Part shown: positions 1 to 38,356 of the stretch, one piece after another
Layout: each line of letters starts with the position of its first letter
How positions within the stretch are numbered: the first letter of the stretch is position 1
NCBI GenBank assembly: GCA_016208875.1
Contig: JACQXD010000061.1
Coordinates: forward strand, 1-38,356
DNA: 38,356 nucleotides
Direction: 5' to 3'
Source of the DNA: Nitrospirota bacterium
GTDB taxonomy: Bacteria; Nitrospirota; Thermodesulfovibrionia; Thermodesulfovibrionales; UBA1546
Program-made: the position numbers and the translations under genes
Notes under the pieces: model-generated
Database searches by the model: none
What the model was told of the DNA's origin: nothing
The model's input: the letters and a program-made list of their open reading frames with translations, nothing else

Positions 1-1668
1 ATAATCCGGAGTTCCTTTCTGAAGACTATCATCCCAATTCCAAATATTCTTCAAACACATACAACCTTTAATAACCCCCGCATTCGAATACGAACACAAC
101 GAGTAGCCATCAGAAACATATAAGTCATTGTCTCTCGATACGTCTATACCACCATCAGCCCTTAAAACCCCATTTCCCGAAACACCATATATTTTACGAA
201 CATAATCACCGCTCTGATTAAACTGAACTATATACTTATTGTTTACATCATATACATATATAAAACCTGCACTCAAAGAAGACCTATCCACAGCAATAAA
301 TGAAGGACGACTTAAAACACCAGAACCAAAAGAAAATAAATAGCTTAAGTAGCGATCAAACTTTTTTACTATCGCACTACCTTCATATGTTACATAAACG
401 TTACCGTTATAATCCGTCACTATATAAGCAGGAGTTATCACATCATTATATGCATTAATATATACCCCATCATAAGAAAACCTCAGTATCCGCTTATTAA
501 CGGAATCCGTTATATACACTTCATCATTCATTGATACAGCAATGCCCTTACCCGTATCCATTGTTTTTCCATCATAAGTACCACCCCAATATCTAACTAC
601 ATAATCACCGGTAGTATAAAAATCATCCCAGCCATAATATCTAAACTCTTTTACAGCACTACCGGTAGCCACCATACAAGAAAACACGTTATATTCACCT
701 GAATTAACAGCATATATATTACCCCGCATATCCGGCGAAATTGCTTTGGAACAACTATGAACACACCCTTCAACATAACTACAACCGTATACCTCATTAC
801 AACCAACCCCGGTCTCAAAACAAGGATAATCTACCGCAAAACCATCTTTTTTATATTTATAGATATCATTACCCTCTCTCCATGTGTTGTTAACAGACCA
901 ATAACCTTGATACACTACATATAAATAATCAGCATTAAATTCCGCCATCTCAGAAACCGTTGTAAACGACGCAAAAGGACTATACGCTGTTTTCACCGAG
1001 TCTTTAATAGCAATACGATATTTATATGTTTTACCGGGTTGAAGACCCACAAGAGATACATTACGTATATAAGAATACGGAGGGTTACAAGTACTATAAC
1101 ATGGACTACTTACACCATCCATTAAAATCTCGCCAGTTCTATATTCCGTACCTAACTCCCCATATTCAAACCACGAGGTAGTTGTAACATCCAAACCCGA
1201 TGGATCGTTTACACAACCATACACTACAGCAGAAAACATATATATAATGTTCATTGACTCTCTATTCGCAGCATTAATTCCACAACTTGCAACAAGATAC
1301 CAATCAGCACTACTCGAACCATACGAATTAGTCGCTACCACTGTTAGAGTATAATAATTAGGCGATAGACCGGACAAAGAAGTATCAATAATATGATCCT
1401 TACCATCAGCAGCAACATACGTCTCCACTGTCGAATATTTAGATGAATCATAAGAAAGCTCACACGAACCAGGACCGGTTGCTTGATAATCAATATGATA
1501 TGTCGTTGATGCACGATTAGGATTAACCGAAAAGTTCAACTGCAAACCACAATCAAATTGAGAGCTACTATTTAACGTAATAATAGGCAAACCCGCAGCA
1601 AACACAACAACAGGACATAACACTACAAAAACGACAATATAGACCAAAACAGAAAAAATGGATTTCAT
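1..1668 (-). CDS. Secreted Fn3 / NHL-like beta-propeller protein, partial (putative phage adsorption protein)
   Basis: The frame is open from the left edge to an ATG at 1668, at least 556 codons, so the C-terminus is missing. The first 28 residues form a signal peptide (MKSIFSVLVYIVVFVVL, cleavage near VFAAG). After it come Fn3-like stretches, for example around the LVGLQPGKTYKYRIAIKDS segment. The part nearest the edge has repeated propeller-type units (GIAVSMNDEVYITDSVNKRI; GGIDVSRDNDLYVSDG) that resemble NHL repeats. The frame stays open to an ATG at 1704, but 1668 starts right at the signal peptide. It follows a chain of tiny membrane-protein genes, the place of the pIII adsorption gene in filamentous phages. 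That role is inferred from position only. Confidence 0.7.
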   Translation of the reverse strand, partial: MKSIFSVLVYIVVFVVLCPVVVFAAGLPIITLNSSSQFDCGLQLNFSVNPNRASTTYHIDYQATGPGSCELSYDSSKYSTVETYVAADGKDHIIDTSLSGLSPNYYTLTVVATNSYGSSSADWYLVASCGINAANRESMNIIYMFSAVVYGCVNDPSGLDVTTTSWFEYGELGTEYRTGEILMDGVSSPCYSTCNPPYSYIRNVSLVGLQPGKTYKYRIAIKDSVKTAYSPFASFTTVSEMAEFNADYLYVVYQGYWSVNNTWREGNDIYKYKKDGFAVDYPCFETGVGCNEVYGCSYVEGCVHSCSKAISPDMRGNIYAVNSGEYNVFSCMVATGSAVKEFRYYGWDDFYTTGDYVVRYWGGTYDGKTMDTGKGIAVSMNDEVYITDSVNKRILRFSYDGVYINAYNDVITPAYIVTDYNGNVYVTYEGSAIVKKFDRYLSYLFSFGSGVLSRPSFIAVDRSSLSAGFIYVYDVNNKYIVQFNQSGDYVRKIYGVSGNGVLRADGGIDVSRDNDLYVSDGYSLCSYSNAGVIKGCMCLKNIWNWDDSLQKGTPDY

Positions 1669-1718
1669 ATTTCGATTTTTAGACAGTTTTTCGATGGAAT
1701 CCATATCTCAGTATCCCT

Positions 1719-1850
1719 TTATATTGACCGTACAAGAATCAATAACAGTTTTATTAATTTATTGAAAGCTGATAACGCCATAAAAAAAAGAGGAATACTA
1801 AATAAAATTATTTTAAACCGCCATTTGCCCCACGATTCGAGATTTATCAT
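1719..1850 (-). CDS. 43-aa single-span membrane protein of the phage-like operon
   Basis: A short frame beginning MINLESWGKWRFK has one hydrophobic segment (IILFSIPLFFMALSAF) and a basic flank. Its ATG overlaps the stop of the preceding small gene in an ATGA arrangement, which suggests translational coupling. It lies just before the large secreted protein. Size and membrane character fit a filamentous-phage minor coat or assembly protein. No family was recognised. Confidence 0.5.
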   Translation of the reverse strand: MINLESWGKWRFKIILFSIPLFFMALSAFNKLIKLLLILVRSI

Positions 1851-1987
1851 ATGCCTACCCGATTAAAAACTTTTATGATTAAACCAAAAGCGACAACTAA
1901 AACAGCTATCTCTATAAATGGAGCTACTACTGTATATATATCACCTGCAAATTGTACGGTATCAAAACCGCTCGGAAAATCTATCAT
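1847..1987 (-). CDS. 46-aa single-span membrane protein of the phage-like operon
   Basis: The frame starts MIDFPSGFDTVQFAGD and then has one hydrophobic helix (VVAPFIEIAVLVVAFGLII) and a short basic tail. It starts a few bases after the stop of the 144-aa gene and ends in a 4-base overlap with the next small gene. This packing supports real coding. The acidic N-terminus, hydrophobic middle and basic C-terminus are the usual layout of small virion proteins of filamentous phages. The assignment is inference. Confidence 0.5.
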   Translation of the reverse strand: MIDFPSGFDTVQFAGDIYTVVAPFIEIAVLVVAFGLIIKVFNRVGI

Positions 1988-1989
1988 TG

Positions 1990-2424
1990 TTAAAACCTCA
2001 TTTTTATAGCTGATACGACAGCCATTGACGTTAATAATCCCGTTACAAAAGACATCGTTTTATTCCAATCAACAGCACCACTTGCACCCATTGCAGAAAC
2101 AATTTGATCAAGTTGCCCTTGAATAACTGTAAGTTGATTTTGAATAATAACAAGGTTTGCATTTATCTCAGCATTAGGATCACCCGGAGCATTAGGCGCA
2201 GCAGCGTATACAACAGATACAAACAAAAAAAGAACGAATGAAATAAAAAGAAAAAAAACAGCTTTCATATTTCGATTCTTTTTTTCAAAAAAACATTCAC
2301 GAACCGCACGAACCCAACCATATACCCGTGCAAAAAGAAAAAGAACAGCCAACTCAAAACAAACAACACTAAAAAATAAAACAATATATTCTCTCCAATA
2401 TTCCCGAAATGATATCTCAATCAT
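1990..2424 (-). CDS. 144-aa membrane/secreted protein of the phage-like operon (possible internal start at 2267)
   Basis: One open frame holds two units. Residues 1-52 form a membrane protein (hydrophobic around YIVLFFSVVCFELAVLFLF). From the internal Met at 2267 there is a clear signal peptide (MKAVFFLFISFVLFLFVSVV, then YAAAP), a short coiled-coil-like stretch (IIQNQLTVIQGQLDQIV) and a C-terminal hydrophobic helix. The 2424 start keeps the operon tightly packed, 9 bases after the previous stop. The 2267 start would give a 92-aa exported protein. Its start context ATCGAAATATGAA is identical to that of the large secreted protein at 1668, so both starts may be used. Function unknown; probably a minor virion protein. 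Confidence 0.55.
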   Translation of the reverse strand: MIEISFREYWREYIVLFFSVVCFELAVLFLFARVYGWVRAVRECFFEKKNRNMKAVFFLFISFVLFLFVSVVYAAAPNAPGDPNAEINANLVIIQNQLTVIQGQLDQIVSAMGASGAVDWNKTMSFVTGLLTSMAVVSAIKMRF

Positions 2425-2433
2425 ACTATCACT

Positions 2434-2562
2434 CTATATACGATCCATTTTAGAGAAAATTGTAAAGACAAAGGATATTACCATTCCGACAGCCCAACCT
2501 AACATCACAAAGCCTACTCCATATGCAAAGTACGTATAGTCAAATGTCATTGCAAACTCCAT
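2434..2562 (-). CDS. 42-aa single-span membrane protein of the phage-like operon
   Basis: The small frame starts MEFAMTFDYTYFAYG, and almost all the remainder is hydrophobic (VGFVMLGWAVGMVISFVF), ending in a basic tail. Its start lies inside the preceding 51-aa gene in another frame and it ends 9 bases before the next gene. The overlap pattern is typical of compact phage operons. It could be a minor coat protein of the pVII/pIX kind. No homology can be claimed from sequence alone. Confidence 0.45.
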   Translation of the reverse strand: MEFAMTFDYTYFAYGVGFVMLGWAVGMVISFVFTIFSKMDRI

Positions 2563-2702
2563 TTACTAAAAAAAATTCTGTCTACAACAAAAATTATAAA
2601 AAGAGTAGTAAACGCAGCTACCCAGTCAAACTCATATACAACTTTGGGTTTAACTAAACTAATAGTGTTAAAACTATGCAACAACAATTCCTGTGATGTC
2701 AT
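2547..2702 (-). CDS. 51-aa single-span membrane protein of the phage-like operon
   Basis: The frame begins MTSQELLLHSFNTIS and contains one hydrophobic segment (WVAAFTTLFIIFVVD). Its ATG overlaps the TGA of the upstream coat-like gene (ATGA), and its end overlaps the following gene by 16 bases. The overlaps on both sides support translation as part of the phage-like operon. Likely a minor virion or assembly protein; function unproven. Confidence 0.45.
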   Translation of the reverse strand: MTSQELLLHSFNTISLVKPKVVYEFDWVAAFTTLFIIFVVDRIFFSKWSLQ

Positions 2703-2938
2703 TCTATTTTCCGTTTCACATCACCAGATCGAGAACAACAATTAGCCCCATCTCTTTTTTTACTATCACCATCCCGATTTCGAGAATCCTCACTATCTAC
2801 CTTCAAAACAATGCGCAACAAATCCAAACCCAGAACAATTACAATAACTCCCAAAACACCAATTGCGACTGTCGTCATATCAACTTGAAGTCCTGTAATA
2901 TTTATCATTGCTGCATTTACTACATCATTAAAGCCCAT
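2699..2938 (-). CDS. 79-aa membrane protein, coat-like
   Basis: I start the gene at the ATG at 2938 because a GAAAGG ribosome-binding site precedes it. A longer in-frame extension to 3034 overlaps the upstream gene and looks non-coding. The product has an N-terminal amphipathic part (MGFNDVVNAAMINITGLQ), one long hydrophobic helix (VAIGVLGVIVIVLGLDLL) and a very basic, Ser/Asp-rich tail with two adjacent Cys. A hydrophobic helix with a basic DNA-facing tail is the usual layout of filamentous-phage coat proteins. It is probably a second structural protein. Confidence 0.5.
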   Translation of the reverse strand: MGFNDVVNAAMINITGLQVDMTTVAIGVLGVIVIVLGLDLLRIVLKVDSEDSRNRDGDSKKRDGANCCSRSGDVKRKIE

Positions 2939-3006
2939 AACATACCTTTCTCTTTTTTTATTACTAATCAGAGAACACCGGCCGGTTAGTTCTCTGACTG
3001 GTACAA

Positions 3007-3309
3007 CTACCTTCCCAGAGACTTTCTCGCCCATCTGTAACCAACGAGAATAAGCGTTACTCCGATCAAGCCGACAACTATCGTAGTTACACCGCTTGAA
3101 AGACCGGATATGTCAACTGCGAACCATATACCAAGTACAACAATACAGATCGTTATTATCCCTGTAGCAGCCGTTGTAACATCCGTTGTTATACCTGTAA
3201 AATCAGACGAACTTACAAGGGGAGTCCATGTAGCAGATGCAGACATTGCATAACCAAACACAAGCAACACTACAAAGAACACAACTACAATCGCAATTTC
3301 TTTTTTCAT
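3007..3309 (-). CDS. Putative major coat protein with signal peptide (inovirus-like)
   Basis: The 100-aa product opens with a signal peptide (MKKEIAIVVVFFVVLLVFGY, cleavage after MSASA). The mature part is short and Ser/Thr-rich, then has two hydrophobic stretches (ITICIVVLGIWFAVDISG and IVVGLIGVTLILVGY) and a basic end (RWARKSLGR). A cleaved signal, small size, hydrophobic core and basic C-terminus are as expected of a filamentous-phage major coat precursor. The gene sits between the ssDNA-binding candidate and the tiny membrane genes, the usual inovirus order. A GGGGGTGA ribosome-binding region precedes the ATG. Function is inferred from context. Confidence 0.6.
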   Translation of the reverse strand: MKKEIAIVVVFFVVLLVFGYAMSASATWTPLVSSSDFTGITTDVTTAATGIITICIVVLGIWFAVDISGLSSGVTTIVVGLIGVTLILVGYRWARKSLGR

Positions 3310-3321
3310 TTCATCACCCCC

Positions 3322-3573
3322 TTATATCTTTTTTCCCACCGGTAACGGTTCATCGTCAATCTTTTTTACTTTCAGATCGCCATTATCGGATACAAAGACC
3401 CGAGCAGTAAGAAAAACCTTATCTCCTTTTTTTACACCGCTACCGGATACACGAATTATCTCAGAAGCCCGTCTACCATCTCCAAGTTGAAGTACCTCAA
3501 AGTACGGATAAGCCTTATTCTCAAACACAGATTCACCAACTCCGATACATTCACCCTCAATCTTTGCTATCAT
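3322..3573 (-). CDS. Putative ssDNA-binding protein (gpV-like OB fold)
   Basis: An 83-86 aa soluble protein starting MIAKIEGECIGVGES. It is rich in beta-prone segments with alternating polar and hydrophobic residues (YFEVLQLGDGRRASEIIRV; GDKVFLTARVFVSDNG), which suggests a small OB fold. I chose the ATG at 3573 because GAGGTGAT lies just upstream; a GTG at 3582 is also possible. It sits between the replication gene and the coat gene, where filamentous phages encode the protein that coats viral single strands. The family is inferred from size, position and strand pattern. Confidence 0.55.
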   Translation of the reverse strand: MIAKIEGECIGVGESVFENKAYPYFEVLQLGDGRRASEIIRVSGSGVKKGDKVFLTARVFVSDNGDLKVKKIDDEPLPVGKKI

Positions 3574-3578
3574 TCTTA

Positions 3579-3827
3579 TCACCTCACTTTATTATTTAAT
3601 TGTAACGTCAAAGACGTACCATGACTTTTTTTATATTCATCAAAATATCTTTCTGCTAAAAATTGTTTTTTCTTTAAAACTAAGTTTCGCATTGTATTTA
3701 CCCGGTCTATTACCTCGGTATCAATATGACCCTTGATTGATAAATTAATCACAAATGCTTCAAGTCTTTCCGATATAGATTCATAGAACTGCAATATATC
3801 AACAAAATCGTACTTCGATATATTCAT
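3579..3827 (-). CDS. 82-aa helical protein between Rep and SSB genes
   Basis: A short soluble protein starting MNISKYDFVDILQF, mostly helical, with charged stretches (NTMRNLVLKKKQFLAERYFD). Its start overlaps the end of the replication-initiator gene by 4 bases (ATGA type) and its end overlaps the start region of the ssDNA-binding candidate. It is therefore part of the same transcript. No recognisable motif. A role in replication control is possible but unproven. Confidence 0.5.
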   Translation of the reverse strand: MNISKYDFVDILQFYESISERLEAFVINLSIKGHIDTEVIDRVNTMRNLVLKKKQFLAERYFDEYKKSHGTSLTLQLNNKVR

Positions 3828-4687
3828 ATATTCTCACCATCAACAAGACGCAATAATCCATTACGTGTTTCTACTTGTTTTTCCTCGGTATACATTTCAA
3901 ATCGTTCACTCGATACTATGTCAACACAAAAAAGCGGTTTACCGGTTAAAGGAGATGTAACACCTTTTTTCTCTACTACATCCCATGAACCAAATTCCCT
4001 TACTAAAAATTCCTTATTCTTTTTTCCTTTACACATTTCATAACCTCTTATATACTGAAATCCTTTCAATTCACATAATAAAAATTGTTTCATTTTCTCA
4101 TCTATAACATCTAATACACCGGCATCTGTCGGTCTTGTCATATACGTTATTGAATGAAGCATCTTTCCTATACCAACACGATAACTATAATTAACATTCA
4201 CTACTTCAAGTATTTCTTTTTCCTTCATATACGATGTTAATGCACGGTTATATCTCTCTCGTATTTTCTTTAGTTTTTCCTCGGAAAGCTTCCATGATTG
4301 TTTTCCTTCTTTTTCAAACATATGTACGTTTATATGAGGATGATATTTACTTTTGTCTCGATCTCCAAATAGATGAATATACATAACCATTAATTTCTCT
4401 TTACCAAATTCTTTATCAATTATCCGTTTAACAATTCGTATTAATGCGTTTAATCCTTTCCGACTCTGAAATGGTTGACGTTTTGATTCGGGAACTGTAA
4501 ATACAAACTGTCGAATGAAGTAGCCTTTTAGAATTATCCGATTTAGTACATCGGATATACGCTTTTTATGAAGCTCTCCGTGTTTACCTCCACAAGTAGG
4601 ACAGTAAAATTTATAGCAATGGACAGGACGATACCAAGTCTCTGTATTGTCTCTATCCTCAAATTTAAGCATCGTAGCACCACACAT
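3824..4687 (-). CDS. HUH-type rolling-circle replication initiator (phage/plasmid Rep)
   Basis: A zinc-binding N-terminus (MCGAT, then HCYKFYCPTCGGKHGE) precedes a nuclease domain with the HUH motif KYHPHINVHMF. Tyrosines that could be the nicking residue follow in YNRALTSYMKE. This combination is typical of the Rep proteins of inoviruses, rolling-circle plasmids and IS91-type elements, which nick one strand and stay covalently attached to its 5' end. A GTG at 4756 would add 23 residues. That extension overlaps a conserved coding fragment on the other strand, so I prefer the ATG at 4687. It heads the minus-strand phage-like operon. Confident of the HUH class, less so of the exact start. Confidence 0.8.
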   Translation of the reverse strand: MCGATMLKFEDRDNTETWYRPVHCYKFYCPTCGGKHGELHKKRISDVLNRIILKGYFIRQFVFTVPESKRQPFQSRKGLNALIRIVKRIIDKEFGKEKLMVMYIHLFGDRDKSKYHPHINVHMFEKEGKQSWKLSEEKLKKIRERYNRALTSYMKEKEILEVVNVNYSYRVGIGKMLHSITYMTRPTDAGVLDVIDEKMKQFLLCELKGFQYIRGYEMCKGKKNKEFLVREFGSWDVVEKKGVTSPLTGKPLFCVDIVSSERFEMYTEEKQVETRNGLLRLVDGENI

Positions 4688-4719
4688 ATGAATTTTCCGA
4701 AGCTCTGCCTTACAACAAC

Positions 4720-4905
4720 AAAATACTACTTGCAATCGAATTAGACGATAGTTCACACCTCAGAGAAGACAGAATAAAAAGAGATAAATTTATAAACGAA
4801 CTCTTTAGACACAACCGTTTCCCATTAATCCGACAAGAACTCAAGCCATCATACGACATTCATGAACTCAGAAACAGAATAAATTTAGAAATCGGTAATC
4901 AATAA
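4720..4905 (+). pseudogene. Remnant of a DUF2726-like (PD-(D/E)XK-type) gene
   Basis: On the strand opposite Rep, an uninterrupted stretch reads KILLAIELDDSSHLREDRIK, then RDKFINELFRHNRFPLIRQE, and ends at TAA at 4905. The block resembles the C-terminal half of DUF2726 nuclease-like domains, where an IELDDSSH motif is followed by a RDKF helix. There is no start codon and no N-terminal half, so it is a fragment. It overlaps the extreme 5' end of the Rep frame. Either the phage-like element inserted into such a gene or carries a captured piece. Confidence 0.5.
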
Positions 4906-4938
4906 ACTCATTGATTTTTATTTAAAAGACCGGTAGGG

Positions 4939-4944
4939 TATAAT
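4939..4944 (+). promoter_or_regulatory. -10 box (TATAAT) for the 65-aa membrane protein gene
   Basis: A perfect TATAAT ends 5 bases before the ATG at 4950, with no ribosome-binding site between. The expected transcription start falls on or next to the start codon, so the message is predicted to be leaderless. No good -35 was seen at normal spacing. Confidence 0.5.
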
Positions 4945-4949
4945 AAAGC

Positions 4950-5147
4950 ATGAAACACAAAGACAGAAGAAAAGAAATAGGCAAAGCACTTGTTGACATC
5001 GGCAAATATTTTATCACAGTCGGACTTGTAGGCGGAGTCCTTATGGACAAACTTACAATCCTTATTGGCAGCATCATGTTTATCTTAGCCGTGTTATCAT
5101 TTATTGTTGGCTTTTATGTAATTCCTGAAACAAAGGAGGACAAATAA
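4950..5147 (+). CDS. 65-aa protein with two membrane segments
   Basis: The basic N-terminus (MKHKDRRKEIGKAL) is followed by two hydrophobic helices (YFITVGLVGGVLMDKL and LIGSIMFILAVLSFIVGFYV) and a charged end. It diverges from the Rep operon. The next small membrane gene begins 1 base after its stop, with a good AAAGGAGG ribosome-binding site inside this gene's end. Such small divergent membrane genes are common cargo of phage-like elements. No family recognised. Confidence 0.55.
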   Translation: MKHKDRRKEIGKALVDIGKYFITVGLVGGVLMDKLTILIGSIMFILAVLSFIVGFYVIPETKEDK

Positions 5148-5148
5148 A

Positions 5149-5244
5149 ATGGGCATTTACTTTATATTTGCTGCTGTTATCGTAATAATTGTCTTCGCAA
5201 TTCTCGTCTCTTATAGAGAAGACCATCCTAAAAAAAAGGCATAA
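5149..5244 (+). CDS. 31-aa single-span membrane peptide
   Basis: A very short frame starts MGIYFIFAAVIVIIVFAILV and ends in a basic tail (SYREDHPKKKA). It is preceded by a strong AAAGGAGG ribosome-binding site and begins just after the upstream 65-aa membrane gene, so the two are probably co-translated. The architecture (one helix, charged cytosolic tail) could be a type-I-toxin-like or phage-exclusion peptide. No direct evidence of function. Confidence 0.5.
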   Translation: MGIYFIFAAVIVIIVFAILVSYREDHPKKKA

Positions 5245-5259
5245 AATTTTACGGGTACT

Positions 5260-5520
5260 ATGGTTAATACTCTCAATATTTACGAAAGATTTAAAAAAGC
5301 CGATCTACCTGATAAGACCGCTAAAGAGCTTGCCCAGATATTTAAAGAAACTTTCGATATGCAACACACAATACCCATAACAGAAATAGGACAAGAAAAA
5401 CGGCTATCCAAAATTGAAGGCGATACAAAGGTAATAAAATGAATACTTGGAGTTCTTATCACCATGAACATAGGCATTATTCTTATGTTAATTAAAGTTT
5501 TTAAACTACTGCATATTTAG
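5260..5520 (+). pseudogene. DUF1640-like coiled-coil/TM protein interrupted by an in-frame UGA
   Basis: From ATG 5260 a 60-codon frame reads MVNTLNIYERFKKADLPDK, then a helical stretch ending EGDTKVIK, and stops at TGA (5440-5442). The same frame continues for 25 codons as ILGVLITMNIGIILMLIKVF to TAG at 5518-5520, which is a membrane helix. In DUF1640-like proteins the helix normally follows this spot directly and often begins with Trp, so TGA probably replaces TGG. It could be a simple nonsense mutation or a UGA recoding case, since this genome has tRNA-Sec. No SECIS-like hairpin was confirmed. Family assignment is moderate. Confidence 0.45.
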
Positions 5521-5812
5521 AATTACCGAGTGTATGGATAGATTCAACATCTGTCTTGTACCGTTTCTGAGCTTCTTCAATGTCATAAAGCGTTTGTAGA
5601 TTCATCCAGAATTCAGCAGGAACACCAAAAAACTTACCGAGCTTTAATGCTGCCTCAGCTGTAATACTTCTCTCACCCCTAATTATCTGACCCAATCTTG
5701 TTTGTGAAAGACCCGTCTCTTTAGAAAGACGATATACAGATATCCCCATCGGCTCTAAAAATTCCTCTTTAAGAACCTCACCCGGATGTATATTTCTTAA
5801 TATCCTCATCAT
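5501..5812 (-). CDS. higA: HigA-type antitoxin (XRE family)
   Basis: The 103-aa protein starts ILRNIHPGEVLKEEFLEPMG, the signature of the HigA/VapI antitoxin family. A helix-turn-helix follows (VYRLSKETGLSQTRLGQIIR), then GERSITAEAALKLGKFFGVP and the AEFWMNLQ motif. It would bind and neutralise HigB and repress the operon. It begins 9 bases after the toxin gene, with an AAAGGAGT ribosome-binding site, in the toxin-first order characteristic of higBA. It lies in the integrated element and probably helps maintain it. Its 3' end overlaps the convergent UGA-interrupted gene. Confidence 0.88.
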   Translation of the reverse strand: MMRILRNIHPGEVLKEEFLEPMGISVYRLSKETGLSQTRLGQIIRGERSITAEAALKLGKFFGVPAEFWMNLQTLYDIEEAQKRYKTDVESIHTLGNSKYAVV

Positions 5813-5821
5813 AGACTCCTT

Positions 5822-6109
5822 TCAATGATAATCCGTTATCTCAACTTCAATAGCATTTCCATTATGCCATTTAAAACAAATACGCCATTGATCGTTTATC
5901 CTTATACTCCACTGTCCATATCTGTTACCCTTTAATACTTCAAGCCTATTATGTGGAGGTACTCTTAATACTTCAATATTTGTAGCTGCAGCAATCATTC
6001 TTAATTTTCGTCTTGCTATATCATGCAATTGAGAAGGCAACTTTATTTTCTTCGAAAATCGCCCACTCCATATAAGTTCAGTCTCTTCATCTTTAAACGA
6101 TACTATCAT
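5822..6109 (-). CDS. higB: HigB-type mRNA interferase toxin (RelE fold)
   Basis: A 95-aa RelE/ParE-fold protein. The HigB signature is visible as LHDIARRKLRMIAAAT, then VPPHNRLEVLKGNRYGQWSI, then RINDQWRICFKW. Arg, Trp and the terminal EITDYH motif fit ribosome-dependent mRNA interferases of the HigB family. It is the first gene of the operon with higA directly downstream. A perfect inverted repeat overlaps its start codon, giving autoregulation. It is located between phage-like genes and the integrase. Confidence 0.88.
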   Translation of the reverse strand: MIVSFKDEETELIWSGRFSKKIKLPSQLHDIARRKLRMIAAATNIEVLRVPPHNRLEVLKGNRYGQWSIRINDQWRICFKWHNGNAIEVEITDYH

Positions 6110-6123
6110 TTAACAATAGTATC
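6099..6123 (-). promoter_or_regulatory. Palindromic operator/promoter of higBA
   Basis: On the coding strand GATACTAT-N9-ATAGTATC is a perfect 8-bp inverted repeat that spans the higB ATG (6107-6109). A TTGACA lies upstream with GATACT 18 bases later as the -10, so the repeat covers the -10 and start. Binding of HigA here would block transcription and initiation. HigA autoregulation is established for the family; this site is an inference from the palindrome. Confidence 0.65.
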
Positions 6124-6186
6124 TCAAAAAGAAAGTACAAATGTCAATTGTCAATTTTTATAATGATGCTATAATAAAAACCAAAT

Positions 6187-7188
6187 ATGTCAGTCAGACA
6201 GCGTAAAGACAGGAACTACAGATGGGAAATAACTCTATATTCAAAAGGTAAGAGAACTCGAATCCTTTTACCAAAATCCGTTACATTAGAATCAGAAGCA
6301 AAAGACATCGAAAAAGCACATATACAAATATCTCTCGAAGAACCTTTAACACCGCCGGTCAACGCCTCGATCAATCAAATGACTACGCCATTCTTTGAGT
6401 ACTGTGATATGCATAAGGCAAAAAGCACAACCCGTGATATTAAGTCCTGCTTCACAAATCATGTATTACCGATCCTCGGACATATCAGAGCAGATTCAAT
6501 TACTCCTACGCACTTCCACTTATACAAAAAGACAAGATTAAACGAAAAAGGAACCAACAGAACCATCTCAAAAGAAATTGCTTATATAGGATCATTCTAT
6601 AAGTGGGGTAAAAAATACGGCTACCTCAGGGGAATACCCTTCCGGATTGAAAGATTGCCTTATGACAGACCAATTCCAACGGTGCTTACATTTGACGAAA
6701 CTGTTAGTTTTATAAAGGCAGCTACACCGGACATCTATAGAATATTTTTTCTTACGCTCTATAACTGTGGAATGAGATTTAGCGAAGCAAGGTTTATAAA
6801 GTGGGAGAATATAGACATGCAGAACAGAACCATTACCGTAAAGGGAAAAGGCAACAAGAATAAAAAGCTACCCTTCGGGGAATGGCTCTATAAAGAGTTT
6901 TTAAATTTAGGCGTAAGCTCCGGATATGTCTTTATTTCAAAAAGAACAGGGGAACCGATACAAAATGTCAGGAACGTTATTGCAAAGGCTAAAAAGACCG
7001 CCGGGATATCTAAAAGGATACACCCACACCTTTTAAGACATACATTTGCAACACATCTACTTGAGGAAGGAGTAGACTTAAGAATCATTCAAAGTCTACT
7101 CGGACATACACAAGTCAGTACTACCGAATGGTACACCCATGTAGCCGTCCAAACTAAGCGAAACGCCGTTAATAAACTCCTACCCTAA
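6187..7188 (+). CDS. Tyrosine recombinase / phage integrase
   Basis: A 333-aa integrase with an N-terminal SAM-like DNA-binding region (residues 65-160) and a C-terminal catalytic domain. Catalytic residues are visible: Arg in NCGMRFSEARFIKW, the box HPHLLRHTFATHLLEEG, LLGH, and Tyr in TEWYTHV. It cuts and joins attachment sites through the Tyr. The gene has TTGTCA and TATAAT elements just upstream (6148-6153, 6170-6175) and no ribosome-binding site. It ends about 100 bases from the 3' end of tRNA-Arg(ACG), the usual arrangement for tRNA-targeted elements, so it probably integrated the phage-like region to its left. Confidence 0.92.
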   Translation: MSVRQRKDRNYRWEITLYSKGKRTRILLPKSVTLESEAKDIEKAHIQISLEEPLTPPVNASINQMTTPFFEYCDMHKAKSTTRDIKSCFTNHVLPILGHIRADSITPTHFHLYKKTRLNEKGTNRTISKEIAYIGSFYKWGKKYGYLRGIPFRIERLPYDRPIPTVLTFDETVSFIKAATPDIYRIFFLTLYNCGMRFSEARFIKWENIDMQNRTITVKGKGNKNKKLPFGEWLYKEFLNLGVSSGYVFISKRTGEPIQNVRNVIAKAKKTAGISKRIHPHLLRHTFATHLLEEGVDLRIIQSLLGHTQVSTTEWYTHVAVQTKRNAVNKLLP

Positions 7189-7220
7189 CCTACAGCCACC
7201 AAACCGCCACCAAGCGATTT

Positions 7221-7254
7221 AAGGGGGTTATAAAGAAAACCCTATAACCCCTTT
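7221..7254. terminator. Hairpin between integrase and tRNA-Arg
   Basis: A 12-bp stem (AAGGGGGTTATA with TATAACCCCTTT, one G-U pair) with a 10-base loop follows the integrase stop by about 30 bases. There is no strong U tract on either side, so termination may be partial. It can serve both the integrase and the opposite-strand tRNA transcript. Confidence 0.5.
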
Positions 7255-7287
7255 AAAAAATCTTTATATCACGCCCTGTTAAGACTA

Positions 7288-7361
7288 CGCGCCCAGGAGG
7301 ATTCGAACCCCCGACCTACGGATTCGTAGTCCGACGCTCTATCCAACTGAGCTATGGGCGC
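7288..7361 (-). tRNA. tRNA-Arg(ACG)
   Basis: The coding strand folds into a cloverleaf: acceptor GCGCCCA/TGGGCGC, D-arm GCTC...GAGC, anticodon loop CTACGAA (anticodon ACG), and a T-arm with GGTTCGAATCC. CCA is not encoded. The 3' end faces the integrase, so it is the likely attachment site of the left-hand element. Confidence 0.95.
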
Positions 7362-7367
7362 GCTATT

Positions 7368-7928
7368 CTATCCCTTTTTGACTCCCTCTTTGAGGGTTAA
7401 GCCGACTTTAGGGTGCTCAAACGGGTGAATAGCCGGGAATTTCGAGTAGAGCCAGCCCTTGAATATCTCGTTATTGCCTTCGAACACTTTGATGCTGACC
7501 GCAGGGTTATTCGGATTGTTGGTCGCCGAGGTTATTGTGTTGGCATCCATCCTGAAATCAGGCATAAATTCACCAACAGATATCTTTAAATCTGAATTCG
7601 GTATCTTTAGCTCGCTATTAAGTTTAACCGCATATTCCTGGGTCTTTTTTGACACCTTATCCTCGATAACAATCTTCACAGCACTCCATTTCCCTTTTAC
7701 ATTAGCAGGAACAATGACCTGGAGATCTCCCTTAGGCATCACCACCCCGCCGGGCGCCCCCTGCCCTCCACCAGGTATAGGGTGTCCGGGTGGAAGTGCG
7801 CCCATTCCAGGTGCCCCCATTCCGGGTGCCTGAGGAACAGGCTCTTCTTTCTTTTTGCAGGCAAAAGAGCCTACAAGAATAACACTTAGTGCAACACTTA
7901 GTGCCACAACCAGAAACTTTTTGTTCAT
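7368..7928 (-). CDS. DUF2155-like lipoprotein
   Basis: The 186-aa product begins with a lipoprotein signal (MNKKFLVVALSVALSVILVG, lipobox GSFAC). A Gly/Pro/Met-rich linker follows (residues 33-70), then a compact domain from GDLQVIVPANVKGKWSAVKI through VSVGEFMPDFRMDANTITSA to FKGWLYSKFPAIHPFEH. That domain resembles DUF2155 proteins of anaerobic delta-like bacteria, where it is a lipid-anchored envelope domain of unknown role. It stands alone between two tRNA genes with a short AT-rich repeat-like region upstream. Family call is fairly confident; function is unknown. Confidence 0.75.
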   Translation of the reverse strand: MNKKFLVVALSVALSVILVGSFACKKKEEPVPQAPGMGAPGMGALPPGHPIPGGGQGAPGGVVMPKGDLQVIVPANVKGKWSAVKIVIEDKVSKKTQEYAVKLNSELKIPNSDLKISVGEFMPDFRMDANTITSATNNPNNPAVSIKVFEGNNEIFKGWLYSKFPAIHPFEHPKVGLTLKEGVKKG

Positions 7929-8037
7929 ATAGAACCTCCTTTAAATATAGTTATAAGTTTATAAGTTAAGAATAGAAAGTTAAAGAGTTAAAAATTTTAA
8001 CTTTCTACATCTAACTTTTCACTTCAAACTTCTGTCC

Positions 8038-8130
8038 TGGCGGAGAGGCAGGGATTCGAACCCTGGGTGAAGTTTTATCCCCACAACCGCTTAGCAGGCG
8101 GCTGCCTTCGACCTACTCGGCCACCTCTCC
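8038..8130 (-). tRNA. tRNA-Ser(GCT)
   Basis: The acceptor GGAGAGG pairs with CCTCTCC, followed by G and an encoded CCA. The anticodon loop CTGCTAA gives GCT, a long variable arm (GTGGGGATAAAACTTCAC) marks a class II tRNA, and the T-loop reads GGTTCGAATCC. Confidence 0.95.
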
Positions 8131-8206
8131 TAAAATCTTACTATATTAACAATCTAAAATTAAATTGTAAACCCTATTAATAAAGTTTTTTAAAAATCGT
8201 ATACGG

Positions 8207-8608
8207 TCACCAGTTTTCGAAACCTTTTTTCTGAGACCATACTTTACCTGTAATAGGGTCGTAGGCAAATGGCATACCAAAAGGGTCGAGTATATTCATG
8301 TCTTTATCAAAAATATAAGGTTCAAGGTATTTGGCCTTGATTATGGTATCTTTATAAGTCACAACGAGATTCTCGTTGACAAGATATCTAAGACTTCGTG
8401 GATACGTGCCTTTTGTTATCTTAAATAGAAGGATTGCCTGTCTCAGATTACTCAACTCCGTCTGCATCGCAGCTTTTCTTGCTTCCCATCTTATACTCTC
8501 ATAACGATCGACCACAACAACACCGAGAATACTAATAACTATGATGATTATGAGGGTCTCGACAATCCCCGCACCATCTTTGTCAAATACTACACTATGT
8601 CGTCTCAT
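8207..8608 (-). CDS. Type IV pilin-like / type II secretion pseudopilin
   Basis: The prepilin motif is DKDGAGIVETLIIIIVISIL: peptidase cleavage is expected after the Gly, leaving Ala1 and the conserved Glu5. After the hydrophobic helix comes a pilin-type alpha segment (KAAMQTELSNLRQAILLFKI) and GTYPRSLRYLV. The C-terminal part DPFGMPFAYDPITGKVWSQ resembles GspG-type pseudopilins. The frame extends to 8668, but that part includes a tandem repeat (CACTAATCACTGA twice) and seems non-coding, so I use the ATG at 8608. It is a lone gene after the isc genes; partners are not in the window. Confidence 0.75.
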   Translation of the reverse strand: MRRHSVVFDKDGAGIVETLIIIIVISILGVVVVDRYESIRWEARKAAMQTELSNLRQAILLFKITKGTYPRSLRYLVNENLVVTYKDTIIKAKYLEPYIFDKDMNILDPFGMPFAYDPITGKVWSQKKGFENW

Positions 8609-8688
8609 AGAGGCCGATTCTACTTCGGTTTTCAGTTTTTGTATTTTACCTTCACTAATCACTGACACTAATCACTGTTTTGCCGACA

Positions 8689-9057
8689 CTATTCATTTTT
8701 GCTTTTATAATCTTCGATAGCCTTTCTAAGTGCATCTGCACCGAGATTAGAACAGTGCATTTTCTGTGCAGGCAATCCGCCAAGTTCATTAGCAACCGTT
8801 TCTTTAGACATTGCCAATGCCTCTTCAAGGGTCTTGCCCTTAACCAATTCCGTAATCATGCTGCTTACGGCAATAGCTGCACCACACCCGAATGTCTTGA
8901 ACTTCGCATCTACTATTCTATTGTCTTCTACCTTTATGAATATCTGCATTACATCACCGCAAGTAGGATTTCCCTCTGTACCGATACCATCGGCATCGGG
9001 TATCTCGCCCACATTTCTCGGGTTTGTAAAATGGTCCATTACTTTTGCACTATACAT
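8689..9057 (-). CDS. iscU: Fe-S cluster scaffold IscU/NifU-like
   Basis: The 122-aa scaffold has all three cluster-ligand cysteines: PTCGD, TFGCGAA and HCSNL, plus the conserved Asp after the first Cys. IscU receives sulfur from its desulfurase partner and builds a 2Fe-2S cluster for transfer to apo-proteins in the cytosol. The LPPVK chaperone-binding motif of proteobacterial IscU reads LPAQK here, as in other lineages. It overlaps the end of the iscS-like gene by 19 bases and is the last gene of the Rrf2-tusA-iscS-iscU operon. Confidence 0.93.
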   Translation of the reverse strand: MYSAKVMDHFTNPRNVGEIPDADGIGTEGNPTCGDVMQIFIKVEDNRIVDAKFKTFGCGAAIAVSSMITELVKGKTLEEALAMSKETVANELGGLPAQKMHCSNLGADALRKAIEDYKSKNE

Positions 9058-10238
9058 TCTCCACCCTCTCCTTTTATCCCCCAGCCCTTTGCATAGGGGG
9101 AGATTTCTCTTAATCTTTTTATTACCTGCGGGAACTCTGCAATTAGGTATTCTATATCATCCCCGGAATTATCTTTACCGAGCGTAAAGACTATAGACCC
9201 CTGCGCAAGGCCGGAAGGGATACCCATTGCCAGTAATACAGGTGACGCCTTCAGTGCCTTAGAAGAACACGCGGAACCGCTCGCAGCATATATACCTTTA
9301 GCAGCAAGCAGGAGGAGCATTGCCTCGCCTTCGATAAACTCGACACAAAAACTCGCATGTCCCGGGAGCCTATTGTCGGGATGTCCGGTAAGATAAATAT
9401 TTTCGACACTCGACACACCTTTAATAAGTCTATCCCTTAATGTCCTGACATGCTCAATCCTCGCATTCATCTCTTCTTTAGCAAGTTCTGCTGCCTTACC
9501 CATTCCCACAATAGCAGGCACATTCTCTGTCCCGGCCCTTCTTCCATTTTCCTGTATGCCTCCGTAAATGAGCGGAACTATTCTTAAGCCTTCTCTTACA
9601 TAAAGTGCACCTGCACCCTTCGGCCCGTAAAACTGATGTGCCGCCATGCTCAAAAGATCTGCACCGAGTTCTTTGATATTGATAGGGATATTCCCTGCCG
9701 CCGCTACAGCATCCGTATGAAATATTATCTTTTTTTCCTTCGCAATTTCTGATATCTCCTCTATCGGCTCTATAGTTCCAATCTCACTGCTGGCGTGGAT
9801 TATCGATATTAGCGTCGTTTCTTTTGTTATGGATTTTTTTACGACATCGGGATCAACCATGCCGTGCTTATCAACAGGAAGAAAGGTAACTGCAAAACCC
9901 ATCTTTTCGAGGAATCTCGCAGAATTTAAGATCGAATGATGTTCCATCCTCGAAACGATTATATGTTTACCTTCGTTCTGTCTTGCGAGGGCAATGCCCC
10001 GCAGTGCAAAGTTGTTCGCCTCTGCCCCGCTCGACGTAAAGATTATCTCCGAAGGCTTAGAGTTTATAAGTGAAGCAACCTGTCCCCTTGCATTCTCTAT
10101 CGCCTCTTTAGCCTTAGAGCCCGGTTCATAGATGCTTAGAGGGTTTCCGAAGTCATCCTTTAAATAAGGCATCATCGCATCCAGAACGCGAGTGTCGAGA
10201 GGGTTTGTTGCAACGTGATCGAAATAACACTTCATCAT
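9039..10238 (-). CDS. iscS: IscS/NifS-like cysteine desulfurase lacking the PLP lysine
   Basis: A 399-aa protein of the NifS/IscS class V aminotransferase fold with the catalytic-Cys loop SGSACSSKALKASP intact. The cofactor site is degenerate. The segment that should read SGHK-xYGPKG is SMAAHQFYGPKGAG, so the Schiff-base Lys (Lys206 in E. coli IscS) is Gln. The HVNNEIG segment reads HASSEIG, losing the Asn that contacts PLP, and HVDATQ reads HTDAVA, losing the Gln. The Archaeoglobus IscS also lacks this Lys and still pairs with IscU, so this protein may be a structural or sulfide-dependent partner. The last residues (SPYAKGWGIKGEGGE) look encoded by a dispersed repeat and overlap iscU. Confidence 0.88.
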   Translation of the reverse strand: MMKCYFDHVATNPLDTRVLDAMMPYLKDDFGNPLSIYEPGSKAKEAIENARGQVASLINSKPSEIIFTSSGAEANNFALRGIALARQNEGKHIIVSRMEHHSILNSARFLEKMGFAVTFLPVDKHGMVDPDVVKKSITKETTLISIIHASSEIGTIEPIEEISEIAKEKKIIFHTDAVAAAGNIPINIKELGADLLSMAAHQFYGPKGAGALYVREGLRIVPLIYGGIQENGRRAGTENVPAIVGMGKAAELAKEEMNARIEHVRTLRDRLIKGVSSVENIYLTGHPDNRLPGHASFCVEFIEGEAMLLLLAAKGIYAASGSACSSKALKASPVLLAMGIPSGLAQGSIVFTLGKDNSGDDIEYLIAEFPQVIKRLREISPYAKGWGIKGEGGECIVQK

Positions 10239-10492
10239 TACCGCCTCACTTTCTTTCTGATATAGAATTTATAATAATCTCCCGAATCTTCTATACCCAA
10301 AAATTCATTACCGGTCTTATCGCACCAGCCCGGAATATCCTCTAAAGCCCCGTCATAGTCAGTCATTATTTCGAGTATCTGGCCATCATCCAGTTCTCTC
10401 ATCTTCTCCTCGAGTTTCAATAGATGCATCGGACACATCATATAAACAATGTCCGTCGTAATATCCGGTTTTACATTCTCTACGAATTTCAT
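10238..10492 (-). CDS. TusA/SirA-like sulfur carrier protein
   Basis: An 84-aa protein with the TusA layout: a first strand leading to the Cys motif YMMCPMHLLKLEEKM, then DDGQILEIMTDYDGALEDIP, and the final strand DYYKFYIRKK. The Cys of the CPxP motif, which carries persulfide in this family, is present but the second Pro is His. Its stop overlaps the start of the iscS-like gene by one base, so the two are coupled. Following a degenerate desulfurase, it may deliver or accept sulfur by a non-PLP route. The family is fairly sure, the role is inference. Confidence 0.8.
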   Translation of the reverse strand: MKFVENVKPDITTDIVYMMCPMHLLKLEEKMRELDDGQILEIMTDYDGALEDIPGWCDKTGNEFLGIEDSGDYYKFYIRKKVRR

Positions 10493-10544
10493 ACTAAAAA
10501 ATCAAAATGCAAAAAGCAAAATTCAAAAGTAAGGAATAATTCAT

Positions 10545-10970
10545 TTATTTTGAATTTTTATATAGTGTTCCCTCGATCAAATCATACAATGAAACAGTGT
10601 CAAGAAAGCCCTCTATCTTTTCTCCGAGAGATTTCCAGAGCATATATGTAACGCATCCGTCAACCCTTATACATCCCTCCTCGGGGTCGAGACAGGACGT
10701 TATTGCAACGGGGCCTTCCAGTTCCCTGAGGATCGAGCCGATACTTATATTCGCAGGTTTTTTATTAAGTACATAACCGCCGCCCGGGCCTTTAATACTC
10801 TTTATCAGCCCCCTATTCCTGAGCTTATTGAGTATCTGTTCGAGATAGGCAACCGAAACGTCCTGTCTTTCCGATATCTCCTTTATGGGAATGGGTTTAT
10901 CCGGATAGCCCTTCGCTATTTCGAACATCGCCCTTACGCCATATTGTCCTTTTGTAGATAACCTCAGCAT
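10545..10970 (-). CDS. iscR: Rrf2-family Fe-S regulator, IscR-like
   Basis: The protein opens MLRLSTKGQYGVRAMFEIAK, the standard Rrf2 start, with the winged helix ISERQDVSVAYLEQILNKLR and the wing GPGGGYVL. Three cysteines (SCLDPEEGCIRVDGCVTYM; spacing C-x6-C-x5-C) can hold a 2Fe-2S cluster. The fourth ligand His of E. coli IscR is Tyr here. It is the first gene of the sulfur operon and has an IscR type-1-like site over its own promoter, so it very likely senses Fe-S status and autoregulates. Confidence 0.88.
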   Translation of the reverse strand: MLRLSTKGQYGVRAMFEIAKGYPDKPIPIKEISERQDVSVAYLEQILNKLRNRGLIKSIKGPGGGYVLNKKPANISIGSILRELEGPVAITSCLDPEEGCIRVDGCVTYMLWKSLGEKIEGFLDTVSLYDLIEGTLYKNSK

Positions 10971-10975
10971 AAATA

Positions 10976-11004
10976 AGGATAGAATACTCTACTAAAGTTG
11001 TCAA
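10976..11004 (-). promoter_or_regulatory. Promoter of the Rrf2-tusA-iscS-iscU operon
   Basis: TTGACA (10999-11004) is separated by 17 bases from TATCCT (10976-10981). The -10 ends 5 bases before the iscR ATG (10968-10970), so the transcript should begin at or next to the start codon. No ribosome-binding site precedes the start. Confidence 0.6.
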
Positions 11005-11008
11005 GTAT
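10984..11008 (-). promoter_or_regulatory. IscR type-1-like operator
   Basis: On the coding strand the 25-base palindrome ATACTTGAC-N7-GTAGAGTAT matches the E. coli type-1 IscR consensus (ATASYYGAC...GTCRRSTAT) at 22 of 25 positions by my count. It overlaps the TTGACA -35 hexamer, so binding would repress. The match across phyla supports the IscR-like call for the adjacent gene. Confidence 0.75.
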
Positions 11009-11119
11009 TCGGCAAATAATTTTTTTATCTCTCCCCGTCACATACATATCATCCCGGAAACCATTTAGATCATCCTGTCTATATATTGAATCACTAAAAT
11101 AGAACTGTTATAGTTATTC

Positions 11120-13429
11120 ATGGGTAAAGCTTCAAGAAAAAAGAGACAAAAAGAGTCACAGGCTAAATCTACCTTAAAAGATGTACCTTCGGAAGAAACT
11201 TCTGCTAAGTGGAGTTTATTCCGCAGCCCATTCCTTCACCTTTTTCTAATAACCATCATTGGTCTTCTTGCCTATTCAAATACCTTTAATGTTCCTTTTC
11301 AGTTCGACGATAGGTATGTAATAGTCGAAAATCCCATAATAAAAGATTTGGTTTTTTTTCTTGAGCCTTCAAGGGCAAAGGTTCTTAATATCGGTCTTGC
11401 TGGATCTGATACATTCATATCAAGATACATCGGATATCTTTCGTTTGCCCTGAATTACAAATTGCATGGTCTTAATGTTACCGGATATCATGTTCTCAAT
11501 CTTGCAATACATATCCTTAATGCGATCCTTGTTTATTTTCTTGTGGGGTTGACATTTAAAATACCATACTTCGGAAGTCAGGAGTCAGAAGTCAGGAGTC
11601 AGAATAATACTACTTTGTGCCTTTGTGCCTCTGTGCCTTCCGGGTTCTCCTATTTACCTTTATTTATTGCTTTGCTTTTCGTTTCTCATCCGATTCAGAC
11701 ACAGGCAGTTACATATATCTGGCAGCGGGTTGCTTCACTTGCAACGTTCTTTTATCTTTTGTCGCTGGTGATGTATATAAAATTTAGACTACAGCCGTCA
11801 GCATTCAGCAATCAGCTATCAGCAATCGGTGGTCGGGGATTCAGAATCTTTAGGCTAAATGCTAAACGCTATATGCTATATGCTGCCTCTTTCCTTTCCA
11901 CCGTCCTTGCAATGAAGACGAAAGAGATCGCATTCACTTTACCGATAATAATTGCCTTTTACGAGTTCATGTTCTTCCCCCCCTCCCTAACCCTCCCCCC
12001 TCGAGGGGGAGGGATGGGTGGGGGGGATTACAATTCACGGGTTAAAAGGATTTTATATCTATTCCCGCTATTGCTTACAATGCTGATTATTCCTTTTAGC
12101 CTTGTAGGGAGGAGAGATAAACCTTTAGGACAATTAATAAGTGATATCAATGAGGCAGCTAATGCAACATCAGTATCGGTTCAGAATTATCTGCTTACAC
12201 AATTCAGAGTTATAGTCACATATATAAGGTTGTTGTTTTTCCCAATGAATCAGAATCTCGACTATGATTATCCGATATACAGTTCATTTTTAAATCCGAA
12301 TGTTTTTTTATCGTTCCTTTTTTTGCTATCAATTTTTGGAATAGGCATCTATTTATTTTATCGGTCAAGACCTGTCATCAGCAGTCAGCCATCAGCTATC
12401 GGCGGTCAGCTATCATCAGAAAAAACTATTCACCCATTCGTCTTACGCCTCATGGCCTTCGGTATTTTCTGGTTTTTTATAACATTATCTATCGAATCGA
12501 GCATTATTCCCATTTCACCTTATCTGATTTTTACATCTCTCTCAGATGTCGGTAGGAAATCTTTTGAGACAGGGATAATTTTTGAGCACAGGATGTATCT
12601 ACCAATTGTTGGGTTTATTATAACTTTCAGCACCGCTATTTTTTATGTTTTCCAATTTACCCATTCATCAATTCACCGATTCACCCATTCGGGATACTTG
12701 CTACTGACTGCTATAGTTATCGTACTTTCAATTGCCGCTTATCAAAGGAATATTGTATGGAAGGACGAAGTTAGACTCTGGGAAGACGTGGTAAAAAAGA
12801 GCCCAAATAATGCAAGGGGACATAATGGTATAGGAGTTGCCTATCGGAAGAAAGGCTTAGATGACGAGGCAATAATACAGTACCGGCTTGCTTTAAGTTT
12901 ACAACCTGATTATCTGGAGGCGTATACTAATCTCGGCAATATTTATAAAGATAGAGGTTTATACGACGAGGCAATCGAATATCTCCAAAAAGCATTAAGT
13001 TTAAAACCGAATTTTGTACCGGCACATAAGAAAATTGCCTATGCTTTTTTATCCACCGGACGGTTTGATAAGGCAATTGAACATTATCGGATCATTTTGA
13101 AATACGAACCAGAAGATGCAGAAATCTATAGTAATCTGGGAAGTGCATATTATTCTAATGGGCAAATTGATAAGGCTGTTGAATCTTATCAGACTGCTCT
13201 AAAATTAAAACCCGATTTTGCAGAAGTTCACAACAACTTGGGTTCTGCTTATGGTGCAAAGGGGTTAACTGATAAAGCCATTGAACAATTTCAAATTGCC
13301 TTAAGATTAAAACCGGATTATGCTGACGCACATAACAATCTCGGTAATGCTTATATGGAAAAGGGACAGCGTAATAAGGCAATGGAACAGTTCAATATAG
13401 CCGAAAGGTTGAAGTTTAATCAGAAGTAG
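11120..13429 (+). CDS. Polytopic membrane protein with C-terminal TPR repeats (TMTC-like)
   Basis: A 769-aa protein. A cytosolic basic start (MGKASRKKRQKES) is followed by about ten membrane helices (residues 30-545), then at least six TPR repeats of 34 residues (GLDDEAIIQYRLALSLQPDY is typical). The layout and FQFDDRYVIVENP near the start match TMTC/PMT-like proteins, whose animal members are O-mannosyltransferases; bacterial function is unknown. The loops contain short in-frame low-complexity insertions that read like translated intergenic repeats. TTGAAT and an extended -10 (TGTTATAGT) with correct spacing lie 5 bases before the ATG, implying a leaderless message. Confidence 0.8.
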   Translation: MGKASRKKRQKESQAKSTLKDVPSEETSAKWSLFRSPFLHLFLITIIGLLAYSNTFNVPFQFDDRYVIVENPIIKDLVFFLEPSRAKVLNIGLAGSDTFISRYIGYLSFALNYKLHGLNVTGYHVLNLAIHILNAILVYFLVGLTFKIPYFGSQESEVRSQNNTTLCLCASVPSGFSYLPLFIALLFVSHPIQTQAVTYIWQRVASLATFFYLLSLVMYIKFRLQPSAFSNQLSAIGGRGFRIFRLNAKRYMLYAASFLSTVLAMKTKEIAFTLPIIIAFYEFMFFPPSLTLPPRGGGMGGGDYNSRVKRILYLFPLLLTMLIIPFSLVGRRDKPLGQLISDINEAANATSVSVQNYLLTQFRVIVTYIRLLFFPMNQNLDYDYPIYSSFLNPNVFLSFLFLLSIFGIGIYLFYRSRPVISSQPSAIGGQLSSEKTIHPFVLRLMAFGIFWFFITLSIESSIIPISPYLIFTSLSDVGRKSFETGIIFEHRMYLPIVGFIITFSTAIFYVFQFTHSSIHRFTHSGYLLLTAIVIVLSIAAYQRNIVWKDEVRLWEDVVKKSPNNARGHNGIGVAYRKKGLDDEAIIQYRLALSLQPDYLEAYTNLGNIYKDRGLYDEAIEYLQKALSLKPNFVPAHKKIAYAFLSTGRFDKAIEHYRIILKYEPEDAEIYSNLGSAYYSNGQIDKAVESYQTALKLKPDFAEVHNNLGSAYGAKGLTDKAIEQFQIALRLKPDYADAHNNLGNAYMEKGQRNKAMEQFNIAERLKFNQK

Positions 13430-13461
13430 AGTGTGGGGATGGGTTTCCATCCCCACACTCT
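13428..13461. terminator. Strong bidirectional hairpin after the TPR gene
   Basis: A perfect 15-bp stem (AGAGTGTGGGGATGG with its complement) and a GTTT loop begins at the stop codon of the TPR gene. It can terminate or stabilise transcripts from both sides; there is no clear U tract. Confidence 0.7.
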
Positions 13462-13471
13462 ATCAAAACTT

Positions 13472-13606
13472 CTAATTTCCCATATCGTGAGGAACTGTAA
13501 CCTGAGTTGTTGCTGTTGTCCGATTGCCTGCAATATCTGTTGCAACTGCTGTAATGGTATAAATTCTTCCGTCCTTATCAGTTCCCTCTCTCCATGCCTT
13601 AAGGTT
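13472..13606 (-). pseudogene. C-terminal remnant of a secreted Ig-like (HYR/Big-type) protein
   Basis: The minus strand reads NLKAWREGTDKDGRIYTITA, then VATDIAGNRTTATTQVTV and PHDMGN before a TAG. This is the typical last repeat of surface proteins with Ig-like domains, whose ends read YTITxxATDxxGN...VPHD. A stop lies in frame directly upstream and no start exists, so only the tail survives. It marks a decayed surface-protein gene. Confidence 0.6.
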
Positions 13607-13898
13607 TTATTTTTGTTGAGACTCCAAAACAGATCGCCAATCTATAATTCAAGGCGGAACCTGGAAAAAATACATGGGTCTTTATTATTTGGAGGGATCA
13701 AAATTCCCTCCAGAGATTGATGCTGATTTTTTGAAAAGAAAATTCTTTTAGAGAAAAATACTGACTGAGCAAACCTAATGCCAGATTAATCAAGGCATAC
13801 GAAAAAATAATAATTTCTCTCCCCAAAGTTTTATCCCCTCGTTTAGAAAAACATATAATTTTTTAGCATACATTAAAATTTTATGCAAGGGTAATTTT
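13607..13898. other. Intergenic region with one unidentified short plus-strand fragment
   Basis: The plus strand has 43 open codons at 13620-13751 (GGTWKKYMGLYYLEGSKF is its most protein-like part, ending FLKRKFF) without a convincing start or ribosome-binding site. It may be another gene remnant. The rest is AT-rich and shows nothing I can interpret. Confidence 0.3.
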
Positions 13899-15164
13899 TT
13901 AGCTAATTTTTAAGATATTTTGGAGTTCTTGTTTTGGGGGGTCTATATTCGGCCCGCCGCCTTTTACAAATTGGATGATTATCAGACCAATCAGAAAGAA
14001 TGATGCTATTGCCAGTATTGCAGGCCGTTGACTTCCGAATGACGAGGATATATAGCCGAATATTAGGGGACCGAATATTGCAGAAGATTTTCCAACCATT
14101 GAATATACCCCGAAATATTCCGATTCGTGTTCGTGAGGAATGAATCGGGTAAAAAATGCCCTCGCTGCTGCCTGAATAGTACCAAGGCCGGAGCCGGCGA
14201 TAACGGCGATAATCCAGAACTGAGATTTCGACTGCACAAAAAAGGCGGATACGGAAACTGCAACCCACAACAATAAAGAAAAGGAGATAACTCTTTTGGG
14301 TCCCCGAAAATCGATTGGTTTTGCCATTATAAATGCACCTGTTAAGGCAGTTATCTGGACAACGATATAAAGCATCACCAGTTCCTGAGAATCGAAACCG
14401 AGCGTTGTCGCAGCAAAGATGCTCGAAAATACTATTACCGTATTTACGCCATCTTCAAAGATCAGGTATGCGATCAGAAAATTCCTCAGTTCTTTACTTG
14501 ACCATATTTTTTTAAAGGTATTCCATGTGTAATCCATCCCCTTTGAGGAGGAATGCATTACACCAAACCCTTGTTTTATATCTTTCGGCAGGAATATAAA
14601 TGCCGGAAGAGAAAAGACGCCGAAGAAGATTGCAACCATGAGCCATGTTAAATCTAAATAACCGCTTCCTATTAGCGGTATCGCAATTAAGAGCGATAAT
14701 ATCGAACCGGCATATCCAACTGCAAATCCCCATGCAGAGACCCTGCCCTGATATTCCCTTTCTGCTATCTCGGGGAGGAATGAATTGTAAAAGACGAGTC
14801 CTCCTTCCATGCCGATATTTGCAATAAGAGCAAGGATAAAGCCCTCGATAACCATACCTTTATGGAGCAGGGAAAAGGCTGCGACTGCCGAAATGCACAA
14901 GAGGGTGTATATTAAGAGAAGTCTCTTTCGTATTCCTCCAAAGTCCGCAATCCCCCCAAGAAGCGGTGACGTAAGGACTACAACAGCCATGCTCAGAGAT
15001 ACCGCCCTACCCCACCATAGATCACCCAGTCCTGATTCGTTTCCGACGATTGTGGTTGTGTAATATACGGGGAATATAACGGCACTTATAACGGCAGAAT
15101 AGCTTGAATTTGCAAAATCAAAGAGACACCAGCTTATAATCTCTTTCTTATTCTTCAAGGGCAT
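13899..15164 (-). CDS. UMF1/Atg22-type major facilitator transporter
   Basis: A 421-aa protein with about 12 membrane helices. The N-terminus ISWCLFDFANSSYSAVISAV is the hallmark of the UMF1 family related to yeast Atg22, and ADFGGIRKRLL matches the MFS loop between helices 2 and 3. Helix-rich sections follow, including the late motif GTIQAAARAFFTRFIPHEHE that is also typical of UMF1. Substrates of bacterial members are unknown; amino-acid efflux is proposed for yeast Atg22. It is a single gene, followed by the decayed surface-protein remnant. Confidence 0.88.
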   Translation of the reverse strand: MPLKNKKEIISWCLFDFANSSYSAVISAVIFPVYYTTTIVGNESGLGDLWWGRAVSLSMAVVVLTSPLLGGIADFGGIRKRLLLIYTLLCISAVAAFSLLHKGMVIEGFILALIANIGMEGGLVFYNSFLPEIAEREYQGRVSAWGFAVGYAGSILSLLIAIPLIGSGYLDLTWLMVAIFFGVFSLPAFIFLPKDIKQGFGVMHSSSKGMDYTWNTFKKIWSSKELRNFLIAYLIFEDGVNTVIVFSSIFAATTLGFDSQELVMLYIVVQITALTGAFIMAKPIDFRGPKRVISFSLLLWVAVSVSAFFVQSKSQFWIIAVIAGSGLGTIQAAARAFFTRFIPHEHESEYFGVYSMVGKSSAIFGPLIFGYISSSFGSQRPAILAIASFFLIGLIIIQFVKGGGPNIDPPKQELQNILKIS

Positions 15165-15243
15165 ATATTCTGTTTATATTATCAGATAGCTACACGTACG
15201 GTATAGTAGAAATGAATCGGTCCAGCTTGACAAAAAACAAAAT

Positions 15244-15266
15244 GGGGAAGGCTGAAAACCTTCCCC
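15244..15266 (-). terminator. Rho-independent terminator of the half-ferritin gene
   Basis: The stem GGGGAAGG / CCTTCCCC with a 7-base loop is followed on the minus strand by ATTTTGTTTTTT. It lies just after the stop of the 66-aa gene. Confidence 0.8.
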
Positions 15267-15274
15267 GACTTTGA

Positions 15275-15475
15275 TTAAGAAGCGGTCTTTCTCAGTTCTG
15301 CATATCTTTCCTTAAGCTTGTTCAGGTGATAAGACTCCATCTTTGCAAATTCCTCAAAGATTTTCTTGCTCTCAGGATCTGAGGTATTTTGTGCAGCATT
15401 TTGATAAAACTCGGCTGCGCTCGATTCGTTTTCTATCGCTACTTTGAAAATGTTAAAAAGACTTTCTATATCCAT
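15275..15475 (-). CDS. Rubrerythrin-like half-ferritin protein
   Basis: The 66-aa product has two helices carrying the metal-ligand patterns of ferritin-like proteins: ENESSAAEFYQNAA in the first and FAKMESYHLNKLKERY in the second (Glu, then E-x-x-H). That is half of a four-helix bundle, so two copies would have to pair to form a di-iron site. Rubrerythrin-type domains serve peroxide defence or iron handling in anaerobes. A CGAGGAGG ribosome-binding site precedes the ATG and a strong terminator follows, so it is a single-gene unit. Confidence 0.75.
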   Translation of the reverse strand: MDIESLFNIFKVAIENESSAAEFYQNAAQNTSDPESKKIFEEFAKMESYHLNKLKERYAELRKTAS

Positions 15476-15592
15476 AAATTCCTCCTCGATGTAAATTTAA
15501 TAGAATTGTCTCATATGAAAATGTCTAATGCAAATTTTTTAAATCTCTTACCTACCAATAACCACAGTGTTCTGATAAAATAGTTTCACATT

Positions 15593-15690
15593 GGGAGCGC
15601 ATAGGGTTCTGGTGTCCCTCCCGGACTTCAAATCCGGTGTTTCCGGCCACAAACCGGAAGGGTGGGTTCGATTCCCACACGCTCCCGCCA
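15593..15690 (+). tRNA. selC: tRNA-Sec(TCA), selC
   Basis: A 98-base class II tRNA with anticodon loop CTTCAAA (TCA), a long variable arm (TTTCCGG...CCGGAAG), a GGTTCGATTCC T-loop and an encoded CCA. The extended D-stem (GGGTTC.. / CCCTC) is typical of bacterial selenocysteine tRNA. TAAAAT about 11 bases upstream is a plausible -10. Its presence shows that this organism encodes selenoproteins. Confidence 0.95.
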
Positions 15691-15745
15691 ACTTTGCCCC
15701 AGTTATTATTCGAAGCTGTTCATGAACCAAACTTTTTATCTAAAT

Positions 15746-17176
15746 CTAAAACCCCGCAATTGCGGCACGGGCAAGGGTTACTATCGAGGATGGAAGTATA
15801 CCGATAAAGATGACTGCGATGACGGTTATTGCAAGTGCAAGACCTAAGCCGGGTGATGTGGTAAGCTGAACCGTTTCCTTCGGCTCTTTCATGTACATAT
15901 ACATTACAACCCTGAGGTAGAAGTATGCAGATATCGCACTGAATATCACGGCGATTATAACGAGCCACGTGTATCCGGCATTTATCGCACTCATAAAGAG
16001 ATAGAACTTTGCCATGAAACCTGCTGTTGGGGGGATGCCGGTAAGCGAGAACATGAATACAAGCATCAAAGCAGAAGCCAATGGATGGGTCTTTGAAAGC
16101 CCCTCAAAATCGGATATGTTATCTCCTTTGAATCCTTCGGACCTGAGCATTATTATCACTGCAAAGGCGCCCATGTTCATAAATGCGTATATGAGCATGT
16201 AATTCAGGACGCTCGCCATGCCGTCACCCGTTCCGGAGATTATACCGAGAAGCATATATCCTGCATGCGCTATCGAGGAATATGCAAGCATCCTCTTTAT
16301 GTTTGTCTGAGATAAGGCAACTATATTTCCAACACCCATTGTGAGTATTGCAATTGGTATGAGGACCGCTGCCCATTCTACCCTTATAGAACCGAATCCT
16401 ATCATAAAAACCCTGCCGAGGACCGCAAAACCTGCTGCCTTTGGACCAACGGACATAAAGGCCGTAATTGACGTAGGCGCACCTTGATATGCATCCGGCG
16501 CCCACATATGGAAAGGCACGGCTGCGATCTTGAAAGAGAATGCAACCGCAAAAAGGATCATTGAGAGCGTAAGAACGGGATTATTCGAGAGCCCGTTCTG
16601 AACTATGTAAGTAGATATGGCTTTAATGTCTGTTGTACCTGTAAGCCCGTATATCATGGCCGTACCGTAGAGGAGAAATGCCGACGCAAATGCACCGAGC
16701 AGGAAGTACTTCATGGCAGCCTCATTCGATCTGATGTCATATCTTATGAACCCTGCGAGGATATACGTGCTTAATGCCATTAGTTCGAGGCCGAGATAAA
16801 GGACTATTAGGTCCCCTGCGGATGCCATGATCATCATACCGAGCGTGGAAAAAAGTATAAGGCTATAATATTCTCCGAAATTTACCTTTTCTATCGCAAT
16901 ATATTTCACGGATATCAGGACAGTCAGTATGACATTCAGCATAAATATCAGTTTAAAGAACAGGCTGTAGCCGTCGGAGATAAACATGCCGTTAAAGGTT
17001 GTTCCGATAGAGCCGATAAGCGTATACGTTACACCGGCAACGGTTACTATACTGAGGAATGCTATTGTCTCTTTCCTGTGGATAAAAAGCTCTGCCATAA
17101 GAATTAACAAAGCCATTATTGTCATTACGATTTCCGGCAATACCGGTCCGAGATCAGGCATCATAAACGGTGTCAT
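15746..17176 (-). CDS. nuoN: NADH-quinone oxidoreductase subunit N
   Basis: A 476-aa antiporter-like membrane subunit of complex I with about 14 helices. Family landmarks include LGLELMALSTYILAGF, the discontinuous-helix region RSNEAAMKYFLLGAFASAFL with its Lys, PFHMWAPDAYQGAP, NIKRMLAYSSIAHAGYMLLG and GIPPTAGFMAKFY. It pumps protons as the innermost antiporter module. The usual upstream neighbour nuoM is absent; instead the R repeat and Rhs modules lie upstream. A GGAGG site precedes the ATG, and a TATAAT at 17237-17242 inside the repeat could drive it. Confidence 0.93.
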   Translation of the reverse strand: MTPFMMPDLGPVLPEIVMTIMALLILMAELFIHRKETIAFLSIVTVAGVTYTLIGSIGTTFNGMFISDGYSLFFKLIFMLNVILTVLISVKYIAIEKVNFGEYYSLILFSTLGMMIMASAGDLIVLYLGLELMALSTYILAGFIRYDIRSNEAAMKYFLLGAFASAFLLYGTAMIYGLTGTTDIKAISTYIVQNGLSNNPVLTLSMILFAVAFSFKIAAVPFHMWAPDAYQGAPTSITAFMSVGPKAAGFAVLGRVFMIGFGSIRVEWAAVLIPIAILTMGVGNIVALSQTNIKRMLAYSSIAHAGYMLLGIISGTGDGMASVLNYMLIYAFMNMGAFAVIIMLRSEGFKGDNISDFEGLSKTHPLASALMLVFMFSLTGIPPTAGFMAKFYLFMSAINAGYTWLVIIAVIFSAISAYFYLRVVMYMYMKEPKETVQLTTSPGLGLALAITVIAVIFIGILPSSIVTLARAAIAGF

Positions 17177-17210
17177 TGAAAACCTCCATAATAATTAGTA
17201 AGTTTATTTT

Positions 17211-17366
17211 TGTCAGTGACTTTTATTCGTTCAAATATTATACTCGGCTCAGATATTTTAAAACAAGCAGATAGGAAATAATTTTCCTCATCAATAAGAT
17301 TTTTTGTATTTGTTTTATATCTCTATTGCCCATCATCAAATTACTTTTTAACGGTCGCTATTTTCT
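17211..17366 (-). repeat. R repeat, copy 1 (upstream of nuoN)
   Basis: On the minus strand it encodes MMGNRDIKQIQKILLMRKI, then a hydrophobic stretch SYLLVLKYLSRV, and then stops. Compared with copy 2 the changes are conservative (R/K, L/I, V/L, T/S), which suggests past selection on a peptide. A GTCAGTGAC word marks the far end. TATAAT in its decayed part may act as the nuoN promoter. Confidence 0.65.
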
Positions 17367-17369
17367 ATC

Positions 17370-17747
17370 CTATTCCTTTCTCTTTTTGAATTTTAATAGA
17401 GCTTTAAACAACAGTGCCTCAATAATGTATAAAGGAATAAGTGGATACAAAAATGATTCAATTATTAATGACAAGTCTTTAGCTTTTTCCTTACCAGTGT
17501 CAGTGACAGTGTCAGTGTTTGAATCCCAACTCACTGTCAACTGCGTATCACCGGGTGTTACTACTAAACCTGTCGGTGCATCAGGCAATATCATCCCCTC
17601 CCACCACTCGTCTAAAACAACAGTGTCAGTGCAAGTGTCAGTGATGGCTCTTATTCTGCTGAGATATTTCAAGAGCAGCAGATAGGTAACAAGCCTTCTC
17701 ATCACTAAGATTTTCTGTAATTGCCTTATGTCTCTATTGCCCATCAT
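17370..17747 (-). pseudogene. R-peptide fused to a partial Fn3 domain (broken Rhs module start)
   Basis: The frame begins with the R peptide (MMGNRDIRQLQKILVMRRLV...YLLLLKYLSR), runs through TDTCTDT, then into the first half of an Fn3 domain (PDAPTGLVVTPGDTQLTVSW). It ends in an unrelated hydrophobic tail (FLYPLIPLYIIEALL). In the module at 19799 the second half of the same kind of Fn3 domain follows the R peptide directly, so this looks like the left-over start of another module whose Rhs and toxin parts were lost. It lies between the lipoprotein at 17786 and R copy 1. Confidence 0.5.
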
Positions 17748-17780
17748 CTATTTATTTTCCAACGGTCTCTATTTTTTACC
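17621..17780 (-). repeat. R repeat, copy 2
   Basis: It starts a few bases after the stop of the lipoprotein gene at 17786 and reads AATAGAGACCGTTGGAAAAT, then ATGATGGGCAATAGAGACAT and on to TGTCAGTG words. It encodes MMGNRDIRQLQKILVMRRLV and a hydrophobic stretch. Closest relative in the window: copy 4 at 37 kb. Confidence 0.7.
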
Positions 17781-17785
17781 GTCGA

Positions 17786-18892
17786 TTATTTTCCCCCGTA
17801 ACTAATTTCCCTTCTAGGGTCAATATATGGAATAACGGTTTCAAATTTTCCTGTTTCAAATTCCGCAACTTTAAGTGTATACATTGGTTTTGGCCCTACC
17901 AATGGACTATTGTTTTTTGTAGCTTTAAGTTCAGTACCTTCAGTTGGTAACCCCCAATAGAATACTGTACTGCGAGTTAAATGTAACGGACCTAACCATA
18001 TAATCCCTGGGGGATAAACAGGTTTTATAATGGCTTCATTTAAGTAAAATATAATCCAATTATTGTCATGATCACCCATCATAATTGCATCTCCGTCTTC
18101 TGAAACAATAGGTCTCCAGCCAATAAATAGATTTTTTACATTACCGGTTTCAACATCAAGAATTGATACGGTCGGAACACGGGGCCATTTAAGATTTGAT
18201 TGCCCGTATCTTTTATTAGGGCTATCCTTTGTGAGATAGAGTTTATTAGCAACATCCTGATTAAGCAAATCAACAAAGGCAAGATGTTTACCATCAGGAA
18301 ACCAACTTAACCCAACATCCAATGCCCTACGTTCAATAGATAATTTTTTTTTCGTTTTAATGTCCCAAATTTCAAGGGTCCCGTATTTGAGTAAAACATC
18401 TGGATCACGAAGTTGAACACTGGAAGTATTCGTAACTAAAGCTATATATCCGTTTACTGGTGAAAGAGCAAGATAATCTCCAGCAGCATCACCCCATAAC
18501 ACATCCCCTTTTCTCTCAAAAATTGTTGATACAGTATCATTATTCATTTCGTAAATCTTCAATAAGTGCCTTTTGTTCTCCATATGGTTTTCTATTATGG
18601 CAATATGACCATTTATGTCCGGACCACTAACAGAATGAACAAGGCCCGAGGATTCATCGGGCTTACGAATAAATTTTTCTTTCTTCGATGTCAATGAAAT
18701 ACTGACAAGGCCACCCACGGGTTTGTCGAAAACTAAAGTTCCATTCAAATCTTTAGAAATTCCCTTTGTTTCAGGCCCTGGAATTGTCTCAAAATTCGGT
18801 TGGCAAGATACAAAACTTAGCACAATCAATAAAGTGAATAAAGCTATCTTGGTTATTATTTTTATTACAAGTTTCATTGTATATTCATTCAA
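17786..18892 (-). CDS. Beta-propeller-like lipoprotein, putative immunity protein for the PLA2 toxin
   Basis: A 368-aa lipoprotein (hydrophobic start, lipobox LSFVSC). The mature part has repeated beta-rich units with propeller-like phrases (GLSWFPDGKHLAFVDLLNQ; PTVSILDVETGNVKNLFIG), resembling TolB/WD-like blades. It starts 13 bases after the phospholipase-type Rhs toxin gene, and the R repeat follows its stop. In Rhs and other polymorphic toxin loci the gene right after the toxin is normally its immunity gene. An envelope-anchored protein would suit a membrane-attacking phospholipase. The role is inferred from position only. Confidence 0.6.
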   Translation of the reverse strand: MNEYTMKLVIKIITKIALFTLLIVLSFVSCQPNFETIPGPETKGISKDLNGTLVFDKPVGGLVSISLTSKKEKFIRKPDESSGLVHSVSGPDINGHIAIIENHMENKRHLLKIYEMNNDTVSTIFERKGDVLWGDAAGDYLALSPVNGYIALVTNTSSVQLRDPDVLLKYGTLEIWDIKTKKKLSIERRALDVGLSWFPDGKHLAFVDLLNQDVANKLYLTKDSPNKRYGQSNLKWPRVPTVSILDVETGNVKNLFIGWRPIVSEDGDAIMMGDHDNNWIIFYLNEAIIKPVYPPGIIWLGPLHLTRSTVFYWGLPTEGTELKATKNNSPLVGPKPMYTLKVAEFETGKFETVIPYIDPRREISYGGK

Positions 18893-18905
18893 CTAAAGCT
18901 CAAAA

Positions 18906-19799
18906 TCAATTGTGATTATTGATCATCCTAAAAAGAATCTGATCTAAACCTACGTCTCTTAAGCAATTGCAAAGTATTCTATCACACTCCTTAACACCAC
19001 ACTTATTCCGATTATTCCAAGCTGCTCCTAATTTCTGATAACAATTATCGTGGTTCATACAGCAGGTATCAAGCTCATCTATCGGATCTCCAGGTTTATT
19101 ACCTGGCCCACAATAATTACCATGAATCGTTAGCCCTTTTGGATCGATTTCATTCACCGGATTATTTCCGACATAGATAAAAGGATTAAGCTTTAATGGA
19201 GAAGATAGTAAACTCTCAAGAGAAGAACTAAAAGACGAACTTTTACACGAAGCTACTTTTGTAGGCGGCCCATTCGCCGGATGCAATATTGGATCGAATT
19301 CAATATATCTGCCCACTTCTGCCATGTAATCCCTAAACCCGTTCTGGCTTAAGCCCGTCTCTATATCGTAAAACTGTCCAGGGAATCCCAAATGATTTGT
19401 AATGCTCCCACTAACTAAAGTCCGTTCCCCGAAAGGCAACAGATCGCCTTCCCAAACTATAGTCCCGCTACCGTTGGTCATGAGTATGGGGGTACCAATG
19501 TGGTCAACATGGATGAAGTACGTCTCTTCGATGTCTGCATAAGCAGTTACAGAGATGTAATAAGTCGTGCCATTAGTCAATCCTGTAATCGTGTAACTGG
19601 TTACATCTCCAACATCTGTTGAATCCATATAATTCCCGCTCTCTGTCCCCCAGTAGACCTTGTACCCATCAATACCAGTGTCAGTGACAGTGTCAGTGTC
19701 AGTAACAGCTTTTAGATATTTCAGAACAAACAGATAGGCAATGAGTTGCCGAAGAAGCAAGATTTGTCTGAGTTGTCTTATGTCGTTATATTTCATCAT
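18906..19799 (-). CDS. Orphan Rhs C-terminal module with phospholipase A2-like toxin
   Basis: The 297-aa product starts with the R peptide (MMKYNDIRQLRQILLLRQ), then half an Fn3 domain (DGYKVYWGTESGNY ... TNGTTYYISVTAYAD), then the Rhs core end (HIGTPILMTN, LPFGER, GQFYDIETGL, GRYIEFDP, YVGNNPVNEIDPKGL). The variable C-terminus has YCGPGNKPGDPIDELDTCCM followed by NHDNCYQ. The D-x-CC-x-x-HD-x-CY pattern and the YCGPG calcium loop are the secretory phospholipase A2 signature with the catalytic His-Asp pair. A complete Rhs protein would be over 1000 residues, so this is a 5'-truncated toxin reservoir module. A 34-residue Ser-rich insertion sits in the core. Confidence 0.82.
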   Translation of the reverse strand: MMKYNDIRQLRQILLLRQLIAYLFVLKYLKAVTDTDTVTDTGIDGYKVYWGTESGNYMDSTDVGDVTSYTITGLTNGTTYYISVTAYADIEETYFIHVDHIGTPILMTNGSGTIVWEGDLLPFGERTLVSGSITNHLGFPGQFYDIETGLSQNGFRDYMAEVGRYIEFDPILHPANGPPTKVASCKSSSFSSSLESLLSSPLKLNPFIYVGNNPVNEIDPKGLTIHGNYCGPGNKPGDPIDELDTCCMNHDNCYQKLGAAWNNRNKCGVKECDRILCNCLRDVGLDQILFRMINNHN

Positions 19800-19832
19800 C
19801 GACTTATTTTCTAATGGTCTCTGATATTTTCT
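19676..19832 (-). repeat. R repeat, copy 3
   Basis: It begins one or two bases after the stop of the gene ending at 19833 (AGAGACCATTAGAAAATAAG), encodes MMKYNDIRQLRQILLLRQLI and a hydrophobic stretch, and ends in TCACTGACACTGACACTG words. Here the peptide is read directly into the Fn3-Rhs-PLA2 frame. Confidence 0.7.
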
Positions 19833-20591
19833 CTATTTGGGAATACCCGGCACTACTACATCTCCCCTTTTAACATCCTTCCGAAAAATTTCTTCTTCCA
19901 TTGAATATTCTCCCTCGCTACTAACCGTCTCTTTAACTCTTAATATCACAGCTTTCCCTAATGGAGTATCAAAGTTTTTTGACCCTGGCCACACTGTACG
20001 TAAGAGGAAACGTTTAATTTCAAAAAAACGACTGCTCTTTTCTATCTGTAAGCCGCTAAGATTATTTTTTCCAAAAAATTCAGGCATAGTACCACCGGGT
20101 ATGCCGTGCCAGTCGTCCCTGGGTATACCGTGCTTTTTCAGACGCTTTTCCCAGTCTTTGTCTAATCTTTTTTTGTCCTGTTTATAAATTTCAACCATGA
20201 TTTCGGGCCTAAAAAGAAAATTTGTTGAATTACTGGTGCGAAGACGTACAAACTCTTTGGCCTTCTCTTTAGAATCAATATTTACATAGCCATGCAGATC
20301 ACTCAATGAGTTTATTCTTTTTAATATTGACTTACCTTTTATCAAGTATAGTCTTACATTCATTTCATAAGGAATCGCTATGGCAGCAGGCATGTCAGGA
20401 TGTTTTTCCGGTCGTTTCTCCAGCACATATCCTTTTTTTAGAAAAGAAGTGTGAATAGTTATCCCTGTAAAATCACCTTTTGAATAGTTAATCCCTTCCA
20501 ATAGCTCATAGTCGTCATAACCAAACTCATTTGCCATTGCCAGATATCCTCCTAAAAAGATAAAAAATATTAGTAAGAAAGACTTGAGCAT
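19833..20591 (-). CDS. Exported protein, putative immunity protein for the HExxH Rhs toxin
   Basis: A 252-aa protein with a signal peptide (MLKSFLLIFFIFLGGYLAMA) and a soluble mature part with many charged residues. I recognise no family. Features include a KKHGIPRDDWHGIPGG stretch and the ending GDVVVPGIPK. It begins 10 bases after the stop of the Rhs/HExxH toxin gene, and R copy 3 follows it. The same toxin, exported protein, R repeat order recurs at 36-37 kb. That supports an immunity role acting in the periplasm, but only by position. Confidence 0.6.
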   Translation of the reverse strand: MLKSFLLIFFIFLGGYLAMANEFGYDDYELLEGINYSKGDFTGITIHTSFLKKGYVLEKRPEKHPDMPAAIAIPYEMNVRLYLIKGKSILKRINSLSDLHGYVNIDSKEKAKEFVRLRTSNSTNFLFRPEIMVEIYKQDKKRLDKDWEKRLKKHGIPRDDWHGIPGGTMPEFFGKNNLSGLQIEKSSRFFEIKRFLLRTVWPGSKNFDTPLGKAVILRVKETVSSEGEYSMEEEIFRKDVKRGDVVVPGIPK

Positions 20592-20601
20592 ATTTTACTC
20601 C

Positions 20602-21216
20602 TTACTTACAAAATCTCTTTATTTGTGCCTCATCGCTGTCAAGATTAGCCTGTAAATCGCTATTTTCATCGCAGCACTTAGAATTTTTTAGGGCTGCTTT
20701 AGTGCATTCCAGATCAGCTTTGTAAGCTTTACATTCGCTTTGCTCTATTTCCTTAATATATACTTGTGTGCCAGCTGGTTTTCCAGCACAAACTGACTGA
20801 CTTGCACAATCATTCTTATGAGATGTCTCATGGACTTGACAACAATTCTTCAAACAAGGTCCTTTCTTATTGCACCAGCCTAATTGAACCGTGATGCTGC
20901 CAGCCCCATCACAGACAATTGTTGCGTTATCGGGGTCTGCTTTTTGGCCCGTTGTGTAACAGGAATAAAGGCCAAGCGGATCGGTAAAGGATAACGGATT
21001 CCCCGCTGCATATAAGTAGGGGGGTTCAGGTTTTTTCTTGCATGTTGACGGATCCTTTTCTAAATATCTCCCGATCTCCGGCATATAATCTCTGTGCCAG
21101 TTGTAATGCAACCCCGTCTCCGCATCATAATATTGCCCCGGGAAACGTAGGTTATTAGTGACCGTGCTGGTTATCGAATACTCCTCACCGAATGGCAAAA
21201 ATTCTCCCTCCCACAC
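20602..21216 (-). CDS. Orphan Rhs C-terminal module with HExxH metalloprotease-like toxin
   Basis: The Rhs core is recognisable (LPFGEEYS, RFPGQYYDAETGLHYNW, GRYLEKDPSTC, LYAAGNPLSFTDPLGL). The frame is open upstream of 21216 through RYDHLGTPIFITDKEGD to about 21290, without a good start. The C-terminal 120 residues are Cys-rich and hold CCQVHETSHKNDC, an HExxH zinc motif, and EIEQSECKAYKADLEC, where a Glu could be the third ligand. A zinc-peptidase toxin is the best guess. It was joined out of frame to a lipoprotein start at 21237-21554, so expression may need recombination into a full-length rhs gene. Confidence 0.72.
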   Translation of the reverse strand: MWEGEFLPFGEEYSITSTVTNNLRFPGQYYDAETGLHYNWHRDYMPEIGRYLEKDPSTCKKKPEPPYLYAAGNPLSFTDPLGLYSCYTTGQKADPDNATIVCDGAGSITVQLGWCNKKGPCLKNCCQVHETSHKNDCASQSVCAGKPAGTQVYIKEIEQSECKAYKADLECTKAALKNSKCCDENSDLQANLDSDEAQIKRFCK

Positions 21217-21236
21217 GACATCTCCCTCCTTATCCG

Positions 21237-21554
21237 TTATGAATATCGGCGTGCCGAGATGATCGTAACGCTTTTCGTCTGTGAAAAACCTGATACAGGG
21301 TTGTTATTGGTATCGAGGAGGGTAACGGTTAATGTGTACACATTTGCAGGGACTTTGGCTGCCAGGCGGTCTGAGTTATTATTTTCAGCACGGTAATCCC
21401 ATTGGACAGTGGCTGCGATAGAACCTGTGCCGCTGCTGCCTGTGTTTGAACCACTGCCGCAGGCAGAGAGAAAAAAGATGCATGATATAAGTAAAGATGC
21501 ACGATACATGATGAACGATACACGACGAATGATTGCCTTGTTTAAACGAGCCAT
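21237..21554 (-). pseudogene. Truncated lipoprotein gene fused out of frame to the Rhs module
   Basis: The N-terminus carries a lipoprotein signal (RASLLISCIFFLSACGSGSN), then beta-rich sequence typical of Big/Fn3-type surface proteins (ANVYTLTVTLLDTNNNPVSG). After GFSQTKS the frame runs into the Rhs sequence in the wrong phase and stops. The Rhs reading (RYDHLGTP) is in the next frame. This looks like a deletion or recombination junction near 21285. The upstream part of the frame (before MYRASLL) overlaps a short ACGATACATGATGAACG-type repeat, so the true start is probably the internal Met. Confidence 0.55.
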
Positions 21555-21600
21555 TTAATCCTCCTGCCATAACTCAAATTACAAATCTTCCATAATTTAA

Positions 21601-21776
21601 AAAATCTCCCCTCGCCCCTCTTTGCCAAAGAGGGGAAAACGGTCTGTCACACCCATTGATATATCTCTTGATAACATATCCTATCCCTATCATACAAGGG
21701 GAACACACCCCTTAATCCCCTCTTGATAGAGGGGAATTTTCCCTCCCTTTGGCAAAGGGAGGTTAGGTGGGATTTT
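21601..21776. mobile_element. MITE-like element, copy A (176 bp)
   Basis: Imperfect 30-bp terminal inverted repeats (AAAATCTCCCCTCGCCCCTC at one end, the complement of GGTTAGGTGGGATTTT at the other) enclose a core with ATATCTCTTGATAACATATC. The same core and ends recur at 22937-23118. No coding capacity. It separates the Gly-rich protein gene from the truncated lipoprotein. Confidence 0.7.
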
Positions 21777-21824
21777 ATAATAAATGTCTTCATATTTATG
21801 ACTTAATTAATAACTGAAAGTACC

Positions 21825-22130
21825 TCAGTAATTCACATTAATAGTCCCTGTGGTTGAAGGACTTGGGGTGGTACTACCCCCGCTATCTCCTCCGCCACCG
21901 CCGCCTGCCAGCGCAACGGCTGCCCCGCCTGCTACCAATAGTCCAAGCACTACCCAATACCACTTTAGTCCACCGCCTTTGCCGGTCTCTGTAGTCTCTT
22001 TTTCTATTATTATTGCAGGGGTCGCCTTTATCTCCGGTGAATATGGAGTCACCTTCTCAGAGGCCAATACAGTCTTCGGTATCATCATCAGCAACAGACA
22101 TATCATTATTAATGCCATGAAACTCTTCAT
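21825..22130 (-). CDS. Small exported Gly-rich membrane protein
   Basis: A 101-aa product with a signal peptide (MKSFMALIMICLLLMMIPKT ... VLAS), a short polar part, one hydrophobic helix (LKWYWVVLGLLVAGGAAVAL) and a Gly/Ser/Thr-rich tail (GGGGGGDSGGST). It starts 2 bases after the DUF4384 gene, so the two are co-translated, and it closes the caspase-DUF4384 operon. Similar tailpieces occur in envelope operons of other bacteria. Function unknown; perhaps a membrane anchor or assembly partner of the two upstream products. Confidence 0.65.
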   Translation of the reverse strand: MKSFMALIMICLLLMMIPKTVLASEKVTPYSPEIKATPAIIIEKETTETGKGGGLKWYWVVLGLLVAGGAAVALAGGGGGGDSGGSTTPSPSTTGTINVNY

Positions 22131-22132
22131 CC

Positions 22133-23011
22133 TTACCTCCTCGATGCTACTTCATAGAGCATCATTTCTTCAGCCTTTTCTTGAGACGGTATTGAGACTA
22201 TCGCCCTGTAAAACTCAGGGATCGTAATATCTTCTTTCTTGCCGAGCAATGCAGCAAAGTCAAAGGGCTGTCTTGTTGCAACTATGATAAGGCATTCCGT
22301 TGCCCGTTTTTTTTCAGGTGCTATATCCATTTGAAGCCCGAATCCTTCGGGAGGAAACACGAACTCCTCATTTTCTTTTAAAGGGCTCATGGGCAGCCTG
22401 TCCATAGGTGCTATTATCTTTATCCGGTCATCCGCAGTCAGATTGAATATGTTTATGTAACAATCACGCGTGGCCTTTATCTTTATCTTTGCCTCTTCCC
22501 CGCGACTGAAGACCTCTTTATTTAGGTGTGCAGTTATCTTGAAGTAAGGGTCTTTTTCGCCAGCTCCGGCAACACATGCCTTTAATCTTACCCTGTAGCT
22601 AACGAGCGGAAAACTCTCTTTTGTCTTCTGGGATGATTCAAGTTCCCATGCCTCGATCTTTTCATCCGTTATGTATCCCTCTGTGAGGGTCTGCACTATA
22701 TCTGCCATGAGCTTGTAGTCCTTTACGAATGAACCGCCATTGATCTTGACGCCTGTCCTGCCCTCTATGGCAGATAGCCTTGCCCTGTTTATTGCAAGCT
22801 GTTTCATTTCATCAGGGGTCAGATTTTGTTCGAATGCCTCTCCTACGGCATTGATCCATTGACAGTCGGCAGCGGCAGATGATGAAAAAATGAGAACGGC
22901 TAACACAATATAAAATGCAAGGAAGAGTTTTATCTTAAAATCTCCCCTAACCCCTTTGCCAAAGAGGAGAACACGGTCTATCACACCCATGAATATATCT
23001 CTTGATAACAT
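22133..23011 (-). CDS. Exported DUF4384 domain protein
   Basis: A 292-aa protein. After a signal peptide (IKLFLAFYIVLAVLIFSSSA, AAADC) comes a FlgO/LPP20-like region (NAVGEAFEQNLTPDEMKQLA). A DUF4384 domain follows (DPYFKITAHLNKEVFSRGEE, then DCYINIFNLTADDRIKII). DUF4384 often accompanies or is fused to caspase-like peptidases in bacterial envelope proteins. The first 22 or so codons (MLSRDIFMGVIDRVLLFGKG) lie inside MITE copy B, so the element supplies the start codon. It sits between the caspase gene and the Gly-rich membrane gene. Confidence 0.72.
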   Translation of the reverse strand: MLSRDIFMGVIDRVLLFGKGVRGDFKIKLFLAFYIVLAVLIFSSSAAADCQWINAVGEAFEQNLTPDEMKQLAINRARLSAIEGRTGVKINGGSFVKDYKLMADIVQTLTEGYITDEKIEAWELESSQKTKESFPLVSYRVRLKACVAGAGEKDPYFKITAHLNKEVFSRGEEAKIKIKATRDCYINIFNLTADDRIKIIAPMDRLPMSPLKENEEFVFPPEGFGLQMDIAPEKKRATECLIIVATRQPFDFAALLGKKEDITIPEFYRAIVSIPSQEKAEEMMLYEVASRR

Positions 23012-23118
23012 ATCCTATCCCTATCATACAAGGGGAAGACACACCCCTCACCCCTCTTGATAGAGGGGAATATGAAGAATATCTCCCCCTTTGGAAAAGG
23101 GGGATGGAGGGGGATTTT
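22937..23118. mobile_element. MITE-like element, copy B (182 bp)
   Basis: It has the same terminal inverted repeats (AAAATCTCCCC ... GGGGGATTTT) and the same core (TATCTCTTGATAACATATCC; ATCATACAAGGGGAA) as copy A. It lies between the caspase-like gene and the DUF4384 gene and contributes the DUF4384 start codon, so its insertion reshaped the 5' end of that gene. Confidence 0.7.
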
Positions 23119-23131
23119 CCGAAGATTATTT

Positions 23132-24229
23132 TCATTTCACCCTTACTATTAATGGGTCAATGCCCTCCATTGCAAGGCTCTTTTTCATCACAGGTCTTTG
23201 AGGCCGGGACTGCCTTGTCTTTGATTCCACATTGGCGTATACATAGTCATAGAGTTCTTCGGCACGGATAACGCCGTCTCTATTAATATCCGCCTCGCCC
23301 AGCATTCCCTTCAAAAAGAAATATGTGAATAGACCATGTTCTTCTTCCTTGTAAGAGTTGCTCATCTGGTTCTTTTCCGATGATGCAAGTACGAGCATCT
23401 CCTTCTTGGATGCGAGGACCGGGTCTTTTACAATAATCGTTCCGGGACGGCCGCCGATGATGGACTGCAGCGTCTCGGACCTGCCGACCACTCCTGTAAA
23501 ACATGCATCGAGGATTACATAGACCTCTTTTGCATTTAAAGAGCCGAGGTCTGCATAAAGCTTATCGAGTGATAAAGCAGTGTTGCCGATGTTCTCGGGA
23601 TTACTGTCATGGAGCAAAAGATAGGGCGGCTTCTCGATTGCCTCTGCCTTCGGGTCAGGGACGCCATGACCTGCATAATAGAGATAAAGCGTATCCCCAG
23701 ACCGAACTTTTTTCTGTAATTCTCTTGAGAAAAGATCGTCGAGAGATGCCTTTGTGGCAGCATTGTTCAATCTCAGATATACATTATCGTTGGGTATTCC
23801 CATGAACTTTGTCATATATTCCTTTACAACCTCTGCATCCTTTTTCGCATAATTCGCAGGGATGGTATTTCTGTAGTTTTCTATGCCGATAACCACACCC
23901 CATTTTTTGCTATCTTTTTTCACAGGCGTCTCAGGGCCGTTCTTTATACAGCCATCAATATCCCCGCATATCCCTTCGGCAGAAACCGTAAATGATTCGC
24001 TGCTCTTAAAATAATTATCAATATAGACCTTCACCTTCCATTCGCCTGTGAGCTTCGCTGCCTTCTCGCTGTGTATACCTATCCTGTGGGCGCCTGTGAC
24101 CCTGTCGTGCCTTTCCCCTTCTTTGCTTATATCGTAATCCTCTGTCTTGAGATATAATTGGCCGTCGGGTGTAATCCATTCCCATCTGAGCGTATGCCTG
24201 CCCTCTACATTTTCTGCCTTAACCCACAT
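23132..24229 (-). CDS. Caspase-like (peptidase C14) domain, main part of a frameshifted lipoprotein
   Basis: Residues 1-90 form a beta-rich domain (GRHTLRWEWITPDGQLYLKT). From KKWGVVIGIENYRNTIP starts the caspase/metacaspase fold, with the catalytic His in LYLYYAGHGVPD and Cys in EVYVILDACFTGVVGR. Near the C-terminus ADINRDGVIRAEELYDYVYA resembles an EF-hand-like calcium site. The apparent start MWVKAENVEG lies inside a domain. The true N-terminus is encoded by the overlapping frame at 24219-24437, separated by a +1 shift in an A7 run. It is the first gene of an operon with the DUF4384 and Gly-rich proteins. Protease activity is predicted from both catalytic residues. Confidence 0.82.
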   Translation of the reverse strand: MWVKAENVEGRHTLRWEWITPDGQLYLKTEDYDISKEGERHDRVTGAHRIGIHSEKAAKLTGEWKVKVYIDNYFKSSESFTVSAEGICGDIDGCIKNGPETPVKKDSKKWGVVIGIENYRNTIPANYAKKDAEVVKEYMTKFMGIPNDNVYLRLNNAATKASLDDLFSRELQKKVRSGDTLYLYYAGHGVPDPKAEAIEKPPYLLLHDSNPENIGNTALSLDKLYADLGSLNAKEVYVILDACFTGVVGRSETLQSIIGGRPGTIIVKDPVLASKKEMLVLASSEKNQMSNSYKEEEHGLFTYFFLKGMLGEADINRDGVIRAEELYDYVYANVESKTRQSRPQRPVMKKSLAMEGIDPLIVRVK

Positions 24230-24437
24230 TACTACCTGCGTGTCGCGTGTATAAAACTTGTCTGCTTTTTTTAGGCTCTATCAGATTATCTCTAACGGCA
24301 GTGTCCCTGCATATCGCAGCCTCGATCTGAATATCGGATGGAAGATGGAGCGAGGAAGTTTTTGCAGGCGTTGAAGAGCATGAGACAAGTGATAGAACAA
24401 TGAATAAAAGCACACTTTTTATAAAGAGTCGTTCCAT
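24219..24437 (-). CDS. Lipoprotein N-terminus of the caspase protein, cut off by a +1 frameshift
   Basis: The frame has a lipoprotein signal (MERLFIKSVLLFIVLSLVSC), then SDIQIEAAICRDTAVRDNLI and EPKKSRQVLYTRHAG before stopping. At the A7 run (plus-strand T7 at 24266-24272) removing one A makes the sequence read EPKKADKFYTRDTQVVMWVK, joining exactly the caspase frame. The whole protein would be about 435 aa. TTGACA and a weak -10 (TATCAC, 18-base gap) lie upstream with an AGGAGGGG ribosome-binding site. Either a recent mutation, a sequencing error or slippage at the A run. Confidence 0.75.
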   Translation of the reverse strand: MERLFIKSVLLFIVLSLVSCSSTPAKTSSLHLPSDIQIEAAICRDTAVRDNLIEPKKSRQVLYTRHAGSNVG

Positions 24438-24590
24438 ATTTTTCCCCTCCTATACAGCCGACCTAATGCTAATGTGATACCATAACGGCATTGTAAGTGT
24501 CAAGGATTTTTTGGGAGTTTTTTTTGGTTTTTTAGGGAGGGCTTTTTATTATTATAGTTTTCTGTATCCTCTTTCTTTTAATTATTGGGT

Positions 24591-24596
24591 TATAAT
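24591..24596 (+). promoter_or_regulatory. -10 box of panC
   Basis: A perfect TATAAT ends 6 bases before the panC ATG and no ribosome-binding site intervenes. The transcript is predicted to start at the ATG (leaderless). Confidence 0.55.
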
Positions 24597-24602
24597 AAAC
24601 CA

Positions 24603-25478
24603 ATGGAACTGATACGAATACCCCGCATAATGAAGGACACATCCATAGGTCATCTGCTTCATGGTAGAAGCATAGGGTTTGTTCCTACGATGGGTGCACT
24701 GCATGAGGGACATCTCAGCCTTGTGAGGAGATCCAAAGGTGAAAATGACATTACAGTAGTAAGTATATTTATTAATCCCCTTCAGTTTGGCCCTAAAGAG
24801 GATTTTAACGAATATCCGAGGGATACCGAGGGTGATATGGTTAAACTAAAAGGGGCAGATGCGGATATACTTTTTATGCCGGATGTATCATTAATTTATC
24901 CTGACAAATTTCTGACATATGTCGAGGTACAAAATCTTTCCGAGAAACTCTGTGGTGTGATCAGACCCGGTCATTTTAGTGGGGTAACTACAATAGTTGC
25001 AAAGCTTCTCAATATCGTGAAACCGACGAGGGCATATTTCGGGCAGAAGGATTTCCAGCAGGCTATTATTATAAAAAAAATGGTTAAAGACCTTGATATG
25101 GGCTTGGAAGTAGTAGTTTGTCCGACGATCAGGGAACATGACGGCCTTGCCATGAGTTCGAGGAATTCATATCTGAATGGTGAGGAGCGAAAGGCAGCGT
25201 CCGTTATAAACAGATGCCTTAATCAGACCACAGAGTTGATAAAATCTGGTATAATAAATCACGACCAAATAAAAGGGTTCATGGAAAAAAAACTTTCAGA
25301 AGAACCTCTGGTTACGGAGATTCAATACGCCTCTGTATATGACCCTGATACACTGGAGGAACTTGAGATTATCGATAAAGAAGCACTTCTTGCAGTGGCC
25401 GTAAGAGTAGGAAAGACAAGATTGATAGACAATATTCTTATAACCCCCGTTAGACACCTTAGACCTCTAACGGGATAA
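24603..25478 (+). CDS. panC: Pantoate--beta-alanine ligase
   Basis: A 291-aa PanC, which joins pantoate and beta-alanine with ATP in the cytosol to make pantothenate for coenzyme A. Diagnostic stretches are VPTMGALHEGHLSLVRRSK (HxGH nucleotide-binding motif), VVSIFINPLQFGPKEDFNEY, RPGHFSGVTTIVAKLLNIVK, RAYFGQKDFQQAIIIKKMV and REHDGLAMSSRNSYL (KMSKS-like loop). The start is the ATG at 24603 (MELIRIPRIM); an upstream TTG at 24585 overlaps the -10 box and is unlikely. The next gene follows after 22 bases with a GAGGAGG site, so they form an operon. Confidence 0.95.
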   Translation: MELIRIPRIMKDTSIGHLLHGRSIGFVPTMGALHEGHLSLVRRSKGENDITVVSIFINPLQFGPKEDFNEYPRDTEGDMVKLKGADADILFMPDVSLIYPDKFLTYVEVQNLSEKLCGVIRPGHFSGVTTIVAKLLNIVKPTRAYFGQKDFQQAIIIKKMVKDLDMGLEVVVCPTIREHDGLAMSSRNSYLNGEERKAASVINRCLNQTTELIKSGIINHDQIKGFMEKKLSEEPLVTEIQYASVYDPDTLEELEIIDKEALLAVAVRVGKTRLIDNILITPVRHLRPLTG

Positions 25479-25503
25479 AAAATAAATGAGGAGGTAAATT
25501 GAG

Positions 25504-25842
25504 ATGCTGAGAAGAGTGCATATTCAGATACTCGACAATCCGATAGAGGACGTTATCTTCTCCAGCGATAAATTTGAAGAACCTGCAACAAACAAGATCC
25601 TCGCAGATGAATTACAGGAGGAGTTGAACCATTTTTATCCTTATGTAGTTTCGGTAGAATATATAGATCTGTTTATGGATAGTGAAAGGGAATTCCCGGA
25701 GATAAGAGAATTGCTGCGGCATGGGGCGATAAATACCCCGATCATACTCATAAACGGTGTACCGAAAATTCACGGCGGAATCCCGTATTCTGTAATAAGA
25801 AAAGAAGTCGAAAAAGTGCTGTCTTCGGGGCTTGTGCATTGA
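25504..25842 (+). CDS. Thioredoxin-fold-like protein without active-site cysteines
   Basis: A 112-aa protein. The end (INTPIILINGVPKIHGGIPY, then SVIRKEVEKVL) resembles the C-terminal half of small thioredoxin-like proteins such as YuzD/DUF1462, including a cis-Pro-like TP. The position where a CxxC would occur reads ILDNPIEDVIFSSD, with no Cys in the whole protein. It is co-transcribed with panC and has a strong ribosome-binding site. Function unknown. It probably uses the fold for binding, not redox. Confidence 0.55.
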   Translation: MLRRVHIQILDNPIEDVIFSSDKFEEPATNKILADELQEELNHFYPYVVSVEYIDLFMDSEREFPEIRELLRHGAINTPIILINGVPKIHGGIPYSVIRKEVEKVLSSGLVH

Positions 25843-25877
25843 TCATAAGTGTCGGTGCCGGTTTTCAGTGCCCGTTT

Positions 25878-26156
25878 TTATAGCCCCATCTTTTTTAATG
25901 CCTCATCAGCACTTTTACTTCCTGCCGGTGCCTCCTCGGGCAGATATAACATTACCCCGCCTTTGACCGGTCTTATAACGATCTTCCCCTCGGAGGCCAA
26001 TTTGTTTGTTACCTCGACGGGATTTTCGCCGGCAAAATATTTCTTAAAGGCGTCATTGAATCCGGAATATACGGTATGAATACCTTTATACCCTTCCTTT
26101 CTCAGACTAACAATAGCCTTTTTCACAAACTCCTCATGATTCATTTGCTCCGACAT
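25878..26156 (-). CDS. Uncharacterised 92-aa protein, last gene of the SNF2 operon
   Basis: The small soluble protein reads MSEQMNHEEFVKKAIVSLRK, then HTVYSGFNDAFKKYFAG and EGKIVIRPVKGGVMLYLPEE. The second half looks like a winged-helix wing (KLASEGKIVIRPVKGG), so it may bind nucleic acid. A GGAGGGTAAC site precedes the ATG. It starts 11 bases after the zinc-ribbon gene, so it belongs to the same operon as the SNF2 helicase. No family recognised. Confidence 0.6.
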   Translation of the reverse strand: MSEQMNHEEFVKKAIVSLRKEGYKGIHTVYSGFNDAFKKYFAGENPVEVTNKLASEGKIVIRPVKGGVMLYLPEEAPAGSKSADEALKKMGL

Positions 26157-26167
26157 GTTACCCTCCT

Positions 26168-27274
26168 TTATTTGTTGTTATTATTTCCCTTATTGCATTT
26201 CGGACATATATTATTATGACATGCCCTACAGTATTGTTTCCCGCATTCGGTGCAAGGCTCAAAACACCTTGCACAAACAATATGCAGCTTATCATCGCAT
26301 ATATAGTAAGACCCCTGTGGATTATAACACGATTCGCACGGCAAAAAATCAAATTGCCTGTCAATGGGATTATAAATAACAGGGAATTGCCTCACGGCAA
26401 GTCTTCTTTTTATATTTATCCAGAATACCGGTGCATCAGTTTCTATTCTTACGGCAGAGAGGGGTTTTACATGAATATTCAAAGTATATTTTGAGACTAA
26501 GTCCTGGACCTTCAGCCTCTGCTCCATCTCGATTGCATTCACCTTATTCAGGAGTTTATCATCGGTCTCGCTTTTTTTCTCTATGGCATTTTTAACCTCT
26601 ACCTTAAGTGCTTCGTAATATTCATAGACCCTTTTAACGTCACGATTGAGCCTTCGCTCAAGGCTTTTCCTGAAATCCTTAACCGTTTCCTTTATCATCT
26701 GATTGACCGATAGATAGGCCGCATGAAGAACATCGTTTATATTATGCCTTTCAATATCTTTTAGTTCCCCTTCAATATCCTTTAAATCTGCTATATTATG
26801 TTCAATTTGCATGGTGGATAAAGTCAGCTCATTTATCAATAGAGGCAGGATACCTTCATGTTTTTCATCCGACAATGCCTCGTATTTAAAGTAGATTAGA
26901 AGGTAAGAAATGTTTTTAACCTCTGTCCTATCCTGACGAAAGACGGCATTGTTTAGAATGATCCTATCAGATACGACCCTCGACAGCTTTTCGATATTTG
27001 GAATCGCAGTCTCAATCGCGGCAATCGAAAATCTGCCCTTGCCTGCAAAAAGGTTTTTTATTGACCTGAAGAATTCAGAGTCATAAGATGCATATATCGC
27101 ATCGTCTGCCTTCTCATTATAAGAGAAAATAAGTCTCGCATACTCGGGCATGTTGAGAATATTTGAGACCTCTTGAGGAGCAACGATATCAAGGCTGCCG
27201 TCTTTCGTCTTTTCCACCTCGGCACCGTAATAAGTAAGTATATTAGCTATAACTTCAGGCAATGCTTTATTCAT
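26168..27274 (-). CDS. Coiled-coil protein with C-terminal zinc ribbons, helicase partner
   Basis: A 368-aa product. The middle (residues 150-260) is a long charged helical or coiled-coil region. The last 60 residues hold four CxxC-like knuckles (PCESCYNP; VCARCFEPCTECGKQYC; RACHNNICPKCNK), likely two zinc ribbons or a RING-like fold. It directly follows the SNF2 helicase gene (38-base gap). The constant pairing of a helicase with a coiled-coil zinc protein would fit a nucleic-acid-sensing complex. I do not know a family; function is inferred from context. Confidence 0.6.
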   Translation of the reverse strand: MNKALPEVIANILTYYGAEVEKTKDGSLDIVAPQEVSNILNMPEYARLIFSYNEKADDAIYASYDSEFFRSIKNLFAGKGRFSIAAIETAIPNIEKLSRVVSDRIILNNAVFRQDRTEVKNISYLLIYFKYEALSDEKHEGILPLLINELTLSTMQIEHNIADLKDIEGELKDIERHNINDVLHAAYLSVNQMIKETVKDFRKSLERRLNRDVKRVYEYYEALKVEVKNAIEKKSETDDKLLNKVNAIEMEQRLKVQDLVSKYTLNIHVKPLSAVRIETDAPVFWINIKRRLAVRQFPVIYNPIDRQFDFLPCESCYNPQGSYYICDDKLHIVCARCFEPCTECGKQYCRACHNNICPKCNKGNNNNK

Positions 27275-27312
27275 TTTTACTTCCTACTTCTTATTTCTCA
27301 CTTCTTACTTTT

Positions 27313-29613
27313 TTATGTCTCATAGTCATCACCAAGAATTTCATTATCCATTACCTTTGAATTCAGATATCTTTGTTTGGCATTCAAGAGTTCATTGCCG
27401 AATTGTTCGAACCCCGAATTAAGGCCTTCCTTATCGCTGCTTTTGAGCCAGATATCCATAATTATATCTTCGAAGTCGACATCGTCTCCGAGATGACCGA
27501 GTATCGGTTCTATCTCTCCTATAACCATCTCGAACATATTTATCTTGCTGTCGAGTATCTCGATTATATAATCCTCGATCGTTCCCCTGATCGAAAGGTT
27601 GAATATAAATACGTCTCTTGTCTGTCCTATCCTGTGCAGTCGTCCGATCCTCTGCTCGATCCTCATCGGATTCCACGGCAGATCAAAGTTTATTATGGTA
27701 TTACAAAATTGCAGATTCCTTCCCTCACCGCCCGATTCCGTAGACACTATGACAGGCACTTCATTCTTAAAACTCGATATTGCCGAATTCTTTTCCCTTA
27801 GGGCCATATTGCCCCTGAATGTAACGTGAGGTATCTCTCGCCTCAGGAGAAGGTCTGTGATGTAGTCCATACTCTTTACAAAATGGGTAAAGATAATCTT
27901 CTTCTCATCGGGATTTTTCATCAGTATTTCTATCAGCGCCTTACCTTTGCATATATCCTCAAGGCTGTCAATGGCTTCAAGTATATTTCCTAGTCCATTC
28001 TTATGAATATCCTGGCCTGTATGTAAATTGAGCAATGTATTCTTTATCGCAAAGGGACTGCTCCCCGCCTCTCTTAAAAGAAGATTAATCAGAGACTTTT
28101 TAAGGTTGTGTCTTTTCAGATATTCGCTTATCCCCGTATATATGTCCTTTTCGATAGCTGTCGGTTCGAGCCTCGTTGTTACAGCAAACCTTTTGGGAAG
28201 TTTAAGGTCGATAGCACTCCTTGTATTTCTTATCATCACATCTCTTAAGAGTTCTCTCAGTTTTTCTCTGTCTGCAGTTGATTTTAGATTGCCTTTCCGT
28301 ATGTATTCCTCTTTAAATTGTTTTTCAGTCTTGAACTGACCGGGTTTTAACAGGGTTATAAGATTGAAAAGCTCTATAAGATTATTCTGAACAGGTGTGG
28401 CTGTCAGGAGGAATATAAACTTCTTCTTTATCTGATTAACGAGTTTCCATGATAGGGTTGTCCTGTTCCTAAGATGGTGTGCTTCGTCAACGATTACAAG
28501 GTCATAGAATTGTTCGGTGACAAGGGGCATATTCTTACTGCTCTTTGCCGTATTAATGGATGCAATAATAAACCTCTGCTTCCAGAAGTTTACCGGATCG
28601 TTCATGAATTCAAGGTCGTCCGTAGTCATGAATTCCAGGCCGAATTTTGCCTGAATCTCTTCCCTCCATTGAGAGACAAGAGATGCCGGAGTAAGTATAA
28701 GGACATTCCTGACCATGCCCCGCATGATATATTCCTTCATCAACATCCCGGCCTCGATTGTCTTTCCGAGACCGACCTCATCACACAGAAGCGCCCTCCC
28801 ACGAAAATGTTTGAGAACTTTTCTTGCTGTCTCGATCTGATACCAGTATTTCTCTACATCGGTTATCGCATTCAAACACAAAAGCTCATCAAAGCCGCTC
28901 TGAATACTAAGATATGCATAATCAATCAACATCAGGGTTTCGTGCAGATTTGACCTGTTGCTCTCGGAGATAGGGGTGAACAACTTCTCGCTAAACGGCT
29001 CTATCTTTATGGGAATGCTGTATGAAGGAATCCGGATGACAGGCTTTTCTTCTTTCCATACCGGTTTCTTTTCAGCCTGAACACCGGACTCAGAACCTAC
29101 AGCTCTCGTCTTTAGAACCTGAGCTTGTTTTCTTTTTTTCTTTTCACTCCAGACCCCTGACCCTCGACTCCTGACTACGGATTCTTGACCCTTAAGTTCT
29201 CTTTTAGCAAGGAGATTCCATTCTTTAAACTTTATAAAACCTTCAAGTTCCTCAAATATCATTTTTGGTGATCTTTCAGATTTTAAAAAGGGTTGGCTGT
29301 TTCTAAGTTCTTTTGCCTTCTCCAAATATCCCTTTGCCTTAGAGATATTTTCGAGTGCTGCCTCTACACGGCTAAGCATTATATAATCGAGCCAGTACCC
29401 TCTGATCTTTGCTAATTTTATAAGCCATGGTTTGCTCATTTCCGGTTTATGCCATGAAGTTACACACAATTCAACAATATCTTCTAAAAGCTCACTATCA
29501 TTGGGAAATTGATACAGCATCTTCTCAAGGCACCGGTATGCCTTTCTGTATTCCTTCTTCTTAAGGAATTTTAAGTATGCATTGTATGTGTCCTCAGGAG
29601 TTTCGAATAGCAT
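27313..29613 (-). CDS. SNF2/RapA-like helicase with N-terminal TPR-like region
   Basis: A 766-aa protein. Residues 1-130 are TPR-like helices (NAYLKFLKKKEYRKAYRCLE). A linker around 145-195 is low-complexity and repeat-derived. The SNF2 core has all motifs: DEVGLGKTIEAGM (I), TPASLVSQW (Ia), VDEAHHLRN (II), LLTATPVQN (III), IIFTHF (IV), STESGGEGRNLQFC (V) and RIEQRIGRLHRIGQ (VI). It would translocate on double-stranded DNA or remove bound proteins with ATP, as RapA/HepA does. It is central in a five-gene minus-strand group with the 557-aa, zinc-ribbon, 92-aa and DUF4062 proteins. Confidence 0.88.
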   Translation of the reverse strand: MLFETPEDTYNAYLKFLKKKEYRKAYRCLEKMLYQFPNDSELLEDIVELCVTSWHKPEMSKPWLIKLAKIRGYWLDYIMLSRVEAALENISKAKGYLEKAKELRNSQPFLKSERSPKMIFEELEGFIKFKEWNLLAKRELKGQESVVRSRGSGVWSEKKKRKQAQVLKTRAVGSESGVQAEKKPVWKEEKPVIRIPSYSIPIKIEPFSEKLFTPISESNRSNLHETLMLIDYAYLSIQSGFDELLCLNAITDVEKYWYQIETARKVLKHFRGRALLCDEVGLGKTIEAGMLMKEYIMRGMVRNVLILTPASLVSQWREEIQAKFGLEFMTTDDLEFMNDPVNFWKQRFIIASINTAKSSKNMPLVTEQFYDLVIVDEAHHLRNRTTLSWKLVNQIKKKFIFLLTATPVQNNLIELFNLITLLKPGQFKTEKQFKEEYIRKGNLKSTADREKLRELLRDVMIRNTRSAIDLKLPKRFAVTTRLEPTAIEKDIYTGISEYLKRHNLKKSLINLLLREAGSSPFAIKNTLLNLHTGQDIHKNGLGNILEAIDSLEDICKGKALIEILMKNPDEKKIIFTHFVKSMDYITDLLLRREIPHVTFRGNMALREKNSAISSFKNEVPVIVSTESGGEGRNLQFCNTIINFDLPWNPMRIEQRIGRLHRIGQTRDVFIFNLSIRGTIEDYIIEILDSKINMFEMVIGEIEPILGHLGDDVDFEDIIMDIWLKSSDKEGLNSGFEQFGNELLNAKQRYLNSKVMDNEILGDDYET

Positions 29614-29656
29614 TAGTTTAGATTCTCCCCTCTACCCACCATCTAAGAATCATTCT

Positions 29657-31330
29657 TCATCCCTTATCACTCAAAAGTTTCTTAATCTCCTGCTGGAAAG
29701 CACTATAACGATTATAGCGACTCCTTATTTTATTAAAGAAGGCTTGTGCCTCGGTAGACCTACCCAGTAGATTTAATGCCTCTACACATCCAACAAGAAG
29801 TAACGCCGCCTTATCATAACTTCCACGATATTTATTCGATACTATGACATCCACTCTTTTCTCGATGGCTGAGTTTGCCCATTTGATATGCCGTACCCTA
29901 TCTTCTTCGGAAATGTCCTTTGAGAGGATATCTTTTTCAACAACTTCCTCGAATCTCTTATTCTGCTCATCCTCATATATCTCATTACCTATCCAAATCT
30001 TCCTGATAGCTGAATTGCTTTTTAAGGTCATCCCTCTTACAGAAGAAATGACTAAGAATGGTACAGCCACGGCCTGTGAACTATTAGCCCCTGACCATCC
30101 TAAAGGTTTCCCTTTGCTTGCCACATCCCACATCTTTTCATAGTCTTCAGTCAGGATATAAGCTTGAACCAATAGTTCCTCAGGATCGCTTGTGAATGAT
30201 TGTTTCCCCTGGTATTTTCCCAAGAAGTCAACAACTTCTTCCATTACATTTAACCGGCCTAATTCCATAGCACTTTCTCTGAGAGATAGTAGCCGTTTTA
30301 TATTGGGAGAAGAAAAGAATGCCTCCTTATGCATCTCAAAGACTAAATTTCCATCATTGATTTTTCCGGCTGATTGGGCTGCGAGATCAGATATCTCTGC
30401 ACGAATACGGGTTTGAAGAGGAATCACTTCAAGACTCTGTTGATATGCCTCAACAGCCTCTCTATTTTTTCCAGCTTCTTGTAGTTTGCTTATCCATACA
30501 AGATATACCTTGTCGAGCTTATTCCCGTGTTCTTTCGCAAGCATTGACAGTCCTCCTAAGCCTTCGAGTTCAAAGATAATGGAGCACAACATATCGAGAT
30601 TCTTCACATAACCCAATGCTCTCATATTTTGAGCAAGGACACTCTCAAGTAAAATCCCCTTCATGTCTTCAAGAAACTGCTCCCAGCCCTCTGGTTTGGC
30701 TGGAATCGCATCTTCAATTGTTTTTAAATCAAAATCGGAAGAGCCGATGTACCTGATGTCATTAATCTCTTCAAAAATAACCTTTGCCCTTTCCTTTTTA
30801 TGAGTAGTTTCGTATAAGGCTCTGAGGTACCTCGTCCTTGCCTCATCCAAATCTGTCTCGACCATCTCTGTTGACGAAAGCTGCCCGGGGAAATGGCCTG
30901 TTTCTTCACCCATATGAAATGCCTTTAATAATCTCCCATAGGCCTGGCAAGCAAATTCCATATTACCCGATAAAAATACATCATCTGTTCTATCAAATAA
31001 TTCATCCATCTCATCCACCCAGGATTCATCGCCCCACTCACGCTCATCATGAATCTTATCATCCCAACCCCAACCATGAGAGTATTTTCCATCTTCAATA
31101 CGTTTCACAAACTCATCAATATCAGTTAATAGGCTAGTATCATCCACTACAACTTGAGCCTTTTCTTTGGGTTTTAGCTCGGCTAAAAAGAATTCCCTCT
31201 CGTCTGGCTTGAGGTTTTTTGCCTTCATCAAAAGAATAGTCCTTATATCCTCTTTAGAAAGCCCCTCTATTTGTTTTTCCACTTCCTTCAAAAATGTCCC
31301 TAATCCCATCTTTTCTTTATTCATATTCAA
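29657..31330 (-). CDS. Uncharacterised 557-aa helical-repeat protein
   Basis: I do not recognise the family. The N-terminus has FLKEVEKQIEGLSKEDIRTI, then an acidic, Trp-rich stretch (SHGWGWDDKIHDEREWGDES), and the rest is regularly helical (LVWISKLQEAGKNREAVEAY is TPR-like; AALLLVGCVEALNLLGRSTE near the end). This suggests a superhelical scaffold. It lies 43 bases upstream of the SNF2 helicase gene on the same strand. A scaffold or sensor role beside the helicase is an inference. Confidence 0.6.
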   Translation of the reverse strand: MNMNKEKMGLGTFLKEVEKQIEGLSKEDIRTILLMKAKNLKPDEREFFLAELKPKEKAQVVVDDTSLLTDIDEFVKRIEDGKYSHGWGWDDKIHDEREWGDESWVDEMDELFDRTDDVFLSGNMEFACQAYGRLLKAFHMGEETGHFPGQLSSTEMVETDLDEARTRYLRALYETTHKKERAKVIFEEINDIRYIGSSDFDLKTIEDAIPAKPEGWEQFLEDMKGILLESVLAQNMRALGYVKNLDMLCSIIFELEGLGGLSMLAKEHGNKLDKVYLVWISKLQEAGKNREAVEAYQQSLEVIPLQTRIRAEISDLAAQSAGKINDGNLVFEMHKEAFFSSPNIKRLLSLRESAMELGRLNVMEEVVDFLGKYQGKQSFTSDPEELLVQAYILTEDYEKMWDVASKGKPLGWSGANSSQAVAVPFLVISSVRGMTLKSNSAIRKIWIGNEIYEDEQNKRFEEVVEKDILSKDISEEDRVRHIKWANSAIEKRVDVIVSNKYRGSYDKAALLLVGCVEALNLLGRSTEAQAFFNKIRSRYNRYSAFQQEIKKLLSDKG

Positions 31331-31411
31331 TCCTCACTCATAGTTTTTGTCTCGTGCCACTACTAAACATCTCTACGTGAGATTTCTTTTAATAACTCCT
31401 CAGCCTCAACT

Positions 31412-31783
31412 TTAGGCCAATGGTAGTGTTGGTTTTTCATTCCACACCTCGTCCCTGACAAATATATGTATCTCTTTATTTTCCTGTAAAGCAATTTTTG
31501 TTTCGTACCATGTAATACTAATATCCTCTTTTGGATACTTATTACCTGCATAAGTTCCGCCATATCTTTTGTCAATAATCAAAAGATATATATCGCATTC
31601 TTTGACCGCATCTATGCATGTATCATGTGCATGAAGACCATGTTTTTTAGGAAAATCAGGTGATTCATTCCAAATAGGCATATATCCCCATTCTTTGAGT
31701 GCATTTGCTAATTCAGATCTTAAATCCTTAAGGTCAAAACATGTAGAACTGATGAAGACCTTTTTACCATCCCTCTTAGTCAT
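31412..31783 (-). CDS. DUF4062 domain protein, possibly truncated
   Basis: The 123-aa product is essentially one DUF4062 domain: KKVFISSTCFDLKDLRSELA, then DAVKECDIYLLIIDKRYGGT and ITWYETKIALQENKEIHIFV. DUF4062 is TIR-like in fold and often forms the N-terminus of larger proteins, including NLR-like defence proteins. Here the frame ends soon after the domain (WNEKPTLPLA). A second frame with a plausible tail (HWPKVEAEELLKEISRRDV) continues past it, so a frameshift or deletion may have removed the rest. A GAGGATAG site precedes the ATG. It may be the first gene of the SNF2 group. Confidence 0.72.
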   Translation of the reverse strand: MTKRDGKKVFISSTCFDLKDLRSELANALKEWGYMPIWNESPDFPKKHGLHAHDTCIDAVKECDIYLLIIDKRYGGTYAGNKYPKEDISITWYETKIALQENKEIHIFVRDEVWNEKPTLPLA

Positions 31784-31894
31784 TGAACTATCCTCTTAAG
31801 ACAAAGAAAATTTTAGTAAGGTCTATCCCTATCAAATTCACTTGCTCCCAACTCGCTTCAATTATACAAAACCTGATTCCCTTTCCCGTCTTGC

Positions 31895-33181
31895 TTATTC
31901 AAGAAGCGATGGTTTATCAACCTCCATATTTTCATCAAGGGCAATGGCTTTCTGTTTTCTTAAATCATCTATCTTCTTCAAAGGTCTATCGAGCATATTG
32001 CTCCTTGTTGTAACAAGGGAATCATACTCTTTTTTTGCATCGTCAATCCTTTTGCCCATTGTTTCAAATTTTTCTTTATATAAACCCCATTGTTTTGAGA
32101 ATTCCCCCAAGAGCTTGAGTATCTCTGATGCTGTCCTTTCAAGGTTGAAGTTTGCAACTGCCTGCCTTATAACAGCAAGCACCGCATAGAGCGTGAATGG
32201 TGAACATAGAATAACTTTTTGTTTCAGGGCCTCATCCATTATTGTGGGATCAGCCTCGTTTATAAAACTGTAAACCTGTTCATTCGGGATAAAGACAATA
32301 ACATAGTCAACCGTGTTGTCGGCTGTATCTATGTAAGAACGGTTTGTCACACCTTTAATCATTATCTTTGTATTTTTGAGCAATTCCTCTTTAAATCTTT
32401 TTTTGTCATGTTCTGTCTGTGCATCCAGGTAGTTCTGATAATTTTCGAGCGGGAACTTAACATCCATGTTTATCTTCAGGCTGTTAGGCAAGAAAAATGT
32501 GTAATCAGGCCTGCCTGATGAGCCTTCAAGCGTTTTTTGTTTTATGTAATTTATGCCTTCTACGAGTCCAACGAGTCTAAGGATGTCTTCTGCCATGCGT
32601 TCGCCCCATTCGCCTCTCTTTTTCGAACTTGCAAGGGCATGCTTCAGGTGTTCGGTTGTATCCTTTAGTTTTGATGTTATATCCGCATGATGTTCAACAA
32701 GCGTAGATATCTTAACGCTTCCCTTTTCAACATCTGCTAATTTCTGCTGCATCTCAGAGAGCGTTTTTGCTATAGTCTCAACGCTCTTATCGATAAGATC
32801 TTTTTTACCCTCAAGCTCTTTTTTCCCCTCGACGGTCTGTGATTTAAGTTTTTCTTCGGCGAGTTTTAGGAACTCGGCAGAGTTTTTGGAAAGGGCATCA
32901 AGAGAGATGGACCCCAATTTGTCTGTAATCCATGTCTCTATTGTTTGAAGGTTTTTTTCTGCCTCCTGGTATTTTGCATCCATCGAGGCCCGCGCCTGTT
33001 TCTCATTGGTAAGTTCGTCTCTGATTTTTGCAAGCTCGACGTCTTTCTCTGAAATCTGCTGTTTAAGCACATCATTCACAGCCTCAGAGCTTTTTGCCCT
33101 TGAAGATGCAATGAGCCAGGTAAGCCAGGCAACAATTCCTCCGATTACTACGCCTAAAATAATATATGCTACCATTCCCAT
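31895..33181 (-). CDS. rmuC: DNA recombination protein RmuC
   Basis: A 428-aa RmuC. One N-terminal membrane helix (VAYIILGVVIGGIVAWLTWL) is followed by a long coiled coil (residues 30-190). The conserved nuclease-like domain has SKKRGEWGERMAEDILRLVG, GRPDYTFFLPNSLKINMDVK, FPLENYQNYLDA and NTVDYVIVFIPNEQVYSFI. The Asp and Lys of the PD-(D/E)XK-like core (the Asp in PDYTFFLP, then MDVKFPL) are present. RmuC limits inversions at short inverted repeats in E. coli, notable in a repeat-rich genome. It lies 19 bases after the DUF4325-like gene. Confidence 0.92.
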   Translation of the reverse strand: MGMVAYIILGVVIGGIVAWLTWLIASSRAKSSEAVNDVLKQQISEKDVELAKIRDELTNEKQARASMDAKYQEAEKNLQTIETWITDKLGSISLDALSKNSAEFLKLAEEKLKSQTVEGKKELEGKKDLIDKSVETIAKTLSEMQQKLADVEKGSVKISTLVEHHADITSKLKDTTEHLKHALASSKKRGEWGERMAEDILRLVGLVEGINYIKQKTLEGSSGRPDYTFFLPNSLKINMDVKFPLENYQNYLDAQTEHDKKRFKEELLKNTKIMIKGVTNRSYIDTADNTVDYVIVFIPNEQVYSFINEADPTIMDEALKQKVILCSPFTLYAVLAVIRQAVANFNLERTASEILKLLGEFSKQWGLYKEKFETMGKRIDDAKKEYDSLVTTRSNMLDRPLKKIDDLRKQKAIALDENMEVDKPSLLE

Positions 33182-33199
33182 TGTAATCTCCTTATCCTC

Positions 33200-33760
33200 T
33201 TAAATCTTTTCATACACCCAAACCCTTCCACCATCTCTTACTTCATCCGTCCTTTTAACAAGGCGTTTCTTGTGAAGGTTCAACAGCCTTGTGCCGCTTG
33301 TATTGGCCGGAAGCTTTAATGTAGAGGAAAGGTCTCCTGCCGTAATCCTCCCTTTCTTAGCTATAAGATTTAGAGTCTCCTGCAGATAGTTATTAAGATT
33401 CCCGATGAGGATTTTCCTGTCATCTCTCATCTTTGCAGTGACAGCGAGGTCTTTCCTCTCAAGAGCGACCTCTATGTTTTCCTTCTGGTTTTCGTTAAGC
33501 CCAATAAGAATAATATATTTGTCTCCATATTCACTACCGATCAGACGGGAGATAAGCTTTGCAATGATCTCATCAGCACAGGAATAATCTATTACCCCTA
33601 TCTTTGAGAAATCGAGAGCAATGATTTCCCCATCCTTTTCCTTCGATAGGTCTCTCTCAATCCGCTCCCTTATCACCTGGCCGGATGGCCGGGTTACCAG
33701 ATCGGTAGAACCATTCTTCAGTTCCTCCTTAAGGAGATTATAAAGATTGTAAAGCGTCAT
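33200..33760 (-). CDS. STAS-like (DUF4325-type) / winged-helix protein
   Basis: A 186-aa protein with two parts. Residues 20-110 contain RPSGQVIRERIERDLSKEKD, then IALDFSKIGVIDYSCADEII, a STAS/DUF4325-type motif. The C-terminal 60 residues form a winged helix (NLIAKKGRITAGDLSSTLKL, then GTRLLNLHKKRLVKRTDEVR). STAS-like modules switch by binding partners or by phosphorylation, so a regulatory role is likely. It is co-transcribed with rmuC. Target genes are unknown. Confidence 0.7.
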   Translation of the reverse strand: MTLYNLYNLLKEELKNGSTDLVTRPSGQVIRERIERDLSKEKDGEIIALDFSKIGVIDYSCADEIIAKLISRLIGSEYGDKYIILIGLNENQKENIEVALERKDLAVTAKMRDDRKILIGNLNNYLQETLNLIAKKGRITAGDLSSTLKLPANTSGTRLLNLHKKRLVKRTDEVRDGGRVWVYEKI

Positions 33761-33807
33761 TTATTTTATGCTTCTTTTGACCTTTTCCGCCTTCCGCTCA
33801 ACAACAC

Positions 33808-33993
33808 TTACGAATAAATCAGATTCCATTCGTCTTCCATATCCTGATAAACCAGGCAGTAAGTCATCTGCTTGCATTCGGGGCAGAAGCCATTGCAGAT
33901 GATTTCAATGTAGTTAACATTGCTTGTAGCAAACTGTTTCTGTCGGTTGAAGCATTGCTTCTGAGTATCAGCCTTATCTTTAAAATAGGACAT
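33808..33993 (-). CDS. Small Cys-containing protein
   Basis: The 61-aa product has a basic N-terminus and a Cys cluster (ICNGFCPECKQMTYC), probably a zinc site. A GGGAGG ribosome-binding site lies 6 bases before the ATG. TTGACA (34052-34057) and TTCAAT (34029-34034) with a 17-base gap form its promoter, overlapped by a perfect palindrome. A dedicated regulated promoter suggests a stress- or signal-responsive role. No family recognised. Confidence 0.6.
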   Translation of the reverse strand: MSYFKDKADTQKQCFNRQKQFATSNVNYIEIICNGFCPECKQMTYCLVYQDMEDEWNLIYS

Positions 33994-34015
33994 AAAAAAC
34001 CTCCCTCATCAAATC

Positions 34016-34034
34016 TTCAATTGATTCAATTGAA
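34016..34034 (-). promoter_or_regulatory. Palindromic operator over the -10 of the 61-aa gene
   Basis: TTCAATTG-N3-CAATTGAA is a perfect inverted repeat of 8 bases per arm. It covers the TTCAAT -10 hexamer, whose TTGACA -35 lies 17 bases upstream. A dimeric repressor binding here would block the promoter. The cognate regulator is unknown. Confidence 0.6.
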
Positions 34035-34148
34035 GCATAAATTAAGAGTTTTGTCAAGTGCCCAAATAGAAATTCCCAAAATAAAAGGACGGACAGAACG
34101 ATATTTTTTATTCATGATTTGATATATAATATCACGAAGAACTTTGAA

Positions 34149-34225
34149 GCCCCCTTAGCTCAGTCGGATAGAGCACAGGTTTCCTAAACCTGGTGCCGCA
34201 GGTTCGATTCCTGCAGGGGGCACCA
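34149..34225 (+). tRNA. tRNA-Arg(CCT)
   Basis: Acceptor GCCCCCT/AGGGGGC, discriminator A and an encoded CCA. The anticodon loop TTCCTAA (CCT) is closed by the stem CAGGT/ACCTG, and the T-arm reads GGTTCGATTCC. A TATAAT at 34125-34130 is a likely promoter element. Confidence 0.95.
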
Positions 34226-34282
34226 TACTTTTCTCTGAAATATCGAGAAGTTATCTTAAGCAGTCATAAAAAGTAAACTTTA

Positions 34283-35500
34283 ATGATCGTCGGAGGCGGG
34301 CCTGCACCGGGCATCAACGGTGTTATAAGTGCAGCCACGATCGAGGCCGTAAAGAGAGGCAAAAAGGTAATCGGTATAGTCGGTGGGTTCAAGAGTCTCT
34401 TTTCAGGGGACAGGAAAAAGATAATCGAGCTTGCGATAGACGATGTCAGCAAGATACATATCACCGGCGGTTCGATCCTGAGAACCTCAAGGGATTTTCC
34501 CTCAAAGGTTAAGGAAGGCTTTAAAACCCTGATGTCTACGCTTAAATCCGTAAATGTCAGATACCTGATCACTATAGGCGGAGAAGGAACACTTTACATG
34601 GCAAGGTGGATAGAAAAAGAGTCAAAGGGCGGCATATCTGTCGTGCATGTCCCGAAGACTATAGACAATGACCTTTTGCTCCCAGCAGGTATGCCGACAT
34701 TCGGCTACGAGACAGCAAGGCACTGGGGTGTCGAGCTTGTCGAGAATATTATGGAGGACGCAAGGACAACGGGCAGATGGTATTTTGTAACAACGATGGG
34801 TAGATATACGGGCCATCTTGCCCTCGGGATAGGAAAGGCGGCAGGTGCAACGATAACCCTTATCCCGGAAGAGTTCAGGGAAGAGAAAGTTTCTGCAAAG
34901 AAAGTCTCCGACATACTTGAAGGCTCTATCATAAAAAGACTTTCGACAGGCAAGGATTATGGAGTCGCCGTTCTTGCAGAGGGGATTGCAAATAAGTTCG
35001 ACAAAAAAGAACTGATCCGGTATGAAGTCATAGAAAAGGATGAGACAGGAAGGGTAAGACTTTCCGATATCCAGCTTGGAAGGGTTATGAAAACGATTGC
35101 GAATAGAAATCTCGAAAGCCGTGGGATAAAGGTAACGATTGTTGATAAGAATATAGGATACGAACTTAGGGCTGCAAACCCGATACCATTTGATGCTGAA
35201 TATACCCGGAATCTCGGATATGGTGCTGTGAGATTCCTTCTAATGGGAGGTACGGGCGCTATGATTGTTTTCTACGAAGGAAAGTTGAAATCCGTACCCT
35301 TTGTAGAGATGTTCGAGCCTGATTCGGATAAGACAAAGATAAGATATGTTGATACGTCATCGGAGGCATATCTTGTCGGAAGGGAATATATGATCAGGCT
35401 GGAGAAAAATGATTTTAAACCCGAAAATATAAAAAGATTAGCCGTTACTGCATCCATGAAAGTGGAAGAGTTTAAAAAGAGATTTTCATATCTTGTGTAA
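34283..35500 (+). CDS. pfkA: 6-phosphofructokinase, PPi/ATP-type (unusual phosphoryl-donor motif)
   Basis: A 405-aa PFK family member. It has GGGPAPGINGVISAA at the start, ITIGGEGTLYMARW, HVPKTIDNDLLLPAGMPTFG (TIDND holds the catalytic Asp), then TTMGRYTGHLALGIGKAAGA and IPEEF. PPi enzymes typically have GGDD with PKTIDND, ATP enzymes GGDG with PGTIDND. Here the donor loop is GGEG while the Lys of PKTIDND is present, a mixed signature, and the Asp of GGD is Glu. Donor specificity cannot be told from sequence. In-frame TAA upstream fixes the ATG start, which leaves a shorter N-terminus than usual. Confidence 0.88.
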   Translation: MIVGGGPAPGINGVISAATIEAVKRGKKVIGIVGGFKSLFSGDRKKIIELAIDDVSKIHITGGSILRTSRDFPSKVKEGFKTLMSTLKSVNVRYLITIGGEGTLYMARWIEKESKGGISVVHVPKTIDNDLLLPAGMPTFGYETARHWGVELVENIMEDARTTGRWYFVTTMGRYTGHLALGIGKAAGATITLIPEEFREEKVSAKKVSDILEGSIIKRLSTGKDYGVAVLAEGIANKFDKKELIRYEVIEKDETGRVRLSDIQLGRVMKTIANRNLESRGIKVTIVDKNIGYELRAANPIPFDAEYTRNLGYGAVRFLLMGGTGAMIVFYEGKLKSVPFVEMFEPDSDKTKIRYVDTSSEAYLVGREYMIRLEKNDFKPENIKRLAVTASMKVEEFKKRFSYLV

Positions 35501-35524
35501 GATTTTAAATCGGGATTTGGATAG

Positions 35525-36442
35525 AGACACTTTTGGGGACGCATTTTTCTGATAACCTGGAATGCTAATCAAGAACCCGTAGATGGATATAAGGTTTATT
35601 GGGGAACAGAATCAGGGAATTATACAAATTCAATAGATGTCGGAGATGTGAATAGCTATACGATTACAGGGCTTACGAATGGAACGACTTATTATGTTTC
35701 AGTTACGGCATATGCAGATATCAAAAGAACTCTTTATTATCATACCGATCATCTTGGAACGCCGGTGATGATGACGGATGGTAGTGGAACTATAGTATGG
35801 GAAAGTGAACTACAACCTTTTGGAGAGAGGTATTCGGTCAAAGGGAATATAACGAATAATTTAGGATTCACTGGTCAGTTCTATGATACGGAAACGGGAA
35901 CTAATTATAATTATTTTAGAGACTACAACCCTATTACTGGACGATATATTGAGCGTGATCCTATTGGATCTGCTGGTGGAATAAATTCATATATTTATGC
36001 AAATAATCCAGTAAACTGGATTGATCGTTGGGGGTTATATGAGTGCACCTACGATATAAGCAGCCACGATATGACATGTACTCCAAATAATTCAGGAAAC
36101 TTGACATTTAATAGTAGCAGTTTTGTTTCTGGAAATAATTTAAGTTCTCTCTGTTGTGATTGCCAAGATAATCCCGATAGGGATTATGTCCCTAACCATG
36201 GCCCAATTCCGGATGGAGATTATACTATTGAGGCACAAAAGACCAATTCAAGTCGAAGAAATTTAACACCTGATCCGAGTAATAATATGCATGGGCGTAG
36301 TGGCTTTCAAATTCATGGTTGTAGCAATAGAGATACTTGTTCAAATGGTTGTATTGGTGCAACCACAAATGCGACAAGGGATGAACTCAATCGGCTATTG
36401 TCTCTTGAAGAAGGTAATAATACACTGCATGTTCAACCATAA
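35525..36442 (+). CDS. Orphan Rhs C-terminal module with Tlde1-like (L,D-transpeptidase fold) toxin
   Basis: The frame is open from a stop at 35522. It has half an Fn3 domain (DGYKVYWGTESGNY ... TNGTTYYVSVTAYAD), then the Rhs end (HLGTPVMMTDGSGTIVWES, PFGERYS, GQFYDTETGTNYNY, GRYIERDPIG, YANNPVNWIDRWGL). There is no good start codon before GTG at 35648, so it is 5'-truncated. The toxin part shows GPIPDGDYTIEAQ and MHGRSGFQIHGCSN, then TCSNGCIGATT. The IHG...SxGC(I) pattern with catalytic His and Cys is that of Tlde1/DUF2778 peptidoglycan-targeting effectors. It lies just downstream of the PFK gene on the same strand. Confidence 0.8.
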   Translation, partial: RHFWGRIFLITWNANQEPVDGYKVYWGTESGNYTNSIDVGDVNSYTITGLTNGTTYYVSVTAYADIKRTLYYHTDHLGTPVMMTDGSGTIVWESELQPFGERYSVKGNITNNLGFTGQFYDTETGTNYNYFRDYNPITGRYIERDPIGSAGGINSYIYANNPVNWIDRWGLYECTYDISSHDMTCTPNNSGNLTFNSSSFVSGNNLSSLCCDCQDNPDRDYVPNHGPIPDGDYTIEAQKTNSSRRNLTPDPSNNMHGRSGFQIHGCSNRDTCSNGCIGATTNATRDELNRLLSLEEGNNTLHVQP

Positions 36443-36472
36443 TAGCAAAGACAAAATTATTTTGTGAAGAAT

Positions 36473-37033
36473 ATGAAACCTATTCGCCATATTTTGTTTG
36501 TAATTTTTTTTGGATATTTATTATTTTCTGCTGATGTTTTGCTTGCAAATAAAAATGAGACTATCAGCTATTATAAAAATCCTAAATCAATAATGAACAA
36601 GATTTCTAACCGGGGATCGCATGCCATTGTTTCTGAACTATACTCTTGCCATGAGGCTTGGGATTTTGTTTTACAAAAAATTGCGACGGCTACAAAATCT
36701 TGGCTAAAAGTGGCTGTTGCACTTCATTCCGGTGCAGACGCGGGGACAAGTGAGATGTTAGCTTTATCGGTTGGGGAGGCACTTGAGAACTCACCAGAGG
36801 ATGTTTTTAGAATTGTTTTGAAAGAGTTTCAATTAGAATCAATTTGTGGCGGACCAGATATCGATGATGTCCGCTATAATAATTATGAACTTGCAATGAA
36901 GGCAATCAAACGAAGACAAGACCGCATTTCAACTCTTTCTAACCCTAAACTTAAAAATGTTGGTAAGAAATGTACGCAACTTTTAGAAAAATCAAAAGAT
37001 GGAATTGCGAGATTTTATGGAATTGGAGAGTAG
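36473..37033 (+). CDS. Exported protein, putative immunity for the Tlde1-like toxin
   Basis: I start at the ATG at 36473 (MKPIRHILFVIFFGYLLFSA), a clear signal peptide; a GTG at 36464 is possible. The mature 160 residues are helical (SHAIVSELYSCHEAWDFVLQ; AIKRRQDRISTLSNPKLKN) with three Cys that could pair in the periplasm. The gene follows the toxin by about 30 bases, and an R repeat follows it. Tlde1 works in the periplasm, so an exported immunity protein is expected. No family recognised; the role is from position. Confidence 0.6.
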   Translation: MKPIRHILFVIFFGYLLFSADVLLANKNETISYYKNPKSIMNKISNRGSHAIVSELYSCHEAWDFVLQKIATATKSWLKVAVALHSGADAGTSEMLALSVGEALENSPEDVFRIVLKEFQLESICGGPDIDDVRYNNYELAMKAIKRRQDRISTLSNPKLKNVGKKCTQLLEKSKDGIARFYGIGE

Positions 37034-37047
37034 ATGAACGAAATAGT

Positions 37048-37148
37048 AAAAATAGGGACATCGACCATTAAAAAATAAATAGATGATGGGCAATAGAGAC
37101 ATAAGACAATTACAGAAAATCTTAGAGATGAGAAGGCTTGTTACCTAT
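37048..37148 (+). repeat. R repeat, copy 4 (upstream of nuoE)
   Basis: It begins shortly after the stop of the exported immunity candidate (AATAGGGACATCGACCATTA), then encodes MMGNRDIRQLQKILEMRRLV and TYKREE before diverging. It is the opposite orientation to copies 1-3 at 17-20 kb. Copy 2 is the closest in sequence. Confidence 0.7.
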
Positions 37149-37219
37149 AAAAGAGAAGAAGGTGACGGTTCTATTAAATGAGAAAAATAATAACGAAACA
37201 AATAAAAAAGAGTTTAAAG

Positions 37220-37225
37220 TATAAT
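37220..37225 (+). promoter_or_regulatory. -10 box of nuoE
   Basis: A TATAAT ends 7 bases before the nuoE ATG without an intervening ribosome-binding site. A leaderless message is predicted. No clear -35 is visible. Confidence 0.5.
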
Positions 37226-37232
37226 ATAGCCC

Positions 37233-37697
37233 ATGTTTAGCGAAGCAGCGATAAAAGAAATCGAAGATGTAAGGGCTAAATACCCCACTGCAAGGGCTGC
37301 ACTTTTGCCTGCTTTTCATATTGCTCAGAGAGAATTCGGCTATTTAAGCACCGATGCATACGAAGCAGTCTCGGATGTGCTCATTATTCCCAATGCGATT
37401 GCCAGAGGTGTCGGGAGATTCTATGCAATGTATAAACATAAGCCCGCGGGTAGGAATATCGTCCAACTATGCACAAATGTCTCATGTATGATACTCGGGG
37501 CAGAGAGGCTCGTTGATTTTCTTAAGAATAAGTACGGACTCGAGCCGGCCGGAACAACTGCCGATGGAAGATTTTCGCTTGCGATTATGGAATGTATTGG
37601 AGCATGCGGGACCGCACCTGCAATGCTCGTGAATGATGACTTTTATGAAAATCTGACAGAGAAATATATAGAGGAGATTTTAGAAGGATACAAATAA
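37233..37697 (+). CDS. nuoE: NADH-quinone oxidoreductase subunit E (2Fe-2S thioredoxin-like)
   Basis: The 154-aa protein has the NuoE layout: an N-terminal helical domain (YPTARAALLPAFHIAQREFG) and a thioredoxin-like domain. The 2Fe-2S ligands are LCTNVSCMILGA and MECIGACGTAPAM (C-x4-C ... C-x3-C). In complex I or related hydrogenases it forms the electron-input module together with NuoF. Here it is followed by a coiled-coil gene and nuoF. NuoD is absent upstream; an R repeat and an Rhs module sit there instead. Confidence 0.92.
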   Translation: MFSEAAIKEIEDVRAKYPTARAALLPAFHIAQREFGYLSTDAYEAVSDVLIIPNAIARGVGRFYAMYKHKPAGRNIVQLCTNVSCMILGAERLVDFLKNKYGLEPAGTTADGRFSLAIMECIGACGTAPAMLVNDDFYENLTEKYIEEILEGYK

Positions 37698-37990
37698 TGG
37701 ATAAAGAGTTAAGAGAATATTTAGAAGGATTTAAAGAAGAGTTAAAGAGGTATATTACAGACTCTTTTAATGCTAAAGCAGAAGAACTAAGTCGCCAGGT
37801 AGGAATTATTTCGGAGGAGTTCCAGAGGAGGATTGATCTTGTCGTGGAAGGTCATGAGGTGCTGGACAGGAAGATCGATGAACTTAAGGAAGAGATGACA
37901 TTTGAACTTAAAGAGATAAAATCTCTGACAAAGACATTATTTAAAGATCTGGATCATCGTGTGAAGGTACTTGAGAGAATAAAGCATTAG
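37697..37990 (+). CDS. 97-aa coiled-coil protein inserted between nuoE and nuoF
   Basis: The protein is almost entirely charged coiled coil (EYLEGFKEELKRYITDS; GHEVLDRKIDELKEEMTFEL) with no membrane part or Cys. The ATG overlaps the nuoE stop by one base (TAATG), so it is translationally coupled. Similar small coiled-coil genes are scattered in anaerobe genomes and often occur near mobile repeats. No known complex I role. It is more likely an insertion that uses the nuo message. Confidence 0.6.
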   Translation: MDKELREYLEGFKEELKRYITDSFNAKAEELSRQVGIISEEFQRRIDLVVEGHEVLDRKIDELKEEMTFELKEIKSLTKTLFKDLDHRVKVLERIKH

Positions 37991-38003
37991 TTACTATATG
38001 GAT

Positions 38004-38140
38004 ATAGATACAGGACATAACATTTTCGCTCATTCTCGGTCGCTAAAGCGCCCTCCGAGGGCTTTTGCCTCTTTATTTTTGAATAAACTTTATGGACTAT
38101 CGGCAAAAGAATCCGCTCAAATGCCATGTCCTGTATCTAT
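38004..38140. repeat. 137-bp inverted-repeat element between coiled-coil gene and nuoF
   Basis: Perfect 15-bp inverted ends (ATAGATACAGGACAT and its complement at 38126-38140) enclose a core with a CCCTCCGAGGG hairpin and a second pair CTTTTGCC/GGCAAAAG. There is no coding capacity. It looks like a MITE or REP-like element, or a hairpin that could act as an attenuator before nuoF. Confidence 0.65.
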
Positions 38141-38161
38141 GATTAGGGGCATATTAGGATA

Positions 38162-38356
38162 ATGGAAAAAATTCTTTTAAAAAACATAGAGAATCCGAAT
38201 TCGGCCGACATAAACGAATATAAGAAGGCCGGGGGATACGGTGTACTTCCAAAGGCCATTGGACTCCAGCCAAAGGCGATAATAGACGGGTTTAAGAAAT
38301 CGGGTTTGAGTGGACGCGGAGGTGCAGTCTGTCCGTTTGCAATGAAATGGTCTTTT
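38162..38356 (+). CDS. nuoF: NADH-quinone oxidoreductase subunit F, partial, with altered FMN/NADH loop
   Basis: The first 65 codons are present; the rest lies beyond the window. The start resembles NuoF (INEYKKAGGYGVLPKAIG ... GFKKSGLSGRGGA). The FMN/NADH-binding loop is normally GRGGAGFPTGLKW; here it reads GRGGAVCPFAMKW, replacing the Gly-Phe-Pro-Thr-Gly part. That may change the electron donor, as in complexes that use ferredoxin or another partner. NuoE is 464 bases upstream, separated by the coiled-coil gene and the inverted-repeat element. Confidence 0.8.
   Translation, partial: MEKILLKNIENPNSADINEYKKAGGYGVLPKAIGLQPKAIIDGFKKSGLSGRGGAVCPFAMKWSF

What the first reader, a model, noticed from the sequence alone, without database searches (positions are those of the whole stretch)
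17211..37148. Toxin-immunity modules all end in a repeat that encodes a conserved short peptide
Three Rhs toxin modules (PLA2, HExxH, Tlde1-like) are each followed by an exported or lipoprotein gene and then, within 2-30 bases, by the same ~150-bp R repeat. Copies differ mainly by conservative changes (R/K, L/I, V/L, T/S) in a ~30-aa peptide starting MMGNRDIRQLQKIL with a hydrophobic end. A fourth copy stands alone. The pattern suggests a module boundary used for cassette exchange, or a small protein linked to each module. I know of no such element described.
Basis: partly seen in the sequence, partly recalled or inferred. Interest (0 to 1): 0.82.

Follow-up and report, generated by a model that had tools for sequence, protein, structure and literature searches.

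The report
Start peptide on orphan toxin fragments
In some uncultured bacteria, leftover pieces of toxin genes often begin with the same short protein-coding sequence, usually placed right after another gene and read straight on into the leftover piece, which suggests that these supposedly silent pieces are translated.

Summary
The repeat is real: four copies in the window, six clear copies in the genome, 25 examined at rhs loci of ten Nitrospirota genomes (the window's included) and one contig titled Desulfobacterales. It encodes a ~30-residue peptide (MMxxRDIRQLQKILLMRRLxAYLLVLKYL) kept by selection, with no Pfam or NCBIfam match. It does follow another ORF closely (within 75 nt or overlapping in 20 of 25 copies), but it is also the start of what comes next: in 19 of the 20 copies with recognisable Rhs sequence downstream it supplies the start and reads in frame into a truncated ("orphan") rhs fragment, at eight or more different places of Rhs. 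Published orphan modules usually lack translation starts. Best reading: a start/leader peptide that keeps displaced toxin-immunity modules translated. Coding constraint, position and in-frame fusion are shown; expression, membrane role and mobility are inferred. Only 4 of 25 copies adjoin a motif shown to form the ends of a Y1 (IS200-like) transposon. The element is not universal: 72 of 81 rhs-bearing genomes of the class show no copy. A DNA-hairpin explanation was tested and not supported.

The parts
17241..17336 (-). R copy 1: complete 32-codon ORF MMGNRDIKQIQKILLMRKIISYLLVLKYLSRV followed by a stop; no Rhs sequence found after it
17652..17747 (-). R copy 2: first 32 codons of ORF 17370-17747, which continues in frame into an Rhs/FN3 fragment
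17370..17747 (-). R-headed ORF, 125 aa, with an Rhs DEWWEGM/FN3 segment and a tail without a match
17786..18892 (-). Lipoprotein-like ORF (weak beta-propeller hits) at the immunity position of the PLA2 module
   Evidence: role inferred from position
19704..19799 (-). R copy 3: first 32 codons of ORF 18906-19799
18906..19799 (-). R-headed orphan rhs: R + FN3 + Rhs core + phospholipase A2-like C-terminus
   Evidence: PF03527 37.4 bits; PF00068 30.5 bits, below its cut-off 32.1
19833..20591 (-). Exported-looking ORF at the immunity position of the HExxH module; stop 33 nt before the start of R copy 3
   Evidence: role inferred from position
20602..21216 (-). Orphan rhs core with an HETSH-containing C-terminus; not headed by R
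   Evidence: Rhs core 80.7 bits
35648..36442 (+). Orphan rhs core with Tlde1 domain; not headed by R
36464..37033 (+). Exported-looking ORF at the immunity position of the Tlde1 module; stop 49 nt before the start of R copy 4
   Evidence: role inferred from position
37083..37178 (+). R copy 4: matches R to codon 22 (37148), then unrelated codons to a stop after 37178
37159..37178 (+). AAGGTGACGGTTCTATTAAA, one mismatch to the ACGGTTCT-type motif found upstream of four other R copies; not itself shown to be a transposon end

Best explanation
R is a translated start cassette for displaced rhs toxin fragments. It gives a start codon and a conserved, basic and hydrophobic N-terminal peptide of about 28-32 residues shortly after the preceding (usually immunity-like) ORF, and continues in frame into whatever truncated rhs piece (YD repeats, FN3, core, C-terminal toxin) was left there. 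When a new module is inserted ahead of an old one, the old rhs piece loses its start; R puts one back, by translational coupling to the upstream stop codon, so that ribosomes run through the orphan piece towards its own immunity gene. Shown: conserved coding sequence, location at module joins, in-frame fusion at many different rhs places. Inferred: that the fused ORFs are translated in the cell, that coupling is the route, that the benefit is continued production of the old immunity protein and/or orphan toxin, and that the peptide itself has a role (membrane association or holding the toxin).
For: Coding constraint: 10 non-overlapping pairs from 20 copies show 85 amino-acid-changing codons against 114 +/- 5 simulated (0 of 1000 as low), with 43 second-position and 80 third-position changes; median dN/dS 0.27 over 40 of 45 pairs of ten copies, and 0.15 (copies 1/2) and 0.27 (copies 1/3) for window copies found by DNA repeat search alone, with 2/3 undefined. 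A DNA search of the whole own genome found five matches, each overlapping a coding copy already counted. In-frame reading into Rhs: 19 of the 20 copies with recognisable Rhs sequence downstream; 41/3^20, about 1e-8, if they were independent. Varied joins: blastp puts the first Rhs residue at different parts of longer Rhs proteins, at least eight by my reading. Position: upstream ORF stop within 75 nt or overlapping in 20 of 25 copies (the upstream ORFs at G4c and G169 are doubtful, and that of window copy 1 is an R-headed ORF). In-frame ATG at the start in 24 of 25; SD-like sequence in 7 of 25, against 9 of 15 control genes, which fits coupling. Recurrence: two divergent R-like heads on orphan rhs ORFs in G074 were the two best of 1693 ORFs with a model not trained on them, though weak (E 0.0077 and 0.23). 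Contrast: orphan rhs/cdi modules are reported usually to lack translation initiation signals (passages of PMC3150448 and PMC3967940).
Against: No expression data. Most copies outside the window were found with a protein profile, which favours conserved amino acids and open frames, so part of the constraint signal is selection of the sample. Two of the four window copies (17241, 37083) precede no Rhs sequence, and two window modules (HExxH, Tlde1) are not headed by R. On the contig titled Desulfobacterales R is out of frame with the rhs piece. Several R-headed ORFs stop early (R2, R5, G1b, G4c, G122, G188). 72 of 81 rhs-bearing genomes of the class have no R at E <= 1e-5, and in the own genome 8 of 13 Rhs-core matches lie on contigs without R. 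Keeping translation going does not by itself explain why the amino-acid sequence is kept. Copies are related, so the in-frame count is not 20 independent events. The SD comparison is small.
Confidence: 0.52

Rival explanations
1. R is a short mobile element, a non-autonomous relative of the Y1/REP-associated transposons, that inserts at module ends; its peptide frame is a passenger or serves the element.
For: GGGGACAGGCTACTTT flanks Y1 transposase genes as inverted ends (Y1_Tnp E 2.4e-18 for the one tested). A GGGACAGGCT motif lies within 60 nt upstream of 4 of 25 R copies; two other motifs, ACGGTTCT (4) and GGGTCAAACCT (4), hold the same place in 8 more. In the loci scanned on both strands these motifs have the orientation of R except for the pair around a transposase gene in L044 (14 loci, L127 not among them). 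Weak R-like copies lie away from rhs, two of them near transposase-like ORFs. R occurs in a record titled as another phylum.
Against: The two other motifs form no inverted pair in the loci held, so they are not shown to be transposon ends. No inverted motif was found within 400 nt 3' of R in any of 25 copies. The 4 window copies have no motif upstream. Genome-wide pattern hits are at R arrays in 3 of 6 (G001), 1 of 3 (G004), 0 of 3 (G000) and 0 of 4 (G003) cases. Random insertion would not read in frame into Rhs in 19 of 20 cases nor keep amino acids.
Confidence: 0.17
2. R is the relic of the N-terminus (signal or anchor region) of one ancestral short rhs gene; in-frame deletions and unequal recombination among YD repeats later fused it to different rhs places.
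For: The end of R (LKYLxRI) resembles the YD-repeat motif (YDxLxRI) and several joins align there. In one G004 copy R runs into a signal-peptide-like stretch and in one G125 copy into the N-terminal part of an Rhs-type protein (my reading).
Against: R heads different modules several times in one array and follows different ORFs, which needs repeated duplication. The two long rhs ORFs of the own genome whose starts are on the fetched contigs (L022 2605-7611, L024 2045-5269) do not begin with R.
Confidence: 0.2
3. R is a DNA-level module boundary used for cassette exchange, by homologous recombination between R copies or by a folded single-strand site.
For: Several R copies per array; two window copies 94% alike over 86 nt, 19 kb apart in opposite orientation; location at module joins.
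Against: No conserved fold (0 pairs) and no covariation excess in the best hairpin I saw (90-168 of 500 shuffles as good on the five measures). Neighbouring window copies are 65-80% alike, poor for recombination. Selection acts on amino acids.
Confidence: 0.1
4. R is an independent small protein co-expressed with each immunity gene; the fusion to rhs is secondary.
For: Window copy 1 is a complete 32-codon ORF; the first L106 copy ends soon after R, its stop overlapping a TTG of the rhs frame (TTGA).
Against: Stand-alone versions are the minority; 19 of 20 with Rhs downstream are in-frame fusions.
Confidence: 0.1

Closest known systems
Orphan rhs-CT/rhsI and cdiA-CT/cdiI modules (passages seen in PMC3150448 and PMC3967940)
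   Same: Truncated toxin-gene fragments with immunity genes in tandem downstream of other modules
   Different: Those usually lack translation initiation signals; here many orphans share a conserved start peptide
Orphan Rhs of Salmonella expressed from internal promoters and a CTG start as type II toxin-antitoxin pairs (passages seen in PMC7043789)
   Same: Orphan toxin translated inside the cell from a new start
   Different: The start lies downstream of an internal rhs promoter; the passages seen describe no added conserved peptide after an immunity gene
Neisseria mafB-CT cassettes with an initiation codon (passages seen in PMC4287609)
   Same: Some alternative C-terminal cassettes are potentially expressed
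   Different: The initiation codon belongs to the cassette's own BIL sequence; different toxin architecture
Y1_Tnp (PF01797) transposons (REP-associated type; type name recalled)
   Same: Their terminal motif lies upstream of 4 of 25 R copies
   Different: R carries no transposase and no inverted end was seen after it
Vibrio T6SS immunity arrays formed by sequential displacement (passages seen in PMC5361080)
   Same: Old immunity genes kept after module displacement
   Different: Old effectors are replaced; no repeat peptide in the passages seen

Membership tests
Orphan rhs toxin/immunity module | Truncated rhs fragment retaining the Rhs core region and a variable C-terminus | tested here: met
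   TIGR03696 hits over the curated cut-off at 19131-19436, 20968-21198 and 35813-36037; ORF lengths
Orphan rhs toxin/immunity module | Followed by a cognate immunity gene | not testable with these tools
   An exported or lipoprotein-like ORF follows each in the window; cognate neutralisation cannot be tested here
Orphan rhs toxin/immunity module | Usually no translation initiation signal on the fragment (described as usual, not as required) | tested here: not met
   In-frame ATG in R in 24 of 25 copies; 19 of 20 with Rhs downstream run in frame into it
Y1-transposon-derived mobile element | Terminal motif next to the element | tested here: inconclusive
   Motif shown to be transposon ends upstream of 4 of 25 copies; two look-alike motifs, not shown to be ends, upstream of 8; none upstream of 13, the 4 window copies included
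Y1-transposon-derived mobile element | Paired inverted ends around the unit | tested here: not met
   No inverted motif within 400 nt downstream in 25 copies, exact motifs only
Structured DNA/RNA recombination site (attC-like, REP hairpin) | Conserved fold with compensatory changes | tested here: not met
   (13 copies)
Known protein family | Match to Pfam, NCBIfam or a solved chain | tested here: not met
   19 members: 0 Pfam and 0 NCBIfam families at E <= 1; one PDB chain at E 0.87. PHROGs and PADLOC not searched

The most novel reading that the evidence does not exclude
R is a dedicated, horizontally moving 'restart' cassette: delivered to module joins with Y1 (IS200-like) transposon ends, it re-arms displaced toxin fragments with a start codon and a functional membrane-directed peptide, so that old toxin-immunity pairs remain expressed, whether as addiction modules, as immunity reservoirs or as short alternative toxins.
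Probability: 0.15. Interest if true: 0.85.

Novelty: new variant of a known kind. Interest (0 to 1): 0.6.

Why it matters
Whether orphan toxin-immunity modules are silent stores or expressed genes is an open question in interbacterial competition. A conserved peptide under selection that repeatedly heads orphan rhs fragments in frame suggests they are expressed in these lineages, gives a simple marker to find such modules, and suggests how immunity to an abandoned toxin could be kept after module replacement.

Tried and rejected
Hairpin/REP-type structure: I noticed TAGGC-n5-GCCTA inside R in several copies; RNAalifold gave no pairs and pair counting no covariation excess, so dropped. Rfam on 17000-38356 gave one tRNA only.

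Named relatives through genome contigs: the peptide scan found 32 pattern matches, none confirmed.

More copies around the Desulfobacterales genome: only 8 genomes were available and the only hit was the genome itself. Mis-binning of that contig is not excluded.

Left out of the count of 25: a degenerate stub at L006 5368; R-like hits in G005, G122:C71 and G008 (not next to rhs); a G083 hit (my reading: a sensor-kinase-like ORF); marginal hits in G006, G086, G187 and G108 (E 0.008-0.02).

The codon test had one copy misaligned by a codon; one search replaces it. Hydrophobic moment of R (0.23-0.37 in six copies) did not settle membrane binding. Structure prediction was not run: a lone 30-residue helix would decide little.

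Changed on checking: I had written that 12 of 25 copies adjoin Y1-transposon ends. Only 4 have the motif that forms such ends; the 8 with two other motifs have no inverted pair in the loci held.
Full report
What was checked. The window lies on contig C24 of a 2.93 Mb draft genome. Its relatives include public Nitrospirae records: G004 contigs of 91,852 and 143,234 bases have the lengths of WPIF01000010.1 and WPIF01000008.1, and G122 C18 that of JAMCVZ010000070.1, with R in the same frames. G004 is listed as same family as the window's genome, so the window comes from a member of Nitrospirota. This is an inference from kinship labels.

The repeat. Repeat search finds the R family at 17241-17367, 17652-17778 and 19704-19830 and, on the other strand, at 37062-37148. 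A peptide profile finds six clear copies in the whole genome, four in the window and two on contig C167, plus a stub; all lie at rhs loci. A DNA search with one copy found five places, each overlapping a copy already counted, and no further one. The genome has 13 Rhs-core matches, 12 over the curated cut-off, on eight contigs; 8 of the 13 lie on contigs without R.

Relatives. The final 22-row profile (A6) matches 17 of 230 genomes of the class at E <= 0.02 and 11 at E <= 1e-5 (G000, G001, G003, G004, G005, G074, G122, G125, G169, G188, G192; G008 reaches 2.5e-5). The G005 copy is not beside rhs. G074 was found only after I read eight stretches of orphan rhs arrays from seven genomes that the earlier searches had listed no R for and saw R-like heads in one of them; with the 19-row model these two heads were the best two of 1693 ORFs but weak (E 0.0077 and 0.23). 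They are part of A6, so their strong scores are not independent. A phylum-wide search with the 19-row model (A5) matched 11 of 395 genomes at E <= 0.001, all listed as of the same class. Outside the phylum only two scans of genome contigs and eight genomes were looked at. The DNA pattern scan added a 6.4 kb contig titled Desulfobacterales with two copies; mis-binning cannot be excluded. Of 230 class genomes, 81 have an Rhs core at E <= 1e-8; 9 of the 11 R genomes are among them, and the other two (G122, G188) have rhs fragments next to R. So 72 of 81 rhs genomes have no R at E <= 1e-5: where it occurs the element sits at rhs loci, but it is not a general part of rhs loci.

Coding. Thirteen copies have no stop in the peptide frame and stops in both other forward frames. 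Median dN/dS is 0.27 over 40 of 45 pairs among ten copies; five pairs had undefined dS and several were saturated. A more cautious test on ten non-overlapping pairs from 20 copies counts 85 amino-acid-changing codons against 114 +/- 5 when the same number and kind of nucleotide changes are scattered without making stops (0 of 1000 as low); changes at codon positions 1/2/3 are 71/43/80 of 254 each. A caution: most copies outside the window were gathered with a protein profile, which favours conserved amino acids. The three longer window copies were found by DNA repeat search alone and give 0.15 (1/2) and 0.27 (1/3), with 2/3 undefined. The peptide is therefore kept as a protein sequence. It matches no Pfam or NCBIfam family at E <= 1 and no solved chain better than E 0.87.

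Anatomy of the join. For 25 rhs-associated copies (window 4, C167 2, G001 2, G003 1, G004 5, G074 2, G122 1, G125 3, G169 1, G188 1, G192 1, L106 2) looked for Rhs homology after codon 28 in all three frames. Twenty have it: 19 in the R frame without a stop in between, one (L106, first copy) in another frame. Five have none or only after a stop (window copies 17241 and 37083; G4a, G4d; second L106 copy at the contig end). Several fused ORFs stop early (R2, R5, G1b, G4c, G122, G188), and R6, G192 and G125b run to a contig end. The upstream ORF ends within 75 nt of the R start, or overlaps it, in 20 of 25; for G4c and G169 that ORF is doubtful, and for window copy 1 it is the R-headed ORF before it. 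That these ORFs are immunity genes is inferred from position. In several copies stop and start nearly touch: gap 0 in G1a, 2 in G125b and G74b, overlaps in G188 and G4b. In L106 the R stop codon overlaps a TTG of the rhs frame (TTGA), which would allow coupling, though this may be chance. An in-frame ATG starts 24 of 25; SD-like sequence precedes 7 of 25 against 9 of 15 ordinary window genes.

Where R joins rhs. Comparing R-headed ORFs with other Rhs proteins, homology begins at or just after R residue 29 in many, and corresponds to different parts of Rhs: a YD repeat LGRLIxETDP (two copies), LNRITEITD, the DEWWEGM segment, the FN3 domain (IDGYKV), YRLMQSxPTK, TYDNNGNL, GNRTSSTDANG, SYDxxGNR and others (the grouping is mine). 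The R end LKYLxRI resembles the YD-repeat motif itself, so recombination between R ends and YD repeats could shift the join in frame; this is inference.

Neighbouring motifs. GGGGACAGGCTACTTT occurs as an inverted pair around Y1 (IS200-like) transposase genes in G001, G003 and G004 (Pfam Y1_Tnp for the one tested). A GGGACAGGCT motif stands within 60 nt upstream of 4 of 25 R copies (R6, G1a, G1b, G4e). Two other motifs hold the same place: ACGGTTCT-type in 4 (R5, G4b, G125c, G188) and GGGTCAAACCT in 4 (G3, G4a and both L106 copies); I group them by look and place, but in the loci held they form no inverted pair, so they are not shown to be transposon ends. Thirteen copies, the four of the window included, have none. 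No inverted motif follows R within 400 nt in any copy. Genome-wide hits of the pattern GGGRACRGKYTNNTTT fall in R arrays in 3 of 6 cases in G001, 1 of 3 in G004, 0 of 3 in G000 and 0 of 4 in G003, with two hits of the reversed control pattern in G001 and none elsewhere. In the window a one-mismatch ACGGTTCT-type motif follows the truncated copy at 37159. Movement of R by a Y1 transposase is possible but weakly supported.

Reading. Known orphan rhs and cdi fragments are described as usually lacking translation initiation signals, while in E. [quoted passage not shown]). In Salmonella a reporter at an internal CTG start gave low orphan expression (passages of PMC7043789). Some Neisseria mafB-CT cassettes have initiation codons (passages of PMC4287609). 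Against that background a conserved peptide that repeatedly gives orphan rhs fragments a start, shortly after the preceding ORF, is best explained as a restart/leader element. Why its amino acids are kept is unknown; the hydrophobic, basic sequence suggests membrane association, untested. Expression and function remain unproven.

Literature searches. Eight searches of the open-access library were used: Rhs orphan/displaced modules, orphan toxin/recombination/repeat (42), Rhs with YD repeat and Nitrospirae (53), REP-associated tyrosine transposase with Rhs (61, no paper), polymorphic toxin/cassette/small peptide (62), polarity/translation coupling (65), RAYT with gene cassette (86) and leader peptide/start codon (87). 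In the titles and abstract starts listed I saw no such peptide; the lists were capped and most subscription papers are not held, so an earlier description cannot be excluded.

Noticed in passing
window 17495-17517, 17627-17643, 19676-19704: Hexamer arrays of the ACTGACACTG type (encoding TDT) sit at rhs joins; the genome has 34 matches with at most one mismatch, some overlapping, and none for the reversed pattern.
   Followed up: partly
window 21617-21737 and 22951-23071: A 121-bp direct repeat, 89% identical, upstream of the HExxH module.
   Followed up: no
L045 1085-2785 (-): An R-headed rhs ORF in G003 contains the stretch VIPAEAGIQ, which I recall as the translation of a widespread dispersed repeat, read in frame inside the gene.
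   Followed up: no
L083 5440, L082 1466, L047 610: Weak R-like sequences away from rhs; the first two lie near transposase-like ORFs (my reading), and the one in L082 runs into a stretch resembling part of an ORF upstream of rhs in G000 C228.
   Followed up: partly
L125 3485-4558, L024 7993-8925, L121: Other orphan rhs ORFs start differently: with signal-peptide-like N-termini (L125, and L024 of the own genome) or with unrelated short leads (L121).
   Followed up: partly
window 15746-17176 (-): The R array ends about 60 nt upstream of a gene that looks like NADH dehydrogenase subunit N (my reading) on the same strand, so the array may sit within or next to that operon.
   Followed up: no
L106 1111-1221: In the contig titled Desulfobacterales the R reading frame ends in a TGA that overlaps a TTG of the rhs frame (TTGA), a possible coupled restart.
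   Followed up: partly

Follow-up and report, generated by a model that had tools for sequence, protein, structure and literature searches.

The window, i.e., the whole stretch of 38,356 nucleotides that was analysed (contig JACQXD010000061.1, from a 2.9 Mb Nitrospirota genome), carries on its minus strand five consecutive open reading frames, termed A to E. A (31412..31783) codes for a 123-aa protein with a DUF4062 domain (TIR-like NADase family; E 2.9e-20), B (29657..31330) for an all-helical repeat protein of 557 aa when read from a TTG, with no confident family, C (27313..29613) for an SNF2/RapA-type ATPase of 766 aa that matches SNF2 (8e-38) and Helicase_C (1e-23), D (26168..27274) for a 368-aa zinc coiled-coil protein that appears to correspond to the C-terminal half of RapA, detached from its motor, and E (25878..26156) for a small protein of 92 aa, an apparent ancestral chromosomal neighbour that lies outside the cassette. 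Beyond A, on the same strand, rmuC (31895..33181) and a gene coding for a STAS-like (DUF4325) and winged-helix protein (33200..33760) represent the flank of the insertion site. The first-pass annotation had described the five genes as co-directional with short gaps, which the coordinates bear out (81, 43, 38, and 11 nt, in order from A to E), and had named a TIR-like DUF4062 protein and an SNF2 ATPase, both of which were recovered by the domain searches. B, D, and E returned no family match above the curated cut-offs of Pfam, NCBIfam, and PADLOC.

The proposal that these genes form a five-gene module did not survive the comparison with other genomes: only C and D recur as a pair. E is present in 84/150 genomes of the class, mostly without C-D, and D in 9/150; the order of the genes, whose lack of conservation the first-pass annotation had named as a refutation, is conserved for C-D and not for the set of five. 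The STAS-like gene that lies upstream of rmuC is present in 51/150 genomes of the class, frequently on a contig that also carries E, and its candidacy as a module member, raised by its position after D at two loci (L031, L034), was set aside because it is a class-wide neighbour. Twenty STAS-E intervals were fetched with long ones deliberately included, so that the counts do not describe a random sample: STAS, rmuC, and E occur in that order in all 20, a DinG-like helicase is also present in 11, and in several of them STAS and E are separated by rmuC alone or by rmuC and one small gene. Among the cargo found at this site are an EcoO109I endonuclease (type II) accompanied by a DNA methylase (L172), additional DNA methylases as well as a kinase-like defence gene (L167, L170, L171), and genes that resemble PIN-domain/VapBC genes by sequence (L164, L167, L168, L172). 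In the window, A-B-C-D lies between rmuC and E, and at two related loci (L029, L045) B-C-D precedes DinG-E-methyltransferase; since the latter three genes match the ancestral neighbourhood, they are read as flank rather than module at these loci, and the synteny suggests more generally that E, DinG, and the methyltransferase constitute the flank and the cassette the cargo. The rmuC-E site is a likely insertion spot for defence genes in this Nitrospirota class. In the window, no repeats of at least 9 bases were found at the borders of the cassette.

The two genes that precede C in the window differ in their distribution. DUF4062 proteins are TIR-like NADases, some of which are antiphage (PMC13174449), and A carries in SITWYE a glutamate, E94, at position +5 of the S-I-T motif, which by its position in the motif is the putative catalytic residue. 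The A protein stops at residue 123 and lacks the C-terminal auxiliary region that KpSwz requires (PMC13174449), and its relatives, found in 11/150 genomes of the class and mostly within longer frames, were never seen beside C-D. B was found in three genomes (the window genome, L029, and L045, the last corresponding to G148), always directly upstream of C; the contigs of L029 and L045 break off at or within B, which places the upstream position of A out of view. The likelier start of B is the ATG at 31324, two codons downstream of the TTG and with a better-placed GTGAGGA. The structural model of B, built from 3 sequences, is too poor to inform on the fold (pLDDT 55); a kinship with the SWIM-finger proteins encoded beside SNF2 genes found no support, and a FokI-like match was set aside (19.9 bits vs a Pfam cut-off of 25). 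A single five-protein machine, A-B-C-D-E, in which the TIR-like A would do the killing, would agree with the co-directional, closely spaced genes and with the antiphage activity of some DUF4062 NADases, but it is very improbable: E is an old neighbour mostly found without C-D, A was not found with C-D elsewhere and lacks the region that KpSwz needs, B is lineage-specific, and the gene order is not conserved.

Conversely, the association of C with D is widespread. In the 42 C-D pairs measured, the two genes lie within 150 nt of each other in 40 and overlap in 19. D was found at 26 named loci in Nitrospirota, Planctomycetota (including Scalindua), Omnitrophota, Hakubella, deltaproteobacteria, and others, and the C-D-carrying relatives include Nitrospirae/Thermodesulfovibrionales; in the contig scan of the named collection, a single window protein gave no match and an alignment query gave matches. 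C adjoins D wherever the contig is long enough, except at L047, where the query found no C; at two loci other genes lie between C and D, and in Scalindua a DNA methylase gene does so. Moreover, D is found on plasmids of Rhodovastum, Nostoc, Calothrix, Chondrocystis, Oscillatoria, and Haloferax, and the Haloferax D used as a query led to 12 haloarchaeal plasmid records. In the plasmid loci inspected whose upstream gene is annotated, an "SNF2-related" or equivalent helicase lies directly upstream of D; in Natrinema, the gene upstream of D is absent from the annotation table. No D was found in phages or viruses in the collections searched, and the comparison of the D model with predicted viral structures returned nothing significant.

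The plasmid copies in cyanobacteria, alphaproteobacteria, and haloarchaea are accompanied by parAB and by toxin-antitoxin, relaxase, and integrase genes, as would be expected if C-D served the maintenance of plasmids or mobile elements, or counter-defence, for example by stripping host proteins from the element DNA, the chromosomal copies being remnants of integrated elements. This explanation is improbable, since the bacterial chromosomal copies have no obvious surrounding element, the borders of the window cassette show no repeats, and the haloarchaeal copies have defence genes of host type as neighbours (methylase, ATPase, nuclease). Specifically, DUF1156 and/or DUF499 genes are located near C-D at 7 of the 12 haloarchaeal loci, a neighbour count that is small and partly hand-chosen; several of these loci also hold UvrD and PD-(D/E)XK nuclease genes, and other haloarchaeal copies adjoin restriction endonuclease genes. 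The DUF1156 methylase and the DUF499 ATPase are components of BREX-related/Hma defence systems, and sets of DUF499, DUF1156, and SNF2 genes have been described as defence systems (PMC8565338, PMC12839542). In the 11 C-D-carrying Nitrospirota genomes, DUF1156 was not found and DUF499 was not found above the cut-off, with one match below it, and the window genome yielded neither; hence, in these hosts C-D must work by itself, together with B, or with partners encoded at other loci.

The motifs DEVGLGKT, DEAH, TATP, and QRIGRLHRIGQ of C are all intact, and its SNF2 core spans residues 250-700 approximately. The alignment of C with the core of RapA/BrxHII type has an hhalign E of 1e-69, and its best solved relative is RapA; about 200 N-terminal residues are helical, with a weak TPR signal. 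The protein ends 102 aa past motif VI (GQ), approximately where the C-terminal region present in RapA and BrxHII starts, whereas the long forms, where measurable, extend about 320-570 residues from this motif (one locus is cut short). A quick maximum-likelihood tree of 28 split C proteins and 32 long forms places all 28 of the former, bacterial and archaeal, on one side of a branch and the long forms on the opposite side, with an SH-aLRT support of 99 for the split group, or 80 when long branches are removed, and RapA lies far from this group. The position of every split C on one side of a branch is consistent with a single origin of the split, although it does not prove that the split arose once.

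D would supply what C lacks. The search of D in Pfam, NCBIfam, and PADLOC returned non-significant E-values, and the sequence comparison with the PDB gave nothing significant. The AlphaFold2 model of D (pLDDT 88, pTM 0.76) predicts an alpha/beta domain at residues 1-105, a beta sheet at 111-302 with an inserted coiled coil (a long helical hairpin, helices 179-263), and C-terminal zinc ribbons at 313-360. The 11 C-terminal cysteines are each kept in at least 22 of 23-24 relatives, and the zinc ribbon varies among lineages, with none in the cyanobacterial D proteins and an extended one in Haloferax. When the model was compared with the PDB by Foldseek, the sole significant match was E. coli RapA (8spg, E 4.6e-6; 6bog, E 9.7e-6; probability 1.00 over 300 columns), the next PDB entry having an E of 0.04; the TM-score is low (0.28-0.30), which indicates that the domains match and that their overall arrangement differs or is flexible. 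The layout of the model corresponds to the one described for the C-termini of RapA and BrxHII (PMC12839542). Moreover, the profile of the haloarchaeal D proteins matches the RapA/BrxHII C-terminal profile (probability 95.9 in local and 97.5 in global mode) with a score of 70.9, to be compared with a maximum of 29.8 for 60 shuffled decoys and with a probability of 2.8 for the reversed-profile control, and bacterial and haloarchaeal D align collinearly from end to end (probability 98.6, E 1e-15). A direct sequence link between bacterial D and RapA was sought and rejected (hhalign probability 0.2-1.2), being confined to haloarchaeal D, so that for the bacterial protein the RapA link rests on the fold and on the haloarchaeal D. 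Taken with the stopping point of C, the fold of D and the haloarchaeal profile match point to a split RapA-type helicase, in which C and D seem to correspond to the N- and C-terminal halves of a single motor made as two polypeptides. The zinc protein, listed at first among unrecognised families, thus remains so by sequence and is placed by fold.

The same structural match feeds the explanation that C-D, like RapA, is an accessory two-subunit factor, retained by some chromosomes and plasmids, for RNA polymerase recycling or remodelling that clears stalled RNA polymerase or other proteins from DNA and has no defence role. In agreement with it, RapA is the sole significant relative of D by structure, C, D, and B yielded no recognisable nuclease, many bacterial C-D copies lie among housekeeping genes, and on two Nostoc plasmids C-D follows parA/parB. 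The distribution is patchy within the class and extends across phyla and domains, unlike that of a core transcription factor; RapA is remote from the split C proteins in the tree; and genes of defence type accompany more than half of the haloarchaeal copies. A transcription-related role without defence is accordingly unlikely, albeit a serious competitor. The first-pass annotation, which had pictured a defence or RNA polymerase/DNA-clearing machine, had therefore named both of the live explanations, and the RapA-type half found in D, as well as the restriction-modification and toxin-antitoxin genes that relatives hold at the same site, agree with its wording; what falls is the composition of five parts.

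RapA-type motors recur in antiviral systems, including BREX type 3, BREX-related/Hma systems, DISARM, and ARMADA, and the comparison with the known members delimits what is peculiar to C-D. E. coli RapA, the RNA polymerase recycling Swi2/Snf2 ATPase, shares with C the type of its core and with D the fold of its post-motor domains, but it is a single chain with N-terminal Tudor domains and with neither a zinc ribbon nor a separate D gene; in the pair, the C-terminal spacer/restriction-endonuclease-like and coiled-coil domains sit in D and not in the chain of C, the N-terminus of C is helical with nothing stronger than its TPR signal, and bacterial D has no detectable sequence similarity to RapA. 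BrxHII and the BREX-related/Hma helicases have the SNF2 core in common with C, a C-terminal region that matches haloarchaeal D in the profile comparison, and the same kinds of methyltransferase and ATPase neighbours as haloarchaeal C-D; the restriction-endonuclease-like and coiled-coil alpha+beta domains of the BREX-related/Hma proteins also occur here, distributed over the two proteins C and D. These helicases differ in being single-chain and often fused to a nuclease, and the DUF499 and DUF1156 partners were not found in the window genome. The core of C also matches DISARM DrmD, Dpd DpdE, and Zorya ZorD, although it scores far below the curated cut-offs (e.g., 262 vs 950 bits for DrmD_b) and no partner genes of DISARM (drmA/B/C), Dpd, or Zorya were seen beside C-D in the window. 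Lastly, A resembles Swarozyc, the DUF4062 NADase defence protein, in its domain and in having a glutamate where the catalytic residue would be expected, but it is short, lacks the auxiliary C-terminal domain, and has unlike gene neighbours. Each part is related to something known; as far as tested, neither the split, nor the pairing of C with D in both Bacteria and Archaea, nor the insertion context has been described. In the open-licence literature searched, no account of a split RapA-type helicase was found.

On balance, C-D is best read as a split RapA/BrxHII-type Swi2/Snf2 DNA translocase, accessory and mobile, most likely employed for genome defence, a reading that we favour with somewhat better than even confidence. 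C would be the ATP-driven motor on double-stranded DNA, and D would dock on it, a physical association that is suggested by the pairing, the translational overlap, and the fold. D would contribute the domains that trail the motor in single-chain RapA and BrxHII, namely a restriction-endonuclease-like domain (described as inactive) and the beta sheet with its protruding coiled coil, plus the zinc ribbon, and would probably provide the recognition of a target or partner and the clamp functions. The unit would have been moved horizontally and would have entered the chromosomal spot between rmuC and E together with B and perhaps A. It may track or remodel the invading DNA and leave the damage to other proteins: in haloarchaea, these could be the products of the nearby DUF1156 methylase, DUF499 ATPase, and UvrD/PD-(D/E)XK nuclease genes, and in the window the NADase-like A is perhaps the effector. 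A bolder version, which we regard as tentative and somewhat doubtful, is that of a two-gene defence module common to Bacteria and Archaea, in which a RapA-type motor was anciently cut, once, into a motor and a zinc recognition subunit that work with DUF1156/DUF499 and nucleases in haloarchaea and alone or with the helical-repeat B as a sensor in bacteria.

The natural split makes the post-motor domains removable, restorable, and mutable separately from the motor, so that their role becomes directly testable. It also offers, on the plasmids of haloarchaea and cyanobacteria, a likely identity for the genes annotated as "hypothetical protein" that are located after those annotated as "SNF2-related protein".

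The chromosomal gene order STAS-rmuC-(DinG)-E, in which E codes for the 92-aa protein, is kept in the class, as seen in the window (31895-33760 for the STAS-like/winged-helix gene and rmuC, 25878-26156 for E) and in 20 further intervals (L160-L179), and this neighbourhood appears to be a site at which defence-like genes, restriction-modification and toxin-antitoxin genes among them, become inserted. In some genomes (G050, G080, G108, G126, G132), the E protein is itself repeated in tandem, as 2-4 units within one frame. In the window, the frame overlapping the end of the DUF4062 gene A (31363-31575) reads on as 'HYHWPKVEAEELLKEISRRDV'; a frameshift or a shortening may have given rise to A as a DUF4062 protein.

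In relatives, genes are inserted between the SNF2/RapA-type ATPase gene C and the zinc coiled-coil gene D, namely an N6/N4 DNA methylase gene in Scalindua (L034:9082-10008) and a HicB-like antitoxin gene with a small HicA-like ORF in SZUA-191 (L040:3195-3631). Directly 3' of D, two Planctomycetota loci (L031:1906-2505; L034:11408-11980) carry a close relative (71-72%) of the window's STAS-winged-helix gene, even though in Nitrospirota this gene belongs to the general chromosomal neighbourhood; co-transfer is possible. The D frame of Haloferax lucentense (L085:11239-13400) runs on through CxxC zinc-like motifs that form a very long array; this gene lacks annotation, short genes being called on the opposite strand instead.

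Elsewhere in the window, a phage-type integrase gene (6187-7362) adjoins a gene for tRNA-Arg, and numerous small ORFs on the minus strand lie to the left of the integrase gene; this region is probably an integrated element. The window also contains a predicted selenocysteine tRNA with anticodon tca (15593-15690), a caspase-like peptidase (C14) adjoining a DUF4384 protein (22133-24229), and two short RHS-core fragments (35648-36442 and 18906-19799) with different C-terminal domains, listed in the order Tlde1-like and phospholipase A2-like.
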